Assembly: GCA_910574455.1 (NCBI GenBank)
Contig: CAJSYZ010000011.1
Span: 1-64,000 of the forward strand
Direction of reading: 5' to 3'
DNA: 64,000 nt
Source of the DNA: Trichaptum fuscoviolaceum
Taxonomy: Eukaryota > Basidiomycota > Agaricomycetes > Hymenochaetales > Trichaptaceae
Position 1 is the first letter of the stretch; each line of letters begins with the position of its first letter. Under the pieces are notes generated by a model. The model did no database searches. It worked only from the letters and a program-made list of their open reading frames with translations, and was not told where the DNA came from. The position numbers and the translations under genes were made by a program. Positions 1-64,000 of the stretch are shown here, one piece after another.

Positions 1-25
1 AAATAGTGTTCATATGAACACTAAT

Positions 26-172
26 ATTCAGATTTAATGCTTATTTTTCTGATTTTAAACTGTAACAGTGAATGAAGTTGGGTTGCATTTAGCTGAATGC
101 TATTGAGTTTATCAGACAGTGGACTGGTAGAAATATATTCTGATTTATTGCATATTTTTCCGGATTTTAACT
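26..172. repeat. Direct repeat pair, about 35 bp each
   Basis: Two similar AT-rich segments, at about 26-60 and 138-172, both read as a version of 'gatttaatgcttatttttc' followed by a gattttaaac-like end. They are spaced about 112 bp apart. No coding sense is visible. They may be the edge of a larger repeat that continues outside the window. Confidence 0.55.
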
Positions 173-208
173 TAAGTGAAGATATATAATAATACTTAAA
201 TCAAGAAA

Positions 209-480
209 GAAGGTGACCCAGTGACCCACTACTAAAAGAGGAAGGTGACCCAGTGACCCACTACCAAAGAAGGAAGTTGACCTAGTGACCAAACCAAATA
301 GGAAGGTGACCCACTACTAAAGAAGGAAGGTGACCCAGTGACCTATTACATACAAGAGGATGACCCCCCTTAATTAGGAAGGTGACCCACTCTAACTAGG
401 AAGGTGACCCACTTTTCACTTCAGCTAACCCTAGTTGCACCATATACAGGCGGATTAGGAGTGACCCAGTGACCCACCGA
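209..480. repeat. Tandem repeat, GGTGACCCAGTGACCCA unit
   Basis: The core 'ggtgacccagtgaccca', followed by ctac(t/c)aaagaaggaa, recurs at irregular 25-35 bp spacing, about eight times counting shortened units that hold only one GTGACCCA. The last full core is near 460-476. Within the core, gtgaccca is itself a doubled 8-mer. It is a minisatellite of unknown role with no coding sense. Confidence 0.85.
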
Positions 481-539
481 GTACCTAGGTACTATCCACG
501 GTTATATATATAGGGTCAAATTTACATTCTAGATGGGTC

Positions 540-860
540 ACATTTATATACTACGGGAGGTCGGATATGGATACTACAGATGTGTTAGATATATATACTT
601 TATGGGCAGATAGGTTGGAAATTACCTCTAATACGGGTTGGAATTGTGTTCTTTGAGGGGTCAGATAATGATAAACCTGCGTTGTTGGAAATACATTCTT
701 TACAGGGGTTGGATTTAGATACTTTATTCTGTCAGAATTAGATACTCCAATTGTTGGATATTGATACTCCGATTGTCAGATATTTTATCTAACGGAGGTT
801 GGATTTTACTTCTAATATGGGTCAGTTATACATTTCAAGTGTCCAGGTGTCAGATAATGG
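540..860. repeat. Degenerate tandem repeat, GGTTGGAT...GATACT unit
   Basis: A looser array in which ggttggat/ggtcggat/gtcagat is followed after about 8-12 bp by atact(t/c). Units are about 20-28 bp. It starts soon after the GTGACCCA array. A short open frame here is an artefact of the repeat. Positions 861-1290 hold no gene or structure that I can support. Confidence 0.6.
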
Positions 861-1319
861 GGGTCAGATGTCAGATAGGTACATTGAGGTGCTGAAATCC
901 TATTTTGGAACAATGTTGAACACAGCTGTGCTCATGCTTACGCGTGTCTGTAGCCAACCTACTGTATTGCCTCACTCGCTAGTTCCTGCTTCATTTCACT
1001 GTCACAAAAGGGTTTTTTTAAAACTTAATGGCTCCACCGCTTTAGAACTAATGACATTGTAACGATGTCTGGTATGTTCATCTATGATCTATTCTGACGC
1101 AAAGACTATGAGTAACCGTGCAAAGCTGTCAAGAGGTCTGGGCCGCCAATAATACGCGGAAATTTGCAGAAGAACAGTGAGTCATATTCTCCGTTTAGAC
1201 GGTTTCTGTGCAAGGTGAAATCTGATTAAAAGCTTCATCGAAATCCAAGGTCGAGCAAGTAGTGAACTATCTTCTCCGCCCGAGGACTCCCCGGCGCCAG
1301 TGCTAGTGTACGTCCAAAA

Positions 1320-1600
1320 GGGAGAATGAAAGATATAATCTGCCAATCACACAATGGATCTGAATTGTTTTCAACACCACTATTAGTGCTATTGAAGACA
1401 ATTCTATTATTTCGAAGACAATTCATTGTCTTCAAAGTTATGACCGGAAATGGAATACAGAAGGCTTTATAATAATAACCAAATTTAGAAATATCAATAA
1501 AATAGTATCTACTCAACCCGGGATCGATCTCCTTACGCTAGCCTACTAAGACAACCCAACAACTAATTTAACCACTACACCATCAAGACTTACAAGATCT
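1320..1600 (-). mobile_element. tRNA-derived SINE, copy 1
   Basis: Read on the minus strand, the head has a Pol III A-box-like 'tggtgtagtggttaaat' (about 1570-1588) and a B-box-like 'gatcgatcccgggttg' (about 1515-1530). It is followed by a body containing 'attgtcttcgaaataat' and 'ggtgttgaaaacaattca' (about 1365-1430). The body matches the plus-strand element at 3015-3290 closely, with the same order of head then body. This supports a SINE family and not a tRNA gene. No anticodon arm or acceptor stem can be folded convincingly. Confidence 0.7.
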
Positions 1601-1752
1601 TAAGCTGGTAATTTTATATAGACCCAAACATTATCTAAATGACGATTATCTTGAAAACTTACTTGAGTAATGTTTCTAAAACTAAGTATTGTTTTGAAAA
1701 TAAATGGCCGGATAGTAAAAATTTTCTAAGTCCCTAACCGAGGCGTCATCAC

Positions 1753-2915
1753 GTGACGTTCCTCCCCCCCCCCCCCCCCCCCCCGTCGTCGCTTGATGTC
1801 CCATCATCCATCGGGCGGCGCTCTCGCTCCCCTTCCCCATCATCCGGGCAAGACGACTCTGATATCTCCATCCCGCCCTCGCCGACTCTCTTAAACAGGT
1901 CGAGTGTGAACAATTCCCCCACCTCCATGGTACTGCGTGAAAACAACCCAGACGCGAACTCAGGAATAGGCTCTCTCTCTCTGCTTGACCAGAACAACCT
2001 GTCCGCACTGCACGCGCACTTTTTACCTGGCACAGGCGAGGAGCGTGGCCACATGCGGAAGCTCAGCGCGGCGACCTTCGCCTAGACAGACGGGGAAGCG
2101 ACCGTCGCAGGGGACCACGACCCTTCGCTCGACCTCCGCCACCTCTTTCAAAGACTCCAACCTCCGAGGGGCAGACCTCAACGACGCCCACGGGTACGAC
2201 TTCAACCCTAACCGCTCGCGCAGCCCCAGTGACGACGCGCCTTCACGGCGCACCAGCATCACGATCGCAGCGCCGCCCCCGCCGCGGTAGGGCTCGAGCG
2301 CGTTCAACTATCCCAACTAGCCGACGGCGCTGAAGAAGGGCACGTTGTCCGTCCCGGCGAACTCGATGACGGACGCATCGACGCTGCGCTCGAGAGCTGC
2401 GGGCGGGGACGGCCAGGAGAAGGGGAGGAAAGCGGCGGGAGAGGGAGATGAAAACCCTGCTGGCAGTCGCGTGGCTCTCGACCCAAGTGCAGATCCTGCG
2501 TCGTCGGACCCGCGTCCGTTCGCGAAACAATACGGCCCATACGCGCTCGCAAGCCTCGTAGACCCGAGGAACCTCGAAGCCCTCCGCGAAATGGGCGGTG
2601 TCGACGGTCTTCTGCGCGGGCTGGGCTCGAACAGACGCACGGGGCTGAACATCGTTGCTGAAAGTCACGACATGGAGAAGGAAAGCTATCCCAGTAGGAA
2701 AGGCGGTGGCGGAGACGTCGTGAAAGGCGCTGGTGACGGGGCTTGTCAGCGGCACGAGCGGAGTCCGGGCGACCTTGAAGCCGGGACCGAGCTGGACGAG
2801 AAATCGCGGCGACGACGGCGGACCGGCAGCGTGTGTACGGACACAGCATCCTCACCATCCAGCAGAGCAAGAGTCTTCTGCTCCCTCGCGCTCAATGTCG
2901 AAGTCCGGGTTTGAT
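1753..2915 (+). pseudogene. Truncated N-terminal part of a PMC1-type vacuolar Ca2+-ATPase
   Basis: The full-length family is P-type ATPases that pump Ca2+ into the vacuole. Three landmarks of the N-terminal region of fungal PMCA-type pumps are visible on plus. A Ser/Pro-rich lead contains 'SIPPSPTLLNRSSV'. The segment 'YALASLVDPRNLEALREMGG' is followed by VDGLLRGLG (about 2540-2640). 'DRQRVYGHSIL' followed by SKSLLL (about 2825-2885) is the motif before the first membrane helix. These pieces lie in different frames, so frameshifts are present. A run of 21 C (1764-1784) sits at the start. The sequence ends about 2915, long before any membrane helix, phosphorylation site or ATP-binding domain. 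GC content is far above the flanks. A SINE lies on each side, in opposite orientation. I call it a broken, truncated duplicate; the parent gene is not in the window. Confidence 0.72.
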
Positions 2916-3014
2916 TTTAATTTGAAAACAAATTATTTGTTTTCAAGAGTTAACCGGGTGAGATTTAATTTACTTTAATTGCACGGTATATATACTAGCT
3001 TGCGCTTAAACTTC

Positions 3015-3290
3015 TATATGAGATGATGGCTTAGTTGGAAGAGCTCTGGTTGATCAGTGTTAGGTTGTGGGTTCGAGTCGGTGTTGTGCCGATGGTAGAA
3101 TAAATTTATTCGTTTCTGTGATCATTTTGCCAAATTGGGATCGTTTGAGTAATTGTGCAAATTGTGTTCAAAATATTGTAATGTGTTCAAAACAATGTAT
3201 TGTCTTCGAAATAATGAATTGTCTTCAATTAGCACTAAAAGTGGTGTTGAAAACAATTCAATCCATTGGGTTGCTCAATCTGCTCGTGTC
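3015..3290 (+). mobile_element. tRNA-derived SINE, copy 2
   Basis: The head has the A-box-like 'tggcttagttggaagagc' (about 3028-3045) and B-box-like 'gggttcgagtcgg' (about 3068-3080). The body has 'attgtcttcgaaataatg' and 'gtggtgttgaaaacaattc' (about 3197-3265). Head and body order match copy 1 at 1320-1600 on the other strand. The spacing of the boxes fits internal RNA polymerase III promoters. No true cloverleaf can be drawn. Confidence 0.72.
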
Positions 3291-3599
3291 GATTTCATCT
3301 GGACTATATGTAATCTTGGTAGCTTCTGTTCCTCAGATGACTGGCTTCCTGAAGAGAGAGAGAAGTGTTGTCAGGAAGCGCGAACTACGAATTGTAAGTG
3401 TTCCATCCCCACAAGTCACCGTTCTGAGTCTGATACCAGAGCACTTCTTTCAGAAAATGCAAAAAATGTCCTTTTTATGAATGATCAACTACTTGAAACG
3501 ACGGCGTCGAGATTTTGCCATGACAGAGGGCCCTTGAAACGATACTTAACATTGAGGCAACTAGTAGAAGCAGAGAGAAACGGCATATTACACAGAAAA

Positions 3600-4030
3600 A
3601 CTCAAGAAGTGTAAGAACGAAGGTCCCGCTCTTCCCTAGCCTTCATCCCGTGGATGTCGATGAGCTCGGCTCGCCGAAGGAGCAGCTCTGCGATCTCTAC
3701 TGTCTCGTCCCAGTCGTTTCAATTACAACGTCAATTTCTACTTTGACTTCGAAGTACGGCCGCTTCAATTTCATCACTCCTCAAGGTATAGCACATGGAT
3801 ACGATTTCCACTATGCACACCACCTGCGCGATGGCAACTCACGTGTGCTGGATCTTACGACCTCCGAACCTCTCGGTATTCTACGACCAAACTGATACAC
3901 GCCAGCTCAACGAACCACGCCGCATGTGCCCTCTTGACCAATGTCTATTGCTCAAAGTCCCTGCAAAGAGAAAAATAGGCTACGCAAAGATATTGGTGGG
4001 CATGTTTCGGCAACAATGAACGTAACTTTG
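3600..4030 (+). other. Coding-like fragment, unidentified
   Basis: Positions 3650-4020 carry overlapping open stretches on plus with coding-like composition (for example 'RFNYNVNFYFDFEVRPL' around 3715-3765). No start, splice structure or recognisable domain is evident, and the frame is closed soon after. It may be the relic of a gene interrupted by the SINE upstream. Between 4030 and 4850 the DNA is AT-rich. Part of it (about 4385-4480, containing 'atgctacgagaccgacatg') is repeated in the 3' flank of receptor relic R5 (about 5990-6040 within the 50 kb block, i.e. 55990-56040). It is therefore the downstream flank of the receptor-like family. Confidence 0.3.
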
Positions 4031-4853
4031 GAGCACTTACTCTGACCTTGAACCTCTAAGCATTCCAGGGAATAGACATGAAAGAGAAACAAGTTGGCGA
4101 GAAGGGAAGAAAGGTAGAAGCCACAGGAGTCACCCTCCCCTGAACTCCAGTTAGATGTCTCTCTTGAGTGTTTAGCACTGCTGAATTTGTGGCAATGTCT
4201 GAAGGTCCAAGACGGGAATGAGAAGCTCATCTTGATATCCAACTTCGTCACAATCCTTTACTGAGTTCTATCATGTAGCCTTGCTAAATACACTTTTACA
4301 CCACGAATATGGCACAAACAAATTCATTGCCAAGATCAGTCTTCTTACTACTGTATTTAACATTCAAATAAACAATTGCAATCACATTACATTAAATTAT
4401 ACTCCAATATCCACAAGTATGCTACGAGACCGACATGTGCAGTGTGCATGAGAGCGTATGCGTTAGAATAAAGGCTACAAGTGCGCGGAAAGATGAAGAT
4501 AAGATTGAGTATGTATTTACGATGAGGAACCAATGCCGCAGTGCAAGGAGACTTACAGTTAAAGTGGTCATGAGTAAGATATGTAAGAAACGAATGATGA
4601 AAGAGGCATATCAAACAAAGGAATGAGTGTAGTACAAAGGAGGTCGCATCGCAGATGAAATGATGAAAGAAGAGAAAATAACGAAACAAATGTGTTAGCT
4701 AGAAACAAACGTCAAAGGTCCATGCGAATCGAAGTGTTCTATCCGTGATAGTCTATATCAAATGCCATACGAAGGGCCGAGTCGAGTCGAGTCGTGAGAG
4801 GTCGTGAGGAGAACAGAGACAAGGGGACCGCGAGAAGGAGAGATCAACAGTAA

Positions 4854-7800
4854 TCACCGCAAGAACGGGTTCTTGCTCTTCTTCGACTCCGTCGAGTCGC
4901 CTGTGTGGGCGGGCCGCAGCCAGAACTGGCCGCGCGGCGGCGGGTTGTCGAACGTATACTGCTGTTGTGGTTGCGTCGTCTGAGTTTGAGGCTGAACTTG
5001 GTATGTCGTCGTCATCGCAGGGTAGAAAGGCGCAGGAGCAGGCGCAGGGGCGGGGGCTGGTTGAGGGTAGTGAGCGGCGCTCAGCTCGCCCAACAGCCCG
5101 TAGTCTGGCTCGCTGGAGTTGGGGTTCGGATGCACGACGCGCACCGCGCGCTCGGCGTTCTCGTCCTTGAAGCGTGTGTCCAGGATCGACAGCGCGTACT
5201 CCTCCGCCGGGGTCGGTGTCCGTTCCCTATTCTCCCTCTCTCGACGGGACCGCGAAGACGAGCGCGAATGCGATGAGGAGCCAAACGAATACGTCGAGCC
5301 GGAGAAGCGGGATTGCAAGTTCTGGCGCTGACGCGGGACGTCGAGATCGCGCGCGCCGACTGAGAGGTCCGTCTTATCTTTCTCTCGACTAGACCCAGCG
5401 AGCAAGACCCCGCGCTCGCGCACAGGCTGGCGCACGTCGGCCGTGCGGCGCGCCTGGCCCGTGATCTCGGTGTACAAGCTAGCGCCGCTCAGGCGGTTCA
5501 AGTCCCGCTCCCTCTCCATCGTTCTCGCCGCAAAGGTCTGGCGAGTCGCGTGCGGGGATGTCGCGAGGTGGTGCGAATGCGGGTGCGCATCGTCGTCGTC
5601 GTAGTCCCTGTAGCCGTACGCGTCGAGGATGGTGTCCATGTCGCGACTCGCCCTGCTCCCTTGCTCGCGGCCTCCCCGGCCCTCCTCCAGGTCGCCGCCT
5701 CTCAGCGCAATCGGGCCCTCACGCATGCCTGCATTCATCTCCATCTCCATCCCACGTCCGCGCGTCTTCTTATCGCCAAGCCTGAGCGCCCTCTTTCCCA
5801 AATCATGCCCGAACAGCCGCTCGCCCCACCGCACGAGCCTGCGCCCCCAGCCCATCCTCACATCCAGGTTCTTCTGCCTCGCAAACGCGCGCGTCTCGAG
5901 CGCACGGCGCTTCCGCTGGCGACGGCGCCAGCACCCGAGCGCGAGGAGCACGAGGAAGACGAGCCCGAGCGCCATGAGGAGGATCTGCCACCACGCGAGC
6001 CTCACCGAGTTCGTGGAAGCGGGTGCAGCGGTGGTGGGCTGCGTGAGGCCGGTGATGGTGGGGAGCGGCGCGGCGCCAGAGGAAGCTGGAGTGGACGCGT
6101 CGGGGATGAGCACGAGGTCAGAGAGACAAGCACCCAGACCAGGGACGACGGTTGTATTCGAAGTGCAGCTTGCCTTCACACACGTCCCCGCCCTCAACAC
6201 GCTCCCCGCATCCGCGCAGCTCAAGCAGCTCTGGCTCCCCGACGCACTGCAGCTCGCACAGCTCGCGTCGCAGGCCACGCACGCGCCCTGGGCCTTGTCA
6301 AAGAACGTGTTCTTCGCGGGACACGCGGGGAGGCAGCGCCCGTTGGCTTTGACGGGGCGCGAGGGCGGGCAGGTGCTGCACTGGTCGAACCCGGGGCCGG
6401 AGCACGTCGCGCAGTCGGGGTGGCATGCGGTGCAGGCGGCGGCGGAGGCGAAGGTGTTGGCGGGGCAGGAGGAGAGACAGGTCCCGTTGGACGCGAGGAG
6501 GTTGTTCGTGCATGTGAGGCAGAACCCGGGCGAACCAGCGCAGGTGCTGCAGGAGGCGTCGCAAGCTGTTATAGAGAACAGTTAGTAAGATGTTTGTTCG
6601 TTCGTAGTTGAGGAAAGGAAAGGGAGAGGGAAGATTATGAAGGAGGACTTGAAACTTACCGACACACTTCCCACCACTCTGCACCGTCCCCGCAGGACAC
6701 GCCTGCACGCACTTGCCCGCACTCGTGAGCGCGAACCCAGGGAGGCACGCAGAGCACTGCACCTGGTCGATCGTGCTCGCGACACTGAAGTTCGGGATCC
6801 CGCACGAGCTGCACGACGCCGGGCACGGTGTGCACAGCTTCGCGCTGTTGTCCGCCACGAAGCCCGCGGTAGTCGTGTTCGTCGCCGTCGCAGACCCGGT
6901 GTTGGAGATCTGGCACACCCCACTCGCGTCTGTCTGCACGCACTGCATCTGTGCGCCTCCACTCGCGCCCTTGAACCCGACGCGCCCAGCACCGCACACG
7001 ACACAGTCCGCGCTTGTTGGCCCCGTGCAGGTCGAGCACAGAGGAGAGCACGGGGCACACGCGGTGCCGTTGCTGAAGGAACCGTCTGGACAGAGTGTGC
7101 CGCTGGACGTCGTCGTTGAGGACGTCGAGGGCACGCAGGTTGAGGGCGAGGTCGGGGATTGAGTGAAGCCTGATTGGCAGGTGATGCACGCGCCAGAAGA
7201 GGCGGCGCAGGATGCACAGCCGAGAGCACAGACTGTTTGAAGTGAAATTAGTTTAGTTTTTAACTTCTATTGAGGGACAGAACGAACCTTTGCATGTACC
7301 GTCGTCTGCCTGGAAGAATCCATCAGCGCAAGCTGAACAGAGCGTGCCGTTGCTCGCAGTCGTGTACCCCGCATTACATGTACATCCACCGCTTCCGTCG
7401 CAGACGCCATTCTGACAATTACAGCTGGAAGGGGAGTTCGTGACGTTCAGCGTGAGGCAGACGCCAGAGCCGGCGATACCGTCGGCGCACTGTGCACAAG
7501 TCGACGAGCACGGAGTGCAGGCGGGTCCGAAATGACCTGGAAGGCACGATTCGCAAGAGGAGCCGGTAAAGCCTGAGGCACAGGTGCACGTTGGTTGCGT
7601 TGAGTTGGAACTGGAGGAGGGCGAGCAGACACCACCGGAGGCACACGGGGACTGGCACACGGTGGATTGGAGGGCGAGCACCGAGAGCTGGCCGGCGGTG
7701 AACGAGGATGAGGAGGGCAGCTGCGCGAGGTCGGGAATGGAGTCGTAGATTGTGAGTTGGGTGGTCGAGGCAGGCGATGAAAGCAACGCGAAGGTGTTCG

Positions 7801-8356
7801 GGCTCAGGACGACTGAACCTGCGTTTACGCTCGTTGACGTGTTCACACCTGCGCTGGCGTCGAGGGGTACGAAGGCAGAAGATCCGGTGTAGTTGGCGCC
7901 TGCGTACGCTGCGATTCCTGGCTGCAGCTGCACGGCCAGGGGGAGTGACATTTGCTGGCCTGTAGAGTTGGGAAAGCCGGCGGAGGAGGAGAGGGAGGCT
8001 GAGGTCGAGGTGAGGAGGGTGTGTAGTAACTGCGGGTTCGTCGTGCTGCTGTACGATCCGGGCAGTAGCAGGAGGGATGTTGGTGAGCCGGGTGCGGAGA
8101 GGAGCGAGCCCACTGTGATCGACTGTTAGTTAAGATCATTGTACCAGACAACTTCGGACGTACTTGATAAGTTCGTAAAGCCTTGCACGCATTGTCCAGC
8201 AATGCACACCACGGCGGGCGAGTTGGGATTTGTTAGGGCAGCTGTAATGACTTCAGCTTGTTGAATCTTTCTAAGAGGTAGGAGACACTCACCGATCGAC
8301 GCGCCCACCCAGCTCAACAGAAGTAGACTCCTCGACATCATCGCGATGTCAACCAT
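4854..8356 (-). CDS. Cysteine-rich EGF/furin-repeat single-pass membrane protein (R0, intact)
   Basis: Five exons join in frame with GT-AG introns: 8293-8356, 8164-8241, 7288-8112, 6660-7232 and 4854-6565. They give 1083 codons plus stop. The N-terminus has a signal peptide ('MMSRSLLLLSWVGASI'; the second ATG pair at 8341 may be the true start). Next come a Ser/Thr-rich ectodomain with many N-x-S/T sites, EGF/laminin-EGF-like modules (for example CTCASGFTGSSCESC, CNCQNGVC), then a long run of furin/growth-factor-receptor-type Cys repeats of the CxxCxxC kind (for example CDASCASC). One membrane helix (LLMALGLVFLVLLALGC) is followed by a basic stop-transfer and a cytoplasmic tail of about 330 residues. 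The tail is Arg/Ser-rich, then Pro/Gln-rich, and ends KSKNPFLR. This topology suggests a cell-surface protein. The ligand and function are unknown, and no kinase domain is present. It is the only unbroken member among six copies in the window. Confidence 0.85.
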
Positions 8357-8990
8357 AGGCCTGTAAAGTGTTCTGTTGATGCCGTTGAAGTTGAAGTTTC
8401 GCGTCTAGCTAGCTTGAAGACGGGGACGCGCTGCCTGGCGTTCGTCGTAAGTTGATGAGAGTTTGTAGAAGACGAAAGGGAAAGGCGAAGTCAAAGAGGA
8501 CGACGTCTGTGTGGTGGAATGGAAAGAGAAAGGGAGGGAATGTATATCGCCATAGCAGATATAATCTTATTGTTCAACAACACAATGAACCCATCCCGCC
8601 CCCTCCCATTGGTCCGTCCCCATTTTTGCCACAGCCACATTACCAAAAGCGGCCTATTGTCTTGTTTTGTTTGTGTCCCCGTGCGTGTGACGCGTCTCAA
8701 GCCCTGCACGTGCAAGGGCCTATTTTGGGTTAATGCAAGGTAAACATGCCTTGTTTGGGCATCTGATTTTAGACGCCCTTGTTCTCTTCTTGTCCTTCCA
8801 CGATCGGCCGCGTAACGAGGACCAAAATCGCTGTTGTACTTTAATCTCAATGTCTACGTGTAACCCGGACTCGAAAATATCTCATCTAAATTTGCAATAA
8901 CTTCGTCCTTCCTTTTGACAAAACAATCTTCGTGCTAAAACTCTCGCATCAGCAACTCCGTACTTGATCTTCGCTTTCTGGATGATAACT
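8357..8990. promoter_or_regulatory. Upstream region of R0
   Basis: No gene is visible in about 630 bp upstream of R0. On the minus strand a TATA-like 'gattatatctgctatgg' lies about 190-220 bp before the R0 start. A second start-like context (ATG at about 8996 on plus) follows at the far end, so the interval could serve a divergent pair if the 8996 frame was once a gene. I see no confident operator or repeat. Confidence 0.3.
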
Positions 8991-8995
8991 CAACA

Positions 8996-9420
8996 TGTCT
9001 CCTCCCACCATGATTAACGAGACAACTCAGATTACGGATGAAAAACGGCAACCTTATAGTGCTACGAAATGTGCAGCTAATATTCTACTACCAACGTGTA
9101 CGTTGGGACAAACTGTCTGAACTCGGATACTTTTTCAATGTATCAGGTGTGTACATACAAGCTCGCCTTCTGATTCTTTTCGTTTAGTGACTCACTTCTT
9201 CACTTTTTAAGGGGTACAGGTATCAGCTCATCGGCGTTCGCTAATCACCTTGACGCTTTCGTCCGTTCTTAACTTCTTCGATGGCTCCTCGGTCCATTCA
9301 CCTACGCCATTCTTGGCGCGACCGCAAATTACTCACCGCAACAAAATGTGTGAACAGCCGGTAGTGACCAAGTGGTGCATCGCGGCTCCCAGAGCTCGTA
9401 TGTATGGTGAGTCCTTCTCG
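8996..9420 (+). pseudogene. Unidentified broken 5' gene end
   Basis: A plausible start (atgtctcctcccaccatg at 8996) opens a frame of about 40 codons that closes near 9118. Further coding-like stretches follow at 9250-9420 in other frames, including a phrase that reads FTYAILGA in one frame. The sequence sits directly upstream of receptor relic R1, where the U family stands in the other R loci, but I see no match to U. No domain is recognised. It is treated as decayed coding DNA of unknown origin. Confidence 0.25.
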
Positions 9421-9719
9421 TTCAACCTTCTTCGATTTAAATGTTACTTTATATGCTTATTTCGTGTGTATTCTGGTACCCTCTTATCATCAACATACAA
9501 TGCTATGGCACTGTGGGTGTTGCGGCTATTGGTAGGAGATGAGAGTAGGCGTAAAAGGGATCGAGCATGGGCTTTAACGCGTGCATTTCAATGTTTCACG
9601 ATGACTACAATCATAGAGAAAGGGCACCTCAATGGTATATGATTGACCTCGCGATGACGTGTCACCTCCATCAAAGGATCAGAATTAACAGTCAACGACT
9701 GTGGTCCCACTACTCTGCG

Positions 9720-11037
9720 ACCGGCTCACACCCTTCTCATCCTCGACACCATCGTCTAGGTTTCCTTGCTTGCCCTCCAATTTACCACGAGTCAGTCTCC
9801 ATGTGTCCCTGGAAGTGTCCGCTCTCCCTCTTCGACCATTTCCAACTCAACACATCTGACGTGCACCTGCACCCCGGGCTTCACCTGAATCACATTCCCC
9901 TGCGAATCGTGCCTCCCAGGATATTTCGGGCCCGTCTCAGCATACTCAGCATACGCAGACGGATTCTTGCAAGTAAACGCCGGTCCATGCAAAGGTTCGT
10001 TCTCTCTCCTTATCAAAGTGAAAAAATAATTTTTACTTAATTTACTTCAGTCAGTCTATGCACTCGACCGCAAACGCTGCACCTCCTCCCCGGCGTGTAC
10101 ATCACATGCCAATCAAGACCCACCCAGTTCTCGACCTCGCCCTCATCGTGCGTAGTCTTGACGTCCTTGGCGATGACGGAAGCTTGGCGAGAAGAAGACG
10201 CGTGGGAGGTGCAGTTGGAGATGGGTGCGGGGATGCGGGATGGCATGTTGCGCTGAGGCGGGCGCGGGGATGGAGATTGGACGAAGAGCCCAAGAGCAGG
10301 GGAGCAGGAGAGTAGAGACGGTATACAAACGATCCCACTCCATATGGCTACAGGGACTTCGATGACCATGGGAATGAGGACCAGCGCAGCCCCAGTCGAT
10401 ACTCCGGCGGCGTGCACCACTCGAACTCGTGCTATCTCGCGACATTTCCGCACCCGACTCACCAGCCCTTCTCCTGATGGGCATTCGAACGAGAAAGGTG
10501 TTTGAACTGGTCTAGAGGCACGAGCCTGTACTTCGAGATCACGGGCCAGGCGGAAGACAGATGAAGAAGACGAGACAGACCGACAGACCTTTTAGTCGGC
10601 GAGGCGACCTCGACGTCCTCCGCCCTCAACCCCTTCCCTCCAACCCGCCCAGTCCTTTTGACTCATCCTCGCATTCGCATTCACGGTCCTGATCACAGGT
10701 TCGGCGAAAAAGGGAGAATACGGGGGATTGGGAAAGGGCGTCGCCGATGGAGCAGCACGCGCTGTCCATTCTCAACACACGTTTCAAGGACGAGAACGCC
10801 CGCCGTGCGCATCGTTCATCCGAACCTCAATTCCAATGTCGGTTTCGGCGAACCCAGTTATGGGCTATTGGGCGAATTGAGCGCTACTCACTCACTACAG
10901 CTCACGCCTCGGTCAGATTGCTACCCTGCGGAGACGACGATCGACAATTCACAGCCGCGCGGCCATTTCTGACTGCGGTCCGCCCAAACGAGTGACTCGG
11001 CGGAGTCGAAGAAGATAAGAAACCCGTTCGTGCGGTG
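9720..11037 (+). pseudogene. Receptor-like gene relic R1
   Basis: Scattered pieces of R0 occur in the right order on plus. An EGF module reads CTCTPGFT then 'FPCESCLPGYFGPV' (about 9860-9935), with an in-frame stop. The exon 3 end matches QADDGTCK with its following intron (about 9955-10050). The cytoplasmic tail follows (ALSILNTRFKDENA about 10755-10800; YGLLGELSA about 10855-10890). The last coding stretch ends SAESKKIRNPFVR before tga at 11035-11037. The pieces lie in several frames and the transmembrane segment is not recognisable. It is convergent with M1 downstream, as R5 is with M2. Confidence 0.75.
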
Positions 11038-11790
11038 ATGATCTTTTCCTTCGCGCAAGATATCTGTCCCTGAGGCAGCGGGTCCTCCTGTTCACAACAC
11101 CTTGCGGCTTTCCTCGGCGCTCCATATGGCGTATGATATAGACTGTCTTGGGTTCTGATGCTGAAGTTTCATCCAACTCGGTACAACTGTTTCGCCCTTT
11201 GTCCTCGTTCTAAATTCATCTGCGGTGCGACTCCCCTCTGTACTACATTCTCTAATATGCTTAATATACCTCCTTTACCATTCGCTCCTTGATTATCTTA
11301 CTCATTTCGACTGTACCGCGATGTGGACTTCTCGTCATACATACAATTACAACTTCATTCTTTTTAACGCATTTGTAACCTTTACTCTATCGCGCAAACT
11401 TTCAAGTATACTACGCATGTCGGTTTCGTAGCATATTTGTGCTTAGTGGTGTATAATCTGATTTGGTATAGATTCAAACCTTGTTCGTGAACGTTGGATA
11501 CAGCAAGAGTGGAATCAAGTGTCACGAAGTCGTTTAAGGCGTGTCTCCCGCATCCTTCGTAGCCTAGGGTATTATTTGACAAGACTACATGATAGAATAC
11601 AAACGAAGTGAGATGAAATACAATGTTGATAAAGTCATGAGGATGGTAAATGCAAGAACGATAAGGATGAACTGAATAAAACAAACGTAGCTGATGAGGA
11701 ACCGACGACCGGGAGAAAGAAAGAGGCATGAAAAGAGGGATGGGTTGCCTGAATGGTTGAGAGAAACTAACATACAGGCCCGCCGTTTCA
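11038..11790. other. 3' flank shared between R1 and M1
   Basis: No gene. The stretch about 11385-11470 (containing 'tactacgcatgtcggtttcg') is the reverse counterpart of the 3' flanks of R0 (about 4400-4480) and R5 (about 55990-56040). It is part of the duplicated unit and not independent sequence. Two convergent genes end into it. Confidence 0.5.
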
Positions 11791-14700
11791 TCCCATCAAC
11801 TCGACCCACGCCGCCGTAGTTCAGGTTGGAGCTCCGGATGCGAGGGATGGGAGAGCAGAAAGAGCTTGACTGGATGCATGGTCTGTGACCACCATTGGAA
11901 GGATAGTCGGCGTTGGGTGAGACGTCCGAACTCGAAACCTGGCCCTAAAAAGAGAGAGTAGTGGTTTATATAGATCATACAAGAATCCACGAATGCGAGC
12001 TGGTATAGTATCCGAGGAATGATGTGATCCTGATGGTATAGCTCTGTTGTGATCCTAGGGTTATTCTGAATCAGTTTTCGTCTACAAACCGGATGGACAC
12101 CTACAAGAGTATCAGAGCCATGGTCCGAGGGATTACGCGTTCCTGCCAGTGATGGTCCAGCATTGTTGTGCTCTTGCATTGAGTCCATCTCATGTTCTAC
12201 TGCCTGTTGCTGTACTATATCTCGAGTCGTTCTTGTGCTCTGGATGTCGAAGTGAGTTTATATGATGTGGGTTACAGGCATCAGTATCGAACCTTCAGCA
12301 CTTCCCATGCCCTGTTGAAAGCTGCTGTTCGATACTCCCGGTCGCTAACGCGTAGCTGGAGAAGCTTGCGGTGCTTGTCAAACTCTATCTTCACCATTTC
12401 AAAAAACAGCAAACTAAGCTCCGGGTATCCCCACAAGAAAGCTTCAAGTCGTTCCTCTATATCATCATTGTCGCTGATTAAAATAAGAGAGTTCAGAATA
12501 GAAGACGTATAATATAATATACATACATTCGGAATGCCCGCTTTAGTATCTCTTGCATTATTCCATCTGATAGTCTACCTTCTCCAAATTTGCTATAAAT
12601 AATTTGGTAGTACATTCTTGCTACATCCTCTGATTCAGAGTTGTATAGTGCCAGAGGCTGGGGAGAGTCTGTTGTTTCCTCTCCTGCCACCTGCCTTTGA
12701 TGAGAGAGTCTCTGGACAATGCGACTATGGAATGATAAGTCAGCGTTTTCTAGGTTAAATGACTGTATATTTAGTGCCACTTATGATTTACCGAATTTGA
12801 ACTGAGATTGTCCACGGGCTCGGCCAACGGCCATGGCAGTATAGATAGTAGTTTATACGACCTACGTGCTTGTCAAGGCAAAGCGACCTAAGTATACATT
12901 ATTAGATCAAACTCAGAATTTGAATCTCCAAAGAAGATATAGATACCAGAAAATATTCCGCAGCAGATGTGCAAATTTAGGCATCACTTCGAATCTGAGC
13001 GGTTTAATAATCCAGTCTGAAGTCTTTTTGTTAGTCCAAAGTTTAACTGTTCTAGCCCACTTTTTGGCTGTTACTGTGGGTTGTGTAGAGCTCCAGATGA
13101 CGCATCCGCTAATCCATTTCGCCCAGAAGGACTCATGCTTGAGCTCAAATATGAACCAAGCCGTGACTGTAAGTAAGCATGCTGCATGTACTCCGGTAAG
13201 GATATTAGTTGTCAGAGAAACATATTTGAACTACGCAAATCGTGAGTCAGCCTTACCAACAATGGAGTTGCTGGCATACCTGAAGGGATAGATGTGCAAA
13301 TAGATTTAGACCAATAACGAATGAAACTGATGCAATGATCAAAAAGATCATAGGAGCTTTGTCGAGCCATATGTAGATTGGTTTGGGTGTACGTGACGAG
13401 TTATAGCTATGGTTGTATGGTTGTCATTTAATACGCCCGAACACAGCAAATCACGTACACAGAAGATTTTCTCCAGGTCATCCCAAGCAGACTGCTTACG
13501 CCCGATGAAACACTGAAGACGAGCGATAGGAACCAGAAAAGGTTTGTCAGTCCTCCTAACTTTGAATTGCCCTGGTTGTATGTGATCTGAAGCGTAGTTG
13601 CCGTTACGCTTGAGAAGAAGGTAGCAATCGTCGTAATGTTAGCGTATCGAATTGTAGCCCTCTCCTTTTCATCCGAAAGGAAAGTGGGTAGTGCTTGTAT
13701 GACTAAAGGTAAGTAAAACGTCACAATGAACAAGATGAATTCCGACCTCTCTCTTCAAATGTCTTCAATTCTTCGGGAATATCTTGCATTATCCCATCCA
13801 AGTCGGCAAGGAGCTTCGATAAGAGTTCAAAACATTCAGGCCCACGTAATATGTCTAAACCATAGATATTTTAGAGTCCTCATATCGTCACAATATCGCT
13901 GGTACTTACTTTCACCCAGCACTTTAAAACATCCGCTCTTCACATAATGTGGTTAGCAATTCACATGAACGTTAGGATTGTAACTCACCAAAATCCAGGT
14001 CTCCAATGTCTTCACTTTCCGAAAATAGAATGCATGCTTCTGGCGGTACAGTGCAATGCGAAAGTCTTTGACAGATGAATAAAGACACCGAAAGGAGTTC
14101 ATTGTCTCTGCCACCGCCCCGCTCCTGCCTGTAGTGCAAGTACGAATTAGATACGGAGTTTAGCGGTAAAGCAGAACATACTATGTGTTGCAATATCCAG
14201 GACTTTCAGTCAGGAGTCAACCGGCTTAGTTAGATCTGCTTGCAGGGATCTCGCAGATTTGATGACTTCCGCGTCGCCTCCGATGATTTCTAGGTGGTTG
14301 ATAAGGTGCCATAGCTATTTAAATTATTACGTGTGGCTGTGACGCGTCAAGACCGTATGCGTACCTCATCCTTTAATTCGTTACATTTCCTGTGAATTCC
14401 ATCACTTATAACTTGAGGTAAAGGCTCGAAATGATAGACGTACCTTCTGTGCCCATTACACTGTTCTAACAGTTGCGACTTACTTTCTGGCATTAGCCAG
14501 GCTTGTTCATTCCAAGATGAGTCGGAGAAAATACAGGCAATACGGTCCACAGACAATACTTCAAACTTCTGTGGGTCTTGCTTCGTCATCCAATCCACCG
14601 AGGCTTCCAGATTGTCAGAACTTTGGGCATTTCGAATGTGACTGTTGCTTACATTTTTTGTAGCATTTTGTTAACTCGTCAGACACACAGTTCATTCCAA

Positions 14701-15890
14701 TTTCTAAACGGTGAAAAATGGTACGATACGCAGAATCATACCGGGGAAACGGGCGCAACCGTCTACTATTGTACTCTTCAAAGCGTTTTAGTACACTGCT
14801 ACAGGAAGTACGTTGAATATCTACCTTCAATCTGATTACAAACTGACTTCGTACAAATGCATTAGCTTCAACCATACCACAGAACTGTTACTCACAGCAA
14901 TAGCAGAAAGCCATTGCTCTGTGATTTCACGAGCAGGCGCGTCTCCTCCCAATCCCCATCCAGTCCTATTGAGTTCGAGAGAATCGGATTTGACTCTATT
15001 AATTACTGTTTCCACCTTTCTCAAAAGTTCCAGTTTCCCTTCTAACAAACAAAGGTTGAATCTTTCGCATGACTTCAATGGGGAAGGTTACGCACTATAC
15101 GTGTCATCAATTAGATAGTTTTCCGTGCAAGTCACAAATTCGAACATTCCTTCTTGTAGTCCGTTCATTAGATGGATACTGGAGTCGTCCAATCCGATTG
15201 TGCAATTATACACAACTAGACGATTCAGCTGATATGAAGTCATGAGGACCCTTTAAAATAATAGAAAGTATCATGCACACACACCGTCCTTTTCATTTTC
15301 TCGCATTCGCTGGAGCATAGTTCATATGTTATTCTCAGTAAATTAGTTTGGTGCGATCGAACACGTACACTCTGTGCTGCGCACATCTGTCTTTATAGCG
15401 CAGATTCACTGCTTCTGGAGACCAGTCATGACCTGTGGATTAAGTTCATTAGGATTGCAGTGAAAAGGAATTGAATTATTGCGCACGGCCATAATTATCC
15501 GGTGTGTTTCTAGGGTCAGAGATGAGTCCCTGCTCAGTCGAAGGCCCTGCTTGCGGAGACGATTGTGCCGGTTGGAATACAGCTTCATCGTTTTCATGAA
15601 CTTGACCTTTATTGCAAGGTTAGTAGTTATGCAAGTGGTAGACATGTGAGTATATGTCTCACTGGTCGGCAGTTGTGCTGATGCGAGTTCAACTGCTTCG
15701 TTTACTTGAGCCAGAGCTTCCATGAAATTGGCCATCAATAATATACGAGCAAGGATAAATCTCACAATGTCTCTGCTCAATCTCTTGATCCATGGACGTC
15801 AAGGTATCTTGCAGGTTCTGTACAGCTGCCCGAAGATGCTTTATAGTCGCGGGAGTTAGCAACAAACCATCTCCTGTTAAAGTATGATAT
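11790..15890 (-). CDS. Multi-membrane-span protein of unknown family, copy M1
   Basis: This is a many-exon minus-strand gene with short introns. The N-terminal part begins near 15870 (LTPATIKHLRAAVQNLQDTL) and is helix-rich and soluble. A membrane part at about 13030-13740 has consecutive hydrophobic segments, including IVTFYLPLVIQALPTFL, ITTIATFFSSVTATTLQI, FWFLSLVFSVSSGVSSLLG and APMIFLIIASVSFVIGLNL. A hydrophilic helical C-terminus follows (ARMYYQIIYSKFGEG at about 12585-12635), and then a polar tail ending near 11800. The same order, splice sites and most residues are found in M2 on the opposite strand (51422-55660). Both copies keep the frame open across the exons that I checked, including an exon that removes an apparent stop near 15480. 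I do not recognise the family; four to six membrane helices suggest a membrane protein. The exact start exon (MSG-type in M2) is not clear here. Confidence 0.6.
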
Positions 15891-15899
15891 TAATAGACC

Positions 15900-16660
15900 G
15901 GCCAAGAGGTGTTGATCCTTACCTATCGATGGATCTAGAATATCGTAGGTTAGAACTAAGAATTGATGTATAGCTAGAATAGGGCATACCAGACATAGAT
16001 GAAGAGTTGGGAGTGTTCTCTTTGAAGGGAGTGGAAGAGGACGGACTGAGGAAGGGAATGAGCACGTTGGCCGAACACAAGGCAGCGGAGGAATCGCGCA
16101 AATCAGTCCTTAGTATGCACTGCCAGTGGCAAATAAGACAAAACAATACACTGCCACTCAGCCTCATGGCAGACGTTGGTCTATTTGACTTCACATTCCC
16201 CTTCGAATAATTTTCTCTCTTAGTCCACATCGCCATATGGCATGTCACTATTTTCAAGCTAGCTTTGCGAACATCCAATAGCAACATTGCATGATGTCTA
16301 TGATCTTGGACAGATTTCACGTCAACGGTGTATGATTGACTTCGCGTTCAGGATGAGATGAGCTAGGCAAGTGCTTCAATCGGTGAGTCCTTCATGTCCG
16401 TTGCAAAGATATGGCGTTATAAGGCAATCCCAGCAGCCCCAACGAATGTGATGTCGCCTGCCGCTATATGCATTGCTGTTATGAAGGCTCTACAATCTAT
16501 TCAAGTGCGTCTTATATCATTTTGAATTGATAGTATGTAACACACACCAGTAGTAGACTCATTTCCCTCCGCGGCTCATGCCCTCTTCATTTACTGTCAT
16601 CAAACACCTCCCTCCTATCCACAGCGTACCAGGGCCCCTGTGCCTCCCCCGGTGCCTGCT
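15900..16660. other. Intergenic, upstream of M1 and before relic R2
   Basis: No gene supported. A stretch at about 16310-16350 ('gtatgattgacttcgcg') resembles 9636-9660 upstream of R1, so the 5' flank of the receptor family begins here. The remainder could hold the M1 promoter. Confidence 0.35.
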
Positions 16661-18060
16661 CTTCCCCTGCTTCACGTTCACAACCAACTCAATTAACATG
16701 CGTCTGCGCTCTGGCTTCCCTGGTTCCTAACGCGGATCGTGCCTACCATGTCTTTCGGACAAAGCGCAGATACCATTAAAAGCAAAAGGCGTTCGTCATT
16801 TTCAGCGCGAGACAGATGTCCCAGCGATTCCATCAACGTTCTGGGCACAAGGTACATGTCCGGAAATGGCGGGTGTGTGCGCAACACAGGATATGGACCG
16901 CTAGCAACAGCATGATTTGTGTAGATGGGGGCTTCTAGGCGGACGATGTCACTTGCAAAGGTTCGTTCCTCCTGATCCTACTAAACAAAAAGTGAAATAT
17001 GAACTCAGTTACTTCTAGGTTGTACATCCTGCACTGCGTTCTCCGGTGTGTGCGTCATATATCCATCGGGATTCACCCGATCCTAACTTCGCTATGGCCT
17101 CGACGACCACGGCGGCGCTCTGGTTTGTAGAGAAGAAGGCACGCGGGCTGGGGATGGGGATAAAGTTGCGCTTCCGGAGAACGAGTCTTAGTAGAGGGAG
17201 GAAGATAGAAAGAGTGGGGTAGCAAGACGATTCAGGCCTGGACAAGATTCCGCGATCCTCAAGGTGTACGACTCCGAAGACTACGATGTGGACGAGGACG
17301 AGAGCAGCTCTTCCCGTTACTCCGGCGCTCATTCGCACCCGAACCCAAACCCGGACTCGCATCTGCGCTACATCGCTGCATCCTCCTGGGCAGTACTCAC
17401 CGGAACTTCGCCTCACAGACGCTCGAGAGGGCGGGGGCGAGGGGGCTTGAATCGGCTGAGCTGCGCGAAAGCTTGTACACGAGATCAGGTGCCATGCGTG
17501 CCGCATCCGAGTCGCCGACGTGCGCCAGCCGGGTAAGAGAAGGATAAGATGGACTAATCCATTGGGCGTGCGCGAACTCGACATCGCTGATCCGCGCTAG
17601 AGTTTAATGCGGCGTCTCCGGCTTGACCTATTTGTCTGGCTCGTCCTCGCAATCCCGCCGGGAGACGGAGACAGAGAATATGGAAAGGGCACCGATCCCG
17701 GTGGAGGAGTACGCGCTGTCAATCCTCGGCATGCTATTCAACGACGCGAAAACAGCGCGCGTAGGCGCATCGTGCATCACGTTCTCAGCTCTCGAACTCG
17801 AATCCAAATACCAACTCCAGCAAACCGGATTTCAGGCTATCGGGCGGGCTGCGCAGCTCGATACACCCAGCCCGCGCCTGTGCCTGCGCCTTTCTACTCC
17901 GCGATGAAGTCGACGTACCAGTCCCAGGCTCATTATCAAGCCCCCAAGGCAATGCAGCTGCAGATGTGTTATACGCTCAACAGCCCGCAGCGCGGCCAAT
18001 TCCCCCAGCTCGGGCGATTCGATGGAGCCAAAGAGGAACAGGAACCCATTCTTGCGGTGA
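16660..18060 (+). pseudogene. Receptor-like gene relic R2
   Basis: Recognisable pieces of R0 on plus are the exon-3 end 'ADDVTCK' with its splice donor (about 16935-16960), the acidic segment with YDSEDYDVDEDE (about 17265-17310; R0 has YGYRDYDDDD), LNRLS (about 17447-17465), VEEYALSILGMLFNDAK (about 17700-17755), and the tail ending near the tga at about 18058. Frames change between pieces, and the ectodomain is mostly missing. It lacks an M partner and is followed directly by the U relic, so this R copy may be an extra duplication. Confidence 0.65.
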
Positions 18061-18289
18061 TTGATCTTTCACGTCGCGCGGGATACTTGCTGTCGAAACA
18101 ACCCTTCTTGTTCCTGTTCTCTTCACGGATCGTCACGTCACTCCTTGTTCTGTAATCCTCATGTTTGCAGTTGCTCTCAACTCAATCACTGCCACAATTC
18201 ATCTGCGTCAATGTGTAATGAGGCATCGAACATCGAATCCTGCGTAAACAGACATCCTAACACGCTATAGCGGTCGCCGTGCAACTTGA

Positions 18290-19745
18290 AGCCGCGTAGC
18301 GAATGAAGACGCACCTTACAATGCCATTAATGTCCCATTGGCAACCGTGATTGATGGTTTGAGGAAGCATGAGAATGGAAGGCAGGGACAAGGACGAGGT
18401 GGCCATACAAGATGGACGAAACCGTGTGTTTCTCACGACATGTACACCTTCAACGTTCACTCATCGTGCTGTCCCATTGAGCAGCCATTACGACTGCCGT
18501 GCGACAGCTGGCTCTGGCACCTTGCTTTCGCATCTCCTCCCCGCGAGCACACTGTCTGCAGCACGTGCACGTGTCGACTGGCCTTCCCAAAGGCTCGAGG
18601 AGCTCTCCAGCGCGTGCGGATATGGGGGCAGCTTGCAAGAACGCGACCATGGCGCCAAAGCACACGACAACGGGCTCACCAAGAGTCACCATCATCATCA
18701 GGCCTTCGTTGGAAGACACTCATCCACCCGCATTCGCAACGTAAGTACTACACTAACGAGAGGCGGCGTCCTTCTCGTCGCACACCACAGCTAACACAAT
18801 CAGTAACGTGAAGCTCGCCTGCCGCATTCGCAAGGGCCACAGGTACAGCGGGCTACAAAGGGTCTGGCTGTTCACGAGGGCTCAACCATTAGCAGCGGAT
18901 GATGCCAGTGGGCGGCGCTGTACCTAGATGGATGGAGTACGGAATGTGCAGCCTCGACTGGCCTCCTGTTTCTTACGACATACAGCATTTCAATAAATGT
19001 GCACACATCGTGGCGCTTGGTTTACAGGAAGCTACGATGCATTTCATTGGCGTAGCCAAGCTCATCCAGGATAAGGACGTGAGTGGTGTATTCATGGCTT
19101 CTGTTTGCAAGATATTCACGTCTGATATCAGAGTGCGCTGCGGCTGTACGCCTTGCAATCAAGAAGCTCGCCACACAGCCGAGGATGTTATTATGGTGCT
19201 CTATGTGCGCTTCGGTGGTCTTGCGGATGGATACACGGATGCAGAAATTGTCTCGCACAAGCTTGTTTGCGAACTCGTTCTCTGCAGACGAATGACTTTG
19301 CCAGATGCCATGGTGCATCCATTGGAGGTAGTCGCAGGGTCCTGAAGGTTCGCTCGATCGCATGCATCGCTCAATAGCTTTCAGTCGCTACCTTCCCAAC
19401 AGCATCGTGGAATGCTCAGGCTGCGCAGACGACCAGTCCGACTCCAAACTCGTGCCTTCCGTATTGCGTCGGGTGTAATCGACACACGCACCTTCGCGAA
19501 CATGCAGGATGATAAAGGATATGCAATCCATCCCCGCATACGCGTGCTTTGATATATCATCGACGTACGTTAATTTATTTATGGCGTATTTGTTGTACGA
19601 GGCTAACGAAACTGTCAGTACAGGCGTGGATCGCTTCCTCGAGGCTGTCATCGTTCATCGAATCCAGCTATCGCTTCCACTACGCTTGTCTGCGCATTCC
19701 ACCTGCTCTCTGCGGTCAAGGACGTCGTCATGCGCTGGGAAAACG
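18290..19745 (+). pseudogene. Relic of unidentified family U, copy 1
   Basis: Coding-like DNA on plus is matched by minus-strand copies at 58010-59700 and 50205-51060. Shared phrases include SLQERDHGAKAHDNGLT, followed later by HRRPSLEDTHP-like sequence; 'SLDWPPVSYDIQHF'; GLQEATMHFIGVAKL; and 'LYEANETVSTGVDRFLEAVI' (about 19600-19655). In the 58 kb copy this last phrase is followed by a hydrophobic segment (FVSTALVFAFVYHLF). The frame is repeatedly broken, so this is not a working gene. It always lies upstream of an R copy and on the same strand. I do not recognise the family; a membrane protein is possible. Confidence 0.5.
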
Positions 19746-21215
19746 ATGCTCAACGGGGGCAGCGAATTCCGAGCTTTTTCGGTGGCAGCATTCCTGCTAG
19801 CTTGTATCTCGGTGTCGGTGCATCCTCCCGGACACACACCGAGAGCCAGCTCATCCCGTCGACCCGCAAATACAGCTTCACCGACTCTTCTGCCTTCGAG
19901 ACCCTCAAAGCCATTGCGAATAAGAACGTGAACGCAGACTCGGTCCTCCTGAGCCCAAACAAACACATTCGCGTCTGCCCTCCTCAACCGGCTCGTCTGT
20001 CTGTTCACCCGGCTCACGATCTACGACTCCATCCTGCACCTCGCGCAGCCGCCCTTCTCCTCGTCATTCACAGTCGTCCAGCTTTCTGAGCCCACCCTCC
20101 AATCCGCCGCCTCCGGTGGTGTCTGCCCCTGCCCCTCTTCTAACTCGAACTCAACTCAGCTAACAAGTACCTGCGCGTCGTGTCGCCGAGGCCGTTTCGG
20201 GCCAGTCGCAGATGCCGTAATAGCAGTCTTAGGTGGAAGGGGCGTTGGTTACATTCAGCGTGATACAGGCACGCGAGTCAGCGATGCCATCGGTGCGCAG
20301 GGCGCAGGCTCGCGAGTTGGGCGTGCGGGCGGAAATGCCAGTGATAGGGAGCAGATAGGAGCAAGTGCGACACAGGATACATGATTGCGAGCAACGGCAC
20401 GCTTTGCGCAGCTTGCGAAATCTGGATCTTACAAGAGGACGAAGTTGCTTGCAAAGAAAGGTCTGTCCTTTTCTCCTAAACAAAGTGAAAAAAAAAATCA
20501 ACGTAATCAACTTCGAACATATAACAGACTGCGCGCACACACACTCGTCTCCACATTCTGCATCGCACACCAGCTCGCGCATCACATGCCAATCCGCGGA
20601 CCGGATCTAACCAGTCCCTTACCCTCGACGTGCGTGGGGTTTGACTCGCAACGATCTCGACGGTGCGTTGGCACGCGCGGTTTTTTCTTGGGGATGGGAA
20701 TGGCGATGGGTGGGCGGGAAGAACCGGTTGCGCTGGGCTGTGCGGCGGTACGGGGAGAAGAACTTGGTGGAGGGAGGAACGGCGCGCGATAGGGGGCGAG
20801 CAGGGCAAGTCGGGATGCATCGATGCGCACGGCTCCGGGGACTTTCATGAATATGAGGACAAGCGAAAGCCGCAATCAATATACTCCGTCTCCTCCCGTA
20901 TCCAGGCGACCTCACTACCTTTCCCCACGAACCACCCGCCGCCGGCCGGTCCTGGAGAGGGATTTATTCAGGCTGAGCGGCTCGAGCCTGTACACCGAAA
21001 TCACTCGCCATGCGCGCACGGGGTCTACCGTCTTGCCTGGGTCAGGTCGGGCAGGAGCAGGAGACAGACAAGGACAAGACGGACATCAGCGAGCGCGCTC
21101 GACTTCGATGTCCATTGTCTGCCTTAGAACCTGCTATCCCGCGCCTCCGACGCGATTCGACGTACGCCTTCGTGGTCCTCGCCTTCGTATTCACAATCCT
21201 CGTCGCGATGGCGTG
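19746..21215 (+). pseudogene. Receptor-like gene relic R3, with an internal inversion
   Basis: Ectodomain sequence starts near 19890 (VNADSVLLSPNKH; R0 has VNAGSVVLSPNTF). It continues through Ser-rich and Cys-containing phrases to about 20215. The cysteine module 'ASNGTLCAAC' follows at about 20392-20420, and the tail reads LERDLFRLSGSSLYTEITRHA at about 20955-21015. Between them, about 20222-20330, the homologous stretch (LTLNVTNAP, DGIADSRACI) reads only on the minus strand, so this piece has been inverted in place. Stops and frame changes abound. Confidence 0.7.
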
Positions 21216-21589
21216 AGGAGCGGACGCGGACACGCCCATAGACATATGTATGTATACTGCGTATCTCGCCTTGTAGCATATTGAAATATGACTTAATGGA
21301 ATGTGATTGCGGTTTTATCTTGGACTTGGCGAGTGCATTGTCTTGAAATTCTTTCCGCAGCCTTCGCGCGTACGGTTGTTTTATGATGTACGTTTATGCA
21401 TGACGAAGTTTAGTAGTAATTCAAGTTGTATGTATGTACTTTGCTATGCATACAGAGGGGGAAAGGAATAATAAAGCTACATAGTAGACTACAGTCGAGG
21501 TCTGAGAGATGAGAGGAATATAAAGTTGAGAATGTCGTGACCATACCGAAAGGAAGGAAGAAAGGGATGGAGAGCTAGCAGATGAGGAA

Positions 21590-21900
21590 CCGGAGAAGGA
21601 AGAGAAGAGTAAAGAGGAGATGCGAGAATACGATGGGTGGCCAGAGAGGAGGGAGATTAGAATTGACAGATGAACGCTGAACTAAAGGCCAGTGATACGC
21701 TGTGTCATCGCACTCGTTAAACCCATTCCACCGTGCTCTGCTCGAAATACCCGAAGCGAGGGATGGAAGAGTACAAGGCACTTGAGGCGAGGCCAGGTAC
21801 GCAGACATCGTAGGAGGGATACCGGACATCCATGCAGTCGTCGTTGTCGGTCGTTGGGTGAGAAGACCAGCCTACCACAACCCTAAGCAGAAAATCGTTT
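21590..21900 (-). pseudogene. C-terminal tail of family M (relic)
   Basis: The minus strand contains sequence related to the M1/M2 tail and its flank: 'cacccaacgaccgacaacg' (about 21845-21865) and the stretch ending ctttagttcag. A related stretch is at 49180-49300 on plus. It is convergent with R3, as M1 is with R1 and M2 with R5. Only the tail remains. 21216-21590 is AT-rich 3' flank, and I see no gene in 21900-22180. Confidence 0.4.
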
Positions 21901-22181
21901 CAGGAGATGAAGGCAAGATGATACGAATGACAGTAGCATACTGCGTATCGACGCTTCAGAGAAGAAGGTAGGGCATTAGAGAAAAGACCGTCCCACGAAT
22001 GCGTCACGGTCTCTTCATCATCCACCATCACCGTCTTGATCGTTCGCAAATTCGTGACAAGAGTCATCGCCGTCAATCAGAATGTTTTGGGATCGAGCGA
22101 CCAGAAGCGGACTCAGGAGCGTAACGGTCATTGATTACTTAGTCGGAGAGTTGTACGCCGCTGTGCAGCTCTAGCTCTCAC

Positions 22182-22595
22182 TCACAACCGAGCACGTTGT
22201 AGACACGTCGCGGGCGCGGGCTGTGCGCCGCCGTCTAGTGGCACCTTCTTCGGCGCATAGCGATACACGGGGTACCCCGGGCGCTTTTCCTCCGGAGCGA
22301 GCGGCTCAACATGACGATGCACGCCCTCGCTTTCCGCGCGCCACATGCGGCCTGCCTCGCGCGAGAGCACATCCTACTGTGCCGTGCGCGGGCGGGTGTG
22401 GGACGGCGTCTGCGTTTTCGACACGGCGGCAACGGAAGAGCGGTACAGGATGAATGCGTTGCGCGGGCGCGGGATGTGTGTGGGGTCACGGCCGGTGGAC
22501 GAACTGCTGATGTGCTTGCGCTTCTGCTGCACGATGGGGATGTCTGCGTGCCGTGACCGTGGTCTTCGTTTGCGGCAGACGGCGGTGAGGGCCAT
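22182..22595 (-). pseudogene. HMG-box transcription factor fragment with an in-frame stop
   Basis: On minus, 'HIPRPRNAFILYRSS' (about 22505-22460) is the classical first helix of fungal MATA/SOX-type HMG boxes. It is followed, after a TAG at 22374-22376, in the same frame by 'LSREAGRMWRAESEG', LAPEEKR and 'PGYPVYRYAPKK'. These are the second and third helices and the C-terminal basic end. Such domains bind DNA in the minor groove and include mating-type and fruiting regulators. The middle loop is longer and poorer than normal, and only the domain remains. Conserved order plus one nonsense codon fits a pseudogene; the GC-rich DNA contrasts with both sides. Confidence 0.75.
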
Positions 22596-23039
22596 GGATG
22601 ACGGGTAGCATGAAATGTGCTAGTGCGTCGAGGAAGGTGTCAGAGATGAGGGCAAAGTGTAGGAAGAGGGAGGTGTACTTTGATGCTCTGTGCTTTTCGG
22701 CCCTGGTGCAGCCCTTTGCAATCTGTTGTCAAGCACCGCCATTGAAGTCTAAGACGGAGTTTTGACGCGACTCAAACCTCCCTTCGCCTTCTTCGAACGC
22801 GTACTGCGGCAGCGTGTCGAGTTGAAGAATTGAGCAATCGATCTCTAGTATCAGCGAAGACGATCAAGCTGATTTGTAGTCGAACTGGTCAATCTGTCCT
22901 CCAACTCGCCTCTGTCTCCGCTACCTCCTCCGTCCCTCCATCGCTGCTTTTCTACCCTTCCATTCACGCGCATTGACCATGGACGCGTCTCCCTCTGAAT
23001 CATAAATACGCATCATTATCACGCTACTGCCGAATGCGC

Positions 23040-23495
23040 ATCGGCTGGGTAACCGCACAAGCATCACGAAAGTCGCATATTACTTGCAGTGGCATTGTAG
23101 TAGCCTTGTAAAGCCTATATTGAATGTAATGGCCTGCCATACTGGGGGACAGATTAACATGCTGCGTCCCCTGTTTACCCACGCTTGAAATATGGCGGCA
23201 TCATTGCAAGGTCGCGCCATATGGCGGAGTTTCAACATATGGCAATACACGGTAACGTGAGGCAAGATTGTGCCGTCCGCACATATTGTACGACGGCGAA
23301 ATATTTCATGAGCTTACATGACAATGCCATATGGTAGAACAGTGTCATATGATGATTTTGAGCTATATTGCGTAGGATTACAATATACTGTACATATTGC
23401 ATCAAAGTGCCAGATGGTATAGCAGCGTCATATTTTGGTAACGAGGCATATGACCAGATCATACGATAGCGGTAACTCAAATATAGACAGCTCGG
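23040..23495. repeat. CATATG-rich palindromic AT tract
   Basis: CATATG appears about six times (for example 23218, 23238, 23328, 23347, 23448). A perfect 12-bp palindrome CGCCATATGGCG lies at about 23215-23226. No coding sense. It borders the block of three minus-strand genes on its left; a somewhat similar tract borders it at 33500-33730. Between 22600 and 23040, and in 23495-23610, I see no gene. Confidence 0.5.
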
Positions 23496-23611
23496 AAAAG
23501 CCCGTCATCACACCATAAATAGCACATTAGAAATCATTCTGTATTTGGTTCTATTGACACGTAAGCAACAAATTTTACTATTGGTCGTTTTGTCGAGCGC
23601 GCCCCCGCAAA

Positions 23612-25315
23612 TTATTCCTGCGCTTCGCTTTCGCGTCGAGCCAGAGCTCGCTGGTACATCTTGTAAGCCAGACAATCCGGAGGAAACATCTCCTCGTTAG
23701 TGAGAATAGAGCCGGAGTCATCAAGTTGTTCCCCATACACACGACTAAGAGTCATAATCAGTAATGTAATCTGATCCCAGAAGTAAAAGACGTACTTGTT
23801 CCACTCGGTCAGAAGCTCCTCTTTCCAGGCATCCGTCTGTATATAAAAAAGCTCCAGTATCGCATTGTAATATGCGGTGTAGCTGAACGAACTCGACTTG
23901 GAAACGAATGTGAGCGTCGTCGACGAAGAAAGTGCATAATGGGCCTGTAGACACTTTCAGCTGCGCATTCAGTTTCAAAGTGTGGATTCACATACATGCA
24001 CACAGCAATATGCGATGAACTCCGGGGTGACTTCACGCTGCTTGTGGATATGGGCGATGCCACGAGCAGGACGATTGCCCGGGTCGTTAGGCTCGTCCTC
24101 TTCCGCAACTGATCTTCCGTAGGAAATCGTAACACCAACCTGAAGCCTTTCGTAAGATGGATATGACTGTATACATTTTAAGACTTACTTTCATAGGTAT
24201 TTCACCCTGAAGGAACCCTTTGAACTCGTCTTGCGGGTCAAATTCTTCATTTTTGTACAACATGAGACTGAGGTCGCCAGGCAACAGTATCTTTTTCTTC
24301 GCCTTGAAGGCTGCGAGTACCCTTGTTGCATGCAGTTAGTAATGTGTATGTACAAAAAAAACTAAAACACTTACTGAGCATCACTCATTTCGCCCCCGAA
24401 AGTCCCAATCGGTGCAAGTTGGTACAAGCACTTGATATTATTGATTCCCCTGTCTTTTTTGGCGGGTATTTTCGGTGTACCAAATTCAAAAAAGTTCGCG
24501 ATAAAATTCTTAAGGAGGTTAGCGTCCTCGGCCCGCGCTTGTCCCCTCCCGCCATTGAGCTGAGAACGCAAAAATTAATAACGAAGCTCCTCGTGACACT
24601 ATCGTACTTACGTCTTTTGACGCAGTGACTTCACGAACTTTGTCAATCTCGGCCTCTATCCAGGGATGTCTTGCAACCAGTCGGTTCCATTTTCCCGCCA
24701 ATAAATCCTCCCTGCGCAGATGGAATGAATGTATATCTAATTAAGCTAGGAAGGAACTTACGCATCGGAGGTGTCGCGTACATCCATCTCTGCTGCTGCG
24801 AGTCTGCCCGTAGTTATAATTGAGAGGAAATCCACAATCCCTTCCTCCCATCTTCCGACTTGACGTCCTGCATGGTAAAGGGCACTCTCTTTTTTTCTGG
24901 GAATAGTCAGTGAAGAACGTTATGGCTTGCGATCAACTACTCACTTCGTGCTTGTCCCTTCTGTGGTGGAGACCGCATCCACAATCGTTTTGCGCTTTTT
25001 TTGCGGATACGACACATCCGGGGAAGGCTGCGCAGCGAGCTGGTTTGATGGTGGGGGGAGAAGGTTAGGGTCGATGTGACCTCCATTCACCAAACCAACC
25101 GAGCCATTATAAAAGACCGCCGCCTGTCCCGGATGCTGTGAAGGCTGGCTATTGAAACTAGCGTCGGAGGCTGCAGAGCCGCTACGGGGGGTGGGGGCGG
25201 GGGCGGGGAGCATCCACTGAGGCGTCGGAGTGTGACCGCCTGCTCCGTATGCGTTCGACCCATAATGGGAAGGCGTCGGGGGCGGGGGAGCGCTGCTGTT
25301 ACCTATCTGCCTCAT
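23612..25315 (-). CDS. Fungal protein with DUF6698-like C-terminal region
   Basis: It starts at 25315 and ends at the taa at 23612-23614. About seven exons are separated by ~50-nt introns with gtaagt or gtgagt donors. The order is a low-complexity Pro/Ser-rich N-terminus, a basic patch (QKKRKT), a helical region (EEGIVDFLSIITTGRLAAAE), a central part with FGGEMSDAQ and 'LLPGDLSLMLYKNEEFDP', then 'RGIAHIHKQREVTPEFIAY', then a C-terminus reading WKEELLTEWNK. The gene closes with the residues LARRESEAQE. The phrase VTPEFIAYCCVHA, together with the Ser-rich HYALSSS and the terminal WN, resembles proteins of the fungal DUF6698 family that are often multicopy in mushroom genomes. That assignment is from memory and could be wrong. 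All exon frames that I joined stay open. It is co-oriented with the Spt5-like and Plavaka genes and separated from the former by about 320 bp. Confidence 0.6.
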
Positions 25316-25635
25316 TGAATGATCGGCGGTGCGCTTGTACGTTAGAGGCGGAGACGCTTCTTAGTCGAGGAAGAAAGAAGTTGATGAAAATTTCTTCTAT
25401 CAAGGGTCCTCACCTATTTAAGGCATTAGCAACGGCATTTCCATATATGTCAACGATTTACCTTTGTTTGACTGTCTCGTGACCTTAACGCGTCAGTCAT
25501 CGCGCTAGTTTTGATTCTTACCTTAATACGGCTTGAGACAGTAGTTCTCGCCATCGCTGACTGAAGGAAGACAAAATGGCTTTTGACATTGTAGCCAGTA
25601 TATATTGATCCAAAAATACATAAGAATAAATTACT

Positions 25636-28525
25636 CTATGATGCAGGTGGTCCGTCCGCTTTGCGTGTCACACGAGTTAGAATGTCCGTACGATAAAGGA
25701 CCTCCTCCTTCTTCTTCGCGTTCGCCTTCAACTTACAGTACATCGCCTTCTTCCCAAGCCCTTCCGATTTATCGTAGCGAGCTGGGAACACGATAGTCCC
25801 CGCGTCTGGGCCATCTATCACCAACGCGACTTCACCTTTCTGAACCTTCGGCCTGCACAATTCAAGGCTTGACACGGGCACGAACTCTGTCCTTGTTCGC
25901 ATGTCTTGTGTCTTGAACGTGAGCGCCACGTCTCGGTTCAGACGTTTCGTCGGTGAATCGGGAGGCGTTGTCCAGGCAGTCTTGCCATCGACGCTTTTAG
26001 GACTCGTGCAACCAAGCACGAAGCGCAGCGTCACGTAGTAGCGCTCGAAGACATCCACATAGTTATCACGAAGTAAAAAAAAACAGGGGTGATCTGATGT
26101 CACCCCTCGCTCGAGATCAATTGGGGGCCGGAGAGCAGCAGAAGCTAACTCCTCGTTGACCGTGTGCTTCGAGGACTTCTTGGTCTTGAGGGTCTGTTTG
26201 GGGCCAGACAGCGTCAGACGGTATCTGAAGTCCGTCCCAAACAGTACTCTGCACCTGCGCCGCAAGACGCGCATGTCCCCTGCAGTCTGACCATCGAGTC
26301 GCCGACCCGTTTTCCTATACGCAGGCAGCATGTTAAGTCAACTCAAAGTTCAGAGAGTTAGGATAACTTACATGGAAATGACGTCGGACGCATCGAACAC
26401 GTTGACTTGCTGATCACTCTCCCATGTCACGAGTGCCTTGCCTCTGCCATTTGAACCGTGGAGGAATCCAAATGCTTTCCGCTGACACACGTAAACCCCA
26501 TGGTATGAAGTTGAGAGCGTGTCGATGTATCGGGGCTTGATGACAACTGCTCCAGGTAGCGGTTTGCCCTCCTTGACCGTCATCCACACGGGATCGAATC
26601 CACGTTGAACGAATGTACCCATAATTCTTTTTGCTTCATCGACATTGTCAAATGAAGCACCGTCTACCTTAAGCCACGAATCTCTATAGGCAAACTGAGC
26701 ATCTTCACTCGTATTCATTGGAAACCATAATACTCACGTAAAAACGAGTTCAGACGGTCTGAACGCAATCCACTCGGAGTTCATCTTCCCGCCATGCTCA
26801 ACCAAGTACGACGTCATGTCCCCGTTGGTCCTTGCGCCACGAATTCGACCAATCCTTCGCAGGGGAATGACGTACACCGTCCGATAAAGCGCAGGGTTAG
26901 CCTTCGGCATGCCTTGCGTAGCGTGGAGGGAGGTCGTGCGCACTGTTGGCACACTGCGAAGTTGAAGGGGTCCGTTGACGCTTTCCAGTGCCGCGTCGCG
27001 AACAGTTATCTGTCATTGATTAATGTTACTCGTCAATATATATGAGACTGAGGTGATTAGTACACATATCTTACCTGGTCGTGCCCACTACCTAGAAGGA
27101 TAGTAACCTCCATGTGCTGAACTCCATCGACCCTCACGTCCTGGACCGCACACACTAACCCGCTGTCGCCCTTGTGGGGACCAAGCCTCACGGCTACGGA
27201 GTCTCCCGGTGAAAAAATGCGGCGGACGTCCGACATGTTTGCGCACATCGAACTGTCCTCCCCCACCTCGACCTCCACCGACTCTCCGTCTACGCGTAGA
27301 ACGATCCCCAATACGTTCTGGGCCACGCCTCGAATGATCTCCACCGAATCCCCGGAACCCAAGAAACTCCTGTTAGTCTCCAGCACAGTGTCGCAGCCGG
27401 CAACCGTGAACAACCACACGTCCTCTGCACTCGGTCTCTGCATGGGCCTCGCGTAGTGCAGTCCCTGTACCGTAAGGAGTTGCAGGCCGTTGGTGAGGTA
27501 CACCTCATCCCCAACTCTGAACGAGTGCGGCACTGGACCGGGCTCGAGGTCGCCGTCCGGGACGTTGTCGAGGACGCAAAGTGTGGGGGAGGGGCGGATT
27601 TGCGGATATCCTTTGCGAGGGTGGCGGTAATACTGCGATGGGTCCTGGGGAAGTCTGGGTGCAACGAGCACTTGTATGTCGTCGCTCGTTGACGTCGAGT
27701 GATACACCTTCCCCACATCGCCGGCGTACAGACCGCTCGAAATTTTCACCCAAGACCCAACCGCAAATCTCCTCGACAAGTCCCCGTTAGACTCCACCTG
27801 CAAATCTACCAGCCTTCTCTCGTGCTCAGGCAAAGGGATGACCGCCCTATGAACGTACGCCTGCTTAATGGGAGCGCCAAACCGCTTGATTACGCGGTCG
27901 ACGTGGGGCACCTCTGTCGGCACAGACACGTAGATACGGGCTGGAAGCCCTCGCACCGCGAATGCGTGGAACTCTTTAGGGAGGCCTTTCTGAAGCAGCT
28001 TAGCCGTATGTTCCTCATAGGTCCGCTGGTTGGAATACTTAGTAAACCCCCAAATACCAACATACGAGATACAGACTTACCCGTACGTGCACCAGCCAGT
28101 ACGTCCTGTCGCCAGCCTCGACGAGTCCCGGGAGATTTCCAGACCCATGCAGTATGGCGTCGTGATAGGCGGTCTCTCGTCTTTTCTTCCACCTGGCCAG
28201 TGCAGCTAGGGATTCCAGCTCCTCTGTCTCGCGAGCTACGGCATTCCCGGAGTTGTACAGCCTCGTGAAGTCGAAAGGCCGGACGTCGTCGTCAGCCTCA
28301 TTGTCGACGAGGAATTGCTCTGAATTTGAAATTAACATTCATTCGTCTGAGTTATCGGGGGGTTTTTCCCCTTCAACACATACCGAATTCCTCTGGATCC
28401 ACCTCCTCTTCGTCCTCGTCACTCTCCACTTCCGCCTCAAGATCCAGAAACTGTTGCACGCTTGGCTCTCCGCCAGCCTTGGAGGGATAACCGACACTTT
28501 TCGAGACTCTGGACGTCATCGTCAT
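25636..28525 (-). CDS. Spt5-like NGN/KOW protein
   Basis: The inferred exons are 28384-28525, 28081-28319, 27075-28025, 26746-27009, 26372-26694 and 25636-26314, giving 865 codons. Order: an acidic N-terminus (EVESDEDEEEVDPEEF); an NGN-like domain (WLVHVR, then 'YEEHTAKLLQKGLPKEFHAF', then ARIYVSVP); and at least three KOW-type segments (VGSWVKISSGLYAGDVGKVY; GSGDSVEIIRGVAQNVLGIV; 'PGDSVAVRLGPHKGDSGLV'). The rest is unassigned and ends KADGPPAS. Spt5 with Spt4 binds RNA polymerase II and supports elongation. This protein is smaller and lacks the C-terminal repeats of true Spt5, so I call it a paralogue and not the essential gene. All introns have good donors except the fourth: keeping the frame there needs a weak donor (gttttt at 26745). 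Either the donor is unusual or the gene has begun to decay. Confidence 0.7.
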
Positions 28526-28635
28526 TTATCGAGTCCTTTTTTTTTCCTGTTCTTTCAACGTCCTTTATCATGATATTAGAACGACATTCTCTTTTTTTTT
28601 AAGTTCTCAACAAAGAGAACATCTTACTTGAGTCT

Positions 28636-28990
28636 GGTACGCTAAGCACAATATTTATCTAAAATTTACAGATTTTTTGCGACACAACCAAGAGCGCCCT
28701 AGATGGGGGCTGTTGGTGGAACGGAAGCAAAAAGGACTTCCATTTAAATTTGGGCGTCGCGCTTATCACTCGTAAAGATCCCGTGTGATTTGCATACCAG
28801 ATGTGGCTGTGAGTTTCAAGTTAGGTATGAGAGTCACACGGGCTCTTTACGAGTGTTAAGCCCGACGTCCAAATTTGGATGGAAGTCCTTTTTGCTTTTG
28901 TTCCACCATCAGCCCCCATCTAGGGCGCTCTTGGTTGTGTCGCAAAAAATATAGATAAATTATAGATAAATATTATGCTTCGCTAGTAGA
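28636..28990. repeat. Long palindrome (fold-back or MITE-like), arms about 165 bp
   Basis: The left arm runs from about 28636 ('acgctaagcacaatattta') through 'gcgacacaaccaagagcgcc' and 'gcaaaaaggacttccat' to about 28795. The right arm repeats these in reverse order and complement to about 28990. The unpaired loop is about 25-30 bp near 28800-28830. Differences between the arms are scattered single bases. It lies between the start of the Spt5-like gene (28525) and the end of the Plavaka gene (29054). It has no coding sense and would extrude as a long hairpin. It is probably a fold-back element; no clear target-site duplication is seen. Confidence 0.85.
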
Positions 28991-29053
28991 GTTAAAATAC
29001 GTTGTACAGATGGATGGCAGAGAGAGAGTGTGAGAGTGAGAGTGAGACATTAA

Positions 29054-32000
29054 TTATAAGCTAGCGTTGGGCTCGACAGTGAAATCTGGGACCGGCTCAT
29101 CGTCAGAATCGTTTGAGTCAGGCTCTGGCTCTGGTTCAAAATTGTCGCCCGCGTCAGACTCGGTTTCAAGTGCCTCGTTTTCATCGATATTTGTGGTGTC
29201 GTCGGGTTCATCGTCAAGCCCAGTATCTTCAAGAGCGTTGAGAACACTAACGAATTCGCCTGGACTGAATTCTGGCTGGGCTCGCACAGCTGGGTCGACG
29301 TGCCCTATCCCGAATCCCAAATAACGCATAAGATATCGCGCGAAGCAAAACTGTTGAAGGAAATAGCGGTTGAGTTGGTCTCAGAAACTTAGAAGGTGAG
29401 ACACAGTGATATCTCACCGATTGATATAATAATTAACAAAATCTCCCCCCTCGTCTCTGAACCGCGAAGGTGGAAGAAGGCTCGTCGTACGACCCAAATG
29501 AAAGGCGGGGATTAGGTGACATGCCCGTATGATAGTATTTGGGTCGACGAAGCCGAAGGCAGGACTACCTGAGTCGCCATAGGGCACGTAACCTACGCGA
29601 TCTAATCGACGATGTGAGTCTCCTCCATTCCATTCCGGATCGATACCTAACCAGCGCACGAACAGGACGTCGATACGCTCATTTTTCGTCTTTGATGGCT
29701 CGTGCGTAGCTTTCACATGGAATACAGCCAGCACCCGAGCGTACCAAAAAGGATGGCGCATGTCGTCGCCTTCGTCCTCCCCGTTTGCCAGCATGACGCA
29801 GCGTTTGGCTGTGTCAGGATTGACGACACTGCGTTCTCGTCGAACATCGTAAGTGGTGAAGTTAAATTGAATTTTTGGATGGCCGTATAGTAAATCATTG
29901 TAGAAATGCAGAGAGTTGCGTTCGTCCTCTGTGAATTCGAGGTCTTCCCCCAAGGTGTCGATATTTTTGATGCGGGCAAGACAATGGTCTTTGAGGCGGG
30001 GATAGAAGTCCTGAAGGAATTGATCAGACGGAAGTTAATGAGAGTGAGTTTCTTGTATTTCGAACCTCAAAGCCAGGATCATCCTGAAATCCGGAATGCA
30101 TATAGGTCGCAATATCAACTTTGTCGCGCTCGCTGAGTGCAATATTGTACTGCATATGAAGATTGGTGCTCGCAGAGAATCGGTCAGTCGAGGAGTTAAA
30201 TGTGCGTGATTCGCCTGTTCCGAAAGGTATGTCTACGCCCAAGATACGGAGTATCTGGGCCCGGTATCTGAGTTCGTATTCGAGAGCGAGAGCCCGCAAT
30301 ATCTGTGGTTCCGCATTTCTCTTATTCGAGCAACGGTATCGTGCCTTGGATCTTCTATGCTCGTGCTCACCCTACAGAGCGTCAGCAAACCCAAGCTATC
30401 GTTTACTTCTGTTACTTACGGGGTGAGTGGAGTAACCGTCCGTCGTACCATATAACCTGATTTCCTCAACGTAGTCGCCCAGTGCATGGATTTTTGAAGT
30501 GTGGAGGTTGAAGACCTTCCGTTTCTTTGTCCCTGAGCCCGGTTCTGCTTGAGATTTTCCTTGAGCGTTGGCACGAGCTGTGGCAGCACGAACACGGGCC
30601 TGGGCTTCGCGGTCTGACTCGTAAGTCTCGTAATGTGGACAAATGTCCTTCTGAAATCTTCTGAGTTCTTCCCCTAATCTAACTGTCTCCCGTTGCAATA
30701 GTTCCAATGTTATTTCTGAATGGATTCGGAGCTTTGCCAAGCCATGCCATGCTGTCATCGTATAGAGGAGAGTTGTGATCTTCTCATCGTCTCCTGGCAG
30801 GAAGAGACCTTCAAAACATGGTATTGCACACTCCAATTCAGGTAAGCAGGAGTTCTTTTATATGGGAGAATAATGTAGCAAACTCACCTGTATGAGATCT
30901 TCGAAGTCCCGTGCAGCCAACTTTTTCATTTCAGAGACATTATCTGGAAAGTTGCGTATGTCCGCGTCGGACGCTCCGAATGATGGGACGCGAGCGTATC
31001 TAAAATTGAGTAGGATTTTAATCTAATGGAAAATATAAGTGAGCTGTTCTTCCTACCGTCTATTTAACGTTCTGATTCGATCGTCCCCAAGGCTCTGAAG
31101 CATTCGAATAAGATGGGCGAATACCATTTTAAAAAGTCCCAGTTCGACTTCATGAAGTAAGTCTACGCGCAACATCCTAAAAAAGTCAAACCCATATGGC
31201 GACAAACATTTGGAGAACGCGTTCTATGTTAATTGACGACATCAGGCCTCAATTCTTGTGAGTAGTCATTTAAAATCATACCTCAGTTGGCACTAAAGAC
31301 TCTGAACCCAGGTACGCCTCAGTATACTCGTTGGTGACGGCCAAATGATCCTTATAAATTTTATCTCGTGCTAACTTGATTTTCTGCCGATAGTCCGCGT
31401 TATCGTGACGAGCCTTCGTCGCGCGATTGCGCATGTCCCTTTTCATTCCAAGGGAATGGATATGTTTCTTCTCGATCGTGCAACGAGGGCAGGGATATAT
31501 CCCCAAGTCACGAATTGTTGCAATGAGCACCCTAAAGTGTAAGTGGATTGTTAGTCTTATGTCGAGCTCAAAGTGGTGGTCACTTACTTCTCTGGATAGT
31601 CAGCTGAATATGTGAGAATACGAGGGAAAATCCTTCGAGTGATGCCATCGGCGCACGTAATGACCAAACCATGAGTATAGGCCTTAAGGAACTCAGGGTC
31701 ACTCAGCAAGAGCATCCAACAGGCATGGAATAGCTCGCGCCGACAGTGAGTCAGAATGGCTCTAGAAACTGTCTTAGCACCCGTTGTTGCCATGATGAAG
31801 TCCTCAATCTTCTTTTTTATCTACAATGAATGTGAGTTAGAATTCTATCTTACGATTGACGAGACACTTACTGATGGTAAATATGCAATATGATGCATTG
31901 CATGTGAACCGGATCTCGCTCTTTCGTACTTCGACTGGTTGCCCAGGGCCAGATAAATTGGCCAGACTGACTGCTGCCCGAACTCGGCAACATGTGTCGC

Positions 32001-33292
32001 GTCGGACCATAGCATGATCCCTGCAATTGCGCGGGGATATATATCAGGTTCGTCTGCTGGAAGTTCCAGCTGTTTCACGCTCTCATGTTCCTTGAGCCAT
32101 GCGTCTCCAGTGAATAATTCATCGTACACGCGCACTGGAGTTTCTGGGAACTCCGGACGACACCAGGTCTGTTTGAAGGGCTCGTAGTGGAAACCGAGGG
32201 CCTCATTGGAAGTCAGAATTGACTTGATCACAGGGATGATTGGTCGATGCCAAAACTTTTCGACTTTGAACGGTACGCCTTCGGTCTTCTCTTTTTCACC
32301 AAGTCCAACGTTTTTCTTTCCACTTAGAGGGATCTTAATCGTGACAGGTTCATTCCGCCATCCCTGCTTAGAATCCCCCCAAGGTACGCTACCGTCCAAC
32401 ACCTTCTCCTCTAATTTTTTCATGTCCACACCATCAAATTCCGACTTTAGGAAGTCGGGTCGAAGGAACAGTTCCAACGTCCGTTCTTGGATGGACTTCG
32501 AGTATCGCGAGATGGAAGACCACATGTGAGCGAAACGAAAAGATGATAAGTTTGGATATGGGCTAATTGTCTCCATTATCGAAGGTAGCTCCTGCGCAAC
32601 TGGGAAGACATCCGAGGTCGGGACGCGCGTTGGCTGTGCTTGATATTCTCGTGCCAAGCCAAAAACATTCCTTATGGTACTCCAAGCTGTGGCCACACGT
32701 TCACCGATAGATGGGGCTACTGCAACGATGGGCTCGTCGACAACTGGGGGTTGCTCTGCGGGATCCAAAGGTGGGTCCTCCTGGCTTTCTAAAGGCTGTA
32801 CATTATCCGACTCTAATTCCATCTCGTTTGAAGGCGCCTTCCTCTTTCTTCGTGGCTTAGCCTGAGACGGGCAAAAGTCTTATAGCGTCCTGGCATTCGA
32901 GCTTTTTTCCGATGTCCTCGACCGGTCAGAACTTCAGGCTGATCTACAGGTAAGTCTGATTCGAATCCAATGGTCTGAACACAGATGTTAATTTGAATTC
33001 ATTCTAACTGCAACTTAAAATCTTGTGAGATACGCACATCTGTATTTTCGTCCATGGCAGTATGTTCAAGCCCGCGACCGTCTGCTGCCTCCATCTGCAA
33101 TCTATCCCGCTCCAGTTCGGGTGCTTCAATCTTCTGTCTCTTTATCTGCTCCCTCCTCTCCGCCAAACGTTTTAGATCCTCGGCGTATACTGCACACATC
33201 CTCACATGATTCTTCATGCCTGAGGGAGAGGTAAAATGTCTGGGACATCCTACTGCCGGACAATAAAAGCCCCCTCGCTTGCCCTTGCGCAT
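29054..33292 (-). mobile_element. Plavaka-family DNA transposon, transposase gene
   Basis: This is a multi-exon minus-strand gene. It begins with a C2H2-type zinc finger (YCPAVGCPRHF then MKNHVRMC) at 33292 and a basic NLS-like PRRKRKAPSNE near 32840. The transposase region has 'GIMLWSDATHVAEFGQQSVW' then PIYLALGNQSKYER, 'GITRRIFPRILTYSADYPEK' then CPCPRC (zinc ligands), LLHEVELGLFK, and 'VFNLHTSKIHALGDYVEEIR'. The C-terminal domain has 'FNFTTYDVRRERSVVNP' then PFWYARVLAVFH, 'VGYVPYGDSGSPAFGFVDP' then LIPAFHLGRTT. It ends in an acidic tail (29054-29200). These phrases in this order are typical of Plavaka proteins of Agaricomycetes. Joining the penultimate and last exons requires one missing base near 29318-29330 (before MRYLGFGIGH), so the last domain is probably frameshifted. 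Terminal inverted repeats were not found. Confidence 0.88.
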
Positions 33293-33299
33293 ATTGTTA

Positions 33300-33900
33300 A
33301 ATGTCGGCTCTAATTCTCTTTGAGTTGGTATGATAGAATCCTATGTGGACTCCTCTGAGAGCAAAGTAGTGTAGTGTACAGTAGTGAAATGGAAATTTAT
33401 GAAATTTTTTACTTTGTCTCGAGGTCATCCGGCCGGTTTGTCAGTGCCGATATTATCTAAGAAGATCTCTTCTTTGTCAGCCAGTGAAGTGGCCCAGGCT
33501 ATGCAGTAAATGGCTTAGCCCGGTCACATCACATTGTCATGCTATGGCCATGCCACTGCCATGTCACGTCATATTGCCGTGACTTAGCATAGGTCAGCAA
33601 GCTTGTGCTGTCTGTATAATTCACATATATTATGTTGAGTGAACCATCAGTTGCATACCATATACTTAGTATATGGCTCTGTCACTGTAATAAGACTATC
33701 AGACTTCAAACATATGGAGAAAATACATAATATTGCTTTTATTCTAAGGTGACTGTAAGGCTATACAAGGCGTCACAATCATGACGGTACATTACAAAGC
33801 CCGCCATGCTCCGCCAGTGAAAGTCAACTTTCGTGATGGAGATTGAGGATGCGTATCAAGACTCAAACCACACGGGGACTAGGCTGCAAATGAAAGCGGG
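33300..33900. other. Non-coding flank of the Plavaka gene
   Basis: No gene. It contains a short hairpin, CCATATAC-TTA-GTATATGG at about 33658-33676, and a stretch rich in GTCATG/CATGCC words at 33520-33600. It probably includes the transposase promoter and the element end, but I cannot place the end. Confidence 0.35.
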
Positions 33901-34259
33901 CAGTGACGCGCCAACTGACTCCCTCGCACAACGGCTGCTTCTTCGAGGTGTATGAACATCTAACTTATGGAGGTTTGAATCGTGTAGGATGCTCAGTGTC
34001 ACGACACAAACGACTAGCTTGCGAGCAGGCTATGCATACGCAGGCGCGTAAAAAGAAAGGGGCGGGGCGACCCGCGGAGCGTGACATTTTTAGTCATGGA
34101 AGTCACGGATTCTGTCACGGCTTTTAAGTTGACAATGTGAGAGTCAAGCTTCGCCTTCTACCTCATCATCACACGAGTTCTCCAACCACGCGCCGACGTT
34201 CAGGCTCAATCAAATCCACAAGGGTGGCTCAGTCCTTTCATGACCAGGAATACTCACAG

Positions 34260-35155
34260 GGACATCAGTAACGGGAACACCCCACTGGCAAAGAAGGAAA
34301 CAGTCCTAGGCTCAGTGGGCGAAGCGCCTTCTCCGCCTTTTGCGTATCCTGCGACCTTCGAATCAGTACTGAAAACACTCGACGAGCGCCATAAAGACCG
34401 GTCTGGTGATGATGCAAAATTTTGGGAAGACTTGCAGAAAGCCAAGGACGCTATGGAAGAGCTATTAAGAAACGAAATCTCCTCCACGACCGCTTGTGCA
34501 GCATTCCTTGATGATGTGGATTATGCAAGACCAACTGATCTGCTTTGGGAGGATGACAAAACCAGTTGGAAAGAGCCTTTCGTAAGTTTCGCAACGACCG
34601 ACTCAGTTCCATTGCTGACTCTTCTTCTTGATGCGGTCGACGCGCAAGGGTACAGCACAGTTCATGTCTACTGACGTTATCTTATCAATTGGCAACGAAG
34701 GTGGAGATTTTCTACAGTCACCTGCGGATGACCTTGAATCGTTCTTCCACGTTGCGGTATTTGCGATATTCCACAATGTCTACACAGTGGAAGATACACT
34801 GTCGCATCGCGACAGATACATCAAGTCCCTGCTACTCTCGAATAAGGCACGGGCGCTTGGCCATGATTTGTACCTGGGAGCATCTATGGACGATTTGACA
34901 TCACCGCCGGCGAAACAGGCGATGGATGTTATGGAACAGTGGGCTATGGAGCTACCGAAGGTCTACCGCGACATTAAATCGCGCGCGAGAATTTATAAAG
35001 TTCTCGCCAACGCTCCCGTGGATGCTCTGTGGCGGAGAAGCGTAGGATGGATACTCTGCGCACTGTCGGGAGTCCTGAAGATCGTGTCAACTATTAATGG
35101 CCACCTAGCGCACTTGAAGGCATACGCGGACTTTGACAAAGTAAATCCGCAATGA
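34260..35155 (+). CDS. FunK1-like kinase-related protein, copy A
   Basis: A splice acceptor at about 34259 precedes an exon that opens with RDISNGN, the catalytic-loop motif of FunK1 fungal kinases (H-R-D-x-x-x-x-N; the His is supplied only if a preceding exon ends in C-A-C-C or similar). Next is a helical insert (FAYPATFESVLKTLDERH then LWEDLQKAKDAMEELL), then FLDDVDYARPTD at the place of the Mg-binding DxD. The intron is 34582-34648. The second exon begins GTAQFMS (end of the activation segment), then 'LQSPADDLESFFHVAVFAIF' and a helical C-lobe ending in FDKVNPQ and tga at 35153-35155. No N-lobe (glycine loop, VAVK lysine) is visible upstream, so activity is unlikely unless a distant exon supplies it. 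It is nearly identical to copy F on minus, where the same intron occurs. Confidence 0.7.
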
Positions 35156-35605
35156 ATGAATCGAGTAAGTCCTGATTGTCTTACTGTATATTCTCGACTA
35201 ATTTGTAGTTGTAGAATGTTTGTACTAGCAAGTGGATTGTATGTCATAATATGAACATACATCAAAATTATGAAATTAGCAGTGGGCGGAAAGCTCTGAA
35301 TGCATCTTTTTTGTATATGGATTTTCTCCTGATCAGCCGTTGAATATCTTCCGTAATCAGATACACCAGTCATACACATGTTTGACTTACTGGCCTTTGA
35401 ACTCCACAACGTTTGGAAAGAAACATAAATTGGGTCCGAATCTATTCAGGGTAATCGATGAGTTCACTATTCGGAGCCGGCCCGGGAACGAACCTCACTG
35501 GCCGAGTCCGGAGCTACGTCACCGTGGCACTGGCATGACCTTCAAGTTCTGTACATTGACTGTCATTCTCTTCACTTCACCATGTTCTGTGGTCACCATT
35601 GAACA

Positions 35606-36285
35606 ATGAATGCGCCCGGAGAAAGTCTTGAAACAAACCGGAAGGCATTGAAGAGAATGTTATCACAAATTATCGGTAGCACTGGAAATACTCGAGTGAA
35701 GGAGAAAGCGAATGGAAAGAGACATTTGCGTTTTACATATACCGAAACATTCGAGGTGGTACTGAAAGAACTGGATCGTAGAAATCCTAACAGGTCCAGA
35801 GAAGATGCAAAGCTATGGGAACAGAGCAGTTTATGTCCTTACGAGTGATAAATGCGATCAAACTTGGATCAAAGCATTTTCTACAATCCCCTACGGATGA
35901 CCTCGAGTCATTGTTCTACGCTTCAATTTGTGCGATCTTCTGCAATCAACACATATCGAAGTATCTATCACCGATAGAGGCGGACATGAAATCATACCTT
36001 CTCTCCGGGAATGGGAGGGAAACGGGCTTGGTGGAGTATTTATATACCTCTGTGAATGACTTGACAACACAACCGGTCATAGAGGCACAGCTGGTTATGA
36101 ATGAGTGGGATAGAGAGCTGTCCGAAATCTACTATGACATTAGAAAACGCGCAAACATTCATGTGGTTCTCACCAAGGATGCCGTGGATTGTCGATGGCG
36201 GAGAAGCGTGGGGTGGATACTCTGTGCGCTCTCGGGGCGTTCTGAAAATTCTGCGGATCATTAACAGTCATGAAGGGACGCTGTA
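35606..36285 (+). pseudogene. FunK1-like copy B, internally deleted
   Basis: This is the second subfamily, without an RDIS motif. It starts MNAPGESLETNRKALKRML and continues to RFTYTETFEVVLKELD. At about 35818 the sequence jumps from DAKLW straight to EQFMSLRVINAIKLGS. The helical insert, the DxD motif and the intron found in copy E (41588 downward) are absent. The junction shows the short homology GGGA, and the frame is broken at the join. The second half (DDLESLFYASICAIF ... CRWRRSVGWILCALS) is well kept, apart from a change of frame near 36240. It lies 450 bp after copy A, the mirror of E and F. Confidence 0.65.
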
Positions 36286-36534
36286 GGATTACCAACCATT
36301 TGTACGATAGCTCTGCAAAGATTGTTTCATGTTTATCAGTTTTGTTTGTGTTCTTGGCTTGTTTTGACTATGGAATACCTTCAAACTACGCAGTTGTTTC
36401 ATTTGGCCCTCATGAATGTAATCAACATCAGTTTTATTATTACTCTGATATAAGAACTAAGGTTATCATACTCTGTTATCAGAGACCTACGTTTCTATTT
36501 TCCTCCCTGAACCCATTGCAATACTTTATCACAC

Positions 36535-36890
36535 TTCGGTCTTAATCGCTCCTCCATAGCGTCCTTAGCTTTCCGCAAGTCTTCCCAGAGTGTTGCATCA
36601 TCGCCAAACCGAGTCTCATGGTGCTCGTCGAGGGCTTTCAGCACTTCTTCGAAGATCGCAGGGTACGCAAAAGGCGGAGAAGGCGTTTCGCCCACTAAGC
36701 CTTTGTCTGTCTCCTTCTTTAGGATTCTCCCAGTACTGATATCTCTGTAAAATTCCCGGACATGAAATGACTGAGCCACCCTTGTGGTCGTGGTATTAGC
36801 CTGAGCACCTGCGGGTGGATGGAGAGTTTGTGTGATGATGAGGTAGAAATAAGTTGACACTTCCGGGCAGTGCCGGACACTGCTCACCGT
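36535..36890 (-). pseudogene. FunK1-like copy C, 5' fragment
   Basis: It carries YRDISTGRI, then 'VGETPSPPFAYPAIFEEVLK' and LWEDLRKAKDAMEERL, and then stops abruptly at about 36540, where the DNA becomes AT-rich and unrelated. It lacks the DxD motif, GTxxFMS and the C-lobe. The upstream 350 bp (36890-37235) match the region upstream of copy F (42920-43330). There too a plus-strand FunK1-like start (copy D at 37236) is divergent. Confidence 0.6.
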
Positions 36891-37235
36891 GACAAATTAA
36901 AAGGGGTGACAGAATCCGTGACTTTCATGACTAGAGATGTCACGCTCCGGGCCGCCCCCTTCCCGCCCTCTTCTTTTCACGCGCCAACGTATGCATAGTA
37001 GACTCGCAACTTCGCACAGTCGTTCTTGTCGTGACACTGAGCATCCTACACGATTCAAATCTCCAACAGATGTTCTTTCTTAAACCTCGAGAACCCAGTC
37101 GTTGCGGGAGAACATTGCTCAGCGCTCACTGACCATCGGCAGCGCAGTCCCCGTCTGGTTGGACTGTTGGGTAAGTCTAGCATACCATAGACGACGTGCG
37201 GCGCCCTCAACTAACACTCCAGAAGGGTCTTTGCA

Positions 37236-38170
37236 ATGACATCAGCTTTGGCATATGTATTGAAGAAGGAAATTGCGGATACCAGTGGGAATGTTCCTCT
37301 GGTGTTTACGTTTTCCGGTGCATTTCAGGAGGTTCTAGACGAGCTCGTTGAGCGGAAACGCAGACCTGTCACCGACCTGGCGAGGATTCAGACCTGTGTA
37401 ACGGGTGAGGAGATGCACGGAGCTGAGGCACCCGTGCCATGGAGGAGCTGTTGAAGAACGAAGAGCCAATGTGCCGCGTAGCTCGGAGCGCTTATTGTCA
37501 GTGTACGGTTTTCGTTTCTGACGGGGATCATACATGGCCAGCTGACCGGCTTTGGACGGATCCCAAGAACGAAGAGCCATCCCCGTGTTGTTCAACGACC
37601 ATCTGCATTAGAAGCTTAGACTTCTTAACGGGAAAGGCACGGCGCAATTCATGTCTATTGGACTTATCCTATCTATCGGTGATCTCAGCAATCACGAGCG
37701 GATGAAATCAGTTCGTTCTTCCACGTTACCATATGGATATGGCAATATTCAATTTCTACACAGTGGAAGGTACGCTATCGTATCGCGAGAAACCCTTTAA
37801 GCCTGCTACGCGTGAGGAATGGAAGAGAGATGGGCCGGGATGGGTACTTGGAAGCGGATCTGGATCTGGATGATTTGTCACCGCTCGCGAGAGAGACGCT
37901 GTCAATTATGTGCGGGGACTGGCTGTTTCGTAAGGAGGGACCTGGTCGGTTGAGGAAGATTCTGTGCGGGACGCGCGCGGGGATTCATAAAGTCTTTTTT
38001 GCGCGAAGGATGACTATGACTATGATCTGGCGGTGGATTGTCGATGGCGGAGGAGCGTGGGGTTGATATTCTGTGCGCTCTCGGGTGTCCTGGGTGTTCT
38101 ACGGATCGTCGAGAGGCACGAAGAGGCGCTGGAGGAGTGCCAGTCGTTTGTACGGAAGCTCTGCGGTATG
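37236..38170 (+). pseudogene. FunK1-like copy D, degenerate
   Basis: It starts MTSALAYVLKKEIAD and has VFTFSGAFQEVLDELVERK, a divergent form of the family's insert. MEELLKNEE and DHTWPADRLW follow in a different frame, then GTAQFMSIGLILSIGD, and then scattered C-lobe pieces (CRWRRSVGL, ALSGVLGVLRIVE at about 38035-38120). Several frameshifts separate these. Sequence identity with other copies is clearly lower than A against F, so it is an older copy. A related 5' start lies at about 43330-43435 but is cut off there. Confidence 0.55.
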
Positions 38171-39540
38171 AGAATGAAGATCTTTTATGCGAAGACATTC
38201 TCGTACACCCCCCTCGTCTCGCGCGAAGAATCTTGCCGGTTAGTACATGGTCCAACTATGACCTCCGATAGGCCAGCTTTCCTAATTGCCTTGGTTCTGA
38301 AGGGCTGTCCGCCGCGGGCCGGTTGGATATCGACCGTAGTGTAATCTGCAAGGTGCTTATTCTGTGGACTTGCGAGTTTATATCTTCCTTATGCTAACAA
38401 GAAGAAGACCAGAGGAGAACTGCTGTACTCCGTGCCCTTCCACTTCTGCAGATGGCGTTGTCTTCAACATGGGTGCACGGCTTTCTCTTGATTTCTACTC
38501 CCTGTCAAAGGCTTTTACTTTACTCAAGCTTCTCTAGTTCACATCGGCCTCAGGCGCTCGAGTGAGCAGAGTTCACCTCTCGAATAAACTCTAGGCCTTA
38601 TCCTCAAATATGCGAGGGGGTGGGGTCTAAATTTCCCCAGTCTCCCTCTGCTTCGGAAGGCCGTCAACAAAGCTGCGGCACGTTGCAGATCGCGCTGAGC
38701 GGGCCCACCAATCCGAGGCGCACGCCCTTCAGGCGGTCGCGTGACAGAGCCGCAGCCGTCTTACTCTATGGCGGAGACCTCTGATGTCATCGAGTACGCC
38801 GACGAACTGGTGTTGGTGTACTTGGGTGTCGGGACATGACCACAAGACGATCTTTTATCTAGACCGGCGACCCTGCGTGGCCATACCTTCATCACGGCGA
38901 GCGGCGGTACATGTTGCTACATCAATGTCAGCACGGGAGATGATTCTTATTCTCTCTAGCTCACTGACCCATTTCCTTCGCTCATATCATCCTAGTGGTA
39001 CTCGGAGAATCATGGTGTAAGTCTTGATGCTTAAGGGTAGTGGGCTTGAGAACGGAGAGGCATAGACGGGCGGTGTCGGCAACAGAACATTCTTCCACCA
39101 TGAACAACAAATCAAGCAACACTTCAAGAAGTTACACGATCGCTTTCAGAGGCTAAGATGTATTAGGTGACCACCACTATGCGAGAATCTTTACTGCTCT
39201 AATGCTATAACCGTCATGTTGTACCTCGGAAACAGAAGGTCTTATCTCCAGTCATCGAATGATTCGTCCCAAAAACAATGACCTGCCCAAATCTGAGAGG
39301 ATTACCAAGCATGTGTGGTTTGTTATTGTCCCATAATCCACACTTTTTGAACTTCGGCTGCAGCTTTCAACCACAAATGTTAGTCATGCACCCTGGCGCT
39401 AAACTACAAAACCACACCAAACTTCCGGTTAAAAGGGCCTAGAATGCAGACAAAATACGCTCTCAATCCATCTCCCCCCCCCCCAGCATCCCCGGCATCC
39501 AGACCGCAACTCCCTCCTCCCCACTAGTACCCGCACCCAC
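38171..39540. other. Intergenic, no gene recognised
   Basis: Short open stretches exist on both strands but have no coding consistency. A C-run (39475-39484) and a CT-rich leader (39460-39550) just before the ATG at 39560 look like the promoter and 5' leader of the small gene that follows. Confidence 0.4.
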
Positions 39541-39559
39541 CCCATCTTCTTAGATCCCA

Positions 39560-40056
39560 ATGCAACACCCACAAGCACTGCAGGTGATCAAGCAGAGGAT
39601 GTCCGACTCAGCGTCGAAGTACATGTACAAGCGCTCCTCCGTGTCTAGCTATCCGGAGCCGAGGCCTCTGTGCGAATGCGAGCTGGCAGCGCTGCGCGTT
39701 TCGGTACGGCGGGAGCTGGAGAAGCGTTATGCTGGATGCATCATGCTCATCAGAGACCCTAAGTTTCTGTATATCCTTGGGGTACGCGTGTTAACAGAAT
39801 CATGACGTACAACCGGTTCCTCTGACTAACGTTTTCTCTGCTGCAGGCGGATATAGCGCCGGAGCCACTCTTCTTTCTAGGACAAGACTTGGTCAAGGTG
39901 TTCGGGCAAGAGATCCTACATATCCTGGGTCGCGCTAGGATCTTCCAGGAGATGGGGGTGACGTGGACTGTGGAGCGGTTCACGGAAGAGTACATCGCGG
40001 TGAAGAGCCGAACTCGGGATGGATTCCCTGCTTGGTGCACTACTTCCAGCGAATGA
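39560..40056 (+). CDS. Small orphan protein, 143 aa, one intron
   Basis: The exons are 39560-39781 and 39847-40056. The 65-nt intron starts gtacgc and ends ctgcag. The frame is open throughout and composition is coding-like. The N-terminal half is polar with a helical segment (ELAALRVSVRRELEKRYAG). Next is FLYILG, then 'PLFFLGQDLVKVFGQEILHI' and RARIFQEMGVTWTVERF. No signal peptide, membrane helix or known domain is seen. A CT-rich leader precedes the start, and a second ATG (SDSASKY) lies 13 codons in. It is single-copy in the window amid duplicated neighbours. It sits close to the middle of the inverted repeat formed by the FunK1 copies. Function unknown. Confidence 0.6.
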
Positions 40057-40139
40057 AAGATCTCTGGGTATCTCAATAATGTTTTTTCCTTCACGTATTC
40101 GCTAATTCGCAGAGATCTATGCGCAGGCACATAATATGT

Positions 40140-40620
40140 ATTTTATGTCTGTACTCCATGCCATGGCAGGCCGGTATCTGATCCATGGCACTATGGGATT
40201 TGAAATCTACTGTATCCATTTGTTATAGCCTGAAGTTGTTGTAATTTAGGAAATTTAGACTGTAGCACTTGTGATTCTCGAGGCCAGGTAAACGCCCTGC
40301 GAAAGATCGACAGACACGCATGCTCTGTTCCGACAAGAGAGCAAGTAAAACTGAAGATAAAAGGACAAAATCGACGATGCTGTAAATGTCTACATCTTAG
40401 TGCGATACAACATAACAATTTTTGAATGGAGGAAAGTAGATAAATAGGACCGAGTTCACAGAGTATGATCGCCTTATGTCTTAGATCAGCGTGATAATAA
40501 GACTGATGTTGATGCCACTTGTCAGGACAAAATGAAGTGATTATATAGTAAAACATGACCTCCGTAATCATGACTACGCAAGATAACAAGAACGAAGCAG
40601 GACTTTACGTGGTTCATCTA
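40140..40620. repeat. Direct repeat with 44940-45400 (FunK1 3' flank)
   Basis: The stretch from 'ccggtatctgatccatggc' through 'aacgccctgcg' to 'cgtaatcatgac' is repeated, with small changes, at 44940-45345. It lies just downstream of copies E and G respectively. The two loci therefore arose as a tandem duplication of gene plus 3' flank, offset by about 4.8 kb. Confidence 0.8.
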
Positions 40621-40628
40621 CTTTAGAG

Positions 40629-41588
40629 CTATCGTAAAAGCGGTTGGAACGCCTTCATTGACTCTTCACGACTGTTAATGATTCGAATAATTCGCAGAAT
40701 TTCCAGAGCGCCCGAGAACGCACAAAGTATCCACCCCACACTTCTCCGCCATCGACAACCCGCCGCATTCGAGTTCTTGGCGAGAACCTTATGAATATGC
40801 GTGCGTGTCCGAAGATCTCGATAGACCTTGCGCAGCTGCCTATTCCATGCGTCCATGGCCAGCTGCACCTTAATGAGCGGCTTTCGATGTCAGATCTCCC
40901 GGAATAGTGTTCAGGTGAGGTCGTGAGAGAGATAGATTGATGCATGGCTTACTGAGGGTTCCTCCCAACCCTTTTCATGCTCCTCCCAAAGCTTGATCGG
41001 TGTCGGTGAGAATCGCTATTCTTGAGATCGCACAAAGTGAAACGTAGAAGAATGACTCGAGGTCATCGCAGGGGATTGTAGAAAATGCTTTGATCCAAGT
41101 TTGATCGCATTTATCACTTGTAAGGACATGAACTGCTCTGTTCCCTTCGAAAGGCTTAGCAGATAAGAGAAATAGATCGATGCGTGGCTTACTGAAAGTT
41201 CCTCCCATCCCTTTTCATCCCGCTCCCAAAGCCAGTCAGTCGATTTTCCTTGATCAGTATCGGCGAGGAAAGCCGTGTACGAGCTACTGGTGGAAGAATA
41301 AATGTCGTTCAGAAGCTTCTCCAAGTCATCCTTGACTTTCTCCAGCTCCTCCCATAGCTTTGCATCTTCTCCGGACCTGTTAGAATTTCTACGATCGAGT
41401 TCTTTCAGTACCACGTCGAACGTTTCGGGATATGTAAAGCGCAAAGGTCTCTTTCCATTCGCTTTCTCCTTCACTCGAGTATTTCCAGTGCTACCGATAA
41501 TTTGTGATAACATTCTCTTCAATGCCTTCCGGTTCGTTTCAAGACTTTCTCCGGGTGCCTTCATTATTGGATGGTACCCGCGCAACAT
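40629..41588 (-). pseudogene. FunK1-like copy E, chimeric
   Basis: It begins with MKAPGESLETNRKALKRML, continues through the insert, FLADTDQGKSTDWLW, the intron (gtaagccacg...tcgaag), and GTEQFMSLQVINAI to DDLESFFYVSLCAIS. At about 41010 it does not go on to the family's C-lobe. It re-enters the insert region, with a second LTDTDQA, a Trp-rich stretch and a second gtaagccatgc donor. Only after that does it reach the C-lobe (LRKVYRDLRTRTHIHKV, CRWRRSVGWILCAF). This is what unequal crossing-over between two copies would leave. Confidence 0.65.
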
Positions 41589-42010
41589 GGTGAAGTGAAG
41601 AGAATGTCAGTCAAGGTACAGAACTTGAAGGTCATGCCAGTGCCACGGTGACGTAGCTCCGGACTCGGCCAGTGAGGTTCAAGTTCCCGGGCCGGCTCCG
41701 AATAGTGAACTCATCGATTACCCCGGATAGCCAATTTATGTTTCCCTCCAATAAACGACTTGGGGTTTAAAGGCCAGGAAGTTAAACACGAGATACGGCT
41801 GGTGTATCTGATTCGGGAAGATTAGCAAAGGCTGCTCAGAGAAAATCTATGTACAAAAAACGATGCATTTACAGCTTTCCGCCCAATGCCAATTTCATAA
41901 TTTTGATGTACATATTATGACATGCAATCTACTTGCTAGTACAAAACATTCTACAATTACAAATTAGTCGAGAACATACCGTAAAGACTATCAGGACTTA
42001 CTCGATTCAT

Positions 42011-42919
42011 TCATTGCGGATTTACATTGTCAAAGTCCGCGTATGCCTTCAAGTGCGCTAGGTGGCCATTGATAATTGACACGATCTTTAGGACTCCCGA
42101 AAGTGCGCAGAGTATCCATCCTACGCTTCTCCTCCACAGAACATCCACGGGAGCGTTGGCGAGAACTTTATAAATTCTCGCGCGCGATTTAATGTCGCGG
42201 TAGACCTTCGGTAGCTCCATAGCCCACTGTTCCATAACATCCATCGCCTGTTTCGCCATCGGAGACGTCAAATCGTTCACAGAAGCTCCCAGGTACAAAT
42301 CATGGCCAAGCGCCCGTGCCTTATTCGAGAGTAGCAGGGTTTTGATGTATCTGTCACGATGCGACAGTGTATCTTCCACTGTGTAGACATTGTGGAATAT
42401 CGCAAATACCGTAACGTGGAAGAACGATTCGAGGTCATCCGCAGGTGAGTGTAAAAAATCTCCGCCTTCGTTGCCGATTGAAAAGATAACGCCAGTGGAC
42501 ATGAACTGTGCTGTACCCTTTGTGTCCGAGTCAAGAAGAATCAGCAATGTGCCGGAGTCGGTCATTGGGAGACTTACGAAAGGTCCTTGCCAGCTGGTTT
42601 TGCCATCCTCCCAAAGCAGGTCAGTTGGTCTTGCATAATCTACATCATCAAGGAACGCTGCACAAGCGGTCGTGGAGGAGATTTCGTTTCTTAATAGCTC
42701 TTCCATAGCGTCCTTGGCTTTCTGCAAGTCTTCCCAAAGTTTTGCGTCATCGCCAGACCGGTCTTTATGGCGCTCGTCGAGTGTTTTCAGTACTGATTCG
42801 AAGGTCGCAGGATACGCAAAAGGCGGAGAAGGCGCTTCACCCACTGAGCCTAGGACTGTTTCCTTCTTTGCCAGTGGGATGTTCCCGTTACTGATGTCCC
42901 TGTGAGTATTCCTGGTCAT
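42011..42919 (-). CDS. FunK1-like kinase-related protein, copy F
   Basis: It mirrors copy A: RDISNGN (acceptor at about 42899), the helical insert, FLDDVDYARPTDLLW, then the same intron position. In F the intron (gtaagtctcc...acaaag) can also be read through without a stop, so two products are possible. GTAQFMSTGVIFSIGN, 'LHSPADDLESFFHVTVFAIF' and the C-lobe to FDNVNPQ follow. The frame is intact. There is no N-lobe upstream: 42920-43250 holds a flank shared with A and C. It is divergent from the truncated start at 43330. Confidence 0.7.
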   Translation of the reverse strand: MTRNTHRDISNGNIPLAKKETVLGSVGEAPSPPFAYPATFESVLKTLDERHKDRSGDDAKLWEDLQKAKDAMEELLRNEISSTTACAAFLDDVDYARPTDLLWEDGKTSWQGPFVSLPMTDSGTLLILLDSDTKGTAQFMSTGVIFSIGNEGGDFLHSPADDLESFFHVTVFAIFHNVYTVEDTLSHRDRYIKTLLLSNKARALGHDLYLGASVNDLTSPMAKQAMDVMEQWAMELPKVYRDIKSRARIYKVLANAPVDVLWRRSVGWILCALSGVLKIVSIINGHLAHLKAYADFDNVNPQ

Positions 42920-43329
42920 GAAATGACTGAGCCACCCTTGTGGATTTGATTGAGCCTGATCGCCGGCGCGTGGTTGGAGAACTCGTGTGATGATGAGGTA
43001 GAAGGCGAAGCTTGACTCTCACCGTGTCAACTTGAAAGCGGTGACAGAATCCGTGACTTCCACTGGCATGACTAAAAATGTCACGCTCCGGGTACGCGCT
43101 AGCGTATGCATAGCCTACTGAGGAGCAGCCTACACGATTCAAACGTCCAAAAGATGTTCTTTGTTCATTGCCATAGTCCTCGAGAAACCAGTCGTTGCGG
43201 GAGGTCACTGCTCAGCGCTCACTGACCATTGGCGGCGCAGTCCCCGTCTGACTCTGGTTGGACTATTGGGTAATTCTAGCATTTCATACACGACGTTCGG
43301 CGCACTCGACTAGCACTCTCCAAGGCTTT

Positions 43330-43436
43330 CTTCAATGGCAGCAGTCTCGGGAACACATGTATAGAGGAAGGATAGTGCGGATACCTTTGGAAAGACCCTG
43401 CAGTTTACGTTCCCCGGTGCGTTTCAAGCAGGAACC
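43330..43436 (+). pseudogene. Truncated FunK1-like 5' end (divergent from F)
   Basis: The plus-strand DNA after 43225 ('accattggcggcgcagtcc') matches 37130-37330 upstream of and inside the start of copy D, up to the phrase 'tttacgttccccggtgcgtt'. It stops at about 43436, where an AT-rich repeat begins. Only about 100 bp of coding-related sequence remains. Confidence 0.5.
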
Positions 43437-43439
43437 CCA

Positions 43440-43620
43440 GGAAACTATTTAGTACCGATGACAGGATTTCTGTCCAATTGGTACTAAATATCAGCATATA
43501 CAGTAGTACCGACAGAATTAGTACCAATAGCATTCAATACCATATATTTAGTACCAATAACATCTAACACCAAAAGAATTAGCACCAATATAATTTTGAA
43601 CTATAGTATTTAGTACTGAT
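43440..43620. repeat. Degenerate AGTACCAATA tandem repeat
   Basis: Words of the form ttagtacc(a/g)ata recur about eight times at 15-30 bp spacing. The first sits directly at the breakpoint of the truncated FunK1 start. A related inverted word ('ggaccgatatttagtatc') occurs at about 44893-44912, just before the tandem-duplicated flank at 44940. So 43440-44930 may be one inserted unit. Confidence 0.5.
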
Positions 43621-43879
43621 TGCAATTAAAGCCGAGCTACATCTACTGCCTCCACACCAGCATTAGCACTGCACGCAAGCAAATTGGTGTGCTTGGGCGT
43701 TCGACGTCAGAATCGGTGTCGTCGCAGATCGGAAGCCCCGTCAAGTTGTGCATCCACCGCGATGCGAGTGGTTCAGAATGTTGGATGTATGCGATTTCCG
43801 TCGCGTTTCTTACTTGTTTCACACGTCGCAGTCACATGGAGGTGACACAAAAGTATTTCATTTACTATAAAATTTACTA

Positions 43880-44770
43880 GCTAGATCCGAAGCCTATGGT
43901 ATAAGTAGACTACTAGTTTAGCAATAAAACATTCGTGCGTTGTCCTCTTGAATTCGGACTCCAACACAGAACACACAACCGCAATGCTGTGCGTCTCATT
44001 CCTCTGGAAGACGGGACAGCAACAGGGTCCGCACTCGCCTTGGGCTTTGGAGAGGGGCTCACGTCGCGCCTCTCTTGGTCGAAGGCGCAGGTGCAGGTGC
44101 TGCGGCCGCATTAGCAGGCAAAGAAACAGTATGGGAGAAATGAAACGGGCCACGGTTACAACGCTTTGCCAGGCGTCCCGTGGGCGAATTCACAAGCGCG
44201 GCAGGCAGGCTGACCTTGAGGAGTGTAACAGGAATAGAATTGGATGTTGGTGCGTCATCGTTCGATGCCTGCTCAGAGTCAGATGGAGGACGAGGACGCC
44301 AAACGTGCATCCAGCGCAGGGTTCCGGAGAGTTTATGCGCATAAGCAGACAAAGATGAACACAATTTATGCACATAGCCAGTATACATGTATTACTAGGA
44401 GCGTAGTCAGACGTACCTTTCCACCTTGTCTTTTTTTGAGCTGCCTCCTGGTGCCGCCATTGCCAATCTTCGGTGACTGCACCTGCTGTTGACTGTGCTG
44501 TTGCTGCGGGTGCCTTGCCTTGTGCTGGCGGGGCGTCGAGTGCCTCCTCGTCAGAGCATTTGGTTATGGAAGAATCTGAATGGGCTTGGAGAGAGCGAGG
44601 AGGACAGGCGGCCTTGTCGGAGTGCCCTCGCGATGGTGGGTGCTGACCAGAATGTTGAGGTCGAGGACGACGAACGGGGGAAGGGGGCACTCCTTATCTC
44701 CTTATCTCGGCCCTCGGTAACAATAGTTACCGGAGACAAAAAAGCCCAAAAAGGCATGCCGCGCATGCCG
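43880..44770 (-). other. Coding-like region of unknown origin
   Basis: Minus-strand open stretches at 44190-44690 (Pro/Ser/Ala-rich; GTSDYAPSN, 'QWRHQEAAQKKTRWKG') and 44059-44388 (MHVWRPRPPSDSEQ, then NSIPVTLLKVSLPAA, ending PAPSTKRGAT) could be joined by an intron at about 44335-44410. GC content is higher than in the flanks. No domain recognised. It lies between the AGTACC repeat and its inverted word, so it may be cargo of an insertion. Confidence 0.3.
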
Positions 44771-44939
44771 CAACCTGCCCTAAACTTGTAACTTTGTATT
44801 CTTGCACTTGCTCACACACAGAGTTTTTGTTTCTTTATCCCATACCTTCACCCTTACGATGATGGGACAAATATATAGTAATGTAATAAATTAGGACCGA
44901 TATTTAGTATCTATAAGAACTTAGTAGTTGTAACAAGTG

Positions 44940-45400
44940 GCAGGCTGGTATCTGATCCACGGCACTATGGAAGTGGCAATCTACTGTATCCATTTGTTGT
45001 AGTATGAAGTTGTTGTAATTTAAGAAATTTAGACTGTTGCATTTGTGATTCTTGAGGACAGGTAAACGCCCTGCGGAAGATCGACAGACACGCTTGACAT
45101 GCTCTGATCCGACAAGAGAGCAAGGAAAACTGAAGATAAAAGGACAAAATCGATAATGCTGTAATTGTCTACATATTAGTGCAATACAACATTACGATTT
45201 TTGAATGGAGGAAAGTAGATAAGCATAGTACGATCGCCTCATGTCTTACATCAGCGTGATAATAAAACTGATGTTGATACCACTTGTCAGGACAAAATGA
45301 AGCGGTCACATACATAGTAGGACATGACCTCCGTAATCAAAACCACGTAAGATAACCAAAACGAAGTGGCAGGAACACGTGGACGTGGTTCATTTACTTT
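44940..45400. repeat. Direct repeat with 40140-40620
   Basis: This is the second copy of the FunK1 3' flank, downstream of copy G. It differs by scattered substitutions and a few small indels (for example an extra 'ttgacat' near 45094). Confidence 0.8.
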
Positions 45401-45404
45401 AGAG

Positions 45405-46326
45405 CTATCTTAAATACGGTTGGTACGCCTTCAGTTTCTCTTCATGACTTCTGATAATCCGCAGAATCTCCAGAGCGCCCGAGAGCGCACAGAGTATCCG
45501 CCCCACGCTTCTCCGCCATCGACAAACATCCGCCGCATCCTTGGCGAGAACTTCATCAATATGCGCGCGTGCTCGAAGATTTTGATAGACCTTGCACAGC
45601 TGCCTATACCACTCGTCCATGATTGGCTGCGCCTCTATGAGCGGTTGCGATGTCAGATCGCGCGGAATAGACCGCAGGTACCCACACAAGCCCGTTTCCC
45701 GCCCCGTCCCAGAGAGTAGATACGAATGCAAGCGCGCCTCTTTAGGTGATAGGTCCTTCGATGTGTGATGATTGCCGAAGATTGCGTAAAGTAAGACGTA
45801 GAAGAATGCGTTGAGGTCGTCTGCGGGGGATTGTAGATAATCCTTTGATCCGAGGTCGATGGATTCTATCACTTCCATGGACATGAAATGCTCTACGCCC
45901 TTCGAGAAGGCTTAACACGTGAGAGAAATGGATGGATGAATGGCTTACTGAGGGTGCCTCCCAGCACTTTTCATCCTCCTCCCAAATAAAGTCAGTCGAT
46001 TTCGCTTGATCGGTGTCGGCGAGAAAAGCTATGCTTGAGATTCCGGCGGAAGAGTAAATGGCGGTCAGAAGCGTCTCCAAATCATCCTTGGCCTTTTTCA
46101 GCTCTTCCCAGAGCTTGGTATCCTCACCGGACTTGACTGGATTACGTCCATCAAGTTCTTTCAGGACCTCCTCAAACGTTTCGGGATATGCGAAGCACAG
46201 ACTGGAAGGTCCTTTTCCATTCGCTTTCTCCTTCTCTCGGATGTTTTCAGTACTGGCGATGATCTCTGATAACATGATCTTCAACGCCTTCCGGTTCGTC
46301 ACGAAGGCTTCTGCGTACGCATCCAT
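45405..46326 (-). CDS. FunK1-like kinase-related protein, copy G
   Basis: It is probably the best preserved member of the second subfamily. It starts MDAYAEAFVTNRKALKIML, with the insert (FAYPETFEEVLKELDGRN, then LWEELKKAKDDLETLL) and FLADTDQAKSTDFIWEED in the position of the DxD motif. The intron has gtaagccatt and tctcgaag borders at about 45905-45950. The second exon follows: FMSMEVIESIDLGSKDYL, DDLNAFFYVLLYAIF, and a C-lobe ending KAYQPYLR. Neither HRD nor an N-lobe is present, so this is at most a pseudokinase-like fragment; its role is unknown. E is its tandem partner. Confidence 0.65.
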
Positions 46327-46772
46327 GATTGAATGGCGACCGCGCATCATGGTGAAGTGAAGAGAATAACGGCCAACTCGAAGGTTATGGTCACGGTGAC
46401 GCAGCTCCCGGGCCGGGGCCGGAGTCCAAGTCCAGCGAGCTGGTGCAACTGGAAGTCTCGGTGCCGGCTCTGGTTGCCTCGGCTCCGAATATACCAGGCT
46501 CTTCAACAGGGAATTAGTTTTGTATCCAAGCCACTCAAACGTGTGGAAGGTCTGGTGAGTCTGATACGGGGGATCTCTAAGACAGCTTATAGAGCCGATG
46601 CCCTTGGAGCTTTCTGCACACTGCCAGTTTCATAAGGATGATCTATTACACGAAATACAACATACCGGATCCACTTATTAGTATAAGAAGAAAACGTGCT
46701 ATACGAAACATTTTCCACTATCAAATCAATTGAGATCGTTTAGTAAAGACAATCTGGATCTACACGATGCAT

Positions 46773-46834
46773 TCATTGCGGATTTACTTTGTTGACATCC
46801 GCGTATGTCTTCAATTCCTCTAGGTGGCTATTGA
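46773..46834 (-). pseudogene. Displaced 3' end of FunK1-like copy H
   Basis: On minus, HLEELKTYADV then NKVNPQ and tga (46773-46775) is the family's normal C-terminus (compare HLAHLKAYADFD in A). It is separated from the rest of copy H (47519 onward) by the 676-bp insertion. Confidence 0.8.
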
Positions 46835-46989
46835 GAGGCGTACCAGCCAATCCAGTATTACCAAGTCCAGTAACTACTGCAAAGACGTGGGGTAAATCAG
46901 AGCAGTAATTATTCCACGTAGAAATAATACCCAAATAATACAAAGTGGTAATACCAAATAGCGTGGTAACAAATACAAAATATAAGTGA

Positions 46990-47080
46990 ACGACACAAAC
47001 GTGACTCGAACTTACGACTCTATAAAAGCCTAAACCGGAAACATTCTAATACGACATATTAACCACTACACTAAGGGGGA
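46990..47080 (-). repeat. tRNA-like head inside the 676-bp element
   Basis: On minus it has 'tagtgtagtggttaatatg' (A-box-like) and 'gtaagttcgagtcacgt' (B-box-like), about 50 bp apart. It is probably a degenerate Pol III promoter and not a tRNA gene, since no acceptor stem forms. Confidence 0.55.
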
Positions 47081-47099
47081 TTATATATATCCTCAACAC

Positions 47100-47240
47100 T
47101 AAGCCTAACAACCCTAACTACCTATCTACCCTAACCCTTACCCAAACCCTAACTCCTAACTATGGGGGGCAGAGCCCCCCAAACCCCCCACTAACCCTTA
47201 AATAACCCTAACAATAACCCTAACAATAACCCTAACTCCT
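47100..47240. repeat. Telomere-like CCCTAA words and a G/C-run hairpin
   Basis: ccctaac/aaccctaa occurs about nine times, including a short regular run of aataaccctaac. Between them are 'ggggggcagagcccccc' and 'ggggctgcgcccc', both self-complementary. The run is interstitial and irregular, inside the 676-bp element. Confidence 0.75.
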
Positions 47241-47304
47241 TGCGGGGCTGCGCCCCGTTGGGACAGTATATAATTACTAAGTGAGGCAAGGTAGTATAAG
47301 CCTC

Positions 47305-47395
47305 AGTAGTCTAGTTGACTTGAGCGCGGCTTCTCTTTATGGTAATTCTTATTCTGACGCGGGTCGTGTGTTCGAATCTCGTCCTCGTTCACTTT
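47305..47395 (+). repeat. Second tRNA-like head inside the 676-bp element
   Basis: On plus it has 'tagtctagttgacttgag' (A-box-like) and 'gtgtgttcgaatctcg' (B-box-like, matching GGTTCGANTCC at most positions). It faces away from the one at 46990-47080. Confidence 0.5.
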
Positions 47396-47518
47396 TAATT
47401 ATTTATTATTGCTTCTCTAAGTTACTTCATGGAATATTTACTGCGTAAAATTACTCCACGTCTTTGCAGTAGTTAGTGGCTTTGGTAAAACTGGAGCTGC
47501 TGGTACTGGTGCTATTGA

Positions 47519-48375
47519 TAATCGTCACGATCTTCTTGACTCCCGACAGCGCGCAAAGTATCCATCCTACACTTCTCCGCCACAGGGCATCCACGGCATC
47601 GTTGTCGAGAACCACATCAATGCTTGCGCGATTTCGCATTCCTTTCACGAATTTAGACATATTGTCATGCCAAACTTCCATAACCGGCTGAGCCTCTATC
47701 GCCAGCTGTGATGACAGATCATGCGGTTTAGCGTACAAATACCCAATATGGCCGAGTGCTCTCGTTTTGTTCGAGAGTATAAGGGATTTGATTTGTTTCT
47801 CGCGATGCGATAGTTTATCTTCCTCTGTGTAGTAGTTGTGAAATATTGCCCATATCGCGACGTGGAAGAACGATTCGATGTCATCCGCCGGTGACTGCAG
47901 TAAGCTGCTGACATCGCCTCCGATTGAAACGATAACTGCATTAGACATGAATTGCGCTGTACCCTGCAGAGGACTCAGCAATTGAACAAAGTCTATCGTT
48001 GAGCAACTCACGGAAGGTTCATCCCAGCTCTTTTTGCCATCCTCCCAAAGCAGGTCAGTCGGTCTTGCATGATCTATGTACATCGGCGGCAAGGAAAGCC
48101 GCACAAGAGCTAACGGAGGACATTTCGTTCTTTAGTAGCTCCTCCATAGCGTCTTTAGCTTCCTGCATTTCTTCCCACAGCTTCTCATCTTCTCCAGACC
48201 GGTTTTGATGGCGCTTATCAAGAGCTTTCAGCACTTCTTCGAACATCGCAGGGTACGCAAAAGACGAAGAAGGCGCTTCACCCGCTGCCAGTGCCACTGA
48301 GCCTGGGACTGTCTCCATCTTTAGCAGCCTGAGGATGTCCCCAGTACTGATGTCCCTGTGAATAGTATTCCCGGT
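47519..48375 (-). pseudogene. FunK1-like copy H, split by the 676-bp insertion
   Basis: RDISTGDIL begins the exon after an acceptor at about 48353. The family insert follows (SSFAYPAMFEEVLKALDKRH, LWEEMQEAKDAMEELL), then DVHRSCKTD in one frame or an ARPTDLLWED continuation in another, so a small frameshift lies near 48080. After the intron come GTAQFMSNAVIVSIGG, 'LQSPADDIESFFHVAIWAIF' and the C-lobe (CALSGVKKIVTIIN). There the insertion supplies a new end, STSTSSSSFTKATNYCKDVE, before a stop at 47451. The native end is at 46773-46834. Confidence 0.7.
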
Positions 48376-48399
48376 TATGGAAGAACTGAGATACCCTTG

Positions 48400-49140
48400 T
48401 GGACGTGATGCCAGTGTGAGCCTGAGTGCCGGCGTGCGGTTGAAGATTTTCAGAACTCGCGTGATGAAGAGTTGAGCTCCCGGGCGTGACTTGACGGTGA
48501 CCGTGATTGTGATGTGCGCATAACTGTGTCACGCATCTGAGGCTGGCTTGCCCGCGCCGACTTCCTTTCACCATAAGATAGTCTCTTCTAATCGCAGTCG
48601 ATGCAGTTGGCTGGAGTGAGTCGGTTGGCGCGTCACCCGTCCGCAGCCTTGTCCTGGCTTGGAGGACAGATACATACCAGACTGATCGTAACCCTAAGCT
48701 TCTTCCCATCGCTCCCTCTATTCACCGCCTTTCTACCGCAATACGGCTCCGTGCCAGCGCGACGCTTCCTCTAGCATTTCGGTCATGAGTGAGAAATTGA
48801 GATCTGCCTACGACTCGGCCGGCTCTGTCCCGGCCTTAACCAGGGCAGGTGTGCTCCCGAGTCCACTTCCGTCTCCCACGGCAACTTGAACCTCAATGGC
48901 AATCCCACACCATTCTGATTGAGGACGACTGTGCCGATGGTACGACTTGGATGGACTACGAAAAGAACGAAGAGCAGCAGAGCCGCAGCCCTAGAACAGT
49001 CTCTTCTCCATCGTCATGCCTTCTCCTCGTAATCAACCATCATTCGCATCATCTTGCCTAAGCCTTCATCCTGCGAACCGCTTTTTGTTTCTAGGAATGC
49101 GTTCCAGGCCTCTCGTCATTGAGAACGACGACCGCGTGGG
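48400..49140. other. Upstream flank of copy H, no gene
   Basis: No supported gene. About 48400-48540 resembles the flank upstream of A and F only weakly. From 48700 on the DNA is unrelated to its neighbours. Confidence 0.3.
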
Positions 49141-49149
49141 GATGGTTGG

Positions 49150-49310
49150 TTGACTATATGTACCTCCTGCGATGATCGCGTACCCAGCCTCGTCTCACGT
49201 ACCTTGTACTCTCCCATTCCTCGCATCGGGTTCTCCGAGGAGAGTCACGGTGGAATGGGTCAAGCTGATGGGATGACACATGGCAGACCTGTATGTCAAT
49301 TATTGGATGT
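49150..49310 (+). pseudogene. C-terminal tail of family M (relic)
   Basis: 'gtaccttgtactctcccattc' then 'gagtcacggtggaatggg' match the minus-strand relic at 21680-21790, and 'gacctgtatgtcaattattgg' matches the M2 end ('ggcctgtatgtcaacaactc', 55660). It is convergent with R4, as expected of the duplicated unit. Confidence 0.4.
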
Positions 49311-49689
49311 AACATCTTCCTTCCATCGATCGCGCTGCCCGTTCTCTTCTCTTCGTCTCATCCCTATAATTTTTTCTCTCGGTATCCTCACGACATTTTC
49401 AACTTCTTTCCTCGCATCTCGAGATCGTACATATCTGTAGCCTTCTTGTTTCTTTCCCCTTCTGCATACATAGCAATGTACATACATACATACATCAGTA
49501 CTGGGAATCATCATGCATTTAAATACATCCTTACGCCGCGAAGGCTGCGGTCTTAGACCATTTCAAGACAAAGCACTCGCTAAGTCTATTCTCACAGCAC
49601 ATCCAAAGTTCAAGAGCAAAACTACAATCACATCACATTGAATCACACTCCGATATCCATAACTATGCAACGAAAGCGATATTTGCATT

Positions 49690-50205
49690 ACACAATACTA
49701 CACGTATATAAGCGTGTCGCGACGTACGCTCCCTATTCTCCCAGGCTCTCCCGCCGAGATCGCGTACAGAGGTCATCGTGAACGCCAGAGCGAGGACGCT
49801 GATAAGCCGGCAGAGAACGTCAATCCGTGCGAGCAGAACGGCACGTTCTGAGACAGACAAGGAACATCGCAGTCGAGTGCGCACCACGAGGTCCGTCTTG
49901 CCCTCGTCTTTCGCCCGCCCCACCCGACCCCGGCACGACCTCGTGCGCGCGCATGGCCAGCGATCTCGGTGTGCAGACACGCACCCTATCAGCCGACTCC
50001 AGCTCCTCGCCCTCGCCCTCGCTCTTTCGAACGTCTGCACGGGCATGGCGGGTAGCGCGCGGGGATGTATGTCGCGAGGTCGCGCGCATGCGGATGAGCG
50101 CCGGCATTTCCAATCAAAGTCACTGTAGTCATACGCATCGACGGTCATCTCCCAGCTCGCCCTGCTTGCCTTGCCCCCTATCGTGCGCCATTCCTCACAG
50201 TACGG
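49690..50205 (-). pseudogene. Receptor-like gene relic R4 (tail only)
   Basis: On plus the stretch 'gcgatctcggtgtgcagacacgca' in two pieces, and 'gggatgtatgtcgcgaggtcg', match the R0 non-coding strand at 5460-5640. On minus this is the segment between the membrane helix and the end of the R protein. Only this part of the tail remains and its frame is broken. Confidence 0.6.
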
Positions 50206-51060
50206 TAGCTTCCTGCAACCCAACCGCTATGCCGTGTGCACGTTGAAGTGCTGTTTGTTGTAAGAAACAGAAGGCCAGTCGAGGGTGAGCATTCGGAGCT
50301 CCATCCTATCCGGGTACAGCGCCGCCCATTGGCATCACCGGCTGCTGATGCAATGGCTCACCGCCCGTGAGCTGCGGCACCCTTGGAAGGTGTTCTTCCA
50401 CAGCTCGCCGACGATCCAGCCCGCTGCAGCTGTAGAATGCGACACGCGAGCTTCTTGTTGCCAATGATGTGACGTCGCCGCTCGTTATTGCATTGCTGAC
50501 GTTGCGAATGCGAGTGGATGGGTGTCTTCCAACGAAGGCCTGGTGATGATGGTGAGGCCGTTGTCGAGTGCTTTGGAGCCCTGGTCGCGTTCTTGCAAGC
50601 TACACCCATACCCTGCACGCGCAAAGGTGTTGTTCTTTGGAGTGCTCCTCGAGTTTTCGGTAGGCCACTTGCCAGTAGTGCGTGTAGGTATTGCGGACAA
50701 TGCACTTTCAGGGAGGAGATGCGAAATGAAAGTTAACAGATTGAGCTGCCGCAAGGCAGTTTTGATGGCTGCTTAATGAGAGAACACGATGAGTAAACGA
50801 TGAAGGTGTATATGTCGTAAGAAACACACTTTTTTCCCATTCCTCGCCCTAGTTCCCGCTAACGACCCGCCTTCCATTCCCTCTGGCATGTTATTTTTTG
50901 ACCACACTGCCTCTCAGGCTCCCTGTTCGGGGCAGCAATGCCATTGAGGGGTCAGGGGTGTCTTCAACGTGATGAAGTACTGCGATCGCTGAACTTGGGC
51001 TGTGGTAAACTTATGATGGATGCTTGCGTCGCCCGTCTATTCACCTAGGAATCCATATTC
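50205..51060 (-). pseudogene. Relic of unidentified family U, copy 2
   Basis: It matches U copy 3 at 58760-59640 nearly base for base over most of its length, for example 'ttgaagtgctgtttgttgtaag' in two parts and 'ttattttttgaccacactgc'. It contains YGCSLQERDQGSKALDNGLT on minus. It lacks the downstream half seen in the 58 kb copy. The frame is broken. Confidence 0.6.
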
Positions 51061-51421
51061 AATGCCGAATAATACATTGACGTAGATGAATCCTGAAAGT
51101 GTCTGAGTTGTGAGCGTCTGCAAACATGAGGATCGCAAAAAAGAGGACTCAGGCCGGCCAAATATTAACCGTGGGAAACAAGTGCCTCGGTTTGTCCGAG
51201 TCTCTGGCGCTCAAGCTGACCGTCACTCAGCTACGTATGTATGTTTCAGACTCTCGTGTCAAGCCTCATCTACTACATTAATATGCTGCTTCCTGACCGC
51301 CTCACCGCTGCCTTGCGTTCGTTCAACGTACTCGTTAATGCCCAACAATGCTCGTTCCCTTCCGCAATTCTCTCTCTTCCACTCCCAAGACCACAAAGAC
51401 GACATTCGCACCACCTCAACA
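51061..51421 (+). promoter_or_regulatory. Upstream region of M2
   Basis: About 360 bp without a gene. The last part is pyrimidine- and ACC-rich ('gacattcgcaccacctcaac') just before the start at 51422, typical of basidiomycete leaders. I see no distinct TATA box. Confidence 0.35.
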
Positions 51422-54400
51422 ATGTCTGGTAAGTCCTATTATTGCTGCGCGTCATTTCATTGTTTAACGAGCGCGAAATCCCAGACCCATCTACAGGTAT
51501 GGACCAATAACTAATAGCCGGTCTATCAATAACGTTCTTGTAAAGGAGATGTAGTGTTGCTGACGCCCGCGGCTATTCAGCATCTTCGAGCTGCCGTGCA
51601 GAACCTTCAAGATACCTTGGCGTTGGTGGATCAAGATATCAGAAATCGTGAGATATATCCTCACTCGTATATGATTGATAACTAATTTCACGAAAGCTCC
51701 AGCTCAAGCAAATGATACAACTACACGCGAACCAGCACAACCGCCCACCAGTGAGACATATCCTCACTCATACATGATTTGATGATTAATCTCGCAAAAA
51801 GCGCAAGTTCAAGGAAACGATGAAGCTGGACTCCAACCGGCACAATCACCTCCTCAAGCAGGGACTTCGACAAAGCAGGGATCCGTCTCTGACCCTGGAA
51901 ACACACGGATTAATTCTGGCCGTGCGCAATGATTCAATTCCTTTCGACCACAACCCTACTGAATTTAAACTACAGGTCAACGCCGGTTGCCAGAAGAAAC
52001 TGAACAGCGCATAAGAGACAGATGTGCGAGACACAGAGTGTACGTGTCTGATTGCACCAAACTGAATTTCTGAGCATAACTCATGAATCATGTTCTAGCG
52101 AATGTGAGAAAATGAAGGGAACGGTGTGTGTACATGCTACTTCCTATTTTTAAGGCCCCTCATGACTTCAACTCAGCTGGATCGTCTGATTATGCATAAT
52201 CGCACCATTGGATGTGACGACTCCAGTATCCATCTGATAAACGGACTATTAGAAGGAATGTTCGATTTCGTGACTTGCACGGAAAATTATCTCATCGGTA
52301 GCTCATTCCGTGCGTAACCTTTCCTAATTGAAGTCATGAGAAAGATTCAATTGATCTGTTAAAAGGGAGAATGGAATTTTTCAAAAGGGCGGCAACTGCG
52401 TTTAGAAAACTCAAATCCAATTTCCTCGAACTTAATGGGAACGGATGGGGATTGGGCGAAGACGCGCCTGCTTGCGAAATTACAGAGGACTGGCTTTCTG
52501 CTATTGATGTGAGTAGCAGACTTGTGATGTGGTCGAGGCTAATGCATTTGCACGAAGTCTGGTTTTGATACGCTTGGAGGTAAACATTCAACATAGTAGT
52601 GTACTAAAATGTTTTAAAGTGTCCTTGGTGTCGGTACTAGCGTTGCGCTATGTTCAATTTGTGGACTATCAAGACCTTTTTCACCGTTTAGAAATTGGAA
52701 TGCACCGTGTGTCTGAAGAGCTAACGAAATATTACAAAAAATGTAAGCAACAGTTACATCTAAAATGCCCCAAATCCTCACCATGTGGAAGCTTCGGTGG
52801 ATTGGATGACAGAACAGGACCCACTGAAGTTCGAAAGTTTAACCGAGGAGCGTATTACCTGTATTTTCTCCGATTCATCTTGGAATGAACAAGCCTGGCT
52901 TAAACCAGAAAGTGAATCGCAACTCTCAGAACAGTGTAATGGGCACAGAAGGTACGTTTATCAATTCCAGTCTCTACTTGAAGCTACACACAATGGAATT
53001 CATAGGAAATGTAACGAATTAAAGGACGAGGTACGCAAATGGTCTTGACGCTTTATATGTGCACGTAATTATTCAAATAGCTGCGACACCTTAACAACCA
53101 CCTCGAAATCATCGGAGGGGATGCGGAAGTCATCAGAACTGCAAAATCCCTGCAAGTAGAATTATTTAAGCCGGTGGATTCCTTACAGAATGTCCTGGAT
53201 ATCGCGACACCTAGTACGTGCTGCTTTACCGCTAAATTCCGTATCTAATTGTTACTTGTATCACAGGCAGGAGCAAGGCAGTGGGAGAGACTGTGAACTC
53301 TTTTCGGAAGCTTTATTTATCTGTTAAAGCCTTTCGTATTGCACTGTACCGCCAGAAGCATGCATTTTACTTTCGTAAAGTGAAGACGTTGGAGACCTGT
53401 ATTTTGGTGAGAAATACTCCTAACGTTCGTGTAATTTGCTAACTACATTACGTGAAGAGCGGATGTTTTGAGGTACTGGGTGAAAGTAAGCATCAAGTAG
53501 ATTGTGATGATATGAGGGCTCTGACATATTCATGGTTTAGACATATCGCGTGGGCCTGAATGTTTTGAACTCTTCTCGAAGCTCCTTGCCAAATTGGATG
53601 GGATAATGGGTGATATTCCTGAAGAATTGAAGACGTTTGAAGAGAGAGGTCGGGGATTCATTATTTTCATCGTGGTGTTTTACTTACCACTAGTCAAAGT
53701 ATTACCCACTTTCCTTTCGGATGAAAAGGAGAGGGCTACAAATCGATACGCTAACATTACGACGATTGCTACCTTTTTCTCCAGCGTAACGGCAACCACC
53801 CTTCAGTTCACATACAATCAGGGAAATTCAACGTTAGGAGGGTTGACAAACCTTTTCTGGTTCCTTTCGCTCGTTTTTAGTGTTTCATCGGGCGTAAGCA
53901 GTCTGCTAGGCATGACCTGGAGAAAATCTTCTGTGTACGTGATTTGTTGTGTTCGGGCGAATTAAATGCTAATCATCTAATCATAGCTATAACACGTCCC
54001 GTACACCCAAGCCTATTTATATTTGGCTCGACAAAGCTCCTATGATATTTCTAATCATCGCGTCAGTTTCATTCGTTATCGGTCTCAATCTATTTGCGTA
54101 TCTATCCGTTCAGGTATGTCAACGACTCTATTGTTGTCAAGACAGACTCTAAATTTGTGTAGTTCAAATATGTTTCTCTGACGACAAATGTCCTTACTGG
54201 AGCACATGCAGCTTGCTTGCTAGCTGTCACGGCTTGGTTCATATTTGAGCTCAAGCATGAGTCCTTCTGGGCAAAATGGATCAGGAGTTTCTTCGACTGG
54301 ACCAGGCACTGTATCTATACAACCAAGAATCTGACTATGGCAATGGTCATCAAGTGGAATAAGTGGATTACGACATCCAAAATGTGGGCCTCCGAAGCAC

Positions 54401-55660
54401 TTATGTCAACCAAACGCTGGCCGAAAGACAGACTTGTGCCGTTTCTTGCACATCTGATACGAATTGTTTTCTGGTGTCTATTTCTTCTTTAAACGTTCAA
54501 ATTTTGCATTGAAGTTAATGTTGCATGCTTTAGGTCGCTTGGCCTTGACAAGTGGGTAGGCCGTTTAAACTACTATTTATTCCGCCGCGGTCGTTGGTCG
54601 ACCCCTGGGACAATCTCAGCTCGTATCCGGTAAATAATAATTACAATTAATGTACAATTGTTTAACCTGGAAAATGCTGATTTATCATTTTCAGTCGCTT
54701 TTTCCTATGTCTCACTCATCGAAGACAGGTACCAGGAGAGGAAACAGGAGAGGAACCACGAGATCCGTCCCAACCTCAGGCACTAGACGACTCTGCAGCA
54801 GACAATGTAGCCAGAATGTACTACAAAATCATTTACAGCAAATTCGGAGAAGGTAAACTCACAGATGAAATAATGCAAAAGATATTACAATGGGCATTCT
54901 GCCTGTAAGTATCTTCATACGGCTTCCATTTTGATTTTTCTAATCTGCATCAGCAACAATGATGATATTGCAGAACGACTTGAAGCTTTACTGTGGGGAT
55001 ACCCGGAGCTCAGTGTGCTGTTCGTTGAAAAGACGAAGAGTGTGTTACTCGCTCATCGGATATACATGCTGTTCAGGGAAAGCGACCTGGAGTATCGAAC
55101 ATCAGCTTTCAACAATGCATGGGCCATACTGAAGGTTTGCAACTGATGCGAGTAGTCCACTTTATATAAATTTACTCGACCCCCAGAGCACGAGAACAAT
55201 TCGAGATATACCACAACAACACGCAGTTGAATACGAGATGGGCTCAATGCAAGAGCACAACGAAGCTGGACCATCGGGAACGCGTCATTCCTTAGACCAT
55301 GGCTCTGATACAGCTGTAAGTGATTTCTCCGTTTGTAATGATGAAAAAGAGTTTCAGCTTCACTCCAGGATCACAACGGCCCGGGAATTGGGCCAATAGG
55401 AACGTATCATTCCGCGGGTGCTATTCCAGCGCGAATTCGCAACTTCATGTGTAGTTTATATGAACCACTACACACTCGTTTAAGGGCCGCGTTTCGAGTC
55501 CGAACTGCTCACCCAACGGCGACTATCCTTCCTATGGCGAACGTGGGCCCTACCACTCCTCAAGTTCCTTCTACTCTCCCTCTCCCGTCCCGGGCCATGG
55601 AAGCAGGAGCTCCGAGCTGAGAAATGGGCCGTACCGTTGGGATTACGCTGCGTACGGTAG
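51422..55660 (+). CDS. Multi-membrane-span protein of unknown family, copy M2
   Basis: The first exon is three codons (MSG, 51422-51428) with a gtaagt donor. The next exon reads VLLTPAAIQHLRAAVQNL. After several short introns, one of which removes an apparent stop at about 51930, the N-terminal region continues (GWGLGEDAPACEITEDWLSA, 'FHRLEIGMHRVSEELTKYYK'). The membrane part lies at about 53640-54490: FIIFIVVFYLPLVKVLPTFL, ITTIATFFSSVTATTLQFTY, FWFLSLVFSVSSGVSSLLG, MIFLIIASVSFVIGLNLFAY and ACLLAVTAWFIFEL. The C-terminus has ARMYYKIIYSKFGEG and a polar tail ending around 55650. This makes five or six membrane helices; no catalytic motif was recognised. It is convergent with R5. Together with M1 it forms the best preserved arms of the large inverted duplication. 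Confidence 0.62.
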
Positions 55661-56340
55661 GCCTGTATGTCAACAACTCTCTGTAATTTCTAATTTCCTT
55701 CCTCCTCTCCGACTACCATCCTAGTTCTGTGTTTCATTTCTTCGGCTCTTCATCAGATCAGTTTTATATCTTCAACACATCCATATATTTACTTTTTCGC
55801 TTTCCTCATGCCGTTCTCTACTTTGTATAAATTGTATTTTCTCTCCTCTCGAAATCCATCTCTGTATCAGATCCAGACTGAGTCTATCACGGAGCCTTCT
55901 CAAATATAACCCTGTGCGATATGATTGCAGGCCTTCCTAACGATGAACTCACTCGCTCCTAAAACAAAAGTGTAATCACATAACAATGGATTATCCATTA
56001 ACATCCACAAATATGCTACGAGACCGACATGCGCAGTATGTACGAGAGCTTGTACGTTAAAATGAAGGTTGAACGAGTTTGTATATGTGATGAGTCAACG
56101 CGGTTATACAGTTGAAAAACGATCCTAGGTAACATATGTAAGAAGCGAAGTGTCGATGTTGATAAAGAGGCGTATGGAACAAAGGAGGTCAAGGTTGCAT
56201 CGTGGATGATTTTAGGTTAGAAAATGAGAAGAAACAAATTTGCCAGCTTACAAGAAACATCAACATCAAACTCCAAAGGTCCTTGCGATTCAAAAAGTTC
56301 CTATGAAGATAGTCTATATCAAATACCTATGCCACATGCC
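55661..56340. other. Shared 3' flank of M2 and R5
   Basis: AT-rich with no gene. It contains 'atgctacgagaccgacatg' near 56010-56030, also found downstream of R0, which shows that the flank was duplicated with the gene. Confidence 0.5.
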
Positions 56341-58000
56341 ACATGGAAGAAAATCGTGAGGGGTCAAAAAAGAGACTAGGAACTAGAAGACGGGGTTCTT
56401 CGACAGCAAGAATCCCGCGCGACGAAAAAGACCAATCATCGCGAGATCGGGGACTCCTCCAACTCACCCGAGTTGGTGGGCCACAGCCAGGACTGGCCAC
56501 GCCGCGGCGGGTTGCTGAGCTAGCACTGCGGCTGCGTCGTCTGAGCCCGAGGTTGGTACGCCATCGCCCTTGCTTTTGTGAACCGCGTGCCAAGATCGAC
56601 AGGGCATACTCCTTCGCCAGGATCAGCGTTTTCCCTAGTCTCCCTCTTTCTCCCGGCGAGATCGTGAGGACGAGCGAGAATGGGAGGACATGCCGAACGA
56701 ATAGGTCAAACTACAGACGTCGTATTGCAGACTTAGCGTGGACGACTGATGTTCAGGTCGCGCACGCCCACCGGAGGAATTCGTCTCGTCCTTCTCCGTC
56801 CCGGGCCGGGTCATCTAAACGCGGGGCTGGCGCAGATCGGATGCGGCGCGCATGGCACGAGATCTCGGTGTACAAGCTCTCGCGCCGTCAGACCCCTCTC
56901 CCTCGCCCTTTCGAGTGTCTATCTATGAGGAGCAGGTTTGGCAGGTGGTGAACGGGGAAGTCGCGAGGTGGTGTGAATACGGGTGCGGGTCAATCGTAGT
57001 ATCGGGACGACGGGAAGGGCTGCGCCCGTCGTCATTCTTGTCGAAGTCCCTGTGGTCGTATGTATTGAGGTCATATCCCAACTGGCCCTGCTCACCCCCT
57101 ATCGTGCGCTGTTCCTCTCTCTACCAGATCTTCTACCCTCGCACCCGCCGCGCAGTGCTATCGGCTACTCCCGTGCGCCCGTTCGCCCATCTCACGTCCC
57201 CGACCCCTTCCCACGTGTTTTCTTCCCTCCAAGCCTGAGCGCCCCCGTGGTCGTTCAGGGTCAATCCCACGTACGCCGAGGGCGAGGTGAGGTCGGGGAC
57301 TGGATGCACCCTGACTGGGATATATCGCCCGATGCACAGGAGGCGGTGCGGGACGTGCAGCCGACTGTTTGCAGTTAACTAAGTTCAGTTACTTTGAGTT
57401 CACTTTTGTTTAGGAAAGAAAACGAACCTTTGCTTGTACCATCGTCTGCCTGGTACAACGCGTCTGACGCGACCTTGCTTATGGACATGTACCCTGTATT
57501 GAACGTGGCCCCGCCACTTTTATCGCAGACGCCATTCCCATTGGTGACAAACGATACCATCGGCACACTGGGCGCAAGTCGACGAGCAGGGCGTGCAGGC
57601 GGGCCCGAAATGGTCTTGGAGGTACGATTCGAAGGAGCAGCCGATGAAGCTCGGGGTGTCAGTGCATATCGGCCGAGTTGAGGTCGAGTTTAAAAAGGAT
57701 AACGGGCAGATACCGTCGGATGAGCAGGAGCACTCGCGCGCGGAGCACGGAGAGCCAGACGATAGTTAATGACGAGGAGAAGTGCAGCTGCGCTGTGGTC
57801 CGGGATTGAGTCACAGATCGTGAGCCGGGTAGACAGACGAGGCGGGTCAAGAGAGGAGAGCGAAGGTGTACGAGCTCAGGAGGACCGAACCTCGTTCACG
57901 CTCTTATTCGCAATGACTTTGACGGTGTTGAAGGCAGAAGAGTCGGTAAGACTGCGTAATGAGCTGGGTCACAAATGTAGTCAAAAGAGTACACCACAAG
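56341..58000 (-). pseudogene. Receptor-like gene relic R5
   Basis: On minus, pieces in R0 order include the ectodomain start (TVKVIANK, about 57920), the Cys modules with DGVCD-like phrases, 'YQADDGTSKGS' at about 57420-57450 (R0 QADDGTCK), and then tail pieces down to about 56400. Several frameshifts and stops are present, and the membrane helix is not seen. The intron after DGTSK is retained, so this is a genomic duplicate and not a processed copy. Confidence 0.7.
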
Positions 58001-58009
58001 CGAGACACG

Positions 58010-59700
58010 AGCCAGCATGAAAGAAGCTTGGTATTCGCTACCTGATGAGCTTCGTTTTCCCAGCGCTTGACGACGTCCTTCACTGCAGAAAACAGGTGGT
58101 ATACGAAGGCGAAGACGAGCGCAGTCGATACGAAGTAAGGAAAAACGATGACAGCCTGGAGGAAGTGTTCCACGACTGTAGCGACAGTTTCGTTAGCCTC
58201 GTACAGCAATTACACTCATATGAATCAACGTACGTCGATGGTGCAGAATAGAGCACGCGTATGCAGATAACTTCGAGATGGATTGCCTATCCTTCTTTAT
58301 ATTGCATGATGAATAAGATGCGTGCCGATTTTGCCCAGCTCGATAAAGAAACCACGCATTTTGTCCTGGTCCTGTGCGCGACCTGAGCATTCGACGATGC
58401 TATTGGGAACGTAACGACCGAAGTCTCCTCAGCGATGAATGCGATCGAGCGAACCTTCAGGATCAGCGACTAACCCCAACGGGTGCACCACGGTATCCGG
58501 CCCAGTTATTCGTCCGCAGAGGACGAGTTCGAGACAGACTTTTGCAACGCAGTCTGCACGTCTGTGTATCCCTCCGTAAGACCACGCAAACGCACGTACA
58601 GCACCGTAATGGCAGCTTCAGCGGTGCTGGCGAGCTCCCTGATTGCGAGGTGTACCTCCTGACGCAGCGCACTCTGCTATTGGACGTGAATATCGTGCAA
58701 ACGGAAGAAATGATTACATCACTCACGTCCGAAGCGCTTTGTTACGCCAACGAAAAGTACCGTAGCTTCCTGCAACCCAACCGCCAAGCCGTGTGCACAT
58801 TGAAGTGCTGTTTGTTGTAAGAAACAGGAGGCCAGTCGAGAGTGAGCATTCGGTGCTCCATCCTATCCAGGTACAGCGCCGCCCACTGGCATCACCGGCT
58901 CTTGATGCAATGGCTCGCCCCTCGTGAACAGCGGCACCCTTCGAAGTTGTTCTTCCACGGCTCGCCGACGATCTAGCCCGCTGCAGCTGTGGCATGCGGC
59001 ACGCGAGCTTCTTGTTGCCGATGCTGTGAGGTGAGCGACGAGAAGGACGCCGCCGCTCGTTATTGCATTGCTGACATTGCGAATGCGGTGGATGGGTATC
59101 TTCCAACGAAGGTCTGGTAATGATGTTCAGGCGTTGTCGCGTGCTTTGGAGCCCTGGTCGCGTTCTTGCAAGCTACACCCATACCCTGCACGCGCAAAGG
59201 TGTTGTTCTTGGAGTGATCCTCGAGCTTTTGGAGAGGCCAGTTGAAGCGGGGTGGTATTGCAGACAATGCACTCGCGGGGAGGAGATGCGAAGGTAAGGT
59301 GGAAGTAAGTGATGGAGCAGGCTGCCGCACGACGGCTTCAATGGCTGTTTAATGACACAATATGATGAATGAACATTGACGGTGTATATGTTGTAAGAAA
59401 CACACTTTTTTCCCATTCCTCGACCCGTTCCCGCCAATGACCCGCCTTCCATTCCCTCTGGCATGTTATTTTTTGACCACACTGCCTCTCCCTGTTCGGG
59501 GCAGCAATGCCATTGAGGGGTCAGGGGTGTCCAACGCGATGAAGTACTGCGATCGCTGAACTTGGGCTGTAGTAAAGTTGTGGTGGATGCTAGCGTCGCC
59601 CGTCTATTCACCTGAGACTCCATATCCCCGCCACGAAGCGTAGCGTAGTAGAGGGATGTGTGGGCGCGAAAAAATGTTTGAATTGTCAGCAAGTAAGCAT
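58010..59700 (-). pseudogene. Relic of unidentified family U, copy 3 (longest)
   Basis: Reading on minus gives LQKLEDHSKNNTFARAGYG, SLQERDQGSKARDN, 'ASTAEAAITVLYVRLRGLTE' then GYTDVQTALQKSVSNSS, and 'YEANETVATVVEHFLQAVIV' followed by the hydrophobic FVSTALVFAFVYHLFSAVKD and VVKRWENEAH. The frames are interrupted by stops, for example after SNSSSADE. The order matches the plus-strand copy at 18290-19745. The strand and position relative to R5 are as in the other loci: U upstream, same strand. Family unknown; at least one membrane helix is likely. Confidence 0.55.
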
Positions 59701-59942
59701 TACAAATCACCTTTCGTCCAATCGTATGTCACCGATCCTCGGTAAAATTCACTTTCGGAACGGTCTCTTGCTCAGGGCCTTTCATTTTTGGTGCAGCCCT
59801 GCTCTTTTTCTCTTCTTATAGCTTTTCATATGGCTTTTACGCTTTATATTTACTTTTCCCCTCGGTCTTAGTTTATTAAGCCCCTATCTTCTTCAATATC
59901 TTCTCCTTTAACCTTTATATCTTTCCCCTCTTCGGGCATATA

Positions 59943-60749
59943 CTGTCATGGACGGGTCCTTGTAACACCATATTTCAAGTTGTAATTAGAGCATTTCAAC
60001 ACCAATTTTCTCCATTTTCTCTGCTCTAATACGTAGTAGGTCTACTAAGGAGCTTATATACAAGTTCTTGAGACTATTGAAGCTTCCGTTAAGGAGTAAT
60101 TTAGTGAACAAGTTTTGGGCCATTTCGGGGTCCTCTCAGTCCTTGTAACACTATGTTTCCCACGAGTATGCCAGACAACAAACTATCAAGTACAGGAGAT
60201 CATGCCTTGATTTCTCCAAAGTAAAGTGATAGAAATATTCAGAAACGTATTCTTGACCTCTGTACAACTTTTCATCTCAATCCAATGTATATATAATGCT
60301 CTAGAACAAAAACAGAGAGGTATTTAGATGCAGTTACCACATTAGGAAGGAGTGCCATTTTCGGGCGAAAGGAGCCAGCAAAAACATTACATGGCTCTTT
60401 CTATAAGATCTTGGTCAAAACTTATCATTATTTCTCTCTCATTCTGACATAGATGATGAAGGGGATTTTTAGAAGCCTTTAAGAGTTTATGGGGTGCAGT
60501 AAATAGGTGCTATCAAATTAATTACCGATTACAAGTCGATTTTACAAATTTGGAAGTTCCTCAGAACCAACATTGTTTCTCCTATATCTCACAAACAACT
60601 GCATTATATTGCTCAAAATTTTCTGGGCACAATCATTTCATGATATAGAGTCTATTTACTCTGCTAATCATGCAGGAGTCCTGTAAAAAAGAGGGGAAAT
60701 GCGAAGTGTTACATGGAACAGTGGTGTTACAAGGACCCGTCCATGACAG
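59943..60749. mobile_element. 807-bp MITE with perfect ~28-bp TIRs and TA target duplication
   Basis: The left end ctgtcatggacgggtcctt-gtaacacca is repeated exactly in reverse complement at the right end (about 60722-60749). Both ends are flanked by TA (59941-59942 and 60750-60751). A partial internal copy of the TIR ('cagtccttgtaacactatg') lies at about 60137-60155. The inside is AT-rich with no transposase. The TA duplication suggests mobilisation by a Tc1/mariner-type enzyme encoded elsewhere. Confidence 0.88.
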
Positions 60750-60772
60750 TACATACTTTTGCCACATCCCCC

Positions 60773-60878
60773 CTTCTTTTTCTTTTTCTTTTTCTTTTTC
60801 TTTTTCTTTTTCTTTTTCTTTTTCTTTTTCTTTTTCTTTTTCTTTTTCTTTTTCTTTTTCTTTTTCTTTTTCTTTTTC
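60773..60878. repeat. (TTTTTC)n microsatellite
   Basis: About 17 perfect hexamers follow directly after the MITE and precede the glucan-synthase relic. The long KEK or FSF peptides that can be read through it are artefacts. Confidence 0.97.
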
Positions 60879-60884
60879 CTTCGC

Positions 60885-62470
60885 GTGTCTCCGCAATGCG
60901 CTGCTCGTCGATCTCCCTTCAAGCCGGTTGTTCGAAGCACATACGACAGCCCACGCAACGCGATCCATCCTCCACACACGCCAGACACACACGGAAGGCG
61001 CGGTTCAGCCAGCTTTGATCTCTCCGAGGGCGAGGACTACTTTGCGCACTCCCGGAATGTGAGCACGGTGGATGCCAGTGCCGCTGGTGGCTTCGTCCTT
61101 CTTGGCGAAGGCGAACAAGGTTATTGCGAAGGATGCAAAACATGCACCCGTACCGCATCCATTCCTTGACCCTGGAGATGCACCTCATCGACCTTTCATT
61201 CACTCTCGTATGTCGTTGGTTGAATCTATTTCTTCTATCGTTGATGAGAAGTCGGCTTCACCATCGAACAAGGCTATCGTATCGTTCACTGACGAAAATG
61301 ACGGTGTTGCTCAGGAGTTCGTGCAGAAGTTGAAGGATCGGTTGCCGGACAATTTGAAGGGTGTTCTTTCTATCGAGAAGTACCTGCACGAGAGCGAGAA
61401 GGCCTTCTTCGATAAGGTTCGCAAGGACAAGCTCTCTAGCGCAGCTAGTATCATATCTTCCAAGCGCGAGTCGACTCGGGGAGCCTCTGATTACGAACAC
61501 GCTCGACCTCATTCTCCGGGCAGATTCTCGACGGTTGCAAGCACTGCTGGTGGATTCAATGGCAGATCTAATACGGAGGATTATAGTGGCCTACTGGTGA
61601 ACCCCGGTCCAGAACCTACTCCCGTGACTATCTTGCAAATCGTTATGCAACGTCAGCTTGGTGGTTGATACACTCTCATCATGGCTGTTGGGCAGATGCT
61701 GGTTGCTACTAGCTTCCAAATCGCCCTCTCTCTGGCCAGAATCTCCAGGATAACCTCCAACTCTATGTACTGGGAACCGTCTTCCTCGCTGCATCAGCTG
61801 TGTGGTATACCCTCTTCCGTCTCAAGCCCACCGTTTATGTTCTGTCCGCGCCTTGGATCTTTTTGCGCCTGGTCTTCTTCCTCACCGGTTTCCCATCCGT
61901 TTCGTCTGTGTTCGAAGGTGCCCGTGCTGCCCTGCAGAGCGCAGCAACTTGGTGTTATGCAGGAGCATCTGCGGCGGCCTTCTTGTACTTCGGCTTGAAC
62001 TTTGGTGAGGAAGCGGGTGCGGCTATGGGAGTTTGACTCTCCGTGCATGCATTGTCCAGGGATCACAGCAGATTTGGATTACAGTGCCCCGGTACTGGGG
62101 TAATTTGCTGATTGGAACAGTGTCCAAACCCCCGCTGTGGTGGGTTGTCCTCATCCTCTGGCTGATGTCCCTGCTCAGCTTCGCGGTGTCTCCTCCTTTA
62201 CGGTCTTCCCCAGTATTATCGCCAGGTCCCACCCAAGGTGCCCAATTTCCTGAGAACTCTCTTCAGAAGGACGTTGGTCCTATGGTTCCTTGCTTCTGAA
62301 ATCTTCGCGATTACTGGCTTAGTGGACCGTATGGACGTAACTGGGCCTTCTATGGAGTAGCTCGATCCCGAAGTGGACCATGCTATCGCTCGTCATCACT
62401 TTCTTCATTGGCGTCTGGGGGCTTATGATGTACATCCTAACACACTTTAGCAAAACGCACACCTGTTTCT
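60885..62470 (+). pseudogene. Cell-wall alpha-1,3-glucan synthase relic (C-terminal part)
   Basis: Pieces of the C-terminal third of the large fungal enzyme that makes cell-wall alpha-1,3-glucan are in order but in different frames. They are FDLSEGEDYFAHSRNVSTVD (about 61015-61075), 'RMSLVESISSIVDEKSASPS', 'VLSIEKYLHESEKAFFDKVR' then KDKLSSAASI, 'DNLQLYVLGTVFLAASAVWY' (about 61755-61815), PTVYVLSAPWIFLRLVFFL, ASAAAFLYFGLNFGEEAGAA, and LRACIVQGSQQIWIT (about 62040-62085). The last ones belong to the multi-span transporter-like domain. The catalytic amylase-like and glycosyltransferase domains are absent. Frame changes occur near 61110, 61680 and 62035. The left end is cut by the microsatellite. 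Confidence 0.85.
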
Positions 62471-62559
62471 TACCTGTCTTCGCAGTCGGTTTGGGGGCTC
62501 CTCGTTGGTGTCAGATGCTTTGAGGAACATCGTCTCTAGCCCTATACATTCCTAGGGCA

Positions 62560-63330
62560 GGTTCAGCCGGTCCGTATCTTGGGACATCGCTATGGTTATG
62601 GTTGGGTGTACTCGATGCTCTGTACCGTCCCATCCTGGCGCAGGTCTCAAAGCCACCCCCACCACCGCCGCGACCAAAGCCGAAAGTGAAGACAGAGCCC
62701 GATTCGGGGAAGCCGCTCGTGAAGCAAGAGGCAAAGTCGGATATCAAGATCGAGAGTTCCACGTCGTCTTTGCCCTCGACATCAACGGCTGTCAGCGGAG
62801 AGGACGCGCCGTACCAGGAGTTCAAGATGATGAGTTGCGATAGACATGAGTGGCAATAAGACAACATGAAATTTGACTCGCGAAAACTGGTCGACATTAG
62901 TACGAGGTCGCGGCCTGTGAAACCCAACCGCAAGGACTTGCGCCGTGATGGAGGCTGGGAAGAATGAGACGCACACGCTGGTCATGCCCGCAGCGGACCA
63001 GGTGTTCAAGTTCGTGCTTGCGCACCGGCGGTACAAGTTCCAGAAGCGCAGGGAGACATAGCAGATCGCGCTGAGCCTCGAGGATGCGGAGATGCTTATG
63101 GCGAAGATGGAGAAGAATCACGAGATGGAGCACTAGTCGATGCACTTGCGCAGTGACACAGCGAGTGGTATCTCTGCGCCGATTGCGGGCGGTGCGCCGA
63201 CTGGTGCAAGTCTCGTGTATGATATTGGTGGCAGGTGGCTGGGCCCCGGGGGAAGGAGATTGAAGACTGTGGACTCAGGGATGCGTGGGCTATTCCAGGG
63301 CAATGATGAAGAGGGTGTTGAGCTGGCCAC
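62560..63330 (+). pseudogene. TFIIF alpha (RAP74-type) relic
   Basis: The N-terminal region of the largest TFIIF subunit, which helps RNA polymerase II start transcription, is present in broken form. A Pro/Lys-rich lead (PPPPPPRPKPKVKTEPD) is followed by 'YQEFKMMSCDRHEWQ', then, after a frame change, 'MKFDSRKLVDISTRSRPVKP' then NRKDLRRD (about 62870-62945). Further pieces with LRSDTASGISAPI and VYDIGGRWLGPGGRRLKTVD lie at about 63140-63265. No complete frame exists. It lies just downstream of the glucan-synthase relic on the same strand, so both may have been carried in one duplicated segment. Confidence 0.7.
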
Positions 63331-63435
63331 GGTCGCCGGCCATGTTTTGCTAGGGCATCCCTAACGTTCGGTCAAACTATAGGGTATGGATGAAGAGGCT
63401 TCGTAACTATGTCTTAGGTATAGAGACATCAATAA

Positions 63436-63753
63436 TTGAGGATGACGGGGCTCAGAACACAACACGTTTTGGCAACCGAAGCCCGAGTATCTACTGAACA
63501 CATAACACTCTTCATGTCCTTCAGTGAGCTGAAAGTCGACTTTCTCAGGGCATTGAACTCAAGGTTAATGAGGGATTTGCTAAGTGTGGCACGGGCATCA
63601 GTTAATATCCTAGATGAAACTGGCTATCGAGAGGACGCAAGTGCTTTCTCGGAGCATCTACTTGCAATGGAGCAACAAGAGACTCAACTTGAAGGAGTTT
63701 CATTCGGATGGGTGGACGGGCCGCTCGTTGAAGCCATGAAACACGGATGCTAG
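63436..63753 (+). CDS. Short open frame, 105 aa, unidentified
   Basis: An open frame with helix-forming composition (FSELKVDFLRALNSRLMRDL, VARASVNILDETGY) runs to tag at 63751-63753. No domain is recognised and no partner exons are visible. It could be part of a gene that continues to the right; 63754-64000 shows only a few short coding-like phrases. The ATG context is not convincing. Confidence 0.3.
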   Translation: MRMTGLRTQHVLATEARVSTEHITLFMSFSELKVDFLRALNSRLMRDLLSVARASVNILDETGYREDASAFSEHLLAMEQQETQLEGVSFGWVDGPLVEAMKHGC

Positions 63754-64000
63754 CTATTGTCAGATAACGCAAACCTTTGCAGTCTGTCGGTCTTGGACAG
63801 GTTAGATTCTTGATATGGGTTGCATGGATCACTCATGCTCACTGAGAAAGGATTAGACCAACGGCCGCTCATCCTTCATCCAAATTTTTGTCTTATTATG
63901 ACCGTTAACCCGCATGAGGGCAAGATCTCTCGAGCAATGAGAAACCGAGGTATCAAGATCTTTTTGCGTACATTCCCCATGCTATGCAAAGTCATTCGTG

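Follow-up and report, generated by a model that had tools for sequence, protein, structure and literature searches.

Two blocks of genes at one end of contig CAJSYZ010000011.1 (C11) of Trichaptum fuscoviolaceum (assembly GCA_910574455.1) are arranged as mirror images around a spacer that holds a transposon and FunK1 genes. The question raised by this locus is whether the mirror came from one multi-gene inverted duplication, as the initial annotation proposed, or from several steps. The stretch analyzed here (the window) covers C11 from its first base to 64 kb; C11 is a 4.18-Mb contig of an assembly of 59 Mb in 12 contigs. TTAGGG arrays were found at the ends of C1 and C4 among the matches listed; a search of the C11 start found none, so the window is placed at the end of a contig, which is likely also the end of a chromosome. 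A literature search found no published description of this cluster in the portions of text available, which is weak evidence of absence.

Mirror order of the arms and the spacer between them

The arms are built from cysteine-rich receptor-like genes (R), membrane-protein genes (M), mosaics of gene fragments (U), and remnants of an HMG-box gene (T). Arm 1 (9.73-22.22 kb) is collinear with the reverse complement of 48.74-57.78 kb (arm 2), as had been claimed from the gene order. A sensitive alignment on the minus strand paired, from the outside inward, 9731-9937 with 57784-57597 (61%), 9956-16072 with 57466-51340 (R1-M1 with R5-M2; 71%, 6,298 columns), 18136-19035 with 51153-50205 (68%), and 20772-22224 with 50198-48743 (61%). 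A same-strand comparison of the arms gave no match, and neither did any of five equal-length control stretches (reverse complement, C11:75-156 kb, positioned on purpose to exclude the 124-125 kb copy of R). Off-register matches joined 18371-21220 to 59456-56650 (67%) and R2 to R5 (60%).

A common midpoint near 33.6-34 kb, also proposed initially, applied to just one pair, the outer R1-M1/R5-M2, both ends of which give 33.71 kb; inward, the midpoint was 34.63 kb (34.62-34.64 kb) and then 35.48 kb. This drift from ~33.7 to 35.5 kb is due to two indels, namely, R2, which is found in arm 1 only (2,064 bases versus 187; a step of 0.94 kb), and the missing 5' half of R4 (U and the R tail lie 1,737 bases apart in arm 1 versus 7 in arm 2; a step of 0.87 kb). 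The earlier tally of one extra R and one missing U was correct.

A fold-back or haplotype join in the assembly might produce such a mirror, and the window does begin at base 1 of its contig, at an end without TTAGGG arrays, and has a spacer transposon with near-identical copies. We regard this as highly improbable, since near-identity would be expected of fold-backs or alleles and the arms are ~57-89% identical by piece or bin, the M copies differ with low omega, and the window is without any N.

The arm 1 side of the spacer is a Plavaka transposon (23062-33838, no strand assigned; Plavaka Pfam, 4.6e-17) with the ends CATCACGAAAGT and ACTTTCGTGATG and a KOW/Spt5-like frame inside (KOW, 2.9e-6). 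Six further copies match its first 939 bases at 99-100%, C1 carries long copies (94-95%), and a copy on C3 matches its final 1.3 kb at 99%. PlavakaB elements are described as ending in CATCA..TGATG (PMC12730594, as far as its text was available), and the element here has both a Plavaka transposase and such ends. A perfect target-site duplication of 2-3 bases is absent; the left flank ends AAG and the right flank begins GAG. Next to it lies a putative FunK1 cluster (33857-48528, no strand assigned), delimited from self-similarity, with an inverted pair at 34075-35820 and 41350-43090 (92%). One of three frames tested there matched Pkinase_fungal (42011-43018, 9.7e-6); the frames at 34141-34674 and 47451-48131 had no Pkinase_fungal match. 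A Plavaka transposase and a fungal kinase match would suit a mushroom-type basidiomycete. The suggestion that Plavaka/Spt5 and FunK1 blocks later filled or split the duplication thus stands in part: the young Plavaka copies (99-100%) indicate that the spacer, or at least some of it, postdates the arms.

Genes of the repeated units

R0 (4396-8125, minus strand), with exon open reading frames of 290, 322, and 575 codons and a likely transmembrane segment, is the only R copy with long open exons. Its Pfam matches were all below cut-off (VSP, 1.6e-5; EGF, 0.0025; Furin-like_2, 0.73), so that the label "cysteine-rich receptor" comes partly from reading the R0 sequence. When its exons were matched to R0 itself, one stop appeared, where the query crosses a guessed splice. 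The other copies in the window are R pseudogenes: R1 (9647-11505, plus), aligned to R0 piecewise, with stops inside matches, and lacking what R0 has upstream of 7793 and at 5784-7107; R2 (16357-18137, plus), the extra copy with no arm 2 counterpart; R3 (19823-21240, plus), behind U3, of which ~20203-20332 (130 bases) matches R in reverse; R4 (49690-50198, minus), a 3' part whose 5' half is absent at the junction with U4; and R5 (55963-57960, minus). R2, R3, and R5 were delimited by alignments and R matches. The R search returned 22 matches (27 of 27 candidates scored), all confined to C11, and did not match R4. Stops, which can fall in introns, interrupted matches of R1, R2, R3, R5, and R7; for the copy at 124-125 kb, this was true of one match out of three. 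RIP-like hypermutation as the source of uneven divergence was ruled out: the CpG observed/expected ratio of R1-R6 was 1.08-1.33, and changes of the C>T plus G>A kind showed a 1.0- to 1.8-fold excess over the reverse.

Three M genes were modeled automatically, M1 (11821-16072, minus; 853 residues), M2 (51338-55580, plus; 861 residues), and, beyond the window, M3 (C11:64.3-68.4 kb; 851 residues). M1 matched DUF6535 below cut-off (E, 0.008). Pairwise comparison gave a dS of 0.44 and an omega of 0.30 for M1-M2 (641 codons, no stop), 0.47 and 0.32 for M1-M3 (637 codons), and 0.30 and 0.40 for M2-M3 (637 codons); intron identity was 82.3% for M2-M3, 77.0% for M1-M2, and 74.0% for the remaining pair, with the omega and intron figures leaning to conservation because the automatic models reward conserved frames and penalize stops in other copies. 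M is apparently under purifying selection, and M2-M3 are the closest pair by dS, introns, and tail. Relatives of M are abundant on C9 (at least 46 of 66 matches listed; 53 of 490 candidates scored). A protein search with the M2 model was uninformative, with none of 7,992 candidates scored reaching an E of <=0.001. A short segment (the "bit") separates U from the 5' end of M at 18136-18253 (plus strand), with copies at 51035-51153 and C11:64034-64171.

The segments at 21.3-23.06 and 48.74-49.7 kb, first annotated as M tails, are instead remnants of the HMG-box gene T, which shares the 3' end of M. The reading as truncated M was dropped on the evidence of alignment to a further copy, T7, of tblastn, and of the HMG_box match. 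T7 contains a 275-residue open frame with an HMG box (1.3e-10), and tblastn with this frame found T1 at an E of 5.7e-59 and T2 at 0.002. T1 (21321-23061, minus) is decayed and stops at the Plavaka element; its own HMG_box match (E, 0.026) is below cut-off, and 21321-23022 aligns to C11:269700-271573 at 69%. T2 (48743-49690, plus) was aligned to T1 and T7. The 3' end is common to T and all three M genes; M-T similarity ends near M1 11905, equivalent to T1 21821 and T2 49159, and T1 and T2 run on together from there. We read this boundary in the sequence as M having been joined onto the 3' end of T; the join may also have run in the reverse direction.

U3 (18371-19823, plus), delimited by nucleotide and protein-level matches, is a mosaic with all pieces in sense orientation. 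It consists of sequence from the 5' part of a C2 protein-kinase locus (18417-18888; C2:2365349), a piece of gamma-COP on C2 (19014-19197; C2:3720.5-3721.1 kb), a piece of a LYS2-like gene (19196-19502; C5:6911.5 kb), and gamma-COP again (19538-19895), which overlaps the start of R3. U5 (57960-59627, minus) is the full mosaic and stands before R5 in the same order as U3 and R3, and U4 (50176-51060, minus) is the kinase-gene part, 85-88% identical to U5. Overall identity was 88.1% for U4-U5, 71.9% for U3-U4, and 72.8% for U3-U5. The kinase donor (Pkinase, 4e-26) is presumably HAL4/SAT4-like; the other donors carry AMP-binding, PP-binding, and NAD_binding_4 (LYS2-like) and Adaptin_N, the gamma-COP identity coming from PDB matches 3tjz and 5a1u (E, 6.9e-25 and 3e-24). 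The adenylating donor on C5 we take to be LYS2; in a PDB search, the best 60 of 114 matches to its frame were NRPS-type adenylating enzymes, and aminoadipate reductase was absent among these 60. Within U5, the gamma-COP match stops at 58602 and the LYS2-like match begins at 58601 in the same frame, and 57 bases separate two gamma-COP exon matches (58731 to 58673). This gap suggests a retained intron, which would imply capture at the DNA level.

A sense mosaic drawn from three genes on C2 and C5 is also what a fragment-capturing mobile element might carry, and such Helitrons are described in Pleurotus (PMC4289320, in the text available). The arms would then be two opposite insertions of one such element, Helitron-like or another carrier. 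We consider this very unlikely, because the kinase part of U has three copies, all on C11, besides its donor (four of four candidates scored), R matches are likewise restricted to C11, dispersed copies of the mosaic were not found, and the boundaries of homology vary between units.

Units beyond the window and the history of the mirror

Beyond the window there are further units, oriented like arm 2. The M3 region is at C11 64-69 kb, just outside the window, an R copy is at 124.1-125.5 kb (minus), and R7 (minus) stands with T7 at 269.6-273.4 kb. Arm 1 from 19530 to 23068 aligns to C11:273375-269648 in a single alignment (3,904 columns, 64%) that starts in the second gamma-COP piece. An edge test of the R copy at 124-125 kb as half of the M3-side R, split by a 55-kb insertion, gave overlapping matches. 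The plus-oriented copies R1-R3 are contiguous; R0, R4, R5, R7, and the 124-125 kb copy lie on the minus strand, and an R scrap at 303 kb lies on the plus strand. With these extra units, the locus is not a two-armed palindrome.

The trees bear on the history of the arms in both directions. R3 grouped with R4 (bootstrap, 88 and 99 in two alignments; identity, 61.7-64.8%, versus 59-61% for R3-R7), as mirror partners should. R1 with R5/R6 was rejected in one alignment and borderline in the other (AU p, 0.0049 and 0.0554), with 57.4-63.3% identity for R1-R5 and 70.6-72.5% for R5-R6; R4 with R5 plus R6 was not rejected (AU p, 0.127 and 0.086), and R7 was unplaced, not adjoining R3. T1 grouped with T7 (bootstrap, 94 and 96). 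Identity over shared columns in the two alignments was 74.6 and 71.8% for T1-T7, 64.9 and 61.4% for T1-T2, and 64.2 and 63.1% for T2-T7; the T1+T2 pairing had AU p values of 0.081 and 0.029, again one borderline value and one rejection. When T7 was left out, tail trees gave T1+T2 as a firm pair (bootstrap, 100; alternatives, AU p < 0.001), a picture that changed once T7 was added. As to whether the mirror partner is the closest relative, four comparisons were therefore against (T1, U4, M2, and R1) and one was for (R3-R4).

Divergence was uneven between mirror pairs, a result that the initial annotation had set against a single event and that here counts against it in part. Identity was 77% for M1-M2 introns, 72% for U3-U4, 62-65% for R3-R4, 57-63% for R1-R5, and 61-71% by stretch for T1-T2 (67.8-71% over the tail alone), an approximately twofold difference in divergence between pairs (Jukes-Cantor, by hand), and regional rates may differ. 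Right-arm copies also vary among themselves (U4-U5, 88%; M2-M3 introns, 82%; R5-R6, 71-73%), so this unevenness is weak evidence alone.

A single multi-gene inverted duplication would be followed by tandem duplication in the right arm and by the export of a T1-like unit to 270 kb, and gene conversion and inserted transposons would have blurred it further. The homology and mirror collinearity of the arms and the R3-R4 grouping agree with it, as does the firm T1+T2 pair obtained without T7. The M, U, and T trees, which have no outside root, can each be rooted with the deepest split between arm 1 and arm 2 (M1 from M2 and M3, U3 from U4 and U5, T1 and T7 from T2), and for M (by dS, introns, and tail), for U, and for R, divergence across the arms exceeds that among the right-arm copies. 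Since these splits fit one cross-arm event, a block duplication plus inversion, or an inverted duplication, fits part of the data. The closer T1-T7, M2-M3, and U4-U5 pairs, the AU values for T1+T2 and for R1 with R5/R6, the twofold differences in divergence, and the extra minus units beyond the window stand against a single event, which would also need the several additional events listed. On balance, we think a single inverted duplication unlikely.

We favor, as the probable account, a minus-oriented local cluster that underwent stepwise duplication and the inversion of one segment. An old gene cluster at the C11 end would have been decaying while duplicating, its unit being a convergent pair, either R facing T or R facing an M that has the 3' end of T. 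The mosaic of kinase, gamma-COP, and LYS2-like pieces would have arisen once before R and then been copied with it, and the units would have multiplied locally in several steps, probably via ectopic recombination among repeats. The mirror would come from inversion of the contiguous 9.65-23.06 kb (R1 M1 R2 U3 R3 T1) within an otherwise minus cluster; flipped back, this segment reads T R U bit (R2) M R, followed by T R U bit M R U and bit M. Later, the minus side may have been duplicated again (U4/U5, M2/M3), FunK1 genes may have taken up the spacer, and the PlavakaB element may have inserted at, or helped to rearrange, the inner edge of T1. At this edge, T1-T7 homology breaks off at the transposon, and a continuation of T1 was not found beyond it: the T7 continuation compared with the far flank of the element scored 184 against a 50-shuffle maximum of 195. 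We regard this as the simplest account; it is supported by the contiguity of the plus-oriented R1-R3 among minus copies, the T1-T7 grouping and the single alignment that covers it, the later U4/U5 and M2/M3 duplications, and the failure of R1 to group with R5.

Some observations sit poorly with this stepwise account. R3 groups with R4 and not with R7, unlike the signal of the adjoining T1-T7. The 5' sequence that R1 lacks did not turn up at the opposite breakpoint. The AU tests of R1 with R5/R6 and of T1+T2 give a rejection in one alignment each, and alignments at 55-65% identity are noisy. The plus-oriented R scrap at 303 kb and the part of R3 that matches R in reverse are further points against it.

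Relation to known systems

Counting the units beyond the window changes the meaning of the apparent mirror duplication. The locus also provides a worked case of a fungal contig end shaped by duplication in steps, a probable inversion, the welding of gene fragments, and the movement of transposons, with M apparently held under purifying selection while copies of its partner R decay. Tentatively, the contig end may be viewed as a nursery in which genes are welded by separate DNA-level fusions (the kinase 5' part, gamma-COP, the LYS2-like piece, and R; M and the 3' end of the HMG-box gene), gamma-COP and LYS2-like sequence sharing one reading frame. Whole units would afterwards have been copied and inverted, and selection would have maintained M at least; we see this as possible rather than probable.

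Inverted segmental duplications with a spacer are a familiar arrangement, and the mirror gene order around a 26.5-kb spacer is like them. The identity of ~57-81% by piece is unlike them, as are the closest relatives of several genes lying outside the pair and the further units on one side. Helitrons are marked by a Rep/helicase gene and TC...CTRR ends. The joining of host-gene pieces in sense orientation resembles Helitron capture as described for Pleurotus and other fungi in the text available (PMC4289320), from which the locus differs in that dispersed copies were not found here. The spacer element resembles PlavakaB (PMC12730594) in its Plavaka transposase, its CATCA..TGATG ends, and its copies on several contigs; it differs in its KOW/Spt5-like frame, Spt5 and KOW being unmentioned in the available main text of that paper, and in the absence of a perfect 2-3 base target duplication. 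Subtelomeric families generated by recombination among copies include the yeast maltose-transporter genes, Pneumocystis surface genes, and Plasmodium var genes, as far as the sources available describe them. Compared with what those sources describe, most R copies here are decayed, divergence is high, R occurs on one contig only, and an antigenic or metabolic role is not indicated; the position at a contig end, the local copies in both orientations, the chimeric copies, and the decayed copies beside open members are all features that the locus shares with such families.

Inverted pairs and the Plavaka element

Near the contig end, two inverted segments of about 87 bases (window 1349-1435 and 3186-3271; 91% identity) lie 1.9 kb apart end to end and may represent a small transposon. 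The FunK1 region holds another inverted pair (34075-35820 and 41350-43090; 92% identity), which is much younger than the mirror-image arms. The Plavaka element (23062-33838), in the same spacer between the arms, carries a KOW/Spt5-like reading frame at 27057-28076, a stretch that the long copy of the element on contig C1 also spans; within the element, 343 bases (28641-28983) show an 84% match to their own reverse complement.

Decayed receptor-like copies and T7

Approximately 130 bases (window 20203-20332) of R3, a decayed copy of the cysteine-rich receptor-like gene R, match both R0 (the copy with long open exons) and R7 (also decayed) in reverse orientation; this stretch appears to be a small inversion inside the pseudogene. 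R7 adjoins T7, an open HMG-box frame of 275 aa (C11:270144-270968) and possibly a living relative of T1 and T2, the decayed HMG-box copies in the window.

The membrane-protein family M on C9 and around M3

From sequence matches, the M family is predicted to form a very large cluster at C9:3.9-5.0 Mb, with 46 of 66 M-protein matches among those listed falling there (38 of the listed 46 on the plus strand), spaced about 9 to 10 kb in places at 4487-4525 kb. Beside M3, a transposon-like element (C11:68893-71173; inverted ends of about 210 bases) cuts into the end of R, and a second copy (99%) was located at C11:80334-82489. Upstream of M3, 4.4 kb of extra sequence (59627-64034) includes an inverted pair of 33 bases (59938-59970 and 60722-60754), together with repeats that match C11:73-77 kb and 122 kb. 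Whereas U4, the kinase-gene part of a gene-fragment mosaic, directly adjoins its own short segment preceding M, this extra sequence separates the mosaic U5 from the equivalent segment of M3.
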